From positions 22,389,274 through 22,453,273 of the forward strand of contig OY986970.1 of NCBI GenBank assembly GCA_963920575.1: a stretch of DNA of 64,000 nt, read 5' to 3'. The notes beneath the pieces were generated by a model. That model did no database searches and was not told the origin of the DNA. It saw only the letters and a list, made by a program, of their open reading frames with translations. Position numbers and translations under genes: made by a program. The stretch comes from Narthecium ossifragum (Eukaryota; Streptophyta; Magnoliopsida; Dioscoreales; Nartheciaceae). Below, one piece after another: positions 1 to 64,000 of this stretch (position 1 is the stretch's first letter; each line of letters starts with the position of its first letter).

Positions 1-126
1 TACCAAATTATCCCCGGGGTCACAACAATCAAAGGAGATCGCGAAGCAAGGCCAACCGAGCCAAACCAACCGAACCAGACCCTCGACCGACGCGGAAGAA
101 CTGGGTTGGAGGTACGGGTCCTCACA
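1..126 (-). mobile_element. R-family LTR, 5' terminal piece (cut by window edge)
   Basis: Read on the minus strand this piece begins TGTGAGGACC at 126 and runs off the left edge of the window. It aligns by eye with the start of the minus-strand R LTR at 58980-59113: both hold a tacCAAA...CCC block, a purine/CGATC-rich middle and the terminal GG(G/A)TYCTCACA. Only the outer ~126 bp is visible, so its length and target duplication cannot be judged. Confidence 0.6.
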
Positions 127-1296
127 CCCTTCCTCTCCTGTTCTTCTTTTCTTTTCGTTGTTCCCATGATCCCTTCCCCGTCAGAGAGCTTCGCTCGCCC
201 GAGAGAGAGGGAAGCAGCTCCGGCAAGCTTAGAGGTGTTCCTCGGTGAGTGCCTCCCCTCCTTCCTTCCTTCCTCTGTTTCCCACCGCCCGGCTCTTCTT
301 CTCCTCTTCCTTCCCGACGCGAGTGAGATGGTGAGAGAGGGAGCTCTGGTGATCTGGAGGCGACGGCGGCGAGGGCCCCTTCTTCTTCCTTCCTTTCCTC
401 TTCCCCGCGACGGCTCTTCTCTCCCTGCTTTTCCTTCTTCTCCGGCAACGACTGTGGGCAAGGGAGTGCCCGGCAGACTTCGGCGGCTTCCCCGACGGCT
501 TGGAGGCATCCCACGGTGAGGGAGGAGGTGGATTAGCAAGGTTGATTGCGGATTAACCAAGGATTAGCTTAGCAGAGGTAGGATTCTTGACCTAGGATCT
601 TGATTAAGTGTTAATATGTGTTTGAAATGAATTCTTTGATTTCTTCATGCTAATTGATGCTCCTAGGGTAGTTTAATTACAGTTTGGAGTGAATTAATTT
701 GGATTTTAATCGGATTTGAGCATGTTTTTCCCGGATATTATCGAAGTTCTGTTCTTCGATGAACAGTTGAGCTAAATCTTGATTTTTGAGCTGTTTGAAC
801 ATGATCTAAGTTATTATTCTACATGAAAGTTGTAGATTGATGAATTATCTTTCCACTGCAACTGGTTTAATGATTCTCTGATTTCTAGTAAATTAAATGG
901 TTTTTCTGTGCTGAAACAAGACAGTTAGCTTAATTACTGTAATTTAGTGCTTTTTAATTATTTTATTAAGTTGATTCTTGGTTGTGATGATCTTAATAAT
1001 TTTAGATAGAGATCTGCGATGTTTGGTTTCAATTCGAGTTATTTTTGAAGGGTTTATGCATCATTTACAGAATCTGGATTCTTTCCAAAATTATAGGTTT
1101 TGATATAATTTCGTTTATCCAATTGATCTGGTTTTTGGATATGTAATTTAGGTATGCCGTTTACTAGGCATATCAAGTTTCATATCAATCGGACGGCTAG
1201 ATTGAAAGATAATATTTTTCCGAAGTTTATTGTATAGTTAGTCTGATTTCAATAAATCGATTATTTTTAATGTCATTCTCGATATATGTTATTTTA

Positions 1297-1571
1297 GGCT
1301 AAATTATGTATTAGTACCCTGTAGTTTTGGTCAACTTTTTATATGGTCCCTGAACTTCAATTTCGTGACATTGAGTCCCTCGATTTTGTTTTTGGTTCTC
1401 ATGTGGGCCTCCACCCCAATTTCCGTCGTCTAACTAACGGCAAAAGGGGTCACGTGCGCCGCACGTGACCCCCATCCCAACCTCTTCTCCCACTTCCCTC
1501 AATCCCCTCTGGCTCCGGCGAGTTCACGCACACGTCGAACTTCACCGAAACGTTCCTGTCCAGCTCGATCC
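1297..1571 (+). repeat. Pack-MULE left terminal inverted repeat
   Basis: Inverted match to 2469-2743. It contains the near-palindrome CACGTGCGCCGCACGTG at about 1452-1468. Its inner ~70 bp (about 1500-1571) is the reverse complement of the polyphenol oxidase KFDV region, so captured coding sequence is part of the TIR. The match stops just after GATCCC, where the two sides diverge. Confidence 0.85.
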
Positions 1572-1572
1572 C

Positions 1573-1800
1573 TGGTAGGAATAGATCGAAGACCCCATTG
1601 AAGAAGGGGAGGTTGTGGGGATCGGCGCCGCGGACGAGCGGTGGGAAGTCGATGAGCTCGACGCCGGTCACATCGACAATGCTAGCCCCTCGGAGGGTAG
1701 CAACGGCGTGGGCCGCGCCCGCGCCAGCGATGAGGACGTGGGAGGCATTGTGGAGGAGGTTAAGACGTCGGAGGCGGTTAAAGACAGCGGAGGAGGCGCT
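1573..1800 (-). pseudogene. Captured SAM-dependent methyltransferase fragment
   Basis: Read on the minus strand, one open frame of roughly 75 codons reads ...VLIAGAGAAHAVATLR..., then VTGVELIDFPPLVRGADPHN, then LPFFNGVFDLFLP. The GAGAAH segment matches the glycine-rich SAM-binding motif I of class I methyltransferases. The GVELIDFPPL and ADPHNLPFF segments match the motif II/III region of a plant family of small putative methyltransferases. The N-terminus and the C-terminal half are absent. It ends exactly at the start of the Pack-MULE TIR, so it is a captured internal exon, not a gene. Family placement is from recalled motif patterns; the precise subfamily is unknown. Confidence 0.65.
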
Positions 1801-1802
1801 GC

Positions 1803-2527
1803 CGCCTCCTCCGCTGATCGATCTCGACTACAATAATGGCACTGATGATTCTACTGATCATGCCAGCAACCAGGTCGACCAGAACCTCAAGATCATGTAT
1901 CGCCAAGTGATATCCAACGGGAAGACGGCGGAGCTTTTCATGGGCGCCACCTACCACTCTGGTGACCAGCCGGAGCCGAGCGCTGGGTCCTTGGAGTTGG
2001 TACCACACAAACCTGTGCACATGTGGACCGGCGACCCCACCCAGCCAAACCAGGAAGACATGGGCAACTTCTACTCAGCCGACCGTGACCCGGTCTTCTT
2101 CGCCCACCACTCCAATATCGATCGAATGTGGTATGTATGGAAGAAGCTGGGAGGAAAGCATAGGGACTTCGCCGACGCCGATTGGCTCGACACCTCCTTC
2201 CTCTTCTATGACGAGGACGCTCGCTTGGTGAGATTGAAGATTAGGGACTGCCTCGACAACGAGAAGCTGCGTTACACTTACCAGACGTGGAGATCCCGTG
2301 GCTGAACTCTCCACCGACTCCGTCGAAGAGGCCCCCGTCGAAGCCCGCCGCCGAGGTTACATTCCCGCTGACGCTGAAGAAGACGGCGAGCTGCACGATG
2401 AAGAGGCCGAAGCCGGGGCGGAGTGAGAAGGAAAAGGCGGCGGAGGAGGAAGTGCTGGTGATCGAAGGGATCGAGCTGGACAGGAACGTTCCGGTGAAGT
2501 TCGACGTGTGCGTGAACTCACCGGAGC
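1803..2527 (+). pseudogene. Captured polyphenol oxidase (tyrosinase) fragment
   Basis: It encodes the CuB half of a plant polyphenol oxidase, the plastid copper enzyme that oxidises phenols to quinones. Visible are PLIDLDYNNGTDD, MYRQVISN, the GDPTQPNQEDMGNFYSADRD block, the copper-B pair HHSNIDRMW (His codons 2105-2110), the DWL domain (ADADWLDTSFLFYDE) and RDCLDNEKL. The frame breaks at about 2284: one G is missing in what should read as a codon pair for QD before VEIPW. The next frame then carries EIPWLNSPPTP, a Lys-rich linker and EGIELDRNVPVKFDVCVN of the KFDV domain before running into the TIR. The transit peptide, CuA site and most of the KFDV domain are missing. With the frameshift and truncation no active enzyme can be made. 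Confidence 0.85.
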
Positions 2528-2743
2528 CAGAGGGGATTGAGGGAAGTGGGAGAAGAGGTTGGGATGGGGGTCACGTGCGGCGCACGTGACCCCTTTTGCC
2601 GTTAGTTAGACGACGGAAATTGGGGTGGAGGCCCACATGAGAACCAAAAACAAAATCGAGGGACTCAATGTCACGAAATTGAAGTTCAGGGACCATATAA
2701 AAAGTTGACCAAAACTACAGGGTACTAATACATAATTTAGCCT
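2469..2743 (-). repeat. Pack-MULE right terminal inverted repeat
   Basis: Inverted partner of 1297-1571, ending ...CATAATTTAGCC directly before the second TGTTATTTTA. Its inner part is sense-strand polyphenol oxidase sequence (KFDVCVN), continuous with the captured PPO fragment upstream. This suggests the PPO side is the original capture and the left copy is a secondary inverted duplication. Confidence 0.85.
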
Positions 2744-4487
2744 GTTATTTTATCTATGCGGGCCCATGTGTAGCTTGTGGTTGAATCAGGGGAATCACGA
2801 CTCCCCTGGGGTGTGTAGAATAAATGGGCCTTAAGTACAACCTCAGATTTGAATAAAATATTATTAAAATTGATGCTTTTGTTATTTAATTGTTTAGCTG
2901 GGGTTGTATCCCGCTATAGGTCTGAGTGCCTATTTATGCGCTTATTCCATACTAATTCTATGTCTACCCTTGGCGAGCTATGTGTTGTGCCTGGTCCTAT
3001 GTAATACTTAACATATTGTTGCATGTCTAAATCCTTATCTGCGCGTGTGATCATACATGAATTGTTTGGACTCGATGCTTTCCTAGGCTAGGCGTGGGCG
3101 ATGGGTCAATAGCAGATACGGGGCTTCAGGCAGCTCAGTTCTAGCCTTAGGACCGAGGCTGGGTAGCAAGCTCTAGGATTTAATCTGTTATAAAAATATG
3201 ATGATTTGAGGTTACTGTCTAGTAGGCTGCAATTGCTTTGATCGAGGTGTAGAGGTTGTTCTAGGTTTCAGTGTCACCCTGGGTTCTACCGCTGTTGTTT
3301 CAGCACCGGCGCTTGGTATGAGAGGGACGACTATTGACAGTACCAGATGTCATCATCGTGCGTGTCCTGGGGTAGACGGTGTACGTGACGTGGGATTCCC
3401 CTAGAGATGAGTTGGAACCTTGAACTTTACTGTTCCCTTCCTTGTGAGTGTCGTAGCATGGAATCCTGCACAGCTTATCACTCACTTTTACCCGGGCTAC
3501 GTTTTGCAGGTGCAGGCATCGGTTCTTCTTTTGTAGCACTCGTAGGACAATCACATGGTGGTGAGTCGGCTTCTGGAGGCGCTTGAGGACTTGGGGTCCA
3601 GTCACTTCTTTTTGGGTTGGTAATGTATAATTTCTTTATGCAAGGAATTTGAGATAGTTATATATGATATTTTGAGGTTTAGTCTAGTATCATAATTTTG
3701 AATTATATTAGAAATTTTACTTTGACCTCAGATCAAATGTTAATTTAGCTATCTTATTTTATTATAAACGCGCCTTTGATGGATTGAATAGATTAGGAAC
3801 CCTCACACCTCGAACAGGATGGGTTTTCTGGGTCGGGGTGTGACACTTTCCTTCAAAAAACTAAGAATTTCACGAGGTGCGGTGTTGTTGGTCATGTCGA
3901 GCACAAAGTTTTCTCCATTGGTTTTAACCTACACGGGTACTCATGGCCATCAATATATTCTGCTGATTGGTGTAGCTCGCAACTCAAATAGGTATTCACA
4001 TTTTTTAGTTCCAGTATTTTTTTAAGGATTACCCATCAATCAGATTTGGTGGCGATTTGTATTTTTCTCCTCTTTCACATGTATGATGGCACTTTGGCAG
4101 CTTACCATCTTTTAATTTAATAGAATTTTTAATAACCACCACAATACCATTCTCGAGACCAACTATCTTCGTCGAATTTATGATATATTCTCTACTTTCA
4201 AATATTAATATAAAAAATTATAACGAAGATGTATAAGTGCAATATTATGCAGTCTTAACATAAAACAATGATAATAGCTAACCTGATATGTGGTAAATTT
4301 GGTTGTATAATCGCGACTGTTAATGGAGATGCTCTCCCCACTAAGAACATCATTCTCAAGTGAACAACTATTTGAAAATGAACTGAAGTAGTCATCCATA
4401 ATGTTCTTTTATGAATTACGAAAAGTGATGGCTAAAAAGAGAACTCTTATTTAGGAAGAGAGAAGGAGAGGCTGAGAGGGAGAGAGC

Positions 4488-4506
4488 GGGGGGGGGGGGG
4501 GGGGGG
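4488..4506 (+). repeat. Homopolymer run of 19 G
   Basis: An uninterrupted run of nineteen guanines next to GA-rich sequence. The length is likely unreliable in the assembly. It could in principle adopt a G-quadruplex. Confidence 0.9.
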
Positions 4507-4646
4507 TGTGACTGAAAATGAAGTGTCAGAGGAGGATTTATTTCCTTTCGTTTTCATTCATCAAACTTCATACCTCCCCAAGCCTATGTATAGGCATGCG
4601 AGGATAGTACAAAACAAATTCTTAACTCATTGATAAATGTGGAGAT

Positions 4647-4727
4647 GCTCATCTTCCCGGTAAGCATGCATATGCTTATCTTCTCGGTAAGCATGCATAT
4701 GCTTATCTTCTCGGTAAGCGTGCATAT
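4647..4727 (+). repeat. 27-bp tandem repeat, three copies
   Basis: Three head-to-tail units of GCTTATCTTCTCGGTAAGC followed by RTGCATAT; unit 1 has CTCATCTTCCC. Each unit holds the near-palindrome ATGCATAT. The units leave one frame open, giving a short repetitive ORF on the minus strand that has no other support. Confidence 0.85.
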
Positions 4728-5748
4728 CCATATCTTCCAAATCTTATAGAAGAATTCATGTGGTGGCCATCCACATATCACAACAATTTGAAATTTTTAC
4801 AATTAAAAGTTTTGAAATTTTTACGATTTGAAATTTGAAATTTGAAATCGAGGTCAAGGCACTACACGAAGTCATTGATCTTGGAGCCAAACAACCTCGA
4901 GGTTGAAATACCTTATTCCAGAGCTATGCAATCTCGAGGTCGAGACGCCTTAAAAGTGAAACCATCATAAGATCGAACCAAACCTGATACCTAGATCACA
5001 TTCCCACGATCAACCTAACCATTTTCAAAAGCTGAAGCGTGGGGAGCAGAGCCAAAGTTATTCTGAGTGGGTTACGTGTCAAGATTTCAGTAAGATCCAA
5101 CCCACGATAAAGACTACGAAGGGTCGTGGGTCATGGGTGAGGGCTAGCGACTAGTCACATGGAGGTGGAAACTGGGAGTATTAAAACCTTCAAGTCAGAA
5201 GAATAAAGGGCCCCCGACTCAAATCAGACTCTTTTCTACTACTATCTTTGCTACTCTAACTACTGTAATCTAGCCTTAGCTTGTACTCGTAGGAACTTTA
5301 ATCGGAGCTGTAATTCTGCAATTGATGTTTCAATGGAAGAAAGTATTTAATTAATTACTTTATTTTTCTTGCTTTCTTTATCTCTAGGGGTAGCACAATC
5401 ACTTTGGGAGTAGTATAATTATTCTTAGAAGTAGAGCAGTTACTTCTAGGCGTAGCATAAACTCTATGAGTAGAGTAATCATCCTTAGGAGTAGCATAGT
5501 TAGTCCAGGAGCAATATAATAATTAGAAAATTACAAAAATCCACCAACATTTAGACCTAAGCATTTCTCTAAAAATCATTTTAATTGATGCACGACGGAA
5601 TCCACACACCCTTCTGATAACCCTACGCTATGGTTGGCACACCTCACGTGCTTGGCGACCACGTATCCATTTCGGGTACAATTTTTTAGCAACACTATTG
5701 TTGGTTATGACGTGGCATATGACTCATATGTCACGTCATGAAACCTTA

Positions 5749-8147
5749 TGTGAGAACCTGTCCCTCTACTCCTGGGTCGACCGGCTAGGTTGGACTCGTG
5801 GCTCGTTTGATTGTTTCGCGTCGAGCGCGCGATCCGGTGGATTGTATTGTTTCTTGGACCACAAGGGCAATTTGGTAAATTACACCTTGTCGGTTTGTTC
5901 CACACCTGCGTGTGCACACACTGACCGTGTTTGTGTTAGTGTTTGATTAGAATGGTTAGGTGGACCCGGGATCGGAAGATCCAAGCTTGGGCTTGTGTTT
6001 TAGCCCAAGTTTGTGTTTTTGGGCAAGAAGATCGATCTTCCTTGATTGAGATGGATCTTTCTTGCTAAAGAGATCGATCTTCCTTGAGAAGAAGATCGAT
6101 CTTCCTGTGGCAGAAAGTCTTGGCGGTGAATTTTGAGAGGACGGCCGCCGTTGGCCGTTGCTCTCCACTGTCAGAGGGAGAGAGGACTTTCTCTCCTCTC
6201 CTCTCCCTTTTCCTCTTCTTCTCCCCCTTCCCCGGCTTTTCCTCTTCCCTTTCTTCCTCTTCTCCTTCTCCTTCTTCTTCCTTCTTCCTTCTTCCCGTGG
6301 CTCTGCTTCCCCTGTTTTTCGGCAGCCTCTTCTTCCTCTCCGTTCTCCCTCCTCCGGCCACTGTTTTGGGCGTTTGAAGGCTCGTTGGATCCGGGGCGGC
6401 GTGAGGAAGATCCCTGGTGTGGTTTGAAGCTGGGTTGGTGACTGGTTAGTGGGGAATGAGCCGAGGTTTAGCGTTTCCGATAGGTTTCTACCTACTTGAG
6501 TTAGTTTAGGGGTTTTCTCTTGATCTAGCCATTAGATCTTACTGTTCTTGGTATTTTTGGATGTCTCTTGCTTAATGTAATTTCTGTTATAAGTTTCATA
6601 AGCTTTGGTTCAGATTTTAGTAGGATTTAAGCATGTTTAATCTCAGAATTTCCGGTTTCTGCGTTTCTTGAAGAACAGCCGGTTTATGGCGTTTTTTCCG
6701 ATCGTTACGTGCATGATATTGGGTTATGATGAACAAAAGAGTTGTAGATCTTTGAATTTACTCTTAAACCCAACTGGTTTCATAATTGTCTGATTTTCCT
6801 ACGATCTGTTATGAATTTCTTACGGGTGGGCTGCGTTGTAGCAAGTAAAGGTAAGTTAGTGAGATTAGCGGTTTTGATTAATGTTTTCCCGGTAATCGAG
6901 CCATTGGATGTGTCCCAATTTTGGATATATTGATCCCAACATGTTTATCTACTGATGTCTAAGTTGGATCTCGAATCCGACATCGTTTGCATGTTGGATC
7001 GACGGGGTCAATTAGCATATATGTAGAGGATTTTGGTGATTTAATTAATATTATATGTTCAGAACATATAATATTATATTTTACTGTTCACCAGAGTGTT
7101 TGGGGTTACTTCTCATTGCAGGAGTCCGTGGTTGATGGTCGCGGTACCGTCGTAATACCAGGACCCGTTGCGGATTGGCTAGCAGCGGTTGGTAGTACCG
7201 CTACAGCGATCCTGTTGGACTTGTTTGTTGTCTTTAACATATTGTTGCATGCTTACCTCTTATTTGTGTATGTTCATCGCATGCATCTCTGTTGTGCATT
7301 AGTTGCATGGTTAGGGCGTGGGCGATCTGTGGGTCACCGTCCCGAGGCTGGAAGCTCGGATTTAGCCCTAGGACCGGGGTTGGGTAGTTTGGACCCGGTT
7401 CGAATTATAGTGTCTAGTTAAACTTGATGATGGGCTTAGATGACTGGCACACCTGTTGGTTGATGATTGTAGAGGTCATGTCGGCCAAGAGTCGGATGCT
7501 GAGGTGTAGCCGGTGTCCCACTGTGTTGACTCTTGAGTAGAGGGGTTGCCTACTCAGCGGTGTCATTTCCCGCCTGCAGTGCCTTTCCCTGCTTGTGAGC
7601 CAGCAGTGTTAGTCCTGCTTACTGAGTGAGACCTGACATGTGACCAGTTCTTCTGGAAGACCATGATCGTGGGCCTCAGGGACACACGGTGGGGTTATGG
7701 ACCTCTGTATACATCTAGATCTTACTTGAGGGCGACACTATTGCGTTTTCCTCTTCCTTCTGTGTGTCGTAGTGTAGAACCCTACTGAGCTTTATGCTCA
7801 CTCCTACCGGGCAGGTGTTTGGTGGCGCGGCGACGCCAGGCGGAGTTTGAGACGTGCCGATCTTTTACAGCTTTAAACCTATGTTAGTTAGTCTCATACG
7901 GGAGAGTTTAAATATTGTATTTGAATTTTCCCCTCTCCGAGAATATGTATATTAAATTCACTTGGGATTTTTAATCTTGGGTTCAATGTTTGTTCAATTA
8001 TGTCTTCTAAATTGAGGCTGTTTGTGATGAATTGTTAGGGAGACCAATAGGTTAGAGGGAACCCTCGCCAATTTTTTTTCCATGTTTCGTTAGGTTCCGG
8101 TTCGCATTACCCGGCCCGGTTGGGCTTTCGCAGGTCGGGGCGCGACA
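5749..8147 (+). mobile_element. R-family solo LTR, plus strand
   Basis: It starts TGTGAGAACC and ends GGTCGGGGCGCGACA (TG...CA), 2,399 bp. It is flanked by CCTTA and CCTTC, a 5-bp target duplication with one mismatch. Neither a primer-binding site nor internal coding sequence follows the 3' end, so it is a solo LTR left by LTR-LTR recombination. It holds GATCGATC motif pairs (6027-6110) and a CT-rich GC-rich leader near 6180-6360, probably transcribed U3/R sequence. The sequence just outside it resembles the 11.2-11.8 kb tandem repeat. Confidence 0.75.
6027..6110 (+). repeat. GATCGATC palindrome array in R LTR (short)
   Basis: Core motifs AGATCGATCTTCC recur three times, with one degenerate ATGGATCTTTC, spaced 25-45 bp apart. 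Each core is a near-perfect palindrome. This is the shortest member of the array class described in the findings. Confidence 0.75.
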
Positions 8148-8686
8148 CCTTCCCTTATATATGAACTAGTGGGCTCCCGGTGCCAGTAATTTACCACTCC
8201 TTTTCTCTTTCTATCTTTATATATTTCTCTCGGGCCACTAATTGTCGCCCACACCAACTACCTGAAGGTCTAAGAGGGGGATTGATCTTAGGGCTTATAC
8301 AATAAAATCAATTATGTAAATCTAAAGAGGAGGAGTCTAACTAAATCTTATGCTTGCAAATGATAAGAGTATAAAATAGACAAGTAACTGAAGAATAAGA
8401 TATGAGAGTTAGAGAGATTGCACCAGGTTTTATAGTGGTTCGGCCAACCTTGCCTACATCCACTTTAGCCAAGGGTCCTCATTTGGGCTCCACTACTTGT
8501 AAATCTTTACAAACTTTTCACCAAACATCCGAGTGCTTGGCAACCTATCCACCAAGCTTACTAGTGCTTGGCAACCTTACAATCGCTCTAAGCAACAGTT
8601 GGATATCTCTCAAGGTCTATTTCACACTTGAAGTAGTTATACAAAGGCTAAAGCCCTCAAGAAGAAGACTAGAACTTATTACAATG

Positions 8687-10581
8687 TGTCGCACCGCCGA
8701 CCAACTGCCTGGTAGGGCCAACCGAAGAGGAGCTAGCATCTACAACTGCAAAGCGCTGCCCGGGTAGGAGTGAGCAACTAAGCTCAGCAGGGAAACTAGA
8801 CTACGACACACAGAAGGAAGAGGGAAACGCAACAGTGTCGCCCTTAAGTAAGACCTGGATGTATGCAGAGGTTCCATAACCCCACCGTGTGTCCCTCAGT
8901 AAGCAGGAAACAACACTACTGGCTAACAAGCAGGGAAACGGCACTGCAGGCGGGAAATGGCACCGCTGAGTAGGCAACCCCTCTACTCAAAAGTCAACAC
9001 AGTGGGACACCGGCTACACCTCAGCATCCGACTCGAGGCCAACACGACCTCTACAATCATCAAGCAACAGGTGTACCAGTCGTCTAGGCCTATCATCAAA
9101 TTTGACTGTAAGCCACAATTCAAACCGGGTAAAAACTACCCAACCCTGGTCCTAGGGCTAAATCCGAGCTTTCAGCATCGGGACGGCAACCCACAGATCG
9201 CCCACACCCTAATCATCCAACTAATGTACAACGGAGATGCATGCGATGAACATACGCATATAACCAGTTAAACATGCAGCAGGATATGATGATAACATAA
9301 CAAGGTCTAGGCTCGGCACTCAGTCGGCCCAGGGTGGTGACATGTATTTAAGGTTTGGAACTGCTGTAGTTGTACACCACAAACTGCCAGCCAGTTCACC
9401 AGCAACCTGCATCGGGAAGCAGCCCTGCAAACAACAGAGACAAACCACGCAGGTAAAAGCCCTCAGCGCACGCCGGCATGCAAGGCTATGGAAAGCAGTA
9501 GGGCTACTCGCCCACTTATTCTAAACATCTCAGGAGTCATCACTCTCCTGATTCACCACTGCCCCTAATATGGGGCTAGCATGCTTAATAGTATGTACAA
9601 GATATAAAGCTATATAAAAAATTGTACATACAAAGCCCCACGGGCAAACCCATTGAAAAAGGCCCTCAGCCACTAAGAGATCGATCTCTCTCCCAGAGAA
9701 GATCGATCTTCTTAGTGCTTGGAGAAAACTCGTCTCTGTCAACTTGAAGAGATCGATCTTCTCCACCAGAAGGATCGATCTTCTTCATGACACAGATCCC
9801 GCCATACCAGCCAAGCATGGATCGATCTTCTCTAACAGAAGGATCGATCCCGCTCGGGCTGGGCATGATGCCCCACAAAAGATCAATCTTTCCTCAAGAG
9901 AGATCGATCCGAATGGGCCCATCGGCGAACCGCCGGCGATAAATACCGCCGGAAAACTCCACCAAATCCCACCAAACTCTGGGATCTTGTAGTACGAAGG
10001 ACCACGAGTCCAAAACCGAAGATTTCATTGAAAACAAACTTGTATTTTAACAGATCTAAGCAAAACAAACTTCAATTAAACTCAATCTCACAAATCCGAA
10101 AAAACAAATATGTAGGAATCCCTACCTTGCCTAGAGCAGCTTCAATCCCAGCTGCAAGGCCTTAGATCGTCCAAAATCTCTTCAAAATCTGGCAGCTCTG
10201 AGCTCAAGAACGCGGATTTCAAAAGGGATTCAAGGAAGAGGGTTATGTCCATTTTATAGACAAACGAACTGACCTATGAATTATCGATCTTTCCTTAGAT
10301 CCTTCAGGACGATCGCGCCTTGACTTTCTGGCATTAAAAGATCAATCTTGTAGCAAGGAAAGATTGATCCCTTAGGTGCAGAAAGCTAGACTTGGGCTAA
10401 AACTCAAGCCCAAGCCCGGATCTTTCGATCCCTGGTCCACCTAACCTTTCTAATCAAACGCTAACACAAACATGGTCAGTGTGGGCACACGCGGGTGTGA
10501 AACGAACCAATAAGGCGAAATTTACCAGATTGCCCTTGCGATCTACAATGAGCGACAGGGGTAAAGGGGCAGGTCCTCACA
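8687..10581 (-). mobile_element. R-family solo LTR, minus strand, perfect TSD CAATG
   Basis: The plus-strand ends are TGTCGCACC...GGTCCTCACA, the reverse complement of the R LTR termini. A perfect 5-bp duplication CAATG flanks it (8682-8686, 10582-10586). At 1,895 bp it is shorter than its relatives; the region near its 3' end lacks several hundred bases present in 5749-8147. Its body matches that LTR in reverse, for example the CTCACTCCTACC block near the 3' end. Confidence 0.82.
9676..9910 (+). repeat. Array of four GATCGATC palindrome pairs, ~70-bp period
   Basis: Units start at about 9676, 9747, 9817 and 9877. Each unit holds two near-palindromic cores (for example AGAGATCGATCTTCT, then AGAAGGATCGATCTTCTT) separated by 4-6 bases. 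Unrelated spacers of ~30-35 bp lie between units. The cores in a unit can pair with each other or fold on themselves. Confidence 0.8.
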
Positions 10582-10725
10582 CAATGTTTACAAATAATCC
10601 CCTTAGTCTTGCTCCAAGTTTGCTGCTTCTTCCTATTTATACTTGAGCTCCAAAGCTCTCCAAATAGCCTTCCAACAGCTATTTTATGCATCTGCAATGG
10701 CTCTTTAACGGCTAGTTTCCTGACT

Positions 10726-11053
10726 GGCGGTAGACCGTCGCATCGTCTGCCACATCGTCCGTCTCGTTCTTCTTGAGCCGCGGTCGATCCACGCATCGAC
10801 CTTCAAACTTCACGGTCGACTGTCGCATCGACCATCACATTGTCCGTGAGCCTTTGTTGTGAAAACCGCTTCTCAGAGTCGATGGCTCGTTCGACCGTAG
10901 CTTCAACACATAAGGTCACATAGGCCACGGTCGACCAGTCCATCGACCGTCACATCAACTGTCGGCCTATAACCCATAAAAGACCTCTATGGTTGATCCG
11001 TGCATCAACCGCCGGACTCCGCGATCGATCCGTGCATCAACCGCATCGACCAC
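10726..11053 (+). repeat. Array of GGTCGAYC/CATCGACC paired motifs in the copia-like LTR
   Basis: About seven units of the form CGGTCGAYC-N4/5-CATCGACCG occur at about 10726, 10779, 10812, 10878, 10927, 10990 and 11021. Each is an inverted repeat with a 4-6 nt loop, spaced 30-65 bp apart with unrelated spacers. Some units carry transitions such as GGTTGATC/CATCAACC, where both arms changed together. Confidence 0.75.
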
Positions 11054-11173
11054 GAGTACAAAATCATATAAATATTGAACTTAATGATTTCCAAATTAAG
11101 GGATATAAATATTAAACCAATGTTTTATCATTAAACATATGTTGACATCATCAAAACAATATTTGGACTAACA

Positions 11174-12593
11174 CTACCCCCTTCAGCTCCACCATTTAGT
11201 TATAAAAGAGATAAACCTACTAAACAATTATCCACCATATGATAGAATCTACTCTCCCTTATAATATAGACTAGGTGGACCCCCGTGCCACTTGGCATAG
11301 GTAACCACACACCCTGACAACCCTCCCCTCCCCCCTCCCCACCAGCTCTCCTCTCTCTCTCTCTATTCAACCACTATCATTTAGTTATGACGTGACATAT
11401 TACTCATATGTAGACTAGGAGGACCCCCGTGCCGCCTGACACGGGTAACCACCCACTCTCCACTATCATCTCTCTCTCTATTTAGCCACTATCATTTGGT
11501 TATGCCACTTCATAAAACATTCCCTTATATAGTAGACTAGGCGGACCCCCGTGCCACCAGGTACGGGTAACCACCCACCCTTCACTATCCTCTCTCTCTC
11601 TGTTTTCAGCCACTATCATTTCGTTATGCCATGTTATAAAACCTTCCCTCATATAGTAGACTGGATGGGCCCCCCGTGCCACCTAACACGGGTAACCACC
11701 CTGACTCAGGTACCATGTCATGAAACATGTCACATTATAAAACCTTATTTTATATAATAGAATATATATACTCAAAACATAAACCCAAGTTCTAAAATAT
11801 CCAAATTCTCCGATCACGTAACCACGTTGGGTTCATTGGATTTTTTTGCCAAAATGGACCTCTAATATTCACTCTTGGCACTTTAGGACTCCATACCCTA
11901 TTTTTTTGCATCAGAGGACCCCAAACAAAAAATACACGTAACGAACACGCGTATAAACGATACGCGTATAACCAATAATGATATGTGTACCCATGATACG
12001 TGTATAACCAACAATTATATGTATATTTTTTTTATATACATGTTTTTTTATGTATCTTTTATTTGGATCTTACTATGCATGTGAGATCTTAAAGTGTCAA
12101 ACGTGAATATCAGGAGACCGATAACAAACTTCTGGATTCATTGCTTTGCCTTTGGATAACTTCAAGGTGCACATGTATTGTTTATCTTGGATTCATTGCT
12201 TTGCCTTATATAACTTTTATTAGCTGTCATATTGACATGGGTGCACAGGTTGACAGGTATTGTTTGGACCGAAGCAGAAAGATTGTGCCCCCCTAGTAGG
12301 ATGTGTTGGCACTGCAAAGTGCGTATTATTTTCTTTTTAAATCCACTTACCTTTTGATTTGTCAACCGAATGACACTTTTGTGTTTCTTTACAAAACAGG
12401 CCAAATTTATAAATTCGGGTCCAAAATACCCCTTGCCAACTCTCTCTCATCATTTAATGTCACCTGACACAAGTATGAGAGAGAGAAAGGGGAAATTTCC
12501 TTACTTATGCGAGGAATTTCTTAATGCCACCTGACATAGGTCTGTCAATTTTATTCTTCCATAAGTGACAAATCCTTGTCAATTTCAAGAAAT
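11174..12593. other. Intergenic: tandem repeat block then AT-rich DNA, no gene seen
   Basis: Apart from the ~130-bp tandem repeat (11262-11760), this stretch holds AT-rich sequence with short direct repeats such as GATACGYGTATAACCAA, and a GAGAGAGAAAGG stretch near 12480. From about 12500 it shares the TTATGCGAGGAATTTC motif with the loop of the large foldback, so the foldback element may begin here. Confidence 0.45.
11262..11760 (+). repeat. ~130-bp tandem repeat, about four copies
   Basis: Each copy begins TAGACTAGGYGGACCCCCGT, continues with a GCC...ACGGGTAACCACCCA segment, then a CT-rich stretch, and ends GCCACTATCATTTNGTTATG. Starts are at about 11270, 11405, 11530 and 11658. Copies vary in the CT-rich part. 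Similar sequence flanks the R LTR at 5749-8147. Confidence 0.75.
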
Positions 12594-13787
12594 CCTTGGT
12601 TATTAGTAAGGAATCTTTAGTTATTAGTTATTACTTTGGAGATACCGTTCACTTGTAGAACAAAATACAGTATGTCGAGGTTCTCTCTCTCCTCGACCTC
12701 TATCTCTCCTCCTGCCTCTGTCTCTCTCCTCCTGCCTCTCTCTCTCTCCTCCTGCCTCTCTCTCCACCTGGTCTTCTCTCTCCATCAACTCTCTCTCGCC
12801 ATATGGTCTCCTCTCTCTCTCCTCCCATCTCTCTCTCCCCGACCTCTCTCTCTCTCCCTCCTCTCTCTCTCTCCCCGACCTCTCTCTCTCCCCCCTCTCT
12901 CTCCTCCCGCTTCCTCCTCTGTTTCTCCCCTCTCCATTTCTCCCTTTTCTCCCCTCTCCCTTTCTCTCCTCCCTCTGTTTCTCTGTCCTCCCTCTTCCTC
13001 CGGCACCTTACCCGGCGCCCCTGCCCCGCCTACAACGACCCCCACATCCCGACGACTCCCACGCCCTGCTGCCTCCACCCCGCCTTCCTCCTCCGAGCTC
13101 GATGCCGTCATCGCCGGCGCCACGAGGAGAGGTCGAGAGGAGAGAGAGAGCCCGGAGAAGAGAGAGAGAGGTCGGGGAGAGAGAGAGAGGTCGGCGTTGA
13201 CGGAGAGAGAGGGGTTGAGCCGGCGGCGGACGAGCTCGAGACCAGGGGTTGGAGATGGCTCTGTAGGCGGGGGACACTCGAGACGGCGGAGGGGCGGCGG
13301 GGGACGAGCTTGGCATGACAGAGGGGCGGCCGGGGACAACCTCGAGAAGCTCGGATGGAAGAGATGAGGATGGAGAGAGTGGGAAAGGAGAGAAGAGAGA
13401 GATCGGCTGGAAAGAGAGGGGGCGGAAGAGAGAGTGGATGGAGAGGGGGCGGGAGAGAGAGAGAGAGCGGAGGGGGGCGGAAGAGAGAGTGGATGGAGAG
13501 AGGGGGCGTAGGAGAGAGAAGGGGTGGAAGAAAGAGTGGATGGAGAGAAGGGGAGGAAGAGAGAGAGAGCGGGGGGAGAGAAGATCAGGTGAGAGAGATA
13601 GAGTCGATGGAGACAGAAAGAAGGGTGGAGAGATAGAAGACCAGGTGGAGAGAGACAGTCGATGGAGAGAGAAAGAAGGGTGGAGAGATAGAAGACCAGG
13701 TGGAGAGAGAGAGTCGGTGGAGAGGGAGAAGACCAGGTGGAGAGAGAAACATGGGTGAAGAGAGAGAAGACCAGGTGTGAGAGAGAG
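12594..13787 (+). repeat. Left arm of giant foldback element
   Basis: The arm begins CCTTGGTTATTAG and matches, inverted, the sequence ending ...CTAATAACCAAGG at 23997. Shared blocks in order are GGAGATACCGTTCAC, a CT-rich array, a GC-rich block around the GAGCTCGATGC motif, and a GA-rich array with GGTGGAGAGA repeats. Long ORFs on both strands are low-complexity translations of CTCTCT/GAGAGA and should not be read as proteins. Element A inserted at the inner edge. Confidence 0.75.
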
Positions 13788-15369
13788 TGATGTGCTGTCG
13801 CAGGCACTCAAAAATAAAACCAATACTCGTTAAAATAAATATAGTAGTGTGAGTACGAGTCGATCCCACGAATAGTGTTTAGCCTAGTTTTGTGCTTAGT
13901 GAACAAAGATGGGGAGTTTTAAACGTGAGGAAATAATCTAAAACGAAGAAACAAGTTGAATCAAGAGAACAAACCTTGGTCTGAGTCAACATCCACCATC
14001 GGAATCCAACAACTGATCATAGATGCAAGTATCAATCAATTCATACCATGAATATTCACCGTTCGAATTAAATTCGAATCTCTCCTCAATCTTAGTTTAT
14101 TAGAAACAAGCGATCTAATCAACCCTAACAACTAAACAACCTAAGACAAGCGCTGTAGATTTAATCTAGTAGCAGCGTTAAGCATAGGGAGATCGATGAA
14201 GCTAAACAACACAAGCACAAGCGGTTGCATTTAATCTAGTCAAATATTCTTCCTAAGACCTAACAATCTCTGAAACGCAGTAGATTATTAAACCCTAGTT
14301 GCTTCGCAGATTAGAGGGATCAAACAATTCCGGATTTGATATTCAACCTAGCAGTAGATCACAATGAATAATAAACTAGTAGCGCTCCTAGCAATTAGAC
14401 AAGACAATCATGAATATTTAATAACAGAAGAACATTCAATACTCATTTATAAACTGAACAATAAAAATAAATTAGATCTCACAGTTTCATTGATTCCATG
14501 GTTTCAGTCTCCTTGACCAAGGATCAAGATTTAGCCACGCAGGGCCATCGATAACAATCCACAAAAGATTCCAATAAACAAGATAAAACCTAGAAAAAAT
14601 ATAAAGAAGGAGAAAGAGCAACCAAAACTGTCCAAGAATCCCCCCTCAAACCCTAGAAAGAGTCCTATTTATAGCCCCAAAGTCTCTCCATCCACGGATT
14701 AGATCAAAACCGTTGATTTTCTTTACTGGGAAAGTCCGATCGATCCTTCTCGGGGTGTCGGATCGATCGGTCTCATTAAAAATCTTCAATTTCTAGTTAC
14801 GCTTGAGTCCGATCGATCGAATTATGGGTGCTGGATCGATCGGATGCGTAAAAATCCACCTTCTCTGGCTATTTTTGAGTCCGATCAATCGAACTTTAGG
14901 TGTCGGATAGATCGGACCCCTTAGGATAGATGGATGGATCGATCGGACCATGTTCAGCCGAAAAATATATGTTCTGTCACGATTCTGCATAGTCGGATGG
15001 ATCCCACCAGGGTGTCGGATCGATCCAACTTTCCAGCATATTTACTGTTCTGCCATCCAGACTGCGCCATCGGTACTGAAATTGCCGTAACTTCCTTTAG
15101 GAAACTCAGAATCACGAACCGTAAAATTCCCCAGAAACTAGACTTCAAGAGCTTTCCAACCATATATGGTACATCATCTGGTTCTCCATGAGAAGGTACA
15201 AATTAATCTTTAAAGTTGATCCATGCACTCTTTTCAGCTTCTTTTCGACTTAAGGACTTCAATTGCATCCTAAATCAAAATATAAGAATAATGAGTGTAT
15301 TTAGGAACTAAATAAGCATAGCAGACTAAGTATTAAGGAATAAAAATATAACATTATGCATCATCATCA
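13788..15369 (-). repeat. Element A 3' LTR (left copy)
   Basis: The plus-strand termini are TGATGTGCTGTCG...CATCATCA. It matches the right copy at 19150-20744 almost throughout, with scattered single-base differences. It contains the palindrome-pair array at 14734-15029. Confidence 0.88.
14734..15029 (+). repeat. Array of CCGATCGATC...GATCGATCGG pairs in element A LTR
   Basis: Three regular units start 72 bp apart (about 14734, 14806, 14878). Each reads GTCCGATCGATC, a ~12-nt loop with GGGTG(T/C), then CGGATCGATCGG. A half unit lies at about 14928 and a further pair at 14991. Each unit is an inverted repeat. Spacer sequences between units are unrelated to each other. Confidence 0.85.
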
Positions 15370-15385
15370 AATTCCCCCACACTTA
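15370..15385 (-). other. Element A polypurine tract
   Basis: On the minus strand AAGTGTGGGGGAATT lies directly before the 3' LTR. It is preceded by a GAGGACGAGCAAAAGC motif shared in altered form with element B. Primes plus-strand DNA synthesis in LTR retrotransposons. Confidence 0.75.
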
Positions 15386-16153
15386 GCTTTTGCTCGTCCT
15401 CGGGCGAAACTAAAATTCACTCTACTCAAGATATCAAGGTTGCAACGCCATCAACAAAGAACAATCAAGCTCTTCACAATTCATAACACATCATGAACAA
15501 ACATTTTTAGGCAACTTAAAAATCAATCAGTAAGCATTTCCACTTGAAGATGAAGCATACTAAATAAGTAGACCCTCATGGAAATTAACACTCGACTCTC
15601 ATGTGTTTGAAGGGTATGTATTTCACTCAAATTCATTCCAATGGAAGTGATCTACCATAGGCTTGCATATCTTCTCATTCTCCACCACTAGAATCACATG
15701 CATAACACAAATCATAAGGACTTCAAAAGGTTGTAATGGGGTCTAGAATCAAGGTGGGAAATATTTGGGAATGTAGCTCAAAAGCCAATGGAACTAATGG
15801 AGCAAAAATGCATCAATAAGACATGTACCACCAATCATTCCATTCAACAACTTTCTTCAACTTGGCTTTAATATACTCAACCCATATAACATTACGACCC
15901 TGACAAAGAGATTGTTCAAAGGAATACTTCTTACTGAAATAGTGAACAATCTTTTGCAAAAACTTCCACCTTTGTAGAAATCATACATAGACATACCCCT
16001 TTTTTTTGGAGTATTAGGAGGATTCATAAACACATTTTGTAAAATGAGAAACAATTTCCTCCTTCACTTTCTTCTTTCTTTCTTTTTTTTTTCTTTCTTT
16101 TTTTTTTCAGAACCAACATACTCACAAATTAAGTATGAAAAATAAACTCCACA

Positions 16154-16542
16154 TGTGAGGCCCGCTGGGTCTACCGAGGCGACAAGATGCCTGCGCCTGG
16201 AGGGCGGGGCTGAGTCGGGTAGCCGGGTAAGCAATCCCACAACGCCTGGGTATGGTCCGGGGTTCGATATAAGTATATAGTAACCCCTTAATAAACACAA
16301 CGCGTTTTAAAGCCGTGCTGGCAATGAACCGCAGAAAAACTCCAGTGTTAAGCGTGCTTGGGCTGGAGTAGGTTTGGGAGGGGTGACCTCCCGGGAAGTC
16401 CGATCGATCGGTTGGTTTATCGATCGATCGGCTGCGGCGAGCCAAAAGCGGACAATATTGTGTCGGGTGGGGGCCCTCGGGTGGATCCTGGTCGGACCGG
16501 GAGCCCGCGGGCCGGGGCCCAGTGGAGGGTCGAGGCGTTACA
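16154..16542 (+). repeat. Cassandra 5' LTR
   Basis: 389 bp, nearly identical to 16615-17003. It holds a GGGGTTCGAT stretch, the 5S-derived segment, then a CCGATCGATCGG pair, then a GC-rich tail. Confidence 0.92.
16311..16400 (+). other. 5S rRNA-derived segment in Cassandra 5' LTR
   Basis: It contains TTAAGCGTGCTTGGGC, followed by GGAGTAG and GGGTGACCTCCCGGGAAGTC. These match the central and 3' part of plant 5S rRNA, including the internal RNA polymerase III promoter (A box/IE/C box region). The upstream GTGCTGGCAATGAACCGCAG part is more diverged from 5S. Likely to act as a Pol III promoter module, not as a 5S gene. Confidence 0.9.
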
Positions 16543-16545
16543 GTA

Positions 16546-16557
16546 TGGTATCAGAGC
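16546..16557 (+). other. Cassandra primer-binding site
   Basis: TGGTATCAGAGC lies four bases after the 5' LTR and is complementary to the 3' end of initiator tRNA-Met. The same site follows the R-family LTR at 56738-56749. Confidence 0.9.
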
Positions 16558-16614
16558 CGGTTCCCAGCCGGAAATTGTGCCAGCGAGGACGCTGGGCCCC
16601 CAAGGGGGGTGGAT

Positions 16615-17003
16615 TGTGAGGCCCGCTGGGTCTACCGAGGCGACAAGATGCCTGCGCCTGGAGGGCGGGGCTGAGTCGGGTAGCCGGGTAAGGAATCCCA
16701 CAACGCCTGGGTATGGTCCGGGGTTCGATATAAGTATATACTAACCCCTTAATAAACACAACGCGTTTTAAAGCCGTGCTGGCAATGAACCACAGATAAA
16801 CTCCAGTGTTAAGCGTGCTTGGGCTGGAGTAGGTTTGGGAGGGGTGACCTCCCGGGAAGTCCGATCGATCGGTGGGTTTATCGATCGATCGGCTGCGGTG
16901 AGCCAAAAGCGGACAATATTGTGTCGGGTGGGGCCCTCGGGTGGATCCTGGTCGGACCGGGAGCCCGCGGGGCCGGGGCCCAGTGGAGGGCCGGGGCGTT
17001 ACA
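16615..17003 (+). repeat. Cassandra 3' LTR
   Basis: Second LTR copy with the 5S-derived segment at about 16772-16861 and the palindrome pair at 16861-16892. It differs from the 5' copy at a handful of bases, for example one G fewer in the GGGTGGGG run. Confidence 0.92.
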
Positions 17004-17559
17004 CCACTTCACCAATCATAGCCATACCACAAATCCAAACTCCCCCACACTTGAACTTTCACACCCATACATGTCATAATAATGATCAATGCTCCACTAG
17101 TTTTATGGCTTGGGTAACGGAAATATTTTTTCAGGTTCAAAGCTTGTAATGTGGGTTAACAATGAAGTCGATAAAGCTCAAAGGTGTTTAGCAAAAGGAA
17201 AAATTAATCACAAGGTAGGCTATTTGGCTTAAGTAACTTATAACAAAGATGGCCTTAATCATGTTCATGTTTGCAAGTGTCAATGTGACCTCGAATAGAA
17301 TCAAAGCAAGTTCTAGAGAAACAAATCCATGGAAGAATATCTCTCAAGAAAGAAAATAGTGAGACTGAAATGAATGTGTCAGTCTAGAGGCTCAAAATCT
17401 CACCGGCTTTTGTCTGCTCATTCAGTCACTACCATCTCAAGGAAAATAACTCAACTAATTAATTCCAAGTCGCAAAATTACCCATTCAATCATGTTATGA
17501 ATATGTCAAGCTTAACTAATTCTTGCTCATGGCAAATGCAACCTAGATCTCCACCCCCA

Positions 17560-17690
17560 CACCTGAAACTGACATTGTCCCCAATGTAAGGTGGAATGCA
17601 AAGAAAAGCAAAAATAACTAAAATGGAAATGCGAAAATAAAAAGAGAAAGGAACGAACTCCCCTTGGGTTGCCTTCCAAACAGCGCGTTT
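17560..17690 (-). other. Conserved noncoding motifs downstream of the element A ORF
   Basis: On the minus strand GGAAGGCAACCCA, followed about 80 bp later by CATTGGGGACAATGTC and CAGGTGTGGGGGTGG. Element B has GGGAGGCAACCCA and AATTGGGGACAATTAC in the same order after its ORF. The function is unknown; an RNA structure or an internal purine primer are possibilities. Confidence 0.65.
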
Positions 17691-17884
17691 GTTTATGAGT
17701 TGCACAGGAATGGTTCACTGCATGTCTGGGTGAATTCTTCATGTATCATAGGGGGTACTCAATCACCTACAAAGCAAAAGCAAAGCAAAGCAAAACAAAA
17801 GCAAACATGCATGCACACAACCTAAAAATAATTCAAGCACTCTCAAGCAAACTAAACTACTATATACAATAGAAAAAATTTTAA

Positions 17885-19039
17885 TCATGCCCTTGGTGGC
17901 CGTTCTCTAGCACGATGGTATGCAAAATCACTGGGTGCTATAATCTGAATATTTAACCTCAATAATGCCTCCAAGGTTAATTTAGCATATGAATCCAAGT
18001 GGCATATTTCAAAAATGAAAACTAGCTTTTCCATTCTAACACTAGTAAACAAGATAGCTAGATCTCTCAAACAAAAATGCATGTCATCATGGTGATCAGG
18101 AAGAAAGGAGTCAACATTATGCTCAACTATAATCGAATCATCTATTGAACTATTGATAATGTCGTCGTTCGCATTGTCAAAGATGTCAAGATTACAAGAT
18201 TGAAAATAAATCCGTCGAGATATGAAAATATCTACTAAGGTCATCTCCTTTTTAATCACTAATGAAGAAGAAATAGTCACAGGAAATATACCTCGCGGCT
18301 TAACAGGAATGCTTTCAACTTCAGCTAGAGGAGGTTCATCGAATAAATGCTCCTTGTGTTCTCGGCGGTCGATTGGCCTAGACTGGACAGCTTCTTCATA
18401 TGCATTTTGTAGAAATTCCCCCGAAGCATCTCCAACCGCAGCAGTCAGTGAAATATCATCATTAATTTCATGAACCGACAAAGAATCACAAGTAGTATGG
18501 CATATATCATTATTATCAGAAACAAAAGCATCACAAGTATTATCATTACAAACATGAGATATAGGATCATATCTATCAACTTCTTTATCAAAAGAGTGAC
18601 TCACATTGACTTGGTCAATTATTAGTGGCTCTTGTTGCATTTGTGACTGAGCAATGAAGAGGTTCTCAACTTTGTCACATTCCCTAGGAAATCTTTCCTC
18701 CCAAGAAATACGCATTTCTCTTAAGGAATTAGTATTTTCTTCCATTTCCTTCAGAATCGCCAACATTTGTGCTTGAAACTGCCAACTAGGGTAGGTATGA
18801 TCTCTAAAATCCGAATAATAAGAATATGAATATGAATCATAAGCCGGGTTTGAGAAATCATGAAATTGCCAACTAGGGTAGGTATGATCTCTAAAATCCG
18901 AATTATAAGAATATGAATATGAATCATAGGCCGGGTTTGGGTTTGAGAAATCATATGTGTCATTATTGTAAACGGGTCCATAACCAAAAGGCAAATCATC
19001 ATTCCATATGTCACCCGGTGGCATATTATAATTGGCCAC
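17885..19039 (-). CDS. Element A ORF, 384-aa protein of unknown function
   Basis: An uninterrupted ORF in the interior of element A, shortly downstream of the primer site. The N-terminus is rich in Tyr, Asn, Ser and Asp, with an internal tandem repeat (DFSNPAYDSYSYSY...DFRDHTYPSWQF appears twice). The middle is acidic with a coiled-coil-like segment (ILKEMEENTNSLREMRISWEE) near residue 100. The C-terminus is more hydrophobic. There is no CCHC knuckle and no protease, RT or integrase motif. Element B encodes a related protein (43907-45064) of 385 aa sharing DLxFGY, YNND, FSNP-AY and HTxPSWQF. It sits in the position of gag. A Gag-like packaging role is possible but is inference. The related length and open frame suggest it was under selection. 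Confidence 0.7.
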   Translation of the reverse strand: MANYNMPPGDIWNDDLPFGYGPVYNNDTYDFSNPNPAYDSYSYSYNSDFRDHTYPSWQFHDFSNPAYDSYSYSYYSDFRDHTYPSWQFQAQMLAILKEMEENTNSLREMRISWEERFPRECDKVENLFIAQSQMQQEPLIIDQVNVSHSFDKEVDRYDPISHVCNDNTCDAFVSDNNDICHTTCDSLSVHEINDDISLTAAVGDASGEFLQNAYEEAVQSRPIDRREHKEHLFDEPPLAEVESIPVKPRGIFPVTISSSLVIKKEMTLVDIFISRRIYFQSCNLDIFDNANDDIINSSIDDSIIVEHNVDSFLPDHHDDMHFCLRDLAILFTSVRMEKLVFIFEICHLDSYAKLTLEALLRLNIQIIAPSDFAYHRARERPPRA

Positions 19040-19126
19040 ACATTCAAACCATAGAAACTATATAATTTTTTTTTTTTTTTGATGAAAATAAAGATCACTA
19101 TAAGCACAAAAATCAACTAGAATCAC

Positions 19127-19144
19127 TCCCCGGCAACGACGCCA
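19127..19144 (-). other. Element A primer-binding site (tRNA-Asp type)
   Basis: On the minus strand TGGCGTCGTTGCCGGGGA lies five bases after the 5' LTR. It matches the Athila-like primer site (usual form TGGCGCCGTTGCCGGGGA) with one difference. Confidence 0.82.
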
Positions 19145-19149
19145 AAATT

Positions 19150-20744
19150 TGGTGTGCTGTCGCAGGCACTCAAAAATAAAACCAATACTCGTTAAAATAA
19201 ATGTAGTAGTGCGAGTACGAGTCGATCCCATGAAGAGTGTTTAGCCTAGTTTTGTGCTTAGTGAACAAAGATGGGGAGGTTTTAAACGTGAGGAAAACAG
19301 TAAAGAAATAATCTAAAACGAAGAAACAAGTTGAATCAAGAGAACAAACCTTGGTCTGAGTCAACATCCACCATCGGAATTCAACAACTGATCATAGATG
19401 CAAGTATCAATCAATTCATACCATGAATATTCACCGTTCGAATTAAATTCGAATCTCTCCTCAATCTTAGTTAATTAGAAACAAGCGATCTAATCAACCC
19501 TAACTACTAAACAACCTAAGACAAGCGCTGTAGATTTAATCTAGTAGCAGCGTTAAGCATAAGGAGATCGATGAAGCTAAACAACACCAGCACAAGCGGT
19601 TGCATTTAATCTAGTCAAATATTCTTCCTAAGATCTAACAATCTCTGAAACGCAGTATATTATTAAACCCTAGTTGCTTCGCAGATTAGAGGGATCAAAT
19701 AATTCCGGATTTGATATCCAACCTAGCAGTAGATCGCAATGAATAATAAACTAGTAGCGCTCCTAGCAATTAGACAAGACAATCATGAATATTTAATAAC
19801 AGAAGAACATTCAATACTCATCTATAAACTGAACAATAAAAATAAATTAGATCTCACAGTTTCATTGATTCCTAGGTTTCAGTCTCCTCGACCAAGAATC
19901 AAGATTTAGCCACGCAGGGCCATCGAGAACAATCCTCAAAAGATTCCAATAAACAAGATAAAACCTAGAAAAAATATAAAGGAGGAGAAAGAGCAGCCAA
20001 AAGTGTCCAAGAATCCTCCCTCAAACCCTGGAAAAAGTCCTATTTATAGCCCCAAAGTCTCTCCATCCACGGATTAGATCAAAACCATTGATTTTCTTTA
20101 CTGGGAAAGTCCGATCGATCCTTCTCGGGGTGTCGGATCGATCGGTCTCATTAAAAATCATCAATTTCTAGTTACGCCCGAGTCCGATCGATCGAACTAT
20201 GGGTGCTGGATCGATCGGATGCGTAAAAATCCACCTTCTCTAGCTATTTTTGAGTCCGATCGATCGAACTTTAGGTGTCGGATCGATCGGACCCCTTAGG
20301 ATGGATGGATGGATCGATCAGACCATGTTCAGCCGAAAAATATATGTTTTGTCACGATTCTGCATAGTCGGATGGATCCCACCAGGGTGTCGGATCGATC
20401 CAACTTTCCAGCATATTTACTGTTCTGCCATCTAGACTGCGCCATCGGTACTGAAATTACCGTAACTTCCTCTAGGAAACTTAGAATCACGAACCATAAA
20501 ATTCCCCAGAAACTAGACTTCCAGAGCTTTCCAACCATATATGGTACATCATCTGGTTCTCCATGAGAAGGTACAGATTAATCTTTAAAGTTGATCCATG
20601 CAATCTTTTCAGCTTCTTTTCGACTTAAGGACTTCAATTGCATCCTAAATCAAAATATAAGAATAATGAGTGTATTTAGGAACTAAATAAGCACAGGAGA
20701 CTAAGTATTAAGGGATAAAAATATAACATTATGCGTCATCATCA
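19150..20744 (-). repeat. Element A 5' LTR (right copy)
   Basis: The plus-strand ends are TGGTGTGCTGTCG...CATCATCA. It carries the same palindrome-pair array at 20109-20404, including an intact unit where the left copy has a degenerate GATCAATC/GATAGATC pair. Confidence 0.88.
20109..20404 (+). repeat. Palindrome-pair array in element A right LTR
   Basis: Same arrangement as 14734-15029, with CCGATCGATC...GATCGATCGG units 72 bp apart. Unit 3 is intact here (GATCGATCGAAC...GGATCGATCGG), showing that the left copy mutated at two positions after insertion. Confidence 0.85.
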
Positions 20745-22739
20745 GAGAGAGTCGGTGGAGAGAGAGAAGAGCAGGTGGAGAGAGAAATATCAGGTGTGAG
20801 AGAGAAGAGAAGACCAAGTGGAGAGAGAAATATCAGGTGTGAGAGAGAAGTGAAGACCAGGTGGAGAGAGAAAGATCAGGTGAGACAGAGAGAGTCAATG
20901 GAGAGAGAAAGATGGGTGGAGAAAGAGAACACCAGGTGGAGAGAGAAGATAGGTTAAGTAAAGAATTCCTTGCATAAGTAGGGAATTCATAAAATATGTT
21001 AGGAGTTCATAGGCTAAGTAAGAGTAAGGAATTCCTTACTCTTACTTAGCCTATGAATTCCTTAGGTTTGCGAGGAATTTCTTAATTATGCTATAAATTC
21101 CTTACTCTTACTTAACCTATGAACTCCTTACTTATCATATGAATTCCCTACTTATGCGAGGAATTCCTTACTTAGCCTATGAATTCCTCGCATAAGTAAA
21201 GATTTCCTTTCTCCTCGACTCTCTCTCCTAAACTCTCTCTCCTCAACCTCTCTCTCTCTCCTCCAGCCTCTCTTTTCTCGACCTCTCTCCCTCCCTCTCC
21301 CGTCTCTCTCTCTCCTCCTCTCTCTCTCTCTCTCTCCTCCGGCCTCTCTCTCTCCTTCCTCCTTGAGCTTGAATGTCGACCAGCGTCGAGCGAACGTCCT
21401 CGAGCTCGAACGTCGACCAGCGTCGAGCGAACGTCCTCTAGCGTCGACCAGCATCGCGCGAACGTCCTCGAGCTTGAGCGTCGAGGAAACGTCAAGCCTT
21501 CTCGAGCTCGAACATCGGCTTGCGGCGATGCTCAGTTTCTGGCGACGAAGATGTTGGTGCGACGGCGAACGGCAGGAGACAACGGCGAGATTGTCTCCGG
21601 CGAGATGTTCTCATTGTAAGCAGCGGGGCGCGAGTCGCGATGTAAGCCGGTGAAGAGGGGAGGAGAAGCCGGAGTCGGAGGGGGGAGAGAGAGAGTGAGC
21701 CATAGGGAGGAGCTCGGACGATGATTGGGTTTTGTACCGAGACTGGCGATGAGGATCTGCAGCACGTGCGAGGTATTGGCCGTGGCGCCGGCAATGACGA
21801 CATCGAGCTCGGAGGAGGAAGGCGGGGCGGAGTGGAGGCGGCGGGGCGTGGGGGTTTTTGTAGGCGGGGGCGCCGGGCGAGGTGCCGGAGGAAGAGGGGG
21901 GAGAGAAAGGGAGAGGGGAGAAACAGAGGAAGGAGGAGAGAAAGGGAGAGGGGAGAAAAGGGAGAAAAGGGAGAAAAGGAGAGGGGAGAAACAGAGGAGG
22001 AAGAGGGAGGAGAGAGAGGGTGTGGGGGGAGAGAGAGAGAGAGAGAGAACGAGGAGACAGGCGGGAGAGAGAGAGAGAGGTCGAGGAGAGAGACAAGAGA
22101 GGGAGAGAGAGAGGTCGAGGAGAGAGAGTCGAGAAGAGAGAGAGAAAGAGATCGAGGACAGAGAGTCGAGGAGAGAGAGAGTTTGAGGAGAGAGAGAGGC
22201 TGGAGGAGAGAGAGAGGACGAGGAGAGAGGCGGGAGAGGGAGAGAGAGGTCGAGGAGAGAGACGGGAGAGGGAGAGAGAGAAAGGTCGAGGAGAGAGAGA
22301 AGCCGGAGGAGAGAGAGAGGTCGAGGAGAGAGAGTTAAAGAGTGAGAGTCGAGGAGAGAGAGAAAGAGGTCGAGGAGAGAGAGTCAAGGAGAGAGAGAGG
22401 GCGAGGAGAGAGAGAGAGGTTGAGGAGAGAGAGTCGAGGAGAGAGAGAGGCCGAGGAGAGAGAGAGAGAGCCCGGAGGAGAGAGGAAATATTTACTTATG
22501 CGAGGAATTCATAGGCTAAGTAAGGAATTCCTCGCATATAAGTAAGGAATTCATAGAATAAGTAAGAGTAAGGAATTTATAGCCTAAGTAAGGAATTCCT
22601 CACATAACTAAAGAATTCATAGGCCAAGTAAAAGTAAGGAATTCCTTATTCTTACTTAGCCTATGAATTCTTTACTTATTCTATGAATTCCCTACTTATG
22701 CGATGAATTCTTTACTTAGCCCATCTTCTCTATCTACAC
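20745..22739. repeat. Central part of foldback: nested palindromes and GA/CT arrays
   Basis: It contains two blocks of inverted AAGGAATTCCTT-type repeats (about 20950-21200 and 22490-22735) built from TTACTTATGCGAGGAATTC and its complement. Between them are CT-rich then GA-rich arrays around a GC-rich core (21360-21900) with repeated GTCGACCAGCGTCGAGCGAA sequence. No credible coding sequence; the long ORFs are low-complexity Arg/Glu or Ser/Leu translations. Confidence 0.65.
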
Positions 22740-23997
22740 ATGGCCTTCTCTCTCCACCCATGTTTCTCTCTCCATTGACTCCTCTCTCTTTCACCTGATC
22801 TTTCTCTCTCCACCTGGTCTTCTCTTCTCTCTCACACACCTGATCTTTCTCTCTCCACCGGTTCTTCTCTCTCTCTACTGACTCTCTCTCTCTCTCTCAC
22901 CTGGTCTCTCTCTCCACCTGGTCTTCTCTCTCTCCACCGACTCTCTCTCTCCACCCTTCTTTCTCTCTCCATCGACTCTCTCTCTCTCCACCTGGTCTTC
23001 TCTCTCTCCACCCTTCTTTCTCTCTCCATCGACTCTCTCACACCTGATCTTCTCTCCCCCCACTCTCTCTCTCTCTCTCTCTTCCGCCCCCTCTCTCCGT
23101 CCACTATTTCTTCCGCCCCATCTCTCTCCTCCGCCCCCCTCTTTCTCTCTTTCGCCCCCTCTCTCCATCCACTGTCTCTCCCCCCCCTCTCTCTTCCGCC
23201 CCTCTCTCCATCCACTGTCTCTTCCGCCCCCTCTCTCTCTCCCTCCCTCTCTCGCCAGCCGACCTCTCTCTTCTCTCCTTTCCAACTCTCTCCATTCTCA
23301 TCTCTTCCATCCGAGCGTCTCGATATCGTCCCCCGACCGCCCTTCTACCGTCCCAAGCTCGCCCCCCACCACCCCTCCGCGTCTCGAGCGTCCCCCGCCT
23401 ACGAGCCATCTCCGTCCCCTGTTCTTGAGCTCGACCCCCGCCGGCTCGACCTCTCTCTCTCCGTCAACGCCGACGTCTCTCTCTCTCCTCGACCTCTCCC
23501 CATGGCGCCGGCAATGATGCATCGAGCTCGGAGAGGAAGGTGGGGCGGGGGCCGCCGGGCGAGGTACCGGAGAAGAGGGAGGAGAGAGAAACAGAGGGAG
23601 GAGAGAAAGTGAGAGGGGAGAAAACAGAGGAAGAGGGAGGAGAGAAAGGGAGAGGGGAGAAAAGGGAGAAAGGGAGAAAAGGGAGAAAAGGAGAGGGGAG
23701 AAACAGAGGAGGAAGAGGGAGGAGAGAGAGGTTGGGGAGAGAGAGAGAGGACGAGGAGAGAGGCGAGAGAGAGAGAGAGAGACAGGAGGAGAGAGAGAGG
23801 AGACCATTTTGAGAGAGAGAGAGAGTCGATGGAGAGAGAAGACCAGATGGAGAGAGAGGCAAGAGGCGAGAGAGAGGTCGAGGACAGAGAGGCGGGAGGA
23901 GAGAGAGAACCTCAACACTCTATTTTTTTGTTCTACAGGTGAACGGTATCTCCTAAGTAATAACTAATAACTAAATATTCCTAACTAATAACCAAGG
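22740..23997 (-). repeat. Right arm of giant foldback element
   Basis: Inverted partner of 12594-13787: CT-rich array, GC-rich block, GA-rich array, then GTGAACGGTATCTCC and ...CTAATAACCAAGG directly at the assembly gap. The true outer end lies in the gap. Confidence 0.75.
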
Positions 23998-24197
23998 NNN
24001 NNNNNNNNNNNNNNNNNNNNNNNNNNNNNNNNNNNNNNNNNNNNNNNNNNNNNNNNNNNNNNNNNNNNNNNNNNNNNNNNNNNNNNNNNNNNNNNNNNNN
24101 NNNNNNNNNNNNNNNNNNNNNNNNNNNNNNNNNNNNNNNNNNNNNNNNNNNNNNNNNNNNNNNNNNNNNNNNNNNNNNNNNNNNNNNNNNNNNNNNN
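23998..24197. other. Assembly gap (200 N)
   Basis: Exactly 200 N, the same length as the second gap, so a placeholder of unknown true size. It removes the foldback terminus and most of the region upstream of the P450 gene. Confidence 0.98.
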
Positions 24198-24357
24198 AAA
24201 GAGAGGGAGAGGGAACGGGAACGGGGGAGGGTAGAGGGAGATGATGGGACGGGGACTCACGTCCTATCTCTCTCTCTCAGCTGAAGGGTGAGTAGGTGGG
24301 TGGGTGGGTGAGTGGGTGGGAGGAAGAAAGGGGAGGGATCTGAAATATCCGTTACTC

Positions 24358-24364
24358 TATAAAA
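24358..24364 (+). promoter_or_regulatory. TATA-box candidate of the P450 gene
   Basis: TATAAAA lies 33 bp before the chosen ATG. A start site 25-32 bp downstream would leave almost no 5' UTR, so either the leader is extremely short or another promoter is used. Confidence 0.4.
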
Positions 24365-24390
24365 GAGAGGGGAGGGATCTGAAGGGAGCC

Positions 24391-26603
24391 ATGGAGCTTG
24401 AGCAAGGGTTGGTGGACAAGGCATGGCTCCTATGTGGGACGGCGGTGGCCATCGCGGCGTTGGCATGGATATGGTGGATCACAGAGTGGGTGTGGTTGCA
24501 GCCAAGGCGGCTCGAGCGCGCTCTCTGCTCCCAGGGCCTTCGCGGCACCAATTATCGACCCCTCATCGGCGATCTACCGGAAGACATCCGTCTAAACATC
24601 CAAGCACGCTCCAAGCCCATGGAACTCAACCACGACATTGCCCCCCGAGTTCTTCCTCTGTGGTCTCGCGCCATGGGGCAGTATGGTAATGATCCTCTTG
24701 CTTAGAGATCTCATTTGATTCTTACTCGTGTCTCTGTACAGCTTCTAATGGTTAAATTTCTATTTCAAAGATTTTAGTCCATAGAATGAAACTTTGCATG
24801 CATGGTTGCCTTGCTTTGGTAAATTTTTCCCTGAAAAGAGTTTCTCGGTGGAATGATTGATTGATTGTCTCTTATATATACATGTAGGGAGGATTTCTTT
24901 TACTTGGCCTGGAACTATTCCTAGGGTGACCCTGATGGATCCTGAGTTGATGAGAGAAGTTTTAGCTAACAAATTTGACCAGTTTCTGAAACCAAGTGTA
25001 AGCCCTATTGCAAAGCAGGTTTTTACAGGACTCGTAAGCCACGAGGGCGAGAAATGGGCCACTCACAGGAAGATCCTTAACCCTTCTTTCCATGTCGAGA
25101 AGTTGAAGGTAATCAGATCCTTCTATGTTTCAGATAGACCATAAATAGTTTCAAAACATGAAAAAATAATTGTAGCATTTAGCTTATGTTTTGCAGCGTA
25201 TGTCGCCTGCTTTTTCTGCTTGTTGTGATGAGTTGATCGCCAAATGGGATCACTCAATCGGTTCGGATGGAGTTCGCGAAATAGATGTCTGGCTTGAACT
25301 GCAGAACTTCACTGGAGATGTCATTACCCGAACAGCATTTGGCAGCAGCTTGCGCGAAGGGAGACGCATCTTCCAACTTCAAGTAGAAGCAGCTGAACTC
25401 TTTGTCAAGAGTGTAATGATGCCACAAATTCCTGGCTACAGGTCCGAATATTTGTTCTGATGTAATTTTCATGATGTTATTAATGAATGTTTTCTAAAAT
25501 TCAAACATATATTTTTTATGATCTACTGCAGGTTTGTTCCCACGCCGGCGAACAGAAGGAGAAGAGAAATAGAGAGAGAGATTCGATCATTCCTGAGACC
25601 CATGATTGAGGAGAGAGAGAGGGCTACCAAAAATGGGGAAGGCAGTGAGGATGACCTACTGGGCATGCTCCTGCAATCTAATATCAGATATTCCAAAGAA
25701 CATAGGGATGGCAAAGGCAATATTGCTATGACTACCGATGATATGATCGATGAATGCAAGAACCTCTACTTCGCCGGGCAGGAGACAACATCAGTTCTGC
25801 TTACATGGACTATGATCGTCTTAAGCATGCATCCAAGCTGGCAGGAGCGTGCAAGAGAAGAAGTTATGCAAGTCTATGGAAAAAATAAACCAGATTATGA
25901 CGGTTTAAGCCGCTTAAAGATTGTAAGTATTCTCATCATCAGTACATACTATGTATGGAGCTGTATCTACACCGTACCATCATTACCAACAGTCCAAATC
26001 TATTTGAATCTCATCCAACGATATGAATCATTAATAAAATACTCATTAAGAATCAAATGCTAAAGATCTGATCGTTGGATGAGATTTAACCAGGTGTGGC
26101 AGTTGGTATGATGGTACGAGCTAAAGCTAAACAGAAACTACATACATCTTTTACTTAATTTAATGCATATTTTGCAGGTGAGTATGGTTCTATACGAGGT
26201 GTTGAGGCTATACCCACCAGTAACCTTCCTCTTCAGAAGAACCTGCAAGACGGTGAAACTCGGCGGGATCACATATCCGCCAGGAGTGCATCTAACACTC
26301 CCTACAATCTTCATTCACCATGATCCAAAGTACTGGGGAGAGGATGCCAATGAGTTCAGGCCTGAAAGATTTGCTGAAGGTGTGTCTAAGGCATCGAAGG
26401 ATCAAGTGGCCTTCTTTCCATTTGGTGGGGGTCCTAGGATTTGCATCGGCCAGAACTTCGCTTTGATTGAAGCCAAGATGGGCTTGAGCCTGATTCTCCA
26501 GCACTTTTCCTTTGAGCTTTCACCATCATACGCCCATGCTCCTTGCACTATTCTTACTCTTCAGACGCAGCATGGAGCTCCTTTAATGCTGCGTCGGCTC
26601 TAA
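24391..26603 (+). CDS. Cytochrome P450, CYP72A-type (five exons)
   Basis: Exons 24391-24685, 24888-25108, 25197-25441, 25532-25922 and 26178-26603. All introns are GT-AG, frames join cleanly, and the product is 525 aa, the usual CYP72A length. A hydrophobic N-terminal ER anchor spans about residues 11-32. Motifs present are the I-helix AGQETT (335-340), ExxR in YEVLR (E391-R394), PERF (446-449) and the heme loop [13 protein letters not shown] with the thiolate Cys473. The [11 protein letters not shown] and [12 protein letters not shown] segments point to the CYP72 clan, whose members oxidise hydrophobic substrates such as triterpenoids, gibberellins or iridoids. The substrate cannot be told from sequence. 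The ATG was chosen because it directly precedes the anchor; an in-frame ATG at 24304 would add 29 poorly matching residues. No lesion is seen, so it is probably functional. Confidence 0.93.
25974..26117. mobile_element. MITE-like inverted-repeat element in P450 intron 4
   Basis: GTACCATCATTACCAAC at the left returns inverted as GTTGGTATGATGGTAC at the right. The inner arms GAATCTCATCCAACGAT and ATCGTTGGATGAGATT also pair. Total length is 144 bp with an AT-rich loop. This is the structure of a miniature inverted-repeat transposon. No clear target duplication was found, so the family is undetermined. Confidence 0.7.
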
Positions 26604-27641
26604 TGGGCTAGTTAGCTCGAGTTAAAATAAAAGCCGAATGTGTCATGATCTGTTACGACTCGGTCTGACTCAGACCCAGCTGGCCCATGTTCGGTTGGGT
26701 TGGACCCGACTAGGTGGGCCCACGTACAAGACCTGGGCGGCCCACCATGGCCAACCCCTTGGCCTCTTTATTTTCCTTATTTCCTTAGTTTAGATAAGTG
26801 AGTCTTGGTTCTAGTTACTATTTTCCATGTAATTTTTCTTTCCACTTGAGTCTAGGTTTCTTTCCTAGATAGACTCTGTCCCTTACAAACCCTAATACCT
26901 CCTTTTATAAGGTTAAGGAGAGACCAGACCAACTCATACATGGACTCAAACATGAATTAACCTAATACAAGTAACTAAACCCGGAATTCAAAGAGGAGAA
27001 AACCGACTAGAAATAGGAAATTTGCTAAAAACGAAAAGACTGATCAAACTGCCTAAAAAGGAAAGTTTTTCACTACAACAAGATTTTAAGCCAAAGGAAA
27101 AGGAATCTGTAGATTCGGAGGTCAAGGTCATGGAGCGATCTTCGATCTTCAATGAAACATGACGGGCTCATCGATCCGGTCGTTTCGACTGGTCGTACGC
27201 CCCGATCGGACGTCGTGGTCGAAAGTTATGCCCATCCGACGGTCGGGGTCGTAGTCTGAACGTGTCCGGATCGCCTAGGGAGCCGCTTCGGATCGGACTT
27301 GGTCAGGTCCGGGCTTGGTCATGCATCAGTCTACTAGTGATGGTTAAATCCTAGTAGCAAGTTCTAATCCTTAGTTTTAGACTCTATAAAAGAGTTCCAA
27401 TCATTTAGTCTTTTTTTTATCCTCAATCAATATATAACAAGACCATTGGGCTTCACACCAACGTGTGTTAAAGATTGGGTTGAGCCTTCGGCTTCTTTTG
27501 GGTTGGATCTCCGAATCCTTTGGTGTTATTCGAAGTGCCTTCTAGAGCCCACGTCGCCGCGTTGGACCAACATTTTCTCCCTCTCCGTCAATTTCTCTCT
27601 CCTTGAAGTCATCGCCACGTCCCTACCTTGTCAATGCCACA
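26604..27641. other. Intergenic: LTR-like remnants downstream of the P450
   Basis: No gene seen. From about 26645 there is an LTR-like start (TGTTACGACTCGGTC). At 26895-27330 lies a dispersed repeat whose inverted copy is at 50120-50600. At 27380-27450 a TATAAAAGAGTTCC and AT-rich segment resembles an R/U5 region. A GC-poor stretch then leads into the CACTA element. Confidence 0.5.
26895..27330 (+). repeat. Dispersed repeat, copy 1
   Basis: It contains CCAACTCATACATG, GAGGAGAAAAYC, a TAGAAATAGGAAATTTG segment, GGTCAAGGTCATGGAG, a CGTTTCGACTGGTCG segment and CCGATCGGACGTCGTGG, in the same order as the reverse complement of 50120-50600. Probably part of one retroelement family; strand-biased differences are scattered. 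Confidence 0.75.
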
Positions 27642-28229
27642 CACTACAAAAAAATCGGGATTTCACGACAAAAAATTTCGTGACAATAAGTCTTATATTT
27701 GTCACTATATACTTGTCGTGACGAATATATTTCATCACCAGGTTTGTTACAACAAGTCCGTCGCAATAAGTTTATTATGATAAATGTAGCAATTTATTAC
27801 AATAGATGTATATAAGTTACGACAAACAAAAATTCATCGCCATAAAACTAATACCAGTGACAAAATATTTCGTCACCACAAATAAAAGACTTCGTGGCCA
27901 TATGAATGTTTTTGTCACAATAGACATGTTCGACATGAAGGATATTACGACCAAAATATTTTGTCACTATAATTTTTAACAAAATTTTTGTCACAATATG
28001 TTTGTCGCAATAAACATATTTATTCCGACAAATGATTTCATCACAATCTAGTATAAAAATAGCGACAAAATATTTTATTACAATAAATGTGATTATTGTG
28101 ACAAAATAATTTCATTACAAATGTCTATTTAACTTATAATAACAAAATAATTTGTCACAAAAGACACCAAAATTGTGACATATTTTGTCACCATAGATAC
28201 TAATTTTGTAGAGATTAATAAGATTATTT

Positions 28230-31200
28230 CAGTTGACAAGCTCCTCTTCTTTGTTAGCTTCCTCCAGCTCTCTTAATCCCCCAACCTTCCTCTCAATTTC
28301 CTCAATCAGTTCCTCTCTCCATAGCTCTGCTCTTGCATTCTCCTCTATATCTTCTTCCTGCATCCATAAATATCAAACACTTGTTTCTATGAAGACAGTT
28401 CAATTCACATATAAATCTGTAACTTAGACAATAGTCATACCTTTTCATACAACCAGTGCATTGTCCCGTCTCCTCCATCTTTCCTATAAGCCTCTCCATC
28501 ATATATAGAATGGATCCTAAAGAATAAGTTGTTTGTCATTCGTAGAATTATAATATAAACAACTAAATCAGCTGCTCTTTTAATACAATATTCACGTTGT
28601 GTAGGCTCATGATCATTTGAGCCCATACGTGAGGAAGACGTATTGAAGCAGTTAAAATTCAATCTTAAGCTTTTGGCTGAACACCAATAAATTTCAGATA
28701 ATGGACGTGGAAGTAAAGGGATGTACATGGGCTTACGTACCTTTGTTGATCCAAAGAAACAGCAACCCCAGCATGTGAACATGATGTACATGGTGTCTAT
28801 AAAAAGCAACTTTGATTTGAGAGGCCATTGTATCATACCATATAGTAAAGAGGTGAGAGGGGATTGAGATGCTTGGAATACTAACTGATATTCTTCATGG
28901 TTTCATCAATTGAAAGGTCTAATTTGCGTCAGTTCAAACTGTTTTATAAGGGTGCTCTGTAAATGTGTCCTTGAGAAACAAGAAGATCATGTCGAGTATG
29001 TCCGAAAAAAAGGGAAGCATCACAGCATATGTAGAGCTGAATCATGAATAGATGTATTAACTTCTAAGCAAATGAGAACCACTATTTGGTTCAAGCAAGT
29101 CAATTCCTAGAGACCATGAAGAGCATGAGTTTTTCAGACATATAAAAAATATCAACAAGTTAGCTATAAGAGAGAATTGAGTTATGAAAGTTGATAAATC
29201 TAAAGAGTAATGATAGACTACCAACTCCCATAAACAAATTACAGCATAATTTTATGAAAGTTGATAAAAATATCAACAAGTCAGCTAATCTTTCTTCCTG
29301 ATGTCTGAAAGAATTCTGAAATGTAGTAGGAAGATGACAAACTGGGGATTAGCGTTGGATATATCTATTCATATGTTGCTATGAACACTACAATAACGGT
29401 CAAATGTGTAACCAACTTACATAGGTTGAGCAAATACAGCAAAATCTCTTGCATGTGCAGTGTGGAAGGAATATATTAACAAATTACTGCATCACCAATC
29501 TTCTAAGCCATTATCTTCTGAACTCAGATTCCATTTCATAAACTATATATTCATAACATCAACTTAAACAATTTGCATTGTTGTGTATTTATTCTTGACC
29601 CACTAGATCAATACAAATCAATACACATATTGATTCACAATAAAGAGTAGGTAGGACAAGGATGCACTCATGCACATGCTATTAGATAGCCTTGAAAGGT
29701 CTGATTTTGACCACCCCTCTACAAGCTTCTGAGGAGCCATTAAAAGGGATTCCAATTACTTCAAAGCCGACCTCAGTGTTAATTGATGAAGATGAAAACT
29801 GCATTTATCTATTTCGAACATGTGACATACTAATTTTGATATTTTACAGCGAAGAGACAAGCTCTGCATTAGGGTGATAACAGCCAACATGCAAGCTAAC
29901 TTTGCCTATCTCCTTAGTATCCAATTACTTGATATCTGGAGCACTAATTCATCTTTTTGGTCAACAATCTCTCGTAGTCTTGCAGAAGCTAGATTGTCTG
30001 ATCCAATAGCTTTAAAATTGTCCCAACATTCTATAGTCATTTTAAACTATCATATTGTCATTTGCAATTTTTCAGGTCCTCAATAACTAGTCATTTTAAA
30101 CTATCAGATTACGCTTAATGAGGCATGTATCCTCCTATAAAGTAACCTAGTATACAAATTCTATTGAGAAAGACACATATACCTTAAGGTATAGCAAAGA
30201 AGAATAGCTGCAAAAGTTTTTCTGACTCATCAATAGAGCTGAAAATTGGGGTCATCAACTACAAAATTAAACTACAAGAGGGTTCCCTTCCGGTGCTTCT
30301 TTTTCCGATAATTCTTGTTTTTAGAGTTTTGAAGTACAAGTTGTAGTCTTTCTCAGGAGGAGGATTGGAAGGGTCCACTGCGTATGGCTCACTAAATGGA
30401 ACAGTACTTTTGACATGCATAGGATCACAGGAAGATGACAGCATTTTCCTTGCACAATTCTCCTAAGCATATTGCTTTCCCAGAGAATAGACAAGTATTC
30501 GGCTTAGCAGTTTATGTCCAGGAAATTAATTCAATTACAGGTTTTATAAAGGTTGCATGTGCTATTATTGCCAGATTCTTCCTATTAAATTAAAAATAAG
30601 AACCTAAGATGCAAAAATCATAGCTTTAGACACACACAAGCCCTGGCTGTTGCAGGCCTGTGCATGAAAGTCAAATCGATGGTAAACGAGATAATAATAT
30701 ACAAAATTAGAGCTTTTGGCATATGACACTTCTTCAGGAACCCACTAGGCATATACAAAATTCCAGAACTACAAAAAAGATTCAAAGCAGCTATTCTCAT
30801 TCCAAATTCAAAACTTATCACTTCAAATGTCCAAGAGCAGACAAGAAATCATAACCATAGAACTGCTATCATGAGTTGCATAACAAAATCCAATGGAAAT
30901 TATCAGAGAGAGAATTTTAACAAGCTTACCCTTATGCAGCTTGAAGCCTTCAAGCAGAGAATCCAATTGTTTCCTTAATGACCTTAACCGCCAGATAGCC
31001 ACCATGGCGAAGAGCAGGGCTTCACCGCCGGATAGCCACCATGGCGAAGAGCAGGGCTTGCTTCTTGCGGGATGCAGCTTGAAGCCTTCAAGCAGAGAAT
31101 CCAATTGTTTCCTTAATGACCTTAACCGCCGGATAGCCACCATGGCGAAGAGCAGGACTTGCTTCTTGCTGGCTCTAGCACCAGACCCCGAGGAAGATCA

Positions 31201-31690
31201 ACGGCCACAGCCAGAGGAAGGCCGGCCGGATCTTTGCCGGAATCCATGGCAGGAGGGAAAGCAAGCTTCCCCCAGCATGGGAAAACGCCCAAACAGGGCT
31301 CGGAGAGATGCCCCGGACCACGGGGGTCCTTCTCCGGCGCTGCAGTCGCCGAGGGAGGTCCCCGATGTCCTCCACGACATCTTCCCCGGTGACCCATCTC
31401 CGGTAACCGCGAAGCCCCTCAAATACTCACCGTAAAAACCCACAAAAAGAAGAGATCGGAGGGGAAAAGAAGAGAGGAGCTCACCTGAGCCAAGAAGGAG
31501 ACGAAATTCGGCGGAAACCTCGCCGGATCTATCCTTTTTCCGGCGATCTCCACCTCTCCTCCTGGTTTTCTTCCTCCTTTCTTCCTTTCCTGCTTCTCCG
31601 GCGCCGGCGATCCCTCTTCCTCCTCCCACTCCCTCTACCTTCCCCCTTCTCTCTCTCTGGATCTCTCTCTCTCGGGTCCGGCTGGGTGAG
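28230..31690 (-). pseudogene. Gene-like insert inside the CACTA element, unidentified
   Basis: On the minus strand a GC-rich leader (about 31690-31150) resembles a plant 5' UTR and first exon. It is followed by AT-rich intron-like DNA and short open segments, for example near 30444-30259 (DPSNPPPEKDYNLYFKTLK) and 28836-28435. No fragment matches a family I recognise, and splice joints could not be established. It may be a captured host gene in decay or an unusual transposase gene. Confidence 0.35.
30937..31155. repeat. Tandem duplication inside the CACTA insert
   Basis: A ~132-bp unit beginning GCAGCTTGAAGCCTTCAAGC and containing GATAGCCACCATGGCGAAGA is present twice (from about 30937 and about 31068). 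A shorter extra copy of the CACCATGGCGAAGAGCAGG part lies between. By eye the copies differ only slightly, so the duplication is young. Confidence 0.8.
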
Positions 31691-32194
31691 GTGAGATGAG
31701 GATGAGAGAGAGAAAAATATTAGGGAGAAGGCAAGGTCGGTGGAGTGGGTGGGAAGTTTTGCAGAAAACCCCCTGCAAAAATACAAATTACACGAAAGCC
31801 CCTCTAATTTAAATAAAAGCTCAAAAATTTTACACTTAGGCCCTTACATTTACAATAAGATATAAGATATTATATTATTATGACGAATATCTTTGTCACT
31901 TTATATTTATATATAAGTTTACTGTGACAATACTATTTTGACAAGATAATTTTTGTCACTATATAATTATTCACATCTTATTGTAACAAATTATTGTGAC
32001 ATTGGCATAGTTTGTCACAATTACTGATTTATTACGACAAACTATTGTGATGAAATTACAAGTAGTTGCAATTACATCATTGGGCATGTATTATTGTGAC
32101 AAAGCTGATATTGGTTGCAATATGTGTCTTTTTTGTGACAAATTCGCATTTATCGCAATCGATTTCGTAACTATATATCATATTTGTTGTAGTG

Positions 32195-33419
32195 ACACCA
32201 TCACCATCTAACCCTCTTTCCCTATCCCCCATTCTCCTCCTTCCTCTTTCACCACCGGCCAACAATCCCACCTCCTCTAACGTCTTTCTCCATCGGCCAA
32301 GCCAGCCACCCTCTCAGGTCAGCCCCCACAACTCTAGCCCTTTTCAACGACTCCGGTTATCTCTGCGGCCAACCTGAGCTTCCAACGCAACAACCATCTA
32401 GATCCGGTGATCTTGGCCCCACCTATCTCTCTTGGAACCCTCCTTCTTCACCTGCGTCCCCTCCAAGTCTCACCCTGATGTTAGCCAAGCCCTTCTGTGG
32501 CCCCCTTGACCTTCCCTTCGTCGCCCTCCACTGTCATGACCTCCGACCGCCACCGTCGAAGCCTCCAACCTCCTCTGGACACCTGAAGCCCACCCCAAGA
32601 TCTCAGGAACTCCTTCTGCAAGCTTCCCAACCGATCCACGGCGTCGGCGACCATTGATTGGCAGTTGATCGTCCCCCTTAAGCACCACCGGCACCACCCC
32701 TCCTTGGAACCGCCGCCTCCACCCCCCATAGGCGCGATCCAACCCGAGAGACCAATCCATGAGTCCTGAGGTCCTCACGACCTCAAATTCATCAACTCCG
32801 GTGACCTGTAGCCGCTCCTTGCCGACAATCGAGCTCCAGCAACCCTCGTCAAGTCACTCTGAACCGGATCTAAGTTGACTCAGACAACCAGATCCGATCA
32901 GGTCTGGATCTAGCCATCCAGACTTGACTTTATCAGATCTCAACCAACTCAGATCAAACCAGATATGAGACGATCTTAGCCCTCCAACTCAGATCCAATC
33001 CGATCCAGGTGCATCCTGCCCCAATCCCCTACTCCTACTTAAATTCTAACTCAATTAGGAGTCCGATTTTCACTTGGATTAAGCCAAATTAATTAGCCTT
33101 CCTCTCTTCCCTCTAGCCCAATTTTATCATTGAGCGCCCACCCAATGCACCTAGGTTAGGCAAGGGACATAGTACTCGTGCTTACAAGCCCTATACTTAG
33201 ATTTAGTGCCGGAAGCAGAAACCGTGGGCTGTTTCTTGGATCTCCATGACACTAAATTAGAGCCAAGATAAATGCCATATGCAGATACTTAGAGCCGCGT
33301 ATGGGCAGCTGGCCCATTCGGCATCAGAGAAGGCTAATATCTCTATAGTGGAGGAGCTAGAGAAGAACAAGCTGAGATTGAGGGTCCTTTCACGTAACGC
33401 AAAATGTGTTTAGTTGATT
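32195..33419. other. CT-rich non-coding flank, no gene seen
   Basis: This sequence continues the pre-insertion sequence from 27641. It is rich in CCTCC/CCACC, with repeated CAGATC/TCAGATC motifs around 32870-33010. Short Pro/Ser ORFs are low-complexity. It leads into the dead copia pol. Confidence 0.4.
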
Positions 33420-34130
33420 GAAAGTGATGCTCAGCGGGGGATTGCATAAACTGACCTTCAAAGTTGACAGCATGAGATATATCGGGTTGTGAAATGGTTA
33501 AGTACCGAAGAGCTCCCACCAAGCTTCAGTCGCGAGTTGGATTAGAGGAAGGAGAGCCTTCTTTTCATAGGCAGTTAAACTGTCAAGGAATATAGCTCGA
33601 GAAAGAATTTCATGAGCATATTTGGTCAGACTTAAAAATTAACCTTATGCAATACTATGAACCTCTAATCCGAGAAAGTAATTCAAAGACCCCAAGTTCT
33701 TTCTAGCAAAGTCGTTGCTGAGTCGAGCAATGAGTTCATCAAGCATTCGAGAATCATTTACCCTAACAATGATGTCATCCATGTGAAACAATAAGTATTA
33801 TGAGCCCTTGTTTAGTACTAAGAGTAAATAATGATGAATCAGGTTTAACGGCAGAGAAAATCAACTTGCAAAAGAAAGGAGCTGAATCTTTCAAACCAGG
33901 CCAAAGGCGCATGTTTAAGGCCATGGATAGCCTTTTAGAGGCAACACACATGAGAAGGATATCGTGGATCTGTGTGCCCCGGAGATTGTTCTATAGAATC
34001 TTCTTCTTGAAGAACCTCATTCAAGAAGGCATTTTTAACATCTAATTGTTGAAGAGGCCAATGACTAGAGATAGCTAAAGCGGGCACAAACCGAATGCTA
34101 GAAGCTTTAACAACGGGGCAAATGTAGACT
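33420..34130 (-). pseudogene. Ty1/copia reverse transcriptase-RNase H remnant
   Basis: On the minus strand, fragments in several frames read LQQLDVKNAFLNEVLQEE, KAIHGLKHAPLAWFERF, MDDIIVRVNDSRMLDELIAR and NLGSLNYFLGLEV, then LTKYAHEIL. These are the copia RT fingers/palm (D of LDVKNAFL, a VDD-type catalytic site here read as MDD) and the RT-RNase H linker. Stops and frameshifts are frequent, so it is an old inactive copy. No LTRs could be linked to it. Confidence 0.8.
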
Positions 34131-36012
34131 CTTAATCCATGGGTTAAGATCAGAGAAGATGGACACAGGACGATGGGTGGAGAAGATGGTGGGAGGTAGA
34201 AGATAATGGATATTATATCAACCTTATAAGAGGAGACCTAGAGAAAATAATAGTTAATGTGATAGTCCACATCCATTCAACTCAAGATCCAAGGGTCGAG
34301 AATGAAAAAATATGGTATAACAGAAATTGTAACTAAATGGATAAATAGAAATGGGTCAGGTAGCATGGGTACGAGCCCACACTAGTTATTATATAGGGAT
34401 GAGTTAGGTTATTATGTGATTAGGTTTTATGTAGGGATGGATTTTACATTATTATATGTGAGTGAATTTTAATGGAGGTGATTACAAATTAAAGTAATAG
34501 GAGCATTTAGATCAAAATGCAACAGAAGGGGTTCTAAAATGACAAAAGAGGTAGTTTTATTTGCACCACATTTTTCACTTCATTAACCATATTTTTTTTT
34601 AAATCCCAAAATGCCCTTTTTCTTTGAAGGTGGTGGTAGGTTGGTGTGCTAGGGCATGGGGGTCATTTGTGGGTGGGTGGGTGGTGGGCGGGGGGTGTCA
34701 CCGGGAAAATGAGGGAACAAAATTTTCTCGCTTACTTGTCCGATGATGGCGTCAAAAGACACCCTCATCGAGCCCGCACACCACCGCCGCGTGCTCTGCA
34801 CGCCGAATGTGCTCCACTCACACGTCGTCTGCTCGCCATCTGTGCACCGCTTGTGCACCTCGCCTGGCAGCCCGACTGCCTCTTGACCAGCCCTACTTTT
34901 TGCCTTGCACTCACCCAAGACACACACGAATTTGGGTAAGGGATGAGATCCCAACTCCTTTATTGACTAGCGATTACAAGAGCACTCTTCTCTCGTCCCC
35001 AACCCTTTGGAGTACAATCACTCTCAATACAAGAAGCTCTCAACCCAAAATTCGAAAAGAACCACCCAATTCTTCTATCTCACGATCTCAATCCGTGACT
35101 TTGCCCATAACCCAGATGCCCCCACATCTAGCCGACCTCTTCCTTATATAGAGGAGAGTCCATGACTTGCTTCAACAAGTCAAGTTCCCAGTTCAACCTC
35201 AAGTCCTAGGCTTCATGCTTATCCAATCACGCAATCAGCCACTTACAAAGCTTCCTAGCCTATTTGGACTCTTACATGATTTAAGACTTGCCAAAGATGG
35301 TTGTTTGCCTAAATCCGTACCACTTTGGCTCGAAATAGGACTCCTTATTTTCGCGAGCCAGGTACAACTTCCCCCATGCCATATTCCATATTGCCATCCG
35401 CGCCACTCATGGGCATTCGCGAGCCAGGTCCATGATGGTTGTTTTCTCCAGCTGGCCAACCGCGCCACTCATGGGCATTCCGCATCTCGCGCGCACCTTG
35501 CGTGCCATCCCGCATGCCCCGCGCACCTCCCTGGGTTGCCTTGGCGCGCATCATGCTCGCTTCTCTCGTCACATGGCGCGTCGTACTTCGTCTTGGCTCC
35601 AGCCGCCGTGCCACCTTTGAAATCCGCCGCGTCCTGCCATGCCGCATCGCGTCGTGCCGCCTCCTGCCATGCCATGCCGCGCGCCAAACTCCTTTGGCGC
35701 GTCATATTGTTTGTGTGCCTCCCTGGTTGCCTCGCAACGCGTCTTGCTCGCTAGGATCCCTTCATGGCTCGCTTCTTCTTTGGCTCGGACCGCCGTGCGA
35801 TTTTCAACTTTGACCGTGCCATCTTCAAAATCCCTCGCGCCATGCCTGTGTCATGGATCGAGCCCCTGACAAGGGGGGGGGGGGGGGGTTGGTTTAATGT
35901 TGGTGGCGGTAATGATGATGATGATGATGGTGCTTGTGTTGGTCATGGTGGATATTGGGGCCGCGAAGGTGGTGCTAGTGGAGGTTGCGGGGCCAGGGTC
36001 GTGGCGGTGGTT
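34131..36012. other. GC-rich LTR-like stretch, no gene seen
   Basis: 34640-35870 is GC-rich with repeated GCGCGC/CATGGCGC, and ORFs on both strands rich in Ala, Arg, His and Ser that look non-coding. A TCCTTATATAGAGGAG segment at about 35140 (a TATA-like box in either direction) and CAAGACACACACGAATTTGGG near 34915 suggest a minus-strand retroelement LTR. A CCACTCATGGGCATTC segment recurs (35402, 35466). It ends at a run of 16 G (35873-35888). Confidence 0.4.
35873..35888 (+). repeat. Homopolymer run of 16 G
   Basis: An uninterrupted guanine run just after GCCCCTGACAA. Length is likely unreliable in the assembly. Confidence 0.88.
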
Positions 36013-36021
36013 TAAAACTTA

Positions 36022-36170
36022 GTAAACCAAGTCCCAAAGGAATGAGGCATTTTAAAAATAGTGAACTATAATTAGTCCATTACTATTTACTTGTGGGATT
36101 TTACTTAAAATTTGGACATGTTTAACCAAATAGTGTTACAAATTAGCAACATAATATGTAATGTATAGAA
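36022..36170 (+). repeat. ~148-bp direct repeat, copy 1
   Basis: Begins GTAAACCAAGTCCCAAAGG and ends near GTAATGTATAGAAAA. It matches 36533-36680 with few differences. A weaker GGTGGNNNTGGGGGCCACGAAGG match upstream of both copies suggests the duplication is larger. Confidence 0.8.
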
Positions 36171-36532
36171 AAATCTCACTCAAATATCAACTTAACACTT
36201 AATATGTTTTTGTGTAGATCTCTTCCACTATGATGGATGATTAAATCGAAATATATCGATAAATAGTTTCTTTTTCTTTTTTTTTTCTTGTAGATTTAGT
36301 AATAATATGTGTCATTTCTGCACAAAAAGTACAGTGTTAATGTTACTGATAGAAATTTGGTAACCGTTTGACCCCCCTCCACTGCAATCCTAGTTCCGTT
36401 TAGGGTGTTCATGGTGGTGGAAATGGGGGCCACGAAGGTAAAAAATGATACTATGCCATTGTTAGCTGGGTCTGTATAGTGCCGACCTAATGTGGAGGTA
36501 TTATATATATATGAATGGGTTCTAATCAGTGG

Positions 36533-36680
36533 TTAAACCAAGTCCCAAAGGGATGAGGCATTTTAAAAATAGTGAACTATAATTAGTTCATTACTATTTA
36601 CTTGTAGGTTTTTATTTAAAATTTGGACATGTTTAATCAAATAGTGTTACAAATTAGCAACATAGTATGTAATGTACAGA
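36533..36680 (+). repeat. ~148-bp direct repeat, copy 2
   Basis: Second copy, 511 bp downstream of copy 1. It lies next to a GTATTATATATATATG microsatellite. Confidence 0.8.
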
Positions 36681-36689
36681 AAAGTGCGG

Positions 36690-39190
36690 ATTTGTGGACT
36701 AAAAGTATGAATTAAAATATTTATAAATTTAGACGCTCATTGAGTGATTAAGGGTTTATCCTCCGGAGAATCTTCAATCATATATATAAAAGAGATTTTA
36801 CAAAATAGACGAAAGATCTTACAAGGGGAAGTAGTAGAGAAGAAAAGAAGAAGAGCTGAAGAGAGGTCTACCAAGTGCTAAGTGTTTGGTGCTAAGTGCT
36901 CCCTTCGTTACACACATCGGTATTTATAGAAGAGGGAGTCCGACAGGCCGGTACTCACTTCTTTCAAATGTCAACAAAAGCAGCTGATTGACAGCTGAAT
37001 TATTTTTTATTTTACTATGCAGTTACTATTCTGTACTATTTGACACTATTTACGTAGTATTTGGCACTATTCTAATTTTGAGTTTTGATTTCAATCTTTC
37101 TGCGGTGATTTCTGACATTTTGGTCATGTGGGATCTACCACTTCGTGTGCTAGGTGCTCTTGCAGTCGTTCGAGTAGTGTTGATGATTTGACCCTGTCTA
37201 TAACCTCCGTCCGCAATCACTATTAGGACTGGCTTTAGTAGTCGATCCTTTGCTAGGTAGAATTTGTTCCTGAAGTAGATTCTGCCAAAACTCTGGTCTT
37301 AGCTCGTCATGATTAGAATCTTGAGCATCTTGCATACAGCAGCTGGACGCTTTGTCAGATAGATAAAAAATGTATGCTATTTGCTTCTTCATGTGGTCGA
37401 AGCATTTCTGCATAATTTGTTTTCTTGAAACTTGAGGGTATTTCCTCTGCAGCATTCCTTTAACTTTGGTAAAAGGATTCTCTACCTATACCTCTTGAGT
37501 GATATTCTAATCAAGTATTTCTTAATTCTTTTAGATAATTTCAGTAATTTCTTCAACCTTTTTGTTGACATTAATTTTTTCCCACTATTTGATGTGGAAT
37601 TTTCTTTTGAGACATGGGAGATGAGAATCATCATATCCTGTCTCAATAGTAAATTTCCAGATTCAGGGGATATCTATCTCTGTGAAGAAATATAGCTGAC
37701 ATAATTCTTCCAAAATTTCTTCTTCACTCATAGTGAATCACGTGGTGAGATTTTACCCATTGATTGTATAAATTTGCAATTGGTTATGGTAAGATTGCCA
37801 GATTAGTTCCCAACTTGGACCACCAATCATAAAACTAAGTGGGCAATTCTATTTTGAGGATTTTGGGACATAACTTGAAGAACCAAGTATGTTTTTTTTT
37901 AATTATCAAACAAGAATACCTAATAGAAAGCATTTTTGTAGTCCCAGTAATTGAAGTTTCCAACATTTTTGCCAGTCTTTATTTGAATGGCTTTATGAGT
38001 ACTCAGACCCCATTATCTTGGACTTAGTATACTTTTCATTGGGCACTTGTCATATGCTGATATAAATTTGACATCATCATTTGGATGTCTATGCTCAAAA
38101 ATTACTTCTTTCTATGCCAGCAGAGCTTGCATCCATCATCTTGGCTTATTAGCCTCAACTTGATAATAATTATTATCCAAATATCTCTTCCTCAATTTTT
38201 CAGAATCATCCATTGATGATATATCCTCTTTATCAATGTAGAGGATTATTTCTGAAACAATTTTGGTAAACAATAGCGGCACATTCTACTATATCTGCAT
38301 AGTTGAGTTCAGAGGTATTACCTATATCATTAGCCCTTGAGGTAAATTCATGAAGGATTTCTTCATATTCTGAGACTAAATTTCTCAGAGTATTATCACA
38401 GGAATATTTTCCTTTGCCTCTATTTTGGCGAATTATACTTATGCAAATTTCTCCCTAAATTTGGATCTGCTGAAGGTTTGGCCTCTTCCACATCGTCCTC
38501 TTCCTCTCCCTGAATCGTGGGAAGAACTACCACGCTTCATTTTGACCATGTAAACTTCACGGGTTAAAAAATCAGGTAAACAATTAGCTTTTCCTTTAAT
38601 ATATTCAATTGACAAATTAAAGACTGATACTTCAGCTTGCCAATGTGCAAAAATTTATTTGGATGTTAATTTTTTACATCCTATTCAATAACATTCTTGG
38701 TAGAGCTACAATCAATTTTTAGAATAAAATGCTGATTCAAGACATCATCTTGAAATTTATATAAGCATTTAATAGTAGAAAGATCTCCGTCTTCAAACCC
38801 TAGCCTTATCCTTTTTGTCTCTGATTTTTCTCTCCAAAAGATGAGAAATTCGAATGGAATAACCCTATTTATAGGAGCACTCCCAAAATTAGGGTTTTGC
38901 TTAAGTTGGACTTCTATTACAACAAGGATTTCCTGGATTAATTCATGGCAGTCTAATCCAGTCGGAAGTGGGTCCAATCTAATGGTCATTTAAAAATACG
39001 TCCAACACGAAAGCTGTAGATTAGGAAGTCTTCTGTCTGATCCCGAAGATTTCATAATATTCAGACTCATCTACAATATTTCACGAGTAGTCTCCTGAAC
39101 ATCGACGGACCAATTTACCAGCATCTGTTTATCTTCATAGTCTTCAAAGTTGCTATTAATCTGTCCAGAATCTTGCAAAGTGTCCAACAT
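36690..39190 (-). pseudogene. Decayed AT-rich element with minus-strand coding traces, unidentified
   Basis: Minus-strand open pieces at 37455-37198 (Lys/Gln-rich, 85 codons) and 38989-38681 (102 codons) are joined by sequence that reads as broken protein in shifting frames, including a Gly/Arg-rich RGRGRCGRGQ-like stretch near 38500. The look is of a retroelement or old viral-type gag/coat region, but there is no CCHC knuckle, protease or RT motif I can point to. Left unassigned. Confidence 0.3.
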
Positions 39191-39446
39191 CAAAGTTGTT
39201 CGTCTTGATGTTTTCTAGAAATCCTCCAAATTTTAGGACTTTAAGATTTATCTGGAGATTTTGGAGAATTCGTTTCAAACTGACAGCGAAGAGGCGTAAT
39301 TTCAACATATTAGCATTTTTCTGTATTTTTTAACTTGAATCTTCGCTAAACCTAAAATCAACTAACAAACTATCAAATAAAAACACTCTCGGACTAACAA
39401 AGGTAAATTAAGGGGTTTAATCTTGAATATTTACTAACTCATAATA
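39190..39446 (-). mobile_element. Inverted, diverged fragment of an element-B-type LTR
   Basis: GGACTAACAAAGGTAAATTA followed by AGGGGTTTAATC at about 39394-39422 is the reverse complement of the start of the element B LTR beside it (TTAAACCCC...TTACCTTTGTTAGG). AACATCAAAGTTGTTCGTC and TTAAATTTGAA-type blocks upstream fit weakly as well. The two LTR starts are head to head, about 25 bp apart. Confidence 0.55.
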
Positions 39447-42400
39447 TGTGATAAGTCACTAATTATTCCTCATTAAACCCCTTGAATTACCTTTGTTAGG
39501 ACTAAAGTAGGTGTATTTGATATCCTATTATTTAATTTCAGGTTTAAGTATGATTTGAGAAGAAATATAATAAATTCGGTCAAAAATCACTAAATTATGC
39601 AAAAAGACTGGTTCGTCGACTGTTTGGAAATAAATCACCAGACATTCTACAGACCTCCAAATATTCTGAAATTCTGGAAAATAAACGAAGACTTCAGGGT
39701 CTACAACTTTCATGTTGAACACGTTATGCGGTTCTGTCACGCCCCGCCCCGGGATATACCCACCCCGACCACGGGACGCGAGGAAAACCTGTTCTACACT
39801 TAACACCACATAATTAACCTGCTCTCAACATCATAATTTAAACCATCATCAATACACTATATTTATCCTGATAGATAAACAAGCTATGATGCACTACACT
39901 ATTCCAAACGTTCAAGATCAATCACATAATTTATTACAAACTTCTGGTTTCAATAACCTGAATCAATCTAATTCAAATACTGACTTCAATTGTTTAATTA
40001 CAAATTTCTGAATCTGAAAGCATGAATCAAATCATTAATCAAATCTCATAATTCCAATGTCGCTACAACTCTCAAATGAATGAAATTAAATAATTTAATT
40101 AAAATCTATGTCGAATCCTCCCACGATCTCAAACTCGGGTGTCATCACCTGAAGAACCTGCAAAAGTAGGGGTGAGCAAAAAGCCCAATAGGAGACTAAC
40201 TAACGACATACAAAAAACTAACTAATAACCAACATAAATATGCAATGCAATCTGGCGCCTAAGTCTTAGCTCAAGGGAAGTCACAACCTAAGCCCAAGCT
40301 CGCAATCGACCCATCGCTCTCCACCACGGTCCGGGCGACTACCCTGCCAACCGTGGGCACAGCTCGCTCTCCACCACAGTCCGGGACACTACCCTGCCAA
40401 CTGTGGGCACAGCTAGACTGGCGTCGACCAGCAGACATTAGGCTACCTCCCAATAGCCACTAAGACTAAGGTTCCAGAGGATCAACCAGTCCTCTATCAA
40501 TAACAATTTTAATTTAATAATCATTCTCGTAACACCCCGATCGCTCACGGGGACCACGTCCACCCATAGCCTCGATCGCAAGTTCCTTGACCAGACCCCC
40601 GGCCTAGTCATGCAATGCGTTCTGTACAAAAGCGGCTACTCCAGCAAAATAGCATAGCCCACATCCATCACAACCATATTGTACCAGCATTTACATACAA
40701 CTCCTAAGCACCACAGGATTATATCGAATCACAGATCATCCAAACATGAAAGTAATTCACCTACATACAAATAAGCACTTCCACATCACATAAATTGCAC
40801 AGCAACAATTAGCCATAGCTAACACATCACAGACAACCATAATCTTCCATGAGAATGGATCAAACCACAATTCTACAATTCAAGCAAAATAACAGAACAC
40901 GTAAACAAAATAACTATAATGTAATCAGCATAGAATTACCAGCCTGAGCATCACCTCAAATATATATATCTACACATCATCCATGATTTACGGTAGTGAT
41001 ACTAGTTAGTTTCAAGTATGCAGTTTGGATAGTCCACCTACCTCACAGAAGAACAAGAACGACTCCCCAAGCCACAAGATCCAAGCACTACACCTCAGCT
41101 TCCTCTGTTGCCATGCAAGAATACATTTTATTTATTAAGAGGAGATACTATCCGATTACACCAAGTGAAGTTAACCCTACTACCGTAAACCCACAGAAGC
41201 TGCCAACAGGGAAGAAAAGAAGCGAAGAAAGGGAGTTCGGAGTTGATTACTCATTCTACACCAAAACCAAAAAGAGATGCACAATCGCTGCAAGACTAGA
41301 GTATGCTGAACACTACAACCCAACCCAGACAAGTAATACTCTATAATTTTAACTCACTCTCCCACCCTTTGCTCCTCTTTGGTCAAAGTTACTAAAATGA
41401 AAAGGGAACCCATCTAAAGCAGTAATTCTTAGATAGAGAAGAAAACTAAATCAAAGAAACCAATGAAACATGGAAAAAATCTCGGTTAATAACTCCAAGC
41501 ATGCAGAGAGCATATCAATTCCTCTGTTCTGTATAAGAGATAACCAGTCAACAACTCTACATATATCTGATTAGCCATGTTCAAGCAATTTAACTAAGGT
41601 AAATCCATATAGGAATTCTAAAATAAATTCTATTTCTAGATACTACGAATCATCCTCTACAATTTACAATAAAGAAGACTCGGAATCTCTCAGGATGTAA
41701 TGATAAAACATGTAGCAAACCTTGCTAATCAGATTACACTGTTCATCTGAATAGAAACAAGGCAACAGCCCTTAAACTCACTTCGGAAGCAAAACCACAT
41801 GGATTTTGGGCAAATAAAATCCAACTAAATATTCATAACATCCTATCTCTAGATCCCAGATAGAGAACTGACAAGAAATCAAGGATTTGAATGATCAATT
41901 TCAGCCTAATCTCATCTCTTTTCTCATGAAAAACAGGGCAGCAACAACAAGCCCATTCTCTACGACATCTTGAAGAAACCTTATAATAACTCACGTATAT
42001 ACATGTCAAGGCTGTAGCAGATAATCCAAATCAAGAAATAAAAGAGAATGCTCAAATCTAAATGGAAACCCAATATCTCGCAGCAACCCGATCTAAACCA
42101 AAATCCAACATCCAAAACAAAACAAGAAGGAAACAAGGAGCTCAAAAAAATTCCATCCGATCTACTCAATATCAAACAACCCAAACCAAACGATCCAAGG
42201 AAACCCGTCGAAGGAGATCGCAGCGAGAGAGAGAAAGACGAGGCCAGGAAAGAGGGAATAGAAGGAGGTTGCTAACCTCCAGCCAGTGAAGATCCTCCCC
42301 CGCCGGCGGCACTGCTCGCGACGGCGTCGATCCCCTCTCCTCCTCACGGGTGGCGGCAGGAGAAGAACGCGACGAAGAAGGGAATAGGGTTTAGGGTTAT

Positions 42401-43594
42401 TTAGGTGTAGATCCTATTAATAAGGAATTTGCTAAAAACCCCTTCCAAAAGTGATATTTACCTCTAAGTCCTCAATTTGAATACGGGTCCTCACAGGTTC
42501 TCTATAGATTGGTATTAATTTTGAGGAAACGTTGGATTTATGAAAGCTAAAATTTGATAAATGCTGAAATTAATTACTGACGTGGCAGTGAAGACCCAGT
42601 CAAACCGACTGGAGCAATGGATCGGATTTGAGTCCGATCGGTCGCTCCGATGACGTCATCAACACGGAATTTAGGGAAATTAGAATTTAAGTTCAATTAT
42701 AACTCCTAATTCCGGGATCAAGGGTTTCTACTATATAAAGCGGTTGCTCCAGCCGAAATAATCTTCTTTTTGACAATCTTTGGAGAAGGAAAAAGAAGAC
42801 GGCAAGGATGCGGATGGTGACAACTTCCGATTCCAACCCGATGGCTTTCATCCAAAAGATGAGTTGCTAATTCTTGTATTTAGGAATATCATAAAACCCT
42901 AGTGTAGTTTTGGTTTTTATTTAGTTTGATCCTTGTGAACTTCTCGATGCATGATCTCATGAATACAGTTTTATTGTTAATAGAGTTGAAGGAACAAAGT
43001 TCCCTTGACGTACTTTCAGTCCTACATGATTTCTGTAATTGATTGTAGAGATTTATGAGATGGTTTTCATGAAGTTATTGGTTTACTTTTGAGATAAGCT
43101 ATGCTAAGCGAAGATAGGTTGTGCCAAGGTCATTAGGAGTAATATAATTTAATGTAATCGTAGGACCAAAGACAATCTATGCCAAGCAAAGATAGGTTAT
43201 GCCGTTGGCAACATTAACTTTCTTTTAGGGATTCATGTGAGCTTGTAGCCATATGATCCATAATGTTGAGAGAAGGGAACAAGATGATAACTAGAGAAGA
43301 CTAATAACGAAACTAGAGCGGATTGAGTAATTTCTAAGTAACTACTCAATTGATTCGAATTGATCAACCTTTTATTTCTTTTCTTTATTAGTTTAGATAA
43401 CTCTATTCTATCTTTGATTCTTTTCCTTAGTTTTAGGGTTTCGAGAATTGATTTCAGTTTCCAACGTTTTTCCTGTGGATCGACTCCCGACTTCACCGCT
43501 ATCCTACCTAGTAGTGTAGTGATTGAATAAGGATTATAAATTTAATATTTGATTGAGTTTGCAACGTTTTAATGACGATGTTTGCGAGCGATCA
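39447..43594 (+). repeat. Element B 5' LTR (split by an R solo LTR)
   Basis: 39447-39734 continues at 42501-43594 after removal of the R LTR and one GGTTC copy. It matches 47549-48929 throughout, including a CTATATAAAGCGG TATA region at about 42733. Confidence 0.88.
39735..42495 (-). mobile_element. R-family solo LTR, minus strand, perfect TSD GGTTC
   Basis: The plus-strand ends are TGTCACGCCCC...GGGTCCTCACA, flanked by perfect GGTTC duplications (39730-39734, 42496-42500). The uninterrupted site survives in the 3' LTR of element B (about 47830), confirming insertion. At 2,761 bp it is the longest R LTR here. It holds a ~50-bp tandem duplication (CTCTCCACCACRGTCCGGG, about 40316-40410) but no GATCGATC array. 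Confidence 0.9.
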
Positions 43595-43599
43595 CTTTT

Positions 43600-43617
43600 T
43601 GGCATCATTGCCGGGGA
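43600..43617 (+). other. Element B primer-binding site (tRNA-Asp type)
   Basis: TGGCATCATTGCCGGGGA, five bases after the 5' LTR. It corresponds to the element A site with three substitutions, and both match the Athila-type site. Confidence 0.82.
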
Positions 43618-43906
43618 TTTCGACGGGTAACTAATTTATTTTCTCTTAACTCGTTTTCTTGGCTTAGTTAGTTTTTTATCTTTCTTATTTCTTCCTTTCT
43701 TTATTTTACACTTTTTAGGAATTTTGTGACAATTTTTTAGAATTTTTTGCAGCATTGGAACGGATTTTTCTTGAAGGAAGCATCTCACCCACGGCCTGGA
43801 GCGATCGGTCGGACCCCAAACCGACCGATCGGAATTGCGCAGTCAGGTAAGTTTTCTAAATTCAAAATTTTTCGTTTCAATCAATTTTTATATACCAAGG
43901 GGTGCC

Positions 43907-45064
43907 ATGTTGAATGGCGATTTATCTTTTGGTTATAGAACCTCTTACAATAATGACATATATGGTTTCTCAAATCCGGCATATTATTCACATTCATATC
44001 TCTATAATTCGAATTTTAGAAATCATACAAACCCTAGTTGGCAATTTGAAGGTTATCAACCTCCTAACATTCAACCATGGAATATAGAAACACCGGCCCA
44101 AAATTTTGAACCTAGTTTTGAACGGCAATATCCTCCACAAGTACTCTCTAACCCGACTTTGGAGAAACTCATGAGTGCAAGTGTTAACATGAAAACTGAG
44201 CTTAAGAATGAAATGACGCTGATAAGGAACGAGCAATTATTGCTAAGAAACGATGTTAACTCTAATGCTCAATCAATTAAGAAAATAAAAATACAAATAG
44301 AACAACTAGCCCACATGGTTGATTCATATTATGAGAATGAGGACTATGCAAATAATTCTGTTCCGACTGTTTGTGATGACAATGTTGATGAAGCTTATGT
44401 TTCTAATGAGAATGAGGCATGCCATTTTGAAATGTGTTCTAATAATTTGTTGAATTATACAACTATTGACAATATTTTGCCGGCCCCTGAAAATAATATT
44501 CCTGAATGCATACCTAATGAAACTGGACCTTATATGTATTCTGATCATACTTTAGAAGCTAATTTTTTTAGTGATGATGAGGGTTGTTATGCTAAATTGC
44601 TGGTTTTTCATGATAAGTTGAATGATGATAATATATCTATTTACAATAATCATAATGAGGATGAGCATATTAGTGAGACCCACTGTCGGAAACCTCAAGT
44701 TGAAGTTTTACATGATGAGTTGAATGATGATGATATGCCTATTAGTGATAAATATAATGACGATGAGGGTGTTAGCAATATTCCTTATCTAGAGCCTCAG
44801 TTTGAGATTCTACCTTTAATATCATTCCCATTAGTTGAACTTTTTGAGGAGCAGAACTTTGTTATGAGTGAAGACCATGCCAATTCCTATCTTCCCTTTC
44901 TCAAAGATCGTATCAAAATTTCCAGTTCTATGCATATTTTGTTTGCTATGAAATTCTTTTTATTCTTTGATGAAGCATGTATGCATACCTTCACCATGAT
45001 TCGGGCCATGTATTTCTTCACATGGAATCATCGGCCTCCTAAATTTTGTTTCAGAAGTGTCTAG
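43907..45064 (+). CDS. Element B ORF, 385-aa protein of unknown function
   Basis: Start placed at the ATG of MLNGDLSFGY because this aligns with DLPFGY near the N-terminus of the element A protein and gives almost the same total length (385 and 384 aa). An in-frame ATG at 43835 would add 24 residues. Shared segments: FGY, YNND, GFSNPAYYSHSYLYNSNF-like, HTNPSWQFEG. There is then a heptad-rich stretch (LEKLMSASVNMKTELKNEM to IKIQIEQLAHMV, about residues 85-145) likely to form a coiled coil. A long acidic Asn/Asp-rich region with a repeat of DELNDD(D/N)xxI follows, then a hydrophobic C-terminus (FAMKFFLFFDEA, MYFFTWNHRPP). No retroviral enzyme motifs. The position suggests a Gag-like or packaging role, which is inference only. 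Confidence 0.7.
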   Translation: MLNGDLSFGYRTSYNNDIYGFSNPAYYSHSYLYNSNFRNHTNPSWQFEGYQPPNIQPWNIETPAQNFEPSFERQYPPQVLSNPTLEKLMSASVNMKTELKNEMTLIRNEQLLLRNDVNSNAQSIKKIKIQIEQLAHMVDSYYENEDYANNSVPTVCDDNVDEAYVSNENEACHFEMCSNNLLNYTTIDNILPAPENNIPECIPNETGPYMYSDHTLEANFFSDDEGCYAKLLVFHDKLNDDNISIYNNHNEDEHISETHCRKPQVEVLHDELNDDDMPISDKYNDDEGVSNIPYLEPQFEILPLISFPLVELFEEQNFVMSEDHANSYLPFLKDRIKISSSMHILFAMKFFLFFDEACMHTFTMIRAMYFFTWNHRPPKFCFRSV

Positions 45065-45069
45065 CGAAA

Positions 45070-46540
45070 GACGTAAACTTACGAGCTTTCTGGGAGGCAA
45101 CCCAGTTTTTAGGATTTTTCCTTAGCTTTTTAGAATTTTATTTAATTTTTACAATTTTCCCCTAATTTTTAGGATTTTCCCCATATTTTCCTGGAATTTT
45201 TCTCCACCTTCTTCCTACTTTTCCTTATATTCCGCCGGATTTCCTCTCTCCTCCCGCACTGTTTCTCGTCGCGGCTCGTCGTCGCGGCTCATCGGCTCGT
45301 CCCCGAGCAGTTACCCAGCGCCGCCCATCGCAGCATCTCCTGTTGTCCCCAACCCTCCAAACTACCACAAACACCATCGCCATCCTTCCCCCTCTTCATC
45401 CCCGTCCTCCTTTTCCCTCGACACCCTCTCCTCCTACGCCGATGAGCCCGACGACCATCATCTTCACCATCACCCACGGCCGCTCACCGCCCTAGAACAC
45501 CTCCAGAAGCTTCCTCTTGCCACCACGATCGGTTTCCACCCATCAAAACTCGGACTTCACGTCGGGATCACCGGAATCGACCTACCCATCACCGACCAAC
45601 ACCATCCACCTTCAAGCCGCCGCCTGGAAGCTCAATTCTTCAATCAGACACCATAGGAAAATGTCTTGCCCTTCCACAATCCTTTATCAACCTTTGCCAA
45701 CTGTGATTGTAGGTTGGATCGGCGGAATCCAATTCCAGCAATCAACCTCTCCGCGCCGCCCATCTCTGATCTCCGACCTGGAAGCCTCAATTCCACAATC
45801 CAACTACATAGATGAGTTCCTTAGGCTTCCACGATTCTTCCTGTACCTTCCACGTCCTCCGGCGATGAAGTTTCACCGTCGATCACCTGCCGGCGAACTT
45901 TCAGTCGTCCAATGGCTACTTGACACGATCGAGGCGCTACAGTGTTCCGATTTCCAATCAGACGGTCTAGATATTCAATCGCGACCATCACAAGCATCTT
46001 TAAACCATCACAAGCATTCACGGGTGTTCACTTTTCTCCATCTCCGCTAATTTCGAATTTGATCTCGCCACAGGCTGCAGACCATGGATGAGAAGGACCA
46101 TACTGCGGATTACGAATAATTTGGTGCTCTGCTTGGATGTTGTTGGTTTGTTATTTCTTTGTCTGTGATGTATAGATGATGATCGATGATGCTACTGTAA
46201 TCTCCTTTCCAGTCTCCTGTCCATTAGTTATTTTGTGTGATGAATATTTGTACAGATCAATATATCATTAAAATACAAAGGAGACTCTGTCGAAATTTTC
46301 TATAATTCTAATACCTTTTTGAACTTTTATTTGTTATATTTGATCTTTTTGGAAATGTATATATTTTTTTATGACAGGTTATGGTGAAAAAGGAAGTATT
46401 TATTCAATTATGGCGGTGCCTAAACTTAAATTGGAAGAGAGAGAAATCTATTTTTAGGGCGTTCATTATGGTTATCTCTACCCTTTATTCTTTGCTTTCT
46501 TTTTATGACTTAGTGTAATTGGGGACAATTACATTTAAGT
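45070..46540 (+). other. Element B interior after the ORF: conserved motifs and CT-rich block
   Basis: GAGCTTTCTGGGAGGCAACCCAG at 45081-45103, immediately after the ORF, parallels the element A motif. 45190-46050 is CT/GC-rich and carries a 177-codon Pro/Ser/His-rich ORF (45517-46050) with no recognised domain, possibly captured sequence. At 46512 ATTGGGGACAATTACATTT and GTTGGGGTAGC mirror element A. Confidence 0.55.
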
Positions 46541-47530
46541 TGGGGTAGCATTCATAAATTTCATGCTTATATATTATTTTATGGTAACCAAATATTATAC
46601 ATCCCGTGAATTATGTCAAAAAAATGAAATTATGATATGATTTGACAAAGATGCTTATCTTATAAATTTATCTTCTGAATTATTCTGAGACTTGGATGTT
46701 ATATAAGGGATAGTAAATTTTGGTATGCATGATATTATTTCTATACTTTAACACTTTTGCCATGACTTAATGATGACTTGACATATCCTAATGCACATGT
46801 TCACTTTCACATGTTGATGAGTTGATATTAGATTCTATGTATGATACTATGATAGATTTATAATTTTATGTCATGTCACAGAAAATACATGAACACATGC
46901 AATTATTTGAGTATGTAAAATATATTAAAAAAAGGGACTTTCAACTTAGTAACTGGGCAGTGTGCCTAACCAGCGTGGTGTTCGCGTAAAACAGTTGAAA
47001 TTTCTAAAAAAACAATAAGGGTTTCATACTTAGTAACCGGGCAAGGTGCCTAATAATGTGTGTTGTTCGCGTAAAACAGTTGAAATTCTTGCAGAAAAAA
47101 AAAGTGAAGAAAAATGAATAAAAACGGAGATTGCTATGTGATAAGTGGAAAATTTGTGCTGAATAGGATTGTGATCTTGAATAGTTGAAGTGTTTAGATA
47201 TGATTGATATTCTGAAGCATGTGGAATCCTATTCACACAGAGGAGCGTTAAAGTTATTTTTAGTCATGATTAAATATGTTAAAGTGTTGGAAATATGTTA
47301 TGACATGTTTTGATTTACTATGTTTTTATACGACTATGAGTTGAAGGGTATATTGATGGATATTATTTCTATTTCATGCATTAGAGTTGATGAATATTGT
47401 GATTGGTTTCTAATGGTATATTCAAGGGAATGTATAGATGTTTGTGGGTTAATTGCAATCGTGAGACCTACGAAAGTGGCTAGTTAGATTTATTGCTTTC
47501 TTGTTATCTTTTCTTTCCTCGAGGACTAGA

Positions 47531-47548
47531 AAAGTGTAAGTTGGGGGG
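47531..47548 (+). other. Element B polypurine tract
   Basis: A purine-rich stretch, AAAGTGTAAGTTGGGGGG, directly before the 3' LTR. It is preceded by CTCGAGGACTAGAAAAG, the counterpart of the element A motif. Confidence 0.72.
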
Positions 47549-48929
47549 TGTGATAAGTCACTAATTATTCTTAATTAAACCCCTTAAATTACCTTTGTTA
47601 GGCCTAGAGTCTGTGTATTTGATATCCTATTGTTTCATTTCAGGTTTAAGTATGATTTCAGAAGAAATACAAGAAATTCGACCAAAACTCACTAAATTCT
47701 GCAAAAAGACTGTTTCGTCGACTGTTTGGAAATAAATCACCAGACATTCTACAGACCTTCAAATATTCTGCAATTCTGGGAGATGAACGAAGACTTCAAG
47801 GTCTACAACTTTCATGTTGAAGACTTTGTGTGATTCTCTATAGATTGGCGTCCGTTTCGAACCAAAGTTGGATCTATGAAAGCTGAAATTTGATAAATGC
47901 TTAAATTAATTAATGGCGTGGCAGTGAAGACCCAGTCAAACCGACTGGAGCGATGGATCGGATTTGAGTCCGATCGGTCGTTCGGATGACGTCATCAACA
48001 CGGAATTTAGGGAAATTAGAGTTTAAGTTCAATTATAACTCCTAATTCCGGGATCAAGGATTTCTACTATATAAAGGGGTTACTCCAGCCGAAATAATCA
48101 TCTTTTTGACAATCTTTGGAGAAGGAAAAAGAAGACGACGAGGATGCGGATAGTGACAACTTCCTATTCCAACCCGATGGCTTTCATCCAAAAGATGAGT
48201 TGCTGATTCTTGTATTTAGGAATATCATGAAACCCTAGAGTAGTTTTGGTTTTTCTTTAGTTTGACTCTTGTGAACTTCTCGATGCATGATCTCATGAAT
48301 ATAGTTTTATTGTTAATAGAGTTGAAGGAACAGAGTTCCCTTGACGTACTTTCAGTCCTACATGATTTCTGTGATTGATTGTAGAGATTTATAAGATGGT
48401 TTTCATGAAGTTATTGGTTTGCTTTTGAGATAAGCTATGCTACGCAAAGATAGGTTGTGCCAAGGTCATTAGGAGTAATATAATTTAAGGTAATCGTAGG
48501 ACCAAAGACAATCTACGCCAAGGAAAGATAGGTTATGCCGTTATGAACATTAACTTTCTTTTAGGGATTCATATGAGCTTATGGCCATATGATCCATAAT
48601 GTTGAGAGAAGGGAACAAGATGATAACTAGAGAAGACTAATAATGAAACTAGGGCGTATTGAGTAATTCCTAAGTAACTACTCCATTGATTCAAACTGAT
48701 CAACCTTTTATTTCTTTTCTTTATTAGTTTGATAACTCTATTCTATCTTTGATTCTTTTCTTAAGTTTTAGGGTTTCGAGAATTGATTTCAGTTTCCAAC
48801 GTTTTCCCTGTGAATTGACTCCTGACTTCACCGCTATCATACCTAGTAGTGTAGTGATTGAATAAGGATTATAGATTTAATATTTGATTGAGTTTGCAAC
48901 GTTTTAACGACGACGTTTGCGAGCGATCA
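47549..48929 (+). repeat. Element B 3' LTR
   Basis: TGTGATAAGTCAC...GCGAGCGATCA. It keeps the uninterrupted version of the site where the R LTR inserted in the 5' LTR. A CTATATAAAGGGG TATA region lies at about 48066. Confidence 0.88.
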
Positions 48930-49732
48930 AACTACTCCTAGAATTATTCTACTAATAACTCTACTTTATTCATCATAATTCGTCCATAACCTAATACAAA
49001 CTATAGAAGTCCTTTTATAGAGGCCTTGACAAAGTTCTAATCAGACTAGACAATCTTCTTACTAAAATCAGCAAGTAATAAGACTCTTCCTAATATAGCT
49101 AGACATAACTCAAACTTCCTGATAACTGTACTCAAATAAGAAACTAATAAAGCAAGTGATAACTGAACTCAAATTAGGAAACTGACTCAATCAAGATAAC
49201 CACTAATTAGGAAATCAACTAAGTAAGCAAACCATCTAGGGAATAGGAATCCCTAAGGCCGGCTTGGCTTAACCCGCTCCAAGGGGACCTGGTCCCACCC
49301 GGCCTTGACCGTGGGTCCATGCATGGGCGTGGGCTTGGTCTTGGCGGGGTCAGCTAGGGCTTTGCTCGATCCAGTCCTTCCTTGGGCGTAGGTCCGGCTG
49401 GTTCGGGTCAAGTGAGTTTGACATAATCTAGAATTTGAAGAGACTATAACCTATTCCATGAATGTTAAATTTAAGGGGAGACCATAAGTTTTATCAGGGA
49501 AATATTTAAAAATTAGGGGGGCACAAGTTTTAGTAGAGTGAGATCCAAATGGGATCTACATGTCTTTATAAGGGAATGTATGAAATTGAGGTGGGTTGTT
49601 TCATCTCATCATGATTGAGATTTACTGTTAAGAGGCCACCAATCAATGAACAGTTTGAAGGCCTCTTGAGTTCCCCAAATTCCCCCATACCTCGGATTTG
49701 GAGAAGGAAACAATGAAGAGTTTTACTATTTG

Positions 49733-49830
49733 CAGGCCTCAGAGCTCCCACCCATTTGAAGAGGAAAACTAATAAGAATTTCTTAACTGATTTTAAATCA
49801 GTTGTCCAGTGAACTATTGACGGTTGGGGC
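49733..49830 (+). repeat. Repeat shared with 60574-60692, copy 1
   Basis: GCCTCAGAG(C/T)TCCCA, then TTTGAAGA(G/A)GAAAACT, an AGGAATTTCTTA-like segment and AAATCAGTT occur in the same order at both places. Possibly the outer part of a gene or transposon family. Confidence 0.65.
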
Positions 49831-50119
49831 TTTGTTGTGAATCATTCGGATGGTGTATTTGTAAAGAAAAATTACAGATTACGCGGCAATGTGGGTGTGC
49901 ATTCCTTCACACTTGATGTGATGCCTATAAAGGTATTTTTTTATTTTTTATTTGTTGATGAGTTTAACCGAAAGGCTTACGGGGCCGACAAAACTTCATA
50001 CACAGCTCCAACCAAAACAGAAGGCCCATCACCCTGGGCCCAAGCCAAAGTGACTTGATTCAGCCGACTACAATAGAGTTAAGATGACTTAGTTAATTTT
50101 CTATTATATAAGATCCAGT

Positions 50120-50600
50120 GTATTCTATCATGTGACTAAGAATATCCGATGATGCAGGACCAAGCCCAGACCTGATCGAGTCCGATCTGGAGCAGCTCCC
50201 GAGGTGATCCGGACGCGTTCGGACTCCATCCGTCCGACTCAGATCTCCGTACGACCCCGACCGTCGGATAGGCATAACTTTCGACCACGACGTCCGATCG
50301 GGGCGTGCGACCAGTCGAAACGACCGGCTCGACGAGCGCGTCATGATTCATCGGAGATCTCTCCATGACCTTGACTTTCGAATCTCCAGATTCCTTTTTC
50401 TTTGGCTTAAAACCTCGTTTTATTGAAAAACTTTTCTTTTTAAGCAGTTTGATCGGTCTTTTTTTTTTTAACAAATTTCCTATTTCTAGTAGATTTTCTC
50501 CTCTTGGAATTCCGAATTTAGTACTTAGATTATATTAATTCATAATCAAAGTTCATGTATGAGTTGGTCTGATCTCTCCTTAAATCTATAAAAGGAGGAC
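50120..50600 (-). repeat. Dispersed repeat, copy 2 (inverted)
   Basis: The reverse complement matches 26895-27330 over almost its full length, including CCGATCGGACGTCGTGG and CCAACTCATACATG, and it extends further into a CTCCTTTTATAGAT TATA-like region. Confidence 0.75.
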
Positions 50601-51827
50601 TTAGGATACTAATATAGGATCAATCAGAAAAGTTTCTTTTAGTTTTTTTTTTGAACTTCTCATGTTTAACTTATCACGTCAGTTGTGTTCAGAATGCACG
50701 CCCTCACATGAATGTCTATCCATTATATTCTCCTTCGGACAAGCAATTAAAGCTGCATCAATTGGATCCTAGCCACAAGGCACGTGGAAGCCCTGATTAA
50801 CTCCTCGAAGTCATCATATTATTTTTCCTTTCGACAACCAATTACAGCTGTATATATCCGTTGGGATGCTAGCCACTTTAGATAATTAAGTTGAATCAGA
50901 GGCAAGTGGAAGGCCTTTAATTAATTCCTTGAAGCCATCATATTATATTTTCTATTAGACAAGCGTTCGGTTTCAGTTCGATAATCGATGCAAAACCGAA
51001 AAATTGAAATTTCTTACATCCAATTTTTAAAATCCGGACCGAACTAAGTTATGTAATAATGTAGTCTAAAAAATAAAAGATGATTAGTTTATTAAAAAAA
51101 TCAGGTTTTCTGGTTTTCCGGTTTTAACCGAAACCTATAATGAAGTACCGAACGGAGCCAAGAAATCAAAATTTTTAAAAATGAAGAACTGAACCGAATG
51201 GATCGAAAAACCGATCAGAATTAATCAAAACACCGAACCGAATGGATCAAAATTATTCTGTTTTTTTATTACATATCGGTTTTCCTCACCCCCAGTGATT
51301 AAAGTTGTATCCATTGGAATTCTAACTACTTTGGATCATCAAGTTTTTGCGTTGATCAGTGATGTTGAGTTTTCTTGGGTGTTTTTTCGGATTTTTGTGG
51401 CCACTTGGATCCTGGCCACTTCAGCTTGCAATTCCTCGAGGAAAGAGGTCAGTAAAAAGATCATCAAGATTTCCATATCCGGTCTCACAAAATAAAAATA
51501 ACTTAATTAAGAAATTATTGTTTTACAAAAAGTACTTATTTTTTTCATAAATGTAATCACCGGAAGAGCAATTAATAATAACAATCCACGTAAAAGAGCT
51601 GCATAGCTCAGTAACATCATACTTCCGGTGCCTCTGCCGACAATGAAAAAAAGTAACAAAAGAAATGAAATGCAATAAAATAATAATAATAATAGAATAG
51701 ACAAAATAGATAATATAAGAAAAAAAAAAATCTTTATCCCTTTTTTTGTCAGAGAAGATGAGAACTATCACCTCCAAATTTTACAAAATTTATCTTTCCG
51801 GATTCTTCCTTCAGCCCAAGATGTCTT

Positions 51828-51834
51828 TATAAAA
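51828..51834 (+). promoter_or_regulatory. TATA-box candidate upstream of the UGT fragment
   Basis: TATAAAA about 200 bp before the ATG of the UGT fragment, followed by a CT-rich leader (51880-51950) typical of plant 5' UTRs. Confidence 0.45.
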
Positions 51835-52031
51835 TGGAAATTACGGATCGCCTGACTATTCCAAAACTCTCATCATTTCTAGCTCCCTCTCTACCTCACC
51901 TTCAATCTTCCGGAATTCTTTCCACTTCCTCCTTCCATCTCTCCTCTCGAGCTCAAACAAGTAGCAGGCTAGCAGCAGCTATTAGCTCGCTGGCTAGCTA
52001 GTTCGACAATGAATACCACTGAGGCATATCC

Positions 52032-52202
52032 ATGGATGGGTTGCATGGTGGCGAAGTCCCTCACTTTGTTATGATCCCATTGATGGCCCAGGGCCCCATG
52101 ATCCCTATGACAGACATGGCCCGGCTGCTGGCCACGCGCGGCGCCCGCGCCACCCTCTTCACCACCCACGTGAACTTGTTCTGCAGGCCCTCCGAATCCT
52201 GA
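52032..52202 (+). pseudogene. UDP-glycosyltransferase N-terminal fragment (UGT73-like)
   Basis: From ATG at 52032 the frame reads GGEVPHFVMIPLMAQGPMIP followed by MTDMARLLATRGARATLFTT, then hits TGA at 52200-52202 (56 codons). This is the conserved first beta-alpha-beta unit of plant family 1 glycosyltransferases. The usual catalytic H of the AQGHMIP motif is P here. Everything after about residue 48 is lost, including the PSPG sugar-donor box, and the following DNA is repeat sequence. It is the stump of a gene whose promoter side survived. Confidence 0.75.
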
Positions 52203-53074
52203 GCATGACGCTACTCGTCGTTATTAGTGCTCGCAGCCACGTGATGGTCATATATCTAATGTCACGCGCTGTTAATCTAATGTCATGCATCATTGGTATC
52301 TGAATACAAACCTGAGTCAAAACGAACTCACTCCTGCTGGTGGTCAATAATACATAAAGATTTGTGCTCGTTATTAGTGCTAATAGCCACGTGGTGGTTA
52401 TATATCTAATGCTGCATGGCTAAGGATTTCATGTTAAGGTGGGCGAATTTTGCTTAATAAATTTCATAATAACTATATCCAGTTCGTTTTATTTAGCCTT
52501 CGGGCTCAACATTTTTCTAAAAATAATCTATGTTATTATGCTTTTAAAATTTATCTAGTGCTAATTATAAAAACGAAGAAGTGCTAAATATCATAATACC
52601 GTTAAATATCAGAATACTTATAAAATAATTATGTTTGATACAAAAATTCGATCGGTCCATCTACCTCCCAAAATTCTCAACTATTAAGCATCTACATCAA
52701 AGATCTACAAGAATATTCTCGGATAAAAATAAAAACTAGAAGCATATTTGGAAAAATATATATCAAAAATAGTATATCTAATCAACTATTAGGTATTTTT
52801 TGAAATAAAGAGAGATAAGCGACATCACGTTCAACCATAAGTTATCATGTCAGGTGTGTTGAGAATACATGCCGTTATTAGTACTAACAGCCACGTGATG
52901 GCTATATATACTTCTAACGCCGTGCATCATCTCAGCCACGCGATGGCTATATATGTATATATCTAATGGCATGCATCACTCGTGGAATTATAAAAATAAA
53001 AAAGAGGTACAGTTGATTTCAAACTCTCGAGTTCCCATGTGAAGGATACTAATAAAAAGGAAAAAATGATTAAT
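52203..53074 (+). repeat. Dispersed ~45-bp repeats after the UGT stump
   Basis: The block CGTTATTAGTGCT...AGCCACGTGATGG, then TYATATATCTAATG, recurs at about 52218, 52369 and 52874, with a partial copy at about 52932. Spacing is irregular and the DNA between is AT-rich. Each copy carries a CCACGTG G-box-like core. No gene seen. Confidence 0.65.
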
Positions 53075-53320
53075 AATATTTTTAGAGGTGGCAATCTGGG
53101 TCATGACCCGTGAACCCGACCTGACCCGAGTTAAACGGGTTTGGGTTTGGGATAATCGGGTTCGGATCATAAAGGGGACGACTCGTCCCGTTTCCCGTTT
53201 ATGACCCGTGAATAAACGGGTCGGATTTGGTTTACTCGCGGGTTAGACGTGTCAACCCGTTTAAAAATAAAAACAAATAAATAAAAACTCTAATCTCACT
53301 CTTCCTCTCGTCGTCCTCTG

Positions 53321-53490
53321 TTGTCCTCCTCTTCTAACCCTCTCACCGGCCGCCCCTCTCTTCCTCTCCTCCTCCTCCGTTCTCCTCTCTCAACCCTCTC
53401 GCCGGCCGCCCCTCTCTTCCCCTCCTTCTCCTCTGTTCTCCTCTCCCAACCCTCTCGCCGGCCGCCCCACTCTTCCTCTCCTCCTCCCAT
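53321..53490 (+). repeat. ~62-bp tandem repeat, three copies
   Basis: Units of CCCTCTCRCCGGCCGCCCC, TCTTCC and a CT-rich part, in the hAT interior (starts at about 53336, 53392, 53449). Low-complexity ORFs arise from it. Confidence 0.8.
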
Positions 53491-54849
53491 TCTCCACGAT
53501 CTCCCCCTGTGTCGCGCGATCTCCCCTCCTGATCTCCCCCTGTCAACGACGACCGGGGTCTTAGGAGGAGTCATGCAAGGAGCCCGCCCGGAGGTGTCAG
53601 ATCTCGGTGGTGAGAGCTAGCGGCGACGGTGGAAGCCATTGGGGCTCGAATACTCGAGCTCGAGCTCGAGCTTTTACTATGGCGGCAACGTGGAGTGCAG
53701 CAATGGCGACGACGTGGAGAACGAGACCCAGATCTTGATCTTAGACCAGTCCGACTCCGACCGACCGTACGTCCACCTTCCCGTCGCCGTCCTCTATAGC
53801 TCGCAGTCACGACCTCTCCTTGCCGGCGGCACCCCCACTCCTTCCTGTCACTATCCTCGACCTCCATGAGGTCATCTCAGCGCTGATGACGAGCCTCACG
53901 GACCACGACCGTGACCGACCACCAAACCCCATCGCCGTCTTCCCTTCCTCTAATCTAAGGCTGACGACCCCGAAGCCCAGCACCAGATTCGACGACGCCC
54001 ACCAACACCATCGACGACATGCGGCCCGCTCAGTCGCCCTCCCTCGCTGAGGTCTCTACGAGCTCCATCCCCTGTGAGGACCTGCCCCTCTTTTCCCTTT
54101 TGGCTTGTGTTGACCCCAATGGACATTTGGGAAATTGCGCCTTGGCGGTCGTTCCACACTGGGTGTGCACACACAGACCCTGTTTGATGCTTGTGTTTGT
54201 TAGAAAGGTTAGGTGGGACCTAGTTTGGGAGTTCTGGGCTTGGGCTCGTTTTCCAGCCCAATGTTGCACTTCTGGGCATGGAGGATCGATCCTTGGGTCG
54301 TGGAGGATCAATCCTGCTTGTGCCTGGAAGTCTTTGTCGGTGGCTTTCGAAGGACGGCCACCGCGGTGGCCGTCGCTTCCCCTGTCAGGGGAGGGAAGAC
54401 TTCCCAGCTTTTCCCCGCATTCGCCGGCTTTCCCCGGCCTTACCCCGCCCCCTTCCCCTGCTCTTTCCTCTGGGCTTCCTTCTTCTTCCCCGTGAGAGCT
54501 CTGCTTCCCCTGTTCCGGCCTCCCCTTTTCCTCCTCCGTTCTCCCTCCTCCAGCCACCGTTCTCGGAGCTTGAAGGCTCGTTGGAACCGTGACGGCGTGA
54601 GGAAGATCCTTGGCTAGGCTTAGTGGATCGAAGCTGCTCTAAGGAGGTAGGGATCTCACTCAAACCTCCGGCTTGCTTTGAGAGTTTAAATCCGGGTTTT
54701 GTTTTCAATAGATCTCCTTGTGGAGTTGTTGGTTCCCGGTTTTGAGGCCTTGAGTAGCCTCGTGGTACTCAGATCTACCAACCCACCAAGTTTGGTGAGT
54801 TTGGTTGTGTCTTCCGGCGGTTCTCCGACCGGAAGCACGCCGAAACCCA

Positions 54850-55160
54850 TCAGGATTGATCCTCCTGGGAGGAAGGATCGGTCCTCTGGTGTTGGCTTGC
54901 TGCGCCCAGCACATGATCGATCTTCTTATGGGAGGAGATCGATCATGGGGCCTGGGTGAGCATGGTTACCCTTCGTCCCGAGAATGATCGATCTTTCTTG
55001 GAGGAAGGATCGATCTTCCTTGGTGCGACTGGAAGGGCGCCCTCTGTCACCAAAAAGATCGATCTTCCTGGGAGGAATGATCGATCTTCTTTGGCTCGAC
55101 AGTGAGGGAAGCTCACTGTTGCTTGAATGATCGATCCTTCCTTGGTGAGGATCGATCCTT
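54850..55160 (+). repeat. Array of five GATCGATC palindrome pairs, ~70-bp period
   Basis: Units start at about 54850, 54912, 54983, 55053 and 55126 (steps 62, 71, 70, 73). A typical unit is ATGATCGATCTTTC, a short loop, then GGAAGGATCGATCTTCCT. Spacers are dissimilar GC-rich sequences. An extra pair lies earlier in the LTR at 54282-54315. Confidence 0.85.
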
Positions 55161-55626
55161 CGGTAGCAGAGAGGGTTTTTGACGGTTTTTCCCTTGGGCT
55201 TATCATGTTTTACATCATGCTTGAATGTTTACCGCTTTGTGGTTAATCGAGGGAGTAATGAACCCTCGGGAATGCTTAGTGTAACTGGGCCATGGGTTAT
55301 GCTCTTTTATCGCTTTATGATGAACCGAAGGAAGTCATGATCCTCGGGAGTGTTTAGAATAAATGGGCCGAAGGTGTGCCCTTGCTGTGTTGCATGTTAT
55401 CGCTTTATTTATATCCTGCCCTGCTCCTGTGCATTAGACATGCTAGGTTAGACTGGGTGGGGTTGACCCGTGGACTCCGGTGATCAATGACTAAGTGGTT
55501 GACGCCGTTACCCCGGTAAGGGTGTCCTACAAGTATCGTCTGGGCCACCCTGTGCCAAGGACCGTCGGAGGTAGCCCAGTCCTTGAGCAGTGGCTATCGG
55601 AGGGACGTAGGTTGGACAGCAACCCT

Positions 55627-55639
55627 GGGGGGGGGGGGG
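55627..55639 (+). repeat. Homopolymer run of 13 G
   Basis: In the R LTR, next to CAACCCT. Likely expanded from a shorter G run seen at the equivalent place in the internal duplicate. Confidence 0.85.
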
Positions 55640-56737
55640 AAGACATCGATGGGATCGATGGACTCCCTGGCTAGACTTAGTTTTGGGTCAGGAGTTAGGG
55701 GTCCTGTTGGCCCTGTGGCTTGGAGTACTGAGAGATGGTAGTCTTAACCTCGGTCGTTCCGCCAAGTGTGGAGATCCCGCTTGGGGAAGGGTGTCCTACC
55801 AGTAGCGTCATGTCCACCCTGTGTCAGGGATTGTCGGAGTTGCCCACCCCTGAGCAGTGGTTGTCGGAGGGGCGTACTTGGGACAGGAATCCTTCGGGTT
55901 AGTGACGGGATTTATGGGGTCCTTGGCAAGCCTCAGTACTTGGCCTCAGGGTTGGTTCGTTGGGTTTGCCTTCTTAGCGGGAGTGGTAGAGTAGGACCCT
56001 GCTGAGCTGTTGCTCATTCCTACCTGGACTATGTGTTTGCAGGTGCGGGTCCCCGTTCTCCTCCGGTGCTTCCCCGTCGGTCGTCTCGTGGCAGCGTGCC
56101 GGATCCTGACCATGTCTGAGGGTCAGGATGGGTTCGTTTGCGCGTTTGCGGAGACCCCGGTGGGTGGTGTAGCTTCTTTTTGGGGACTGTTGATCCCTTG
56201 TAGCTTGTTGTACTAAACCTTTGTTAGCTCTTTTATTACTGTTTTGTAATAAATGTTAATAGTTGTTGTAGTAGCTTGCTTCCGCCTTGTGCTTGTTGGC
56301 AGCTGTTTCCGCTAGCTGTCTTTTAGTCTCGACTGTTTCCGCCAGTTGAGGCTAGTGATTATAGGCTTTTCCCCTCGCGGTCCCGGCCCGGGTGCGCTCT
56401 GCGGGTCGGGGCGCGACATCACCCCTCTCTTCTCCCGCCTCCCCGACACCTGCCTCCTCCCTCCTGGTCCTGGGCCGCGACGGGTCAACCCGACTCGAAC
56501 CCGACCCGTTTAATAAACGGGTTAGGCGGAACGGACAACACCAGTGCGCATGCACATCTCCCTCAGAGACGTCATGACGCTACCGGAAAGCAACAAAACA
56601 CAACAGCAAACAGATAAATAAACACATCACACACAATCGCAAACAGACATGCAATGATGTTTTAGACCTAGAACTATCCCATTCCACACTCAAAATCTTA
56701 ACCGCAAGCCTAATCCTATTCCTGGGACCTACAACCT

Positions 56738-56749
56738 GCTCTGATACCA
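56738..56749 (-). other. R-family primer-binding site (tRNA-iMet)
   Basis: TGGTATCAGAGC on the minus strand, three bases after the LTR end. Confidence 0.88.
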
Positions 56750-57953
56750 AGTTGTCACACCCCGACCCAGAAAACCCATCCGAACTGGGACGTGAGGGGA
56801 AACCTACATTATTTACATACGATACGACGCGACAATAGACAAAGCGGAAACAATTTGAACTTAAAGACTTCCAATGGCATAAAGGTAAAACTAAATATTA
56901 CATTGCGGAATAAAACTCAATCAAAAGAGGGAACATGATTTCATATATTAAGCGTTAAATACATCATCCTCAAAATGTAACTTTAAACAAAAGCTGCCAA
57001 AATATACATCTGTCCCTCCGGAAGTCGTCGCGCCACCAAAACCTGATCCAACCGGCTCTACTGAAGAAGAACTGGCGCCTGCACCTACAAACGCAGCCCG
57101 GGTAGGAGTGAGCAACAAGCTCAGTAAGGTTCTACTCTACGACACACTGAAGGGAGGAAAACAACAACTGTGATGTCTCTCCGCTCAAGTCTAAGGAATG
57201 TCACGGGGTCCCACAACCCCTTTCGAAACCTCTCTCCTAAACAAGTTACCAGGAGGCCATGGAACAGTAACATGCAGGATCACCCTTACCCAAGCAGGAT
57301 TCCCATGCCTTGGGGACCCACATCGGGAACGTATCGACATCCATCCTTAGCACTTGGCATTGGGGAGACAATACGACCTCTAAACCTCAATAACAATATG
57401 ATTATAGCCAACTACATAATATTCTCGATAACATGAAGATTCCAATGATACAATCACGTCCTAAACCTTAATACCCAGCCACGGTTCTAAGGCTAGATCC
57501 GAGCTACCCGAGAGTCTCGGATCGGCGATCAACCCATTGCCCCGCCTAACCTGATGTGCCTGATCTAATGCATACAGTGTATGGGCGTATGCAAACATCT
57601 AACCTAGATGTCATTATATGCCACAACAACAATTATGAGTTCAACAGTTATACAATAGCTCTCGGCACTCGCCGGTAACGGGCTAAGGTTCGACAATACA
57701 ACGTAAGCTAGCACTCATAGCTAGCTAACGGCTAAACAAACAATAAGCATTTAAGTTTACTATCCAATTAGGTATTTAAATGCAAGTCAACCCACAAATC
57801 TGCCAAAAAGGGTAAACACACGTTTCAATTCCCAATCTCAATCGAAATCCATTGAAAACCCCGTGATAATAGCATGCATGCTTCCTAACATGATTGGGTA
57901 CCAATCATGAACGAAAAACCAATCAAAGGAAGCCAGAAAACACTGTTCAGGGG

Positions 57954-58275
57954 CTCACGGTCGATCCGACGGTCGACCTGAGACCAAAAAGTGGGGAAAG
58001 CATAAGGGCCACGGTCAATCGGGACGTCGACCATGGGAAGCCAAAAAGGAGACAGAGCATCACGGTCGATGCTACGGTCGACCGTGAGCTAAAGTGGTAA
58101 AAGGGTAAGGGCCCACGGTCGATCGGGACATCGACCCTTGGAGACTCAAAACGAGACAGAGCCTCATGGTCGATGTGACGGTCGACCGTGAGGCCACGGT
58201 CGATCCGATGGTCGACCATGAGACCAAAATAAAACGTGCCAACACCTAACGGTCGATTCGACGGTCGACCGTCAG
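57954..58275 (+). repeat. Array of seven GGTCGAT/GGTCGACC units, ~52-bp period
   Basis: A 28-bp unit, CACGGTCGAT-NNN(N)-ACGGTCGACCGTGAG, occurs at about 57955, 58010, 58061, 58114, 58165, 58195 and 58248. Steps are 55, 51, 53, 51, 30 and 53. Spacers of ~23-27 bp are A-rich; two resemble each other (GAGACAGAGC). Each unit can fold on itself. It lies in the minus-strand R LTR where the others carry GATCGATC pairs. Confidence 0.88.
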
Positions 58276-59255
58276 GCCTGGTGCCCAGTTTCTAAGAACA
58301 GTACCAGAAATCCAATTTCTTGGGTTTGATCTACCAAAGCTTATCGAAAAATCGATGAAACTTTGCATGCACGCGTAATAAATGATGGGGAAGCTATTGG
58401 TATGAAGAAAACAAGATTTTGATGGTTAAAACTCAAATCTAGGTCTAGACGGTCAAAAACCGACAAACCGGCGACAAAACGAGAATCGTCCGATAAAATA
58501 CGAAACCAACTGGTAAAGATGCTCTAACCAAACCATAATATCAATGTATTAAGTTACACAACATTCTACCATGCATACCTACATCAAAAGCATAATAAAC
58601 CTATCTTAGGTAGACCCGACCACACGATCGGGGTAGAAACACCTACTTGATCAAGTAGGGCAGCTCTTCCACGTATTCCCCAAGCTCGATCGCCAAGACC
58701 CTCTCCTTAAAGATCGCTACTCGAAGCCCTAGCTCAGCTGGCAGGAGAGAGATGGAGAGACAACGACAGGAGAAGAAAGAAAGAGAAAGAGAAAGGAAAG
58801 AGAGAGAAAGCTAGAGTATTAATAGAGATCAGGATCTGATCTCAGCCGTCAGATTTGATCTGTTCCGATTGAGCTCCGATCTTCCGATTGGAAGCGCTTT
58901 TAAGGTTCTAATCAATCACATACATCAATCAAATGCAGCGTGTGCAATGCGGGTGTGAAACCGACCGTCAGGGAGCAAATTTACCAAAATGCCCCTGGGT
59001 CAAAAACAGTGATGCGATCAACCGATCGCATCCCAAGGCCAATCGAGGCAAACCACAAAACCATACCCTCGACCTAATGCGATCGAACCGGATCGGAGGA
59101 ACGGGTTCTCACATGACCTGTTTATAAATGGGTGGGGTTCCGGTTGATAAACCTGATCCGTTTATTAAACGGGTAGGGTTAGGGTTTGGCATTTGGGTCG
59201 AGATATTGGTGTTCGACCCGACCCGTGAACCCGAATTGCCACCCCTAAACATTTT

Positions 59256-60547
59256 ACTCTCCTATAGTTTGACAATATGTCAATTTACCCCTTATAGATT
59301 AAAACGTGACAAAACGAACCCTTAATTTATCAATGTGGTCGTTTTACACGCAAATCTCAAACTCTATTAACCGGGCTGACGACAAACCGAATAAATAGGT
59401 CACGTACGACACACGTGACCCCCGTTTGACCTTTTAATCCCGGTTCAGCCCGTCGCACGTGACCATTTAATCCCGGTTCTGCTGCTCCTCCCGCTCCGCC
59501 TCCCTGCTCGTCTTCACCTTATGGGTCCGCCCCGCCGTCGAGCGGACCATCGTCTGGTCCCTAGGAAGTGACGTTGACCAATCTGCCACTCTCGCCGTCT
59601 CCCGCCGCGGCGTCCTGACCCTCCTGAGCAGCAACTCTTCCGTCCAAAACCTCTGACCTGACGCTGCCAGAGGCTCGAATGGCACACAACTTATCTTGAA
59701 CGACTACGGTAGCCTGGTCTTCGGTGGCTAGACTAGCTTCAGCTCGCCGACCAACACCATCCTCCCCAACCAGCCCATTCTGACGAATGGTGAAGATCAC
59801 CCTCCCATTCCTCTCCTTCCTTTGCTTTATTCAATTAGCAATAAATCGATGGTCGATGCGGTGTGCCCGGTGAAGATTATCCTCCCGTCTCTGTCGAAGG
59901 GATCCAACTCCACCACGAGGAACCTGATGATCATGATCACCTGTTTCGTGCTCGAGCTCATCGCCGGGGTCCTATCCTTTTGGGCCCTCCTAAGGAAGTA
60001 CTTCATGCATCGCGACATGGCGCGGACCTTTGGTTTGGAGTTCCTCGCCTTCGGAGGGCTTCAGAGATTCAACTACGCGGAGTTGAAGGGCGCCACGAAT
60101 GACTTCTATTAGGTTATCGGAAGCGGAGGCTTCGGAGTGGTCTATAAGGGAAAGCTGCCCGACCAACGTGTGATCGCTGTGAAGCGGCTCAAGGACGTGG
60201 GCCGTCGGGAGGCAGAGTTCGGCGCGGAACTCACCATCATCTCACGGATGCACCACCTCAACCTCGTCCGCAAGTGGGGGTTCTGCGCCGACAAGGAGTA
60301 GAGGGTGCTCGTCTACGAGAGAAATGATGGATGCTCGCTGGAGAAGATGATGGTTAGACAGGCTGAGCCGGGCAAAACCAGTCAAACGGGTTATTTATCC
60401 GGTTTGTCGTCGGCTCGGTTAATGGCGTTTGAGATTTGGGTGTAAAACGATCCCATTGATAAATTAAGTATCCGTTTTGTCACGTTTTAAACTATAGGGG
60501 GTAAATTGATATATTTTCAAACCAGAATGAAGTAAAATGTTATTAAC
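59256..60547. mobile_element. Second Pack-type element, carrying a receptor kinase fragment
   Basis: The inverted arms 59256-59397 and 60391-60547 share CAATTTACCCCYTATAG, AAAACGTGACAAAACG, TTAATTTATCAATG and GACGACAAACCG. The left outer end is displaced to about 53069-53082 (TAATAATATTTT) because the hAT-like element inserted inside the arm. Next to the left arm is the near-palindrome GGTCACGTACGACACACGTGACC split over 59399-59421, like that of the PPO Pack-MULE. A target duplication could not be settled. The interior carries a captured receptor kinase. Confidence 0.68.
59480..60350 (+). pseudogene. G-type lectin receptor kinase fragment (ZmPK1-like)
   Basis: Three captured parts. A B-lectin piece reads TIVWSLGSDV...SATLAVSRRGVLTLLSSNSS at about 59545-59655. 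A transmembrane and juxtamembrane piece reads VLELIAGVLSFWALLRKY, then RDMARTFGLEFLAFGG and FNYAELKGATNDF at about 59945-60110. The N-lobe of the kinase reads GSGGFGVVYKGKLP (glycine loop), IAVKRLKD (the ATP-binding Lys) and RMHHLNLVRKWGFCADKE to about 60320. In-frame TAG stops follow NDFY (60110-60112) and DKE. The S-locus, PAN and kinase C-lobe domains are missing. In plants these are plasma-membrane receptors; this copy cannot function. The ARTFGLEFL motif points to the ZmPK1 group. Confidence 0.82.
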
Positions 60548-60573
60548 CCAAAAAACAATTACTAATATTTACA

Positions 60574-60692
60574 TGCCTCAGAGTTCCCAGGCCGCCCCCT
60601 CTCCACCGATTTGAAGAAGAAAACTAAAAGGAATTTCTTATCTGATTCCAAATCAGTTTTCCGGTGAATAATTGACCATTGAAGCTTTCTTG
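60574..60692 (+). repeat. Repeat shared with 49733-49830, copy 2
   Basis: Same order of GCCTCAGAG, GAAAACT and AAATCAGTT blocks as at 49.7 kb. It lies just outside the second Pack-type element and runs toward the gap. Confidence 0.65.
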
Positions 60693-60718
60693 GGAAGACC
60701 CGTAATGATATCACAACA

Positions 60719-60918
60719 NNNNNNNNNNNNNNNNNNNNNNNNNNNNNNNNNNNNNNNNNNNNNNNNNNNNNNNNNNNNNNNNNNNNNNNNNNNNNNNNNN
60801 NNNNNNNNNNNNNNNNNNNNNNNNNNNNNNNNNNNNNNNNNNNNNNNNNNNNNNNNNNNNNNNNNNNNNNNNNNNNNNNNNNNNNNNNNNNNNNNNNNNN
60901 NNNNNNNNNNNNNNNNNN
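60719..60918. other. Assembly gap (200 N)
   Basis: Exactly 200 N. The sequence on its right edge is an R-type LTR end, so a whole LTR (over 2 kb) may be hidden in it. Confidence 0.98.
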
Positions 60919-60929
60919 GGGGCGCGACA
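60919..60929 (+). mobile_element. 3' end of an R-type LTR inserted in the integrase
   Basis: GGGGCGCGACA directly after the gap is identical to the terminal bases of the R LTRs at 5749-8147 and 54073-56418. The gypsy integrase frame stops making sense exactly here (after SWEEHV). Only 11 bases are visible. Confidence 0.6.
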
Positions 60930-63900
60930 AACGTGCTCCTCCCAGCTGCCTCCTGCATCGAGGACACATGCTCTCAGCATGTCCTCCAGGATCTTGATAG
61001 TCCGCTCTGACTGTCCGTCTGTCTGTGGATGGAATGCCGTACTGAAAGTCAGGAGTGTACCAACTGCCTCCTGAAAGTCTCGCCAGAACATGCTGGTGAA
61101 CCTGGGGTCACGGTCTGACACGATAGAAACCGGAACTCCGTGTAGCCTGACTACCTCTCTGACGTACAAGCTGCCTAACCTGTCCGTCGAGTCTGTCACC
61201 CGCATAGGCAGGAAGTGCGCCGATTTGGTCAATCGATCAACGATGACCCAAATCGCGTCATTCCTCCTAGGAGATCTCGGTAGCCCGGTCACGAAGTCCA
61301 TCGTGATGTGTTCCCACTTCCACTCAGCTAGTGGAAGCGGCTGTAGTAACCCCGGAGTCCGCTGGTGCTCTGCCTTGACCTTCTGACAGGTAAGGCAGCG
61401 CGATACGAACTCCGTCACTGCCCTCTTCATCCCGCGCCACCAGAACTGTCGCCGAAGATTCTCGTACATCTTGGTGCCGCCGGGATGAACTGCAAAGCGA
61501 GAGTGGTGGAACTCTCGTTGGACGTCGTCTCGAAGAACTGGATCTGCTAGAACCGCTACTCTGCCTCGGAACCGTAGCCCTCCGTCTGGAGATACTGCCC
61601 AGTCTCCGTCTGCGCCCTCTGTGCCCGCTGCTGCGCGTAACTCCTCGAGCTCTGGGTCACTGTGTTGTGCCTCCAACACTCTGGCTAGAACTGCTGGCAT
61701 AGTCTGCACTGCGTAGAGGAAGCTGCAGGATCCCCGATCCTCAAACTCGAGCCCCAACTGGCCCGCCGTCTCTAGAGCCTGCCACTGCCGACCTGATAAC
61801 CCTGCAACTGCTGCTCTGGTGTCTCTCACCTGTCTGCTCAGCGCGTCTGCTACGACGTTTGCTTTACCAGGATGGTAATGCAACGCAAAGTCATAGTCCT
61901 CCAGTAGCTCCATCCAGCGTCGCTGCCTCAGGTTGAGGTCACGTTGGGTGAAAACGTGCCTCAAACTCTTATGGTCCGAGAAGACTGAGAACTTCTCACC
62001 ATAGAGATAATGCCGCCAGGTCTTCAGGGCGAAGACCACCGCTGCTAGCTCCAAGTCGTGAGTCGGGTAGTTCCTCTCATGGTTCTTCAACTGACGAGAA
62101 CCATAGGAAACTACGTGGCCCTCCTGCATGAGGACACACCCCAAACCCTCACCGTTGGCGTCGCAGTAAACAATGTAACCAACACCTCGCTCGGGGACGA
62201 TCAGCACCGGCGCACTGGTCAACCTCGTCCTCAGCTCCACGAAGGCTCGCTCACAAGCATCATCTCACACGAACGGGACGGCCTTCTGTGTCAGTCTGGT
62301 CAACGGTCCGGCAACTCTGGAGAAGTTCCGCACGAACCGCCTGTAGTAACCCGCCAGGCCTAAGAAACTACGGACCTCAAACACTGTTCTCGGTCTCTGC
62401 CACTGTACCACTGCCTCGACCTTGGCCGGGTCAACTGAGATCCCTGCTGCCGACACCACGTGTCCAAGGAATCCCACCTGTGCAAGCCAGAACTCGCACT
62501 TGGAAGCCTTGGCATAAAGCCGATGCTCCCGAAGTAGCTGTAACACTGTCGCCAAGTGTTGCTCGTGCTCCGCCTCTGACCGGGAGTAGATAAGGATGTC
62601 GTCGACGAACACCACCACGAACTCGTCTAGAAAAGGCCGGAAGATCCTCTGCATGAGATCCATGAACGCTGCTGGTGCGTTCGTCAGCCCAAACGGCATC
62701 ACCACGAACTCGTACAGGCCGTACCGAGTCCGAAAAGCCGTCTTCGGGATGTCGCAATCCTGAACCCTCAACTGGTGGTAGCCGGTGCGGAGGTCGATCT
62801 TCGAGAACACTGAAGATCCTCTCAACTGGTCAAACAGGTCATCGATCCGCGGCATCGGATACCTGTTCTTCACCGTCACCCTGTTGAGCCGCCTGTAGTC
62901 TATGCAAAGTCGAAGGGTACCGTCCTTCTTCTTCGCGAACAACATTGGCGCCCCCCAGGGAGACATGCTGGGACGGATGAAGCCTCTGCTGGTAAGCTCG
63001 TCTAGCTGGGTCCTCAACTCACTCTGCTCTGCTGGTGCCATCCTGAAAGCTGGGAGAGAGATCGGTGCGGTACCCGGTACCAGGTCGATCTCAAAATCGA
63101 CCTCTCTGGGCGGTGGAAGCCCTGGCAACACCTCGGGAAACACGTCGGTGTAGTCGCACACGATCCTGTGGAAACTGCTCAGCTGTACTCCCTCTGACCC
63201 AAATAGGGACAGGCTGGCCAGCAAGGCTGAGAGCTCGCTGCCACGCCTTCCCACACCACAAGCAAAGGAATCGGCTGAGAACTGATCCCCCAACAACACA
63301 AACTGTGTCCCATCGGGTGTCCAAGCGACCACCCTCCGGCGACCACAGTCGATGATAGCTCGGTATGCTGCTAACCAGTCCATACCGAGTATCACATCGA
63401 AGCCTGTCATGTCTAGCACCCGCAGGTCTAGACAGACACGGAGGCCTCCAACCTCGAAAGAACAAGATCGGCAGACCCGGTCTACCCTGACTGTGCCTCC
63501 GATCGGTGAATCTACAGACTGTGCCACCTCTAGCCAACTCGTCTCTAATCCTAGCGATGCCACACACATGCTAGCAATATAGGAATGAGACGCCCTAGAG
63601 TCTATCAGCATATCTACTAAAGAACTAGAAAGCTGAAAGATACCTCTGAGGACGGTTGGCTCTGCCGCTGCCTGCTGATACTGCTGCGGCTGCTGGTACT
63701 GTAACGGCTGCTGGTACTGTGGTGGCGGCTGATATAGCTGGACGGTGTCCTGCCGCTCGCGAACTGGGAGGGCAAACACCTGCCCCCGCTGGCCTCCTCT
63801 GCCTCTGGGACGCCCCGGCCCGCGTCCACCCCCGCTCCCCTGCCAGGCACCGGACCCTCCGCCTCTACTGCCTTGCGGCATAGCGCCCTGCGCTCCTCGC

Positions 63901-64000
63901 GAAGTACAGTCTCTACGGTAGTGCCCCGGCTGCCCGCACAGGTAGCAAGTGACTGACGCGCCCGGCTGTCGTCCCTGGTCCCCCCCTGACGAAGCCTGCC
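60930..64000 (-). pseudogene. Ty3/gypsy gag-pol polyprotein, disabled, cut at both ends
   Basis: Minus strand, in order: end of Gag with a zinc knuckle [14 protein letters not shown] (63906-63947), a Gly/Arg and Gln-rich linker, protease ([12 protein letters not shown], 63573-63608), reverse transcriptase ([25 protein letters not shown]), RNase H (DHKSLRHVF, DALSR), and integrase with its H-H-C-C finger and core Asp residues up to SWEEHV. A single in-frame TGA at 62265-62267 replaces the Trp expected in PFVWDD. The protease triad DSG reads DSR. Otherwise the frame is open over ~3 kb. The chromodomain and 3' end are lost at the gap, and the start of gag lies outside the window. The RT/RNase H sequence is closest to the Tekay/Del type chromoviruses by motif pattern. 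It is a recently active copy, now dead. Confidence 0.9.

Follow-up and report, generated by a model that had tools for sequence, protein, structure and literature searches.

Arrays of paired near-palindromes in LTRs of several retrotransposon families of Narthecium ossifragum and their likeness to Sirevirus RM boxes

A stretch of 64,000 nucleotides from the genome of Narthecium ossifragum (hereafter the window) contains LTRs of several retrotransposon families in which short palindromic cores occur in pairs, and the question is what such arrays are and why they occur in elements that are otherwise unlike. A preliminary description did not regard them as a named LTR feature, which does not hold for Sireviruses, since Bousios et al. 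2010 (PMC2829016) described palindromic boxes, the 'repeated motif' (RM), in their LTRs ahead of TATA. Four of the LTRs belong to a family that we call R, for which there is no linked pol and hence no superfamily label:

5749 to 8147, plus strand: R1 solo LTR (TGTGAG...CGACA), 2399 bp, from alignment to R2-R4, with TSD-like CCTTA/CCTTC (4/5 bases)
6027 to 6104, plus strand: four cores of the GATCGATC type (6030, 6050, 6072 and 6094), which form the R1 proximal array
8687 to 10581, minus strand: R2 solo LTR with a perfect 5-bp TSD (CAATG), nested inside the copia-like LTR
9676 to 9910, minus strand: R2 main array, 4 hairpin units with 8 cores (7 exact)
10250 to 10258, minus strand: R2 TATA match TATAAAATG, a consensus match only
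10282 to 10369, minus strand: R2 proximal cores, the hairpin pair GATCAATC/GATTGATC (10340/10362) and a lone 1-mismatch core (10282)
54073 to 56418, plus strand: R3 LTR, 2346 bp
54281 to 54316, plus strand: R3 proximal pair
54850 to 55160, plus strand: R3 main array, 5 hairpin units with 10 cores, of which 8 are exact, and stems of up to about 28 bp
56738 to 56749: Met-type PBS adjoining the R4 LTR
56753 to 59113, minus strand: R4 LTR, 2361 bp, taken as the 5' LTR because this PBS adjoins it
57954 to 58275, minus strand: R4 array, seven GGTCGATC-(4)-GGTCGACC units, some degenerate

The idea of one core set for all R LTRs has to be modified, since the R4 core is GGTCGACC with its partner 12 bp off, unlike R1-R3. 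The R1 array does have GATCGATC-type cores with at most 1 mismatch (core 6050), but only at 6030-6094, i.e., as a proximal set alone; its steps are 20/22/22 and its RNA fold z is -4.9. In R2, the TATA match lies about 24 bp past the proximal cores and the main array about 350-580 bp downstream of the match (offsets 318 for the match and 667-900 for the array, counted from 6 bases inside the LTR), while a consensus search gave no TATA match in the R1, R3 and R4 LTRs. The other features concerned are:

8263 to 11173, minus strand: copia-like solo LTR, about 1.0 kb minus the nested R2, with a perfect 5-bp TSD (CTACC on the plus strand)
10634 to 10641, minus strand: copia-like TATA match TATAAATA, mid-LTR, about 85 bp past the array
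10726 to 11053, minus strand: copia-like array, RM-like GGTCGA...TCGACC inverted repeats
13791 to 20744, minus strand: Athila-like element A, LTRs 13791-15369 and 19153-20744, 96% identical
14734 to 15029, minus strand: Athila A 3' LTR array, 6 exact cores
16154 to 17003, plus strand: Cassandra-type element, its two LTRs 389 bp each and 97% identical, with 5S-like stretches and a Met-type PBS at 16546
16400 to 16432, plus strand: pair of palindromes in the Cassandra 5' LTR with a step of 20, which overlaps the 5S-like stretch at the latter's 3' end
16861 to 16892, plus strand: matching palindrome pair in the Cassandra 3' LTR
17885 to 19039, minus strand: Athila A gag-like ORF, named by its position, which sets the sense strand
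19127 to 19144, minus strand: Athila A PBS-like stretch, presumably of tRNA-Asp type
20040 to 20048, minus strand: Athila A TATA match TATAAATAG, about 60 bp past the array, offset 697
20109 to 20404, minus strand: Athila A 5' LTR array, 8 exact cores, offset 341-636
43802 to 43831, plus strand: CGATCGGTCGG/CCGACCGATCG hairpin in the element B leader, perfect over 11 bp
47948 to 47983, plus strand: lone GATC-type hairpin in the Athila-like B LTR

Athila elements have a tRNA-Asp-type PBS and a Ty3/gypsy pol. Between the LTRs of element A, the gag-like ORF is the only ORF of at least 200 aa in the element's sense; it resembles the ORF at 43835-45064 at the DNA level and gave no family match, no Pfam match and no scoring homologue among 5354 candidates. 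The two arrays of element A show 10 differences across 321 columns, and a GATCGATC array is absent from the Athila-like B LTR. The copia-like array (offset about 121-448 of 1014, TATA match at 533) is irregular, with two perfect 8-bp palindromes, and from its sequence the solo LTR is possibly that of a Sirevirus. The Cassandra assignment is based on short LTRs, the 5S-like stretch and the Met PBS TGGTATCAGAGC, in keeping with elements of this kind, which are non-coding; the 5S_rRNA model scored 19.0 and 18.6 bits on the two copies (E 0.45 and 0.59), which is weak alone given a gathering score of 38.

The arrays are real, as the preliminary description had maintained, and their enrichment over shuffled sequence holds within the window. 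There are 39 exact matches to GATCGATC where 1.3-1.5 are expected, a number reached in none of 100 shuffles (mean 1.45, maximum 6), and 8 matches to GGTCGACC where 0.4-0.65 are expected (shuffle mean 0.65, maximum 4). Among the 256 8-base palindromes compared, GATCGATC ranks first by a wide margin, the runner-up count being 8; all 256 together gave 344 vs 241. The sites are concentrated in LTRs (38/39 for GATCGATC, 7/8 for GGTCGACC), which comprise 16,733 of the 64,000 bases with boundaries set partly by eye. Palindrome density per se is not special to array LTRs: outside them, the 300-bp windows 36501, 24701 and 50901 are in the top seven, which counts against the explanation that we prefer below.

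According to the accessible part of PMC5288721, GATCGATC is also a Chicago/Hi-C ligation junction. An artefact of that kind was considered and rejected; the palindromes reach 16 bp and their steps are fixed.

Fixed steps with unrelated spacers had been claimed for the arrays in general, and this is correct for R2, R3 and the start of the Athila 5' LTR array, but not for the irregular copia-like array. Cores in R2, R3 and Athila are mostly paired 21-23 bp apart, with a pair-to-pair distance of usually 61-73 bp; the successive steps are 22/50/22/47/22/39/21 in R2, 22/39/22/49/22/49/22/50/21 in R3 and 23/50/23/49/23 in the Athila 5' LTR, where regularity is lower beyond, and 20 in both Cassandra LTRs. 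When the units of R2 (4), R3 (5) and the Athila 5' LTR (4) are compared, the cores are 94-100% identical, the 15-nt outer flanks 32-48%, and the inner flanks have an identity of 0.47-0.64. The CpG o/e is high in the Athila (1.46), copia-like (1.49) and R4 (1.26) arrays as compared to the whole window (0.78), and ordinary in the R2 (0.84) and R3 (0.72) arrays.

The statement that the families have no other LTR sequence in common is largely borne out by BLAST between families (sense strands at E <=0.01; another run at E <=1e-8), which gave nothing except two R4/copia-like matches, one of 78 bp (68%) inside the arrays and one of 46 bp outside them. Two 14-mers are held in common, GATGTGACGGTCGA by R4 and the copia-like LTR and AAGTCCGATCGATC by Athila A and Cassandra. 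The unshared LTR sequence fits the convergent acquisition that had been suggested, and would equally be consistent with a swapping of short array pieces among families, from which convergence is not separable.

Regarding the hairpins, the 20-nt outer flanks in R2 and R3 are complementary unit by unit (own-flank score 7.8 vs 5.4; p 4e-5 by within-LTR permutation of 11 units, the R1 units being omitted because their sites overlap), and the pairs in these LTRs are therefore extended hairpins. A pair count in R2/R3 found both-side changes in 35 cells, which was reached in 0/500 shuffles and was higher in the true register than in each of six slid registers; two weaker measures were reached in 18/500 and 6/500 shuffles. 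Pooled duplex energies of 18 units, permuted within each LTR copy or element, gave p 2e-4, and an ungapped count of the same 18 units gave p 0.066. Taken singly, the sense duplex energy of the main arrays yielded 1/24 for R2 and 5/120 for R3 (antisense 1/24 and 9/120), and unit-specific hairpins were not found in Athila (11/24 sense, 8/24 antisense) or R4 (1037/5040). The two mechanisms that had been offered, sites for a dimeric protein and selection for hairpins, both retain some support: conserved palindromic cores in divergent flanks, some near a TATA match, speak for the former, while the R2/R3 flanks favour the latter, for which Athila and R4 gave no such indication.

On balance, the arrays are probably RM-type enhancers for a dimeric host factor, with a hairpin constraint added in R. 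CpG-centred short palindromes of the GATCGATC or GGTCGACC type, recurring at fixed LTR steps and in several elements directly upstream of a TATA box, would each bind a dimeric host DNA-binding protein. A step of 21-23 bp, about two helical turns, would place partner sites on one face of the DNA, so that the array may act as an LTR enhancer; it is proposed that reliance on a common host factor led unrelated elements to gain identical sites. Lengthening of the R2/R3 pairs to hairpins of up to about 28 bp would reflect a second constraint, and these hairpins may fold in the transcript and, by analogy with maize, could feed small-RNA silencing. In favour of the explanation are the enrichment of the sites and their LTR location, a core identity far above that of the flanks, the Athila and copia-like arrays and R2 proximal cores shortly ahead of a TATA match, the high CpG o/e of the Athila, copia-like and R4 arrays, the Vitis RM consensus in 3/7 R4 units and, for the added constraint, the R2/R3 hairpin tests. 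Several observations fit this enhancer explanation less well. A protein site does not need extended outer-flank complementarity, the R2/R3 arrays have an ordinary CpG o/e, and the copia-like array contains no exact CGGTCGACCG, the consensus of Vitis Sirevirus RMs (PMC2829016). The R main arrays are a poor fit to an upstream enhancer, since in R2 the TATA match precedes the array and R1, R3 and R4 lack such a match. Cassandra also counts against it, as each of its LTRs has a single pair, located where the 5S-like stretch ends.

A wider and more doubtful proposal is that one host factor or constraint is exploited by unrelated lineages, i.e., copia-like, Athila-like, R and the 5S-promoter Cassandra, with R adding hairpins. 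Such a cross-superfamily 'array code' would consist of CpG-centred arrays or pairs, phased in several elements, with a compensated hairpin per R unit, and its motif type could switch from GATCGATC to GGTCGACC inside one family.

It is rather unlikely that the RNA structure itself is what is selected, with tandem hairpins of about 70 nt serving dimerisation, packaging or another RNA step. Self-complementary arms may pair between two RNA copies, as do the palindromic stem-loops of murine leukaemia virus. Next to the unit-by-unit complementarity in R2/R3 and the position of the R2 main array downstream of its own TATA match, the R2 proximal pair agrees with such a role: both arms are altered in GATCAATC/GATTGATC, with the pairing preserved and the palindromes lost. 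The sense-strand fold z is negative throughout (R2 -7.6, R3 -9.0, R4 -8.8 to -9.0, Athila -5.8 to -6.1, copia-like -4.3), the raw folding energy of the sense strand is lower in 9/10 arrays, and z is clearly stronger in sense than in antisense for Athila (-6.1 vs -3.9), R4 (-9.0 vs -7.7) and the copia-like array (-4.3 vs -3.0). Once composition is controlled for, however, the difference between strands does not prove that the arrays act as RNA, and strand tests do not tell RNA from DNA action.

Hairpins that act mainly as sources or targets of small RNAs, as miRNA-like precursors in silencing or host-element conflict, are an improbable alternative suggested by analogy. In the part of PMC10760457 available, maize hairpins cluster in Copia LTRs and accompany small RNAs and CHH methylation peaks, but Ty3/RLG elements are generally without an obvious structure peak, and a source role alone leaves the conserved cores and steps unexplained. 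A neutral by-product of template-switching tandem or inverted duplication, with cores alike through recent duplication, is more improbable still. Array self-likeness (64% between R2 and R3, 71% for R3 against itself one unit off, 73-77% for Athila), the 104-bp tandem period of R4 and the fact that separate inverted duplications also yield unit-by-unit complementary arms would agree with it; the much higher identity of cores than of outer flanks in the same units, and the same core with similar steps in elements otherwise unlike in LTR, would not. Least probable is that a single array moved from family to family when co-packaged RNAs recombined while being reverse-transcribed, for which the two 14-mers and the 68% R4/copia-like match might be cited, since R1-R3, Athila and Cassandra LTRs have no BLAST match to one another, arm types are family-specific and the Cassandra AAGTCC is part of the 5S-like stretch.

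If the architecture is common to Athila-like, R and Cassandra elements, the motif would answer to the host and not to one lineage, and the exact site list is offered for a host-factor search. The R2/R3 hairpins suit clean single-arm and compensatory mutants, which would separate DNA-site from RNA-structure action, the question left by the maize work as far as the consulted part of it goes.

Relatives were sought in viral_contigs. One 22-step pair occurred at 34 loci (GC at least 0.55 in 29/34), and 9/34 had 3-4 cores inside 400 bp, none with a second 22-step pair at the window's step. At one locus, four cores follow each other closely with steps 32, 32 and 22. Of 31 pattern matches to pol relatives in viral_contigs, 0 were confirmed. 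A P450 gene of the window matched 2292 proteins; among the 120 listed, identity reached 67% (Typha), and those with the usual length of a P450 came mostly from monocots, so that the host is probably one too. A literature search for GATCGATC with 'retrotransposon' gave no title on LTR palindromes among the matches listed.

Of the known systems, the Arabidopsis SIRC, in the portion of PMC10342631 consulted, share short direct repeats, some palindromic, with diverse spacers between them; they differ in a proposed MITE origin, in being genome-wide and not defined as an LTR array, and in that about 57% of repeats lack a palindrome. The Cassandra literature, to the extent covered by the sections consulted (PMC7215508, PMC10853983), matches the element at 16154-17003 in short LTRs, 5S-like stretch and Met PBS, and describes whole-element folding, not a palindrome pair at the 5S-like end; the main text of PMC10853983 does not contain 'palindrom', 'hairpin' or 'inverted repeat'. 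The maize Copia LTRs described in the accessible text of PMC10760457, which cites Bousios 2016, have palindrome-cluster hairpins (CACCGGACNNNGTCCGGTG) with excess small RNAs and CHH methylation peaks. They resemble the present case in having clusters of palindromic motifs in LTRs and a motif common to TE groups (in maize, Copia and Helitrons); the motif differs, and so does the occurrence in maize Ty3/RLG elements, where the peak is not obvious.

The closest system is that of the Sirevirus RMs, which are palindromic, present in many copies and located in the upper half of the LTR in a CpG island, with TATA on average 37 bp past the island; a CGG-CCG core signature is typical, although the Tnd-1 RM lacks it, the 2010 study found no common binding factor, and RM boxes were reported as Sirevirus-specific among Ty1/copia elements (PMC2829016). 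The present arrays are likewise palindromic, lie in the upper half of the LTR and have conserved cores within divergent flanks, and the arrays of Athila A and of the copia-like LTR are soon followed by a TATA match. At least eight repeats amid divergent sequence, as required of RMs, occur in R2 (8 cores), R3 (10) and the Athila 5' LTR (8), next to seven units in R4; Cassandra has 2 per LTR, R1 has 4, and the copia-like array is irregular. An array start at 200-400 bp with TATA soon after fits Athila A, roughly the copia-like LTR and not the R2 main array, and the CpG o/e, taken as a measure of the CpG island, is above 1 in Athila, the copia-like array and R4 and below 1 in R2 and R3. As to the CGG-CCG signature, CGGTCGACCG is exact in 3/7 R4 units and in no part of the copia-like array, and the GATCGATC arrays lack the signature. 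The genus itself is marked by Ty1/copia membership, the PPT AGGGGGAG and the junctions AT/TG and CA/ATTGG-TATCAGAGC, whereas Athila A has another PBS and the LTR end ACA is followed by ACT-TGGTATCAGAGC in R4 and by GTA-TGGTATCAGAGC in Cassandra. Further differences from Sirevirus RMs are the steps (20-23 bp, and mostly 61-73 bp), the unit-specific extended hairpins of R2/R3 and, in R2, a TATA match that precedes the main array. Judged from the sequences compared, this kind of array is already known, and what appears to be new is the GATCGATC type, together with the occurrence of such arrays or pairs in elements of the Athila, R and Cassandra kind.

The claim of the preliminary description that palindromic cores form arrays in LTRs is borne out by exact counts in the 64-kb window, with 39 GATCGATC sites against 1.45 expected from shuffles, and 8 GGTCGACC sites against 0.65 (1.3 and 0.37, respectively, with an independent shuffle set). 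The mapped LTRs, 16,733 of the 64,000 bases, hold 38 of the 39 GATCGATC and seven of the eight GGTCGACC sites; the two others, one of each type, lie 57 bp apart, at 1816 and 1873, within an ORF resembling polyphenol oxidase. Because the sites are clustered, their counts overstate the number of independent events, and the independent evidence comes to about four families, of which R is present in four copies. Judged from this one 64-kb window, the arrays are real and non-random. A 278-bp inverted repeat, its copies 99% identical, bounds the polyphenol-oxidase-like gene fragment (1296-2743).

The window is plant DNA with many LTR elements, and the arrays are carried by the following:

5749-8147, + strand: R1 LTR
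8263-11173, - strand: copia-like solo LTR, ~1014 bp without R2, perfect 5-bp TSD
8687-10581, - strand: R2 solo LTR, nested within the copia-like one, perfect TSD CAATG
13791-20744, sense on - strand: Athila-like element A, two LTRs 96% identical, PBS-like stretch, gag-like ORF
16154-17003: Cassandra-type element, 389-bp LTRs, 5S-like stretches
54073-56418, + strand: R3 LTR
56753-59113, - strand: R4 LTR, then a Met-type PBS

By sequence, R1 to R4 are one LTR family, with identities, in the BLAST-aligned parts only, of 66-82% (5') and 74-80% (3'). The PBS-like stretch of Athila A is presumably of the tRNA-Asp type, and none of its ORFs of at least 200 aa was recognised as pol. The Cassandra 5S-like stretches score 19.0 and 18.6 bits, neither of which reaches Rfam's gathering score of 38. 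LTR ends are alike in R and Cassandra (TGTGAG...; R1 and R3 ...GGGGCGCGACA, Cassandra 3' LTR ...GGGGCGTTACA), as if one integrase could act on both. A second Athila-like element, B (LTRs at ~39447-43594, interrupted, and 47549-48929), is without a GATCGATC array; it has one GATC-type hairpin in the LTR (47948-47983) and, in the leader, a hairpin whose 11-bp stem is perfect (43802-43831). At 60921-63998 the minus strand encodes a Ty3-type pol (protease, RT, RNase H, integrase) that is interrupted by an assembly gap and showed no link to the R LTRs. For a P450 gene at ~24.3-26.6 kb, the closest proteins among the 120 of 2292 matches listed are mostly from monocots, which makes a monocot host probable.

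Palindromes also occur elsewhere. A perfect one of 52 bp (21006-21057) and shorter ones with a GGAATTCC core (including 22635-22648) lie among tandem repeats rich in GA/CT; a DNA element may have them as its terminal inverted repeats. Three 300-bp stretches (36501-36800, 24701-25000, 50901-51200) contain 7-11 perfect 8-bp palindromes each, a number that at most one shuffle in 200 reached. An apparently unrelated viral contig (L023:6800-6925) carries four GATCGATC cores in ~95 bp, with steps of 32, 32 and 22 and TTGATCGATCAA-like arms.

In R2, R3 and Athila A, paired cores are mostly 21-23 bp apart and successive pairs follow at steps of 61-73 bp; the exception is one end of the Athila array, where the spacing is irregular. 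Each Cassandra LTR has a single pair (step 20 bp), and the R4 unit is GGTCGATC-4-GGTCGACC with its partner at 12 bp. Between units of the same array the cores are 94-100% identical and the outer 15-nt flanks 32-48%; therefore, cores and spacing were kept while the remainder turned over. The two Athila A LTRs differ in 10 of 321 array columns, two of them within cores.

We consider it fairly probable, from this one window, that the arrays are enhancer-type sites for a putative dimeric host factor. TATA boxes were taken as consensus matches, not mapped starts; in Athila A and the copia-like LTR the array occupies the upper half, with a match 60-85 bp downstream of it. The proximal cores of R2 lie 24 bp upstream of a match and its main array ~350-580 bp downstream; the same consensus search gave no match in the R1, R3 and R4 LTRs.

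The main alternative, selection of the arrays as RNA structure, appears rather unlikely overall and is strongest for R2 and R3.

All 18 units fold into a stem-loop when 20-nt flanks are included. With cores excluded, the outer flanks have a sense-strand duplex energy of -13.1 kcal/mol when paired to their own partner, versus -8.6 when paired to others (18 units; p 2e-4, reassigning partners only inside one LTR copy or element), and strand-neutral alignment scores of the 11 R2/R3 units are 7.8 versus 5.4 (p 4e-5, within-LTR permutation); less favourably, an ungapped complementarity count over 18 units gave only p 0.066. By pair count, 16 of 26 pairs are changed on both sides (reached by 18 of 500 shuffles), as are 35 cells (0 of 500), shuffle numbers that are not probabilities because the units are related; the true register ranks best among seven. 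Counting against such pairing, the own-partner arrangement ranks only 1/24 in the R2 and 5/120 in the R3 main array alone. Since unit-specific pairing was not found in Athila (11/24) or R4 (1037/5040), we take the extended hairpins to belong to R2/R3 and not to every family. Folding of the five larger arrays is much more stable than that of shuffled sequences (z -4.3 to -9.0), and for 9 of the 10 arrays the sense strand has the better raw folding energy. After shuffle correction the sense strand is clearly stronger in Athila, R4 and the copia-like LTR, the antisense strand in R2, R3b and Cassandra, and the remaining arrays are close. G.U to A.C mismatches stand at 47:28, about the proportion that base composition would give. 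The strand tests do not discriminate between action as RNA and action as DNA.

According to Bousios et al. (2010; PMC2829016), Sirevirus LTRs have palindromic "repeated motif" (RM) boxes in high copy number with a CGG-CCG core, which lie in the upper LTR half and form a CpG island, with the TATA on average 37 bp past it. The array of the copia-like LTR is probably this known feature; the tentative assignment of this LTR to Sirevirus comes from the motif, the LTR length, where the TATA lies and a C-rich stretch close to the LTR end rather than from coding sequence. The Vitis RM consensus quoted there, CGGTCGACCG, is exact in three of the seven R4 units, with 0 exact matches in the copia-like array. 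For maize, a later account (PMC10760457) describes hairpins that are concentrated in Copia LTRs and associated with small RNAs, Ty3 elements generally without such a peak, and a Copia palindrome also common in Helitrons. Compared with these two sources and the open-licence literature searched, what goes further here is the GATCGATC type, the Athila-like, R and Cassandra carriers, and the steps and unit-specific hairpins.
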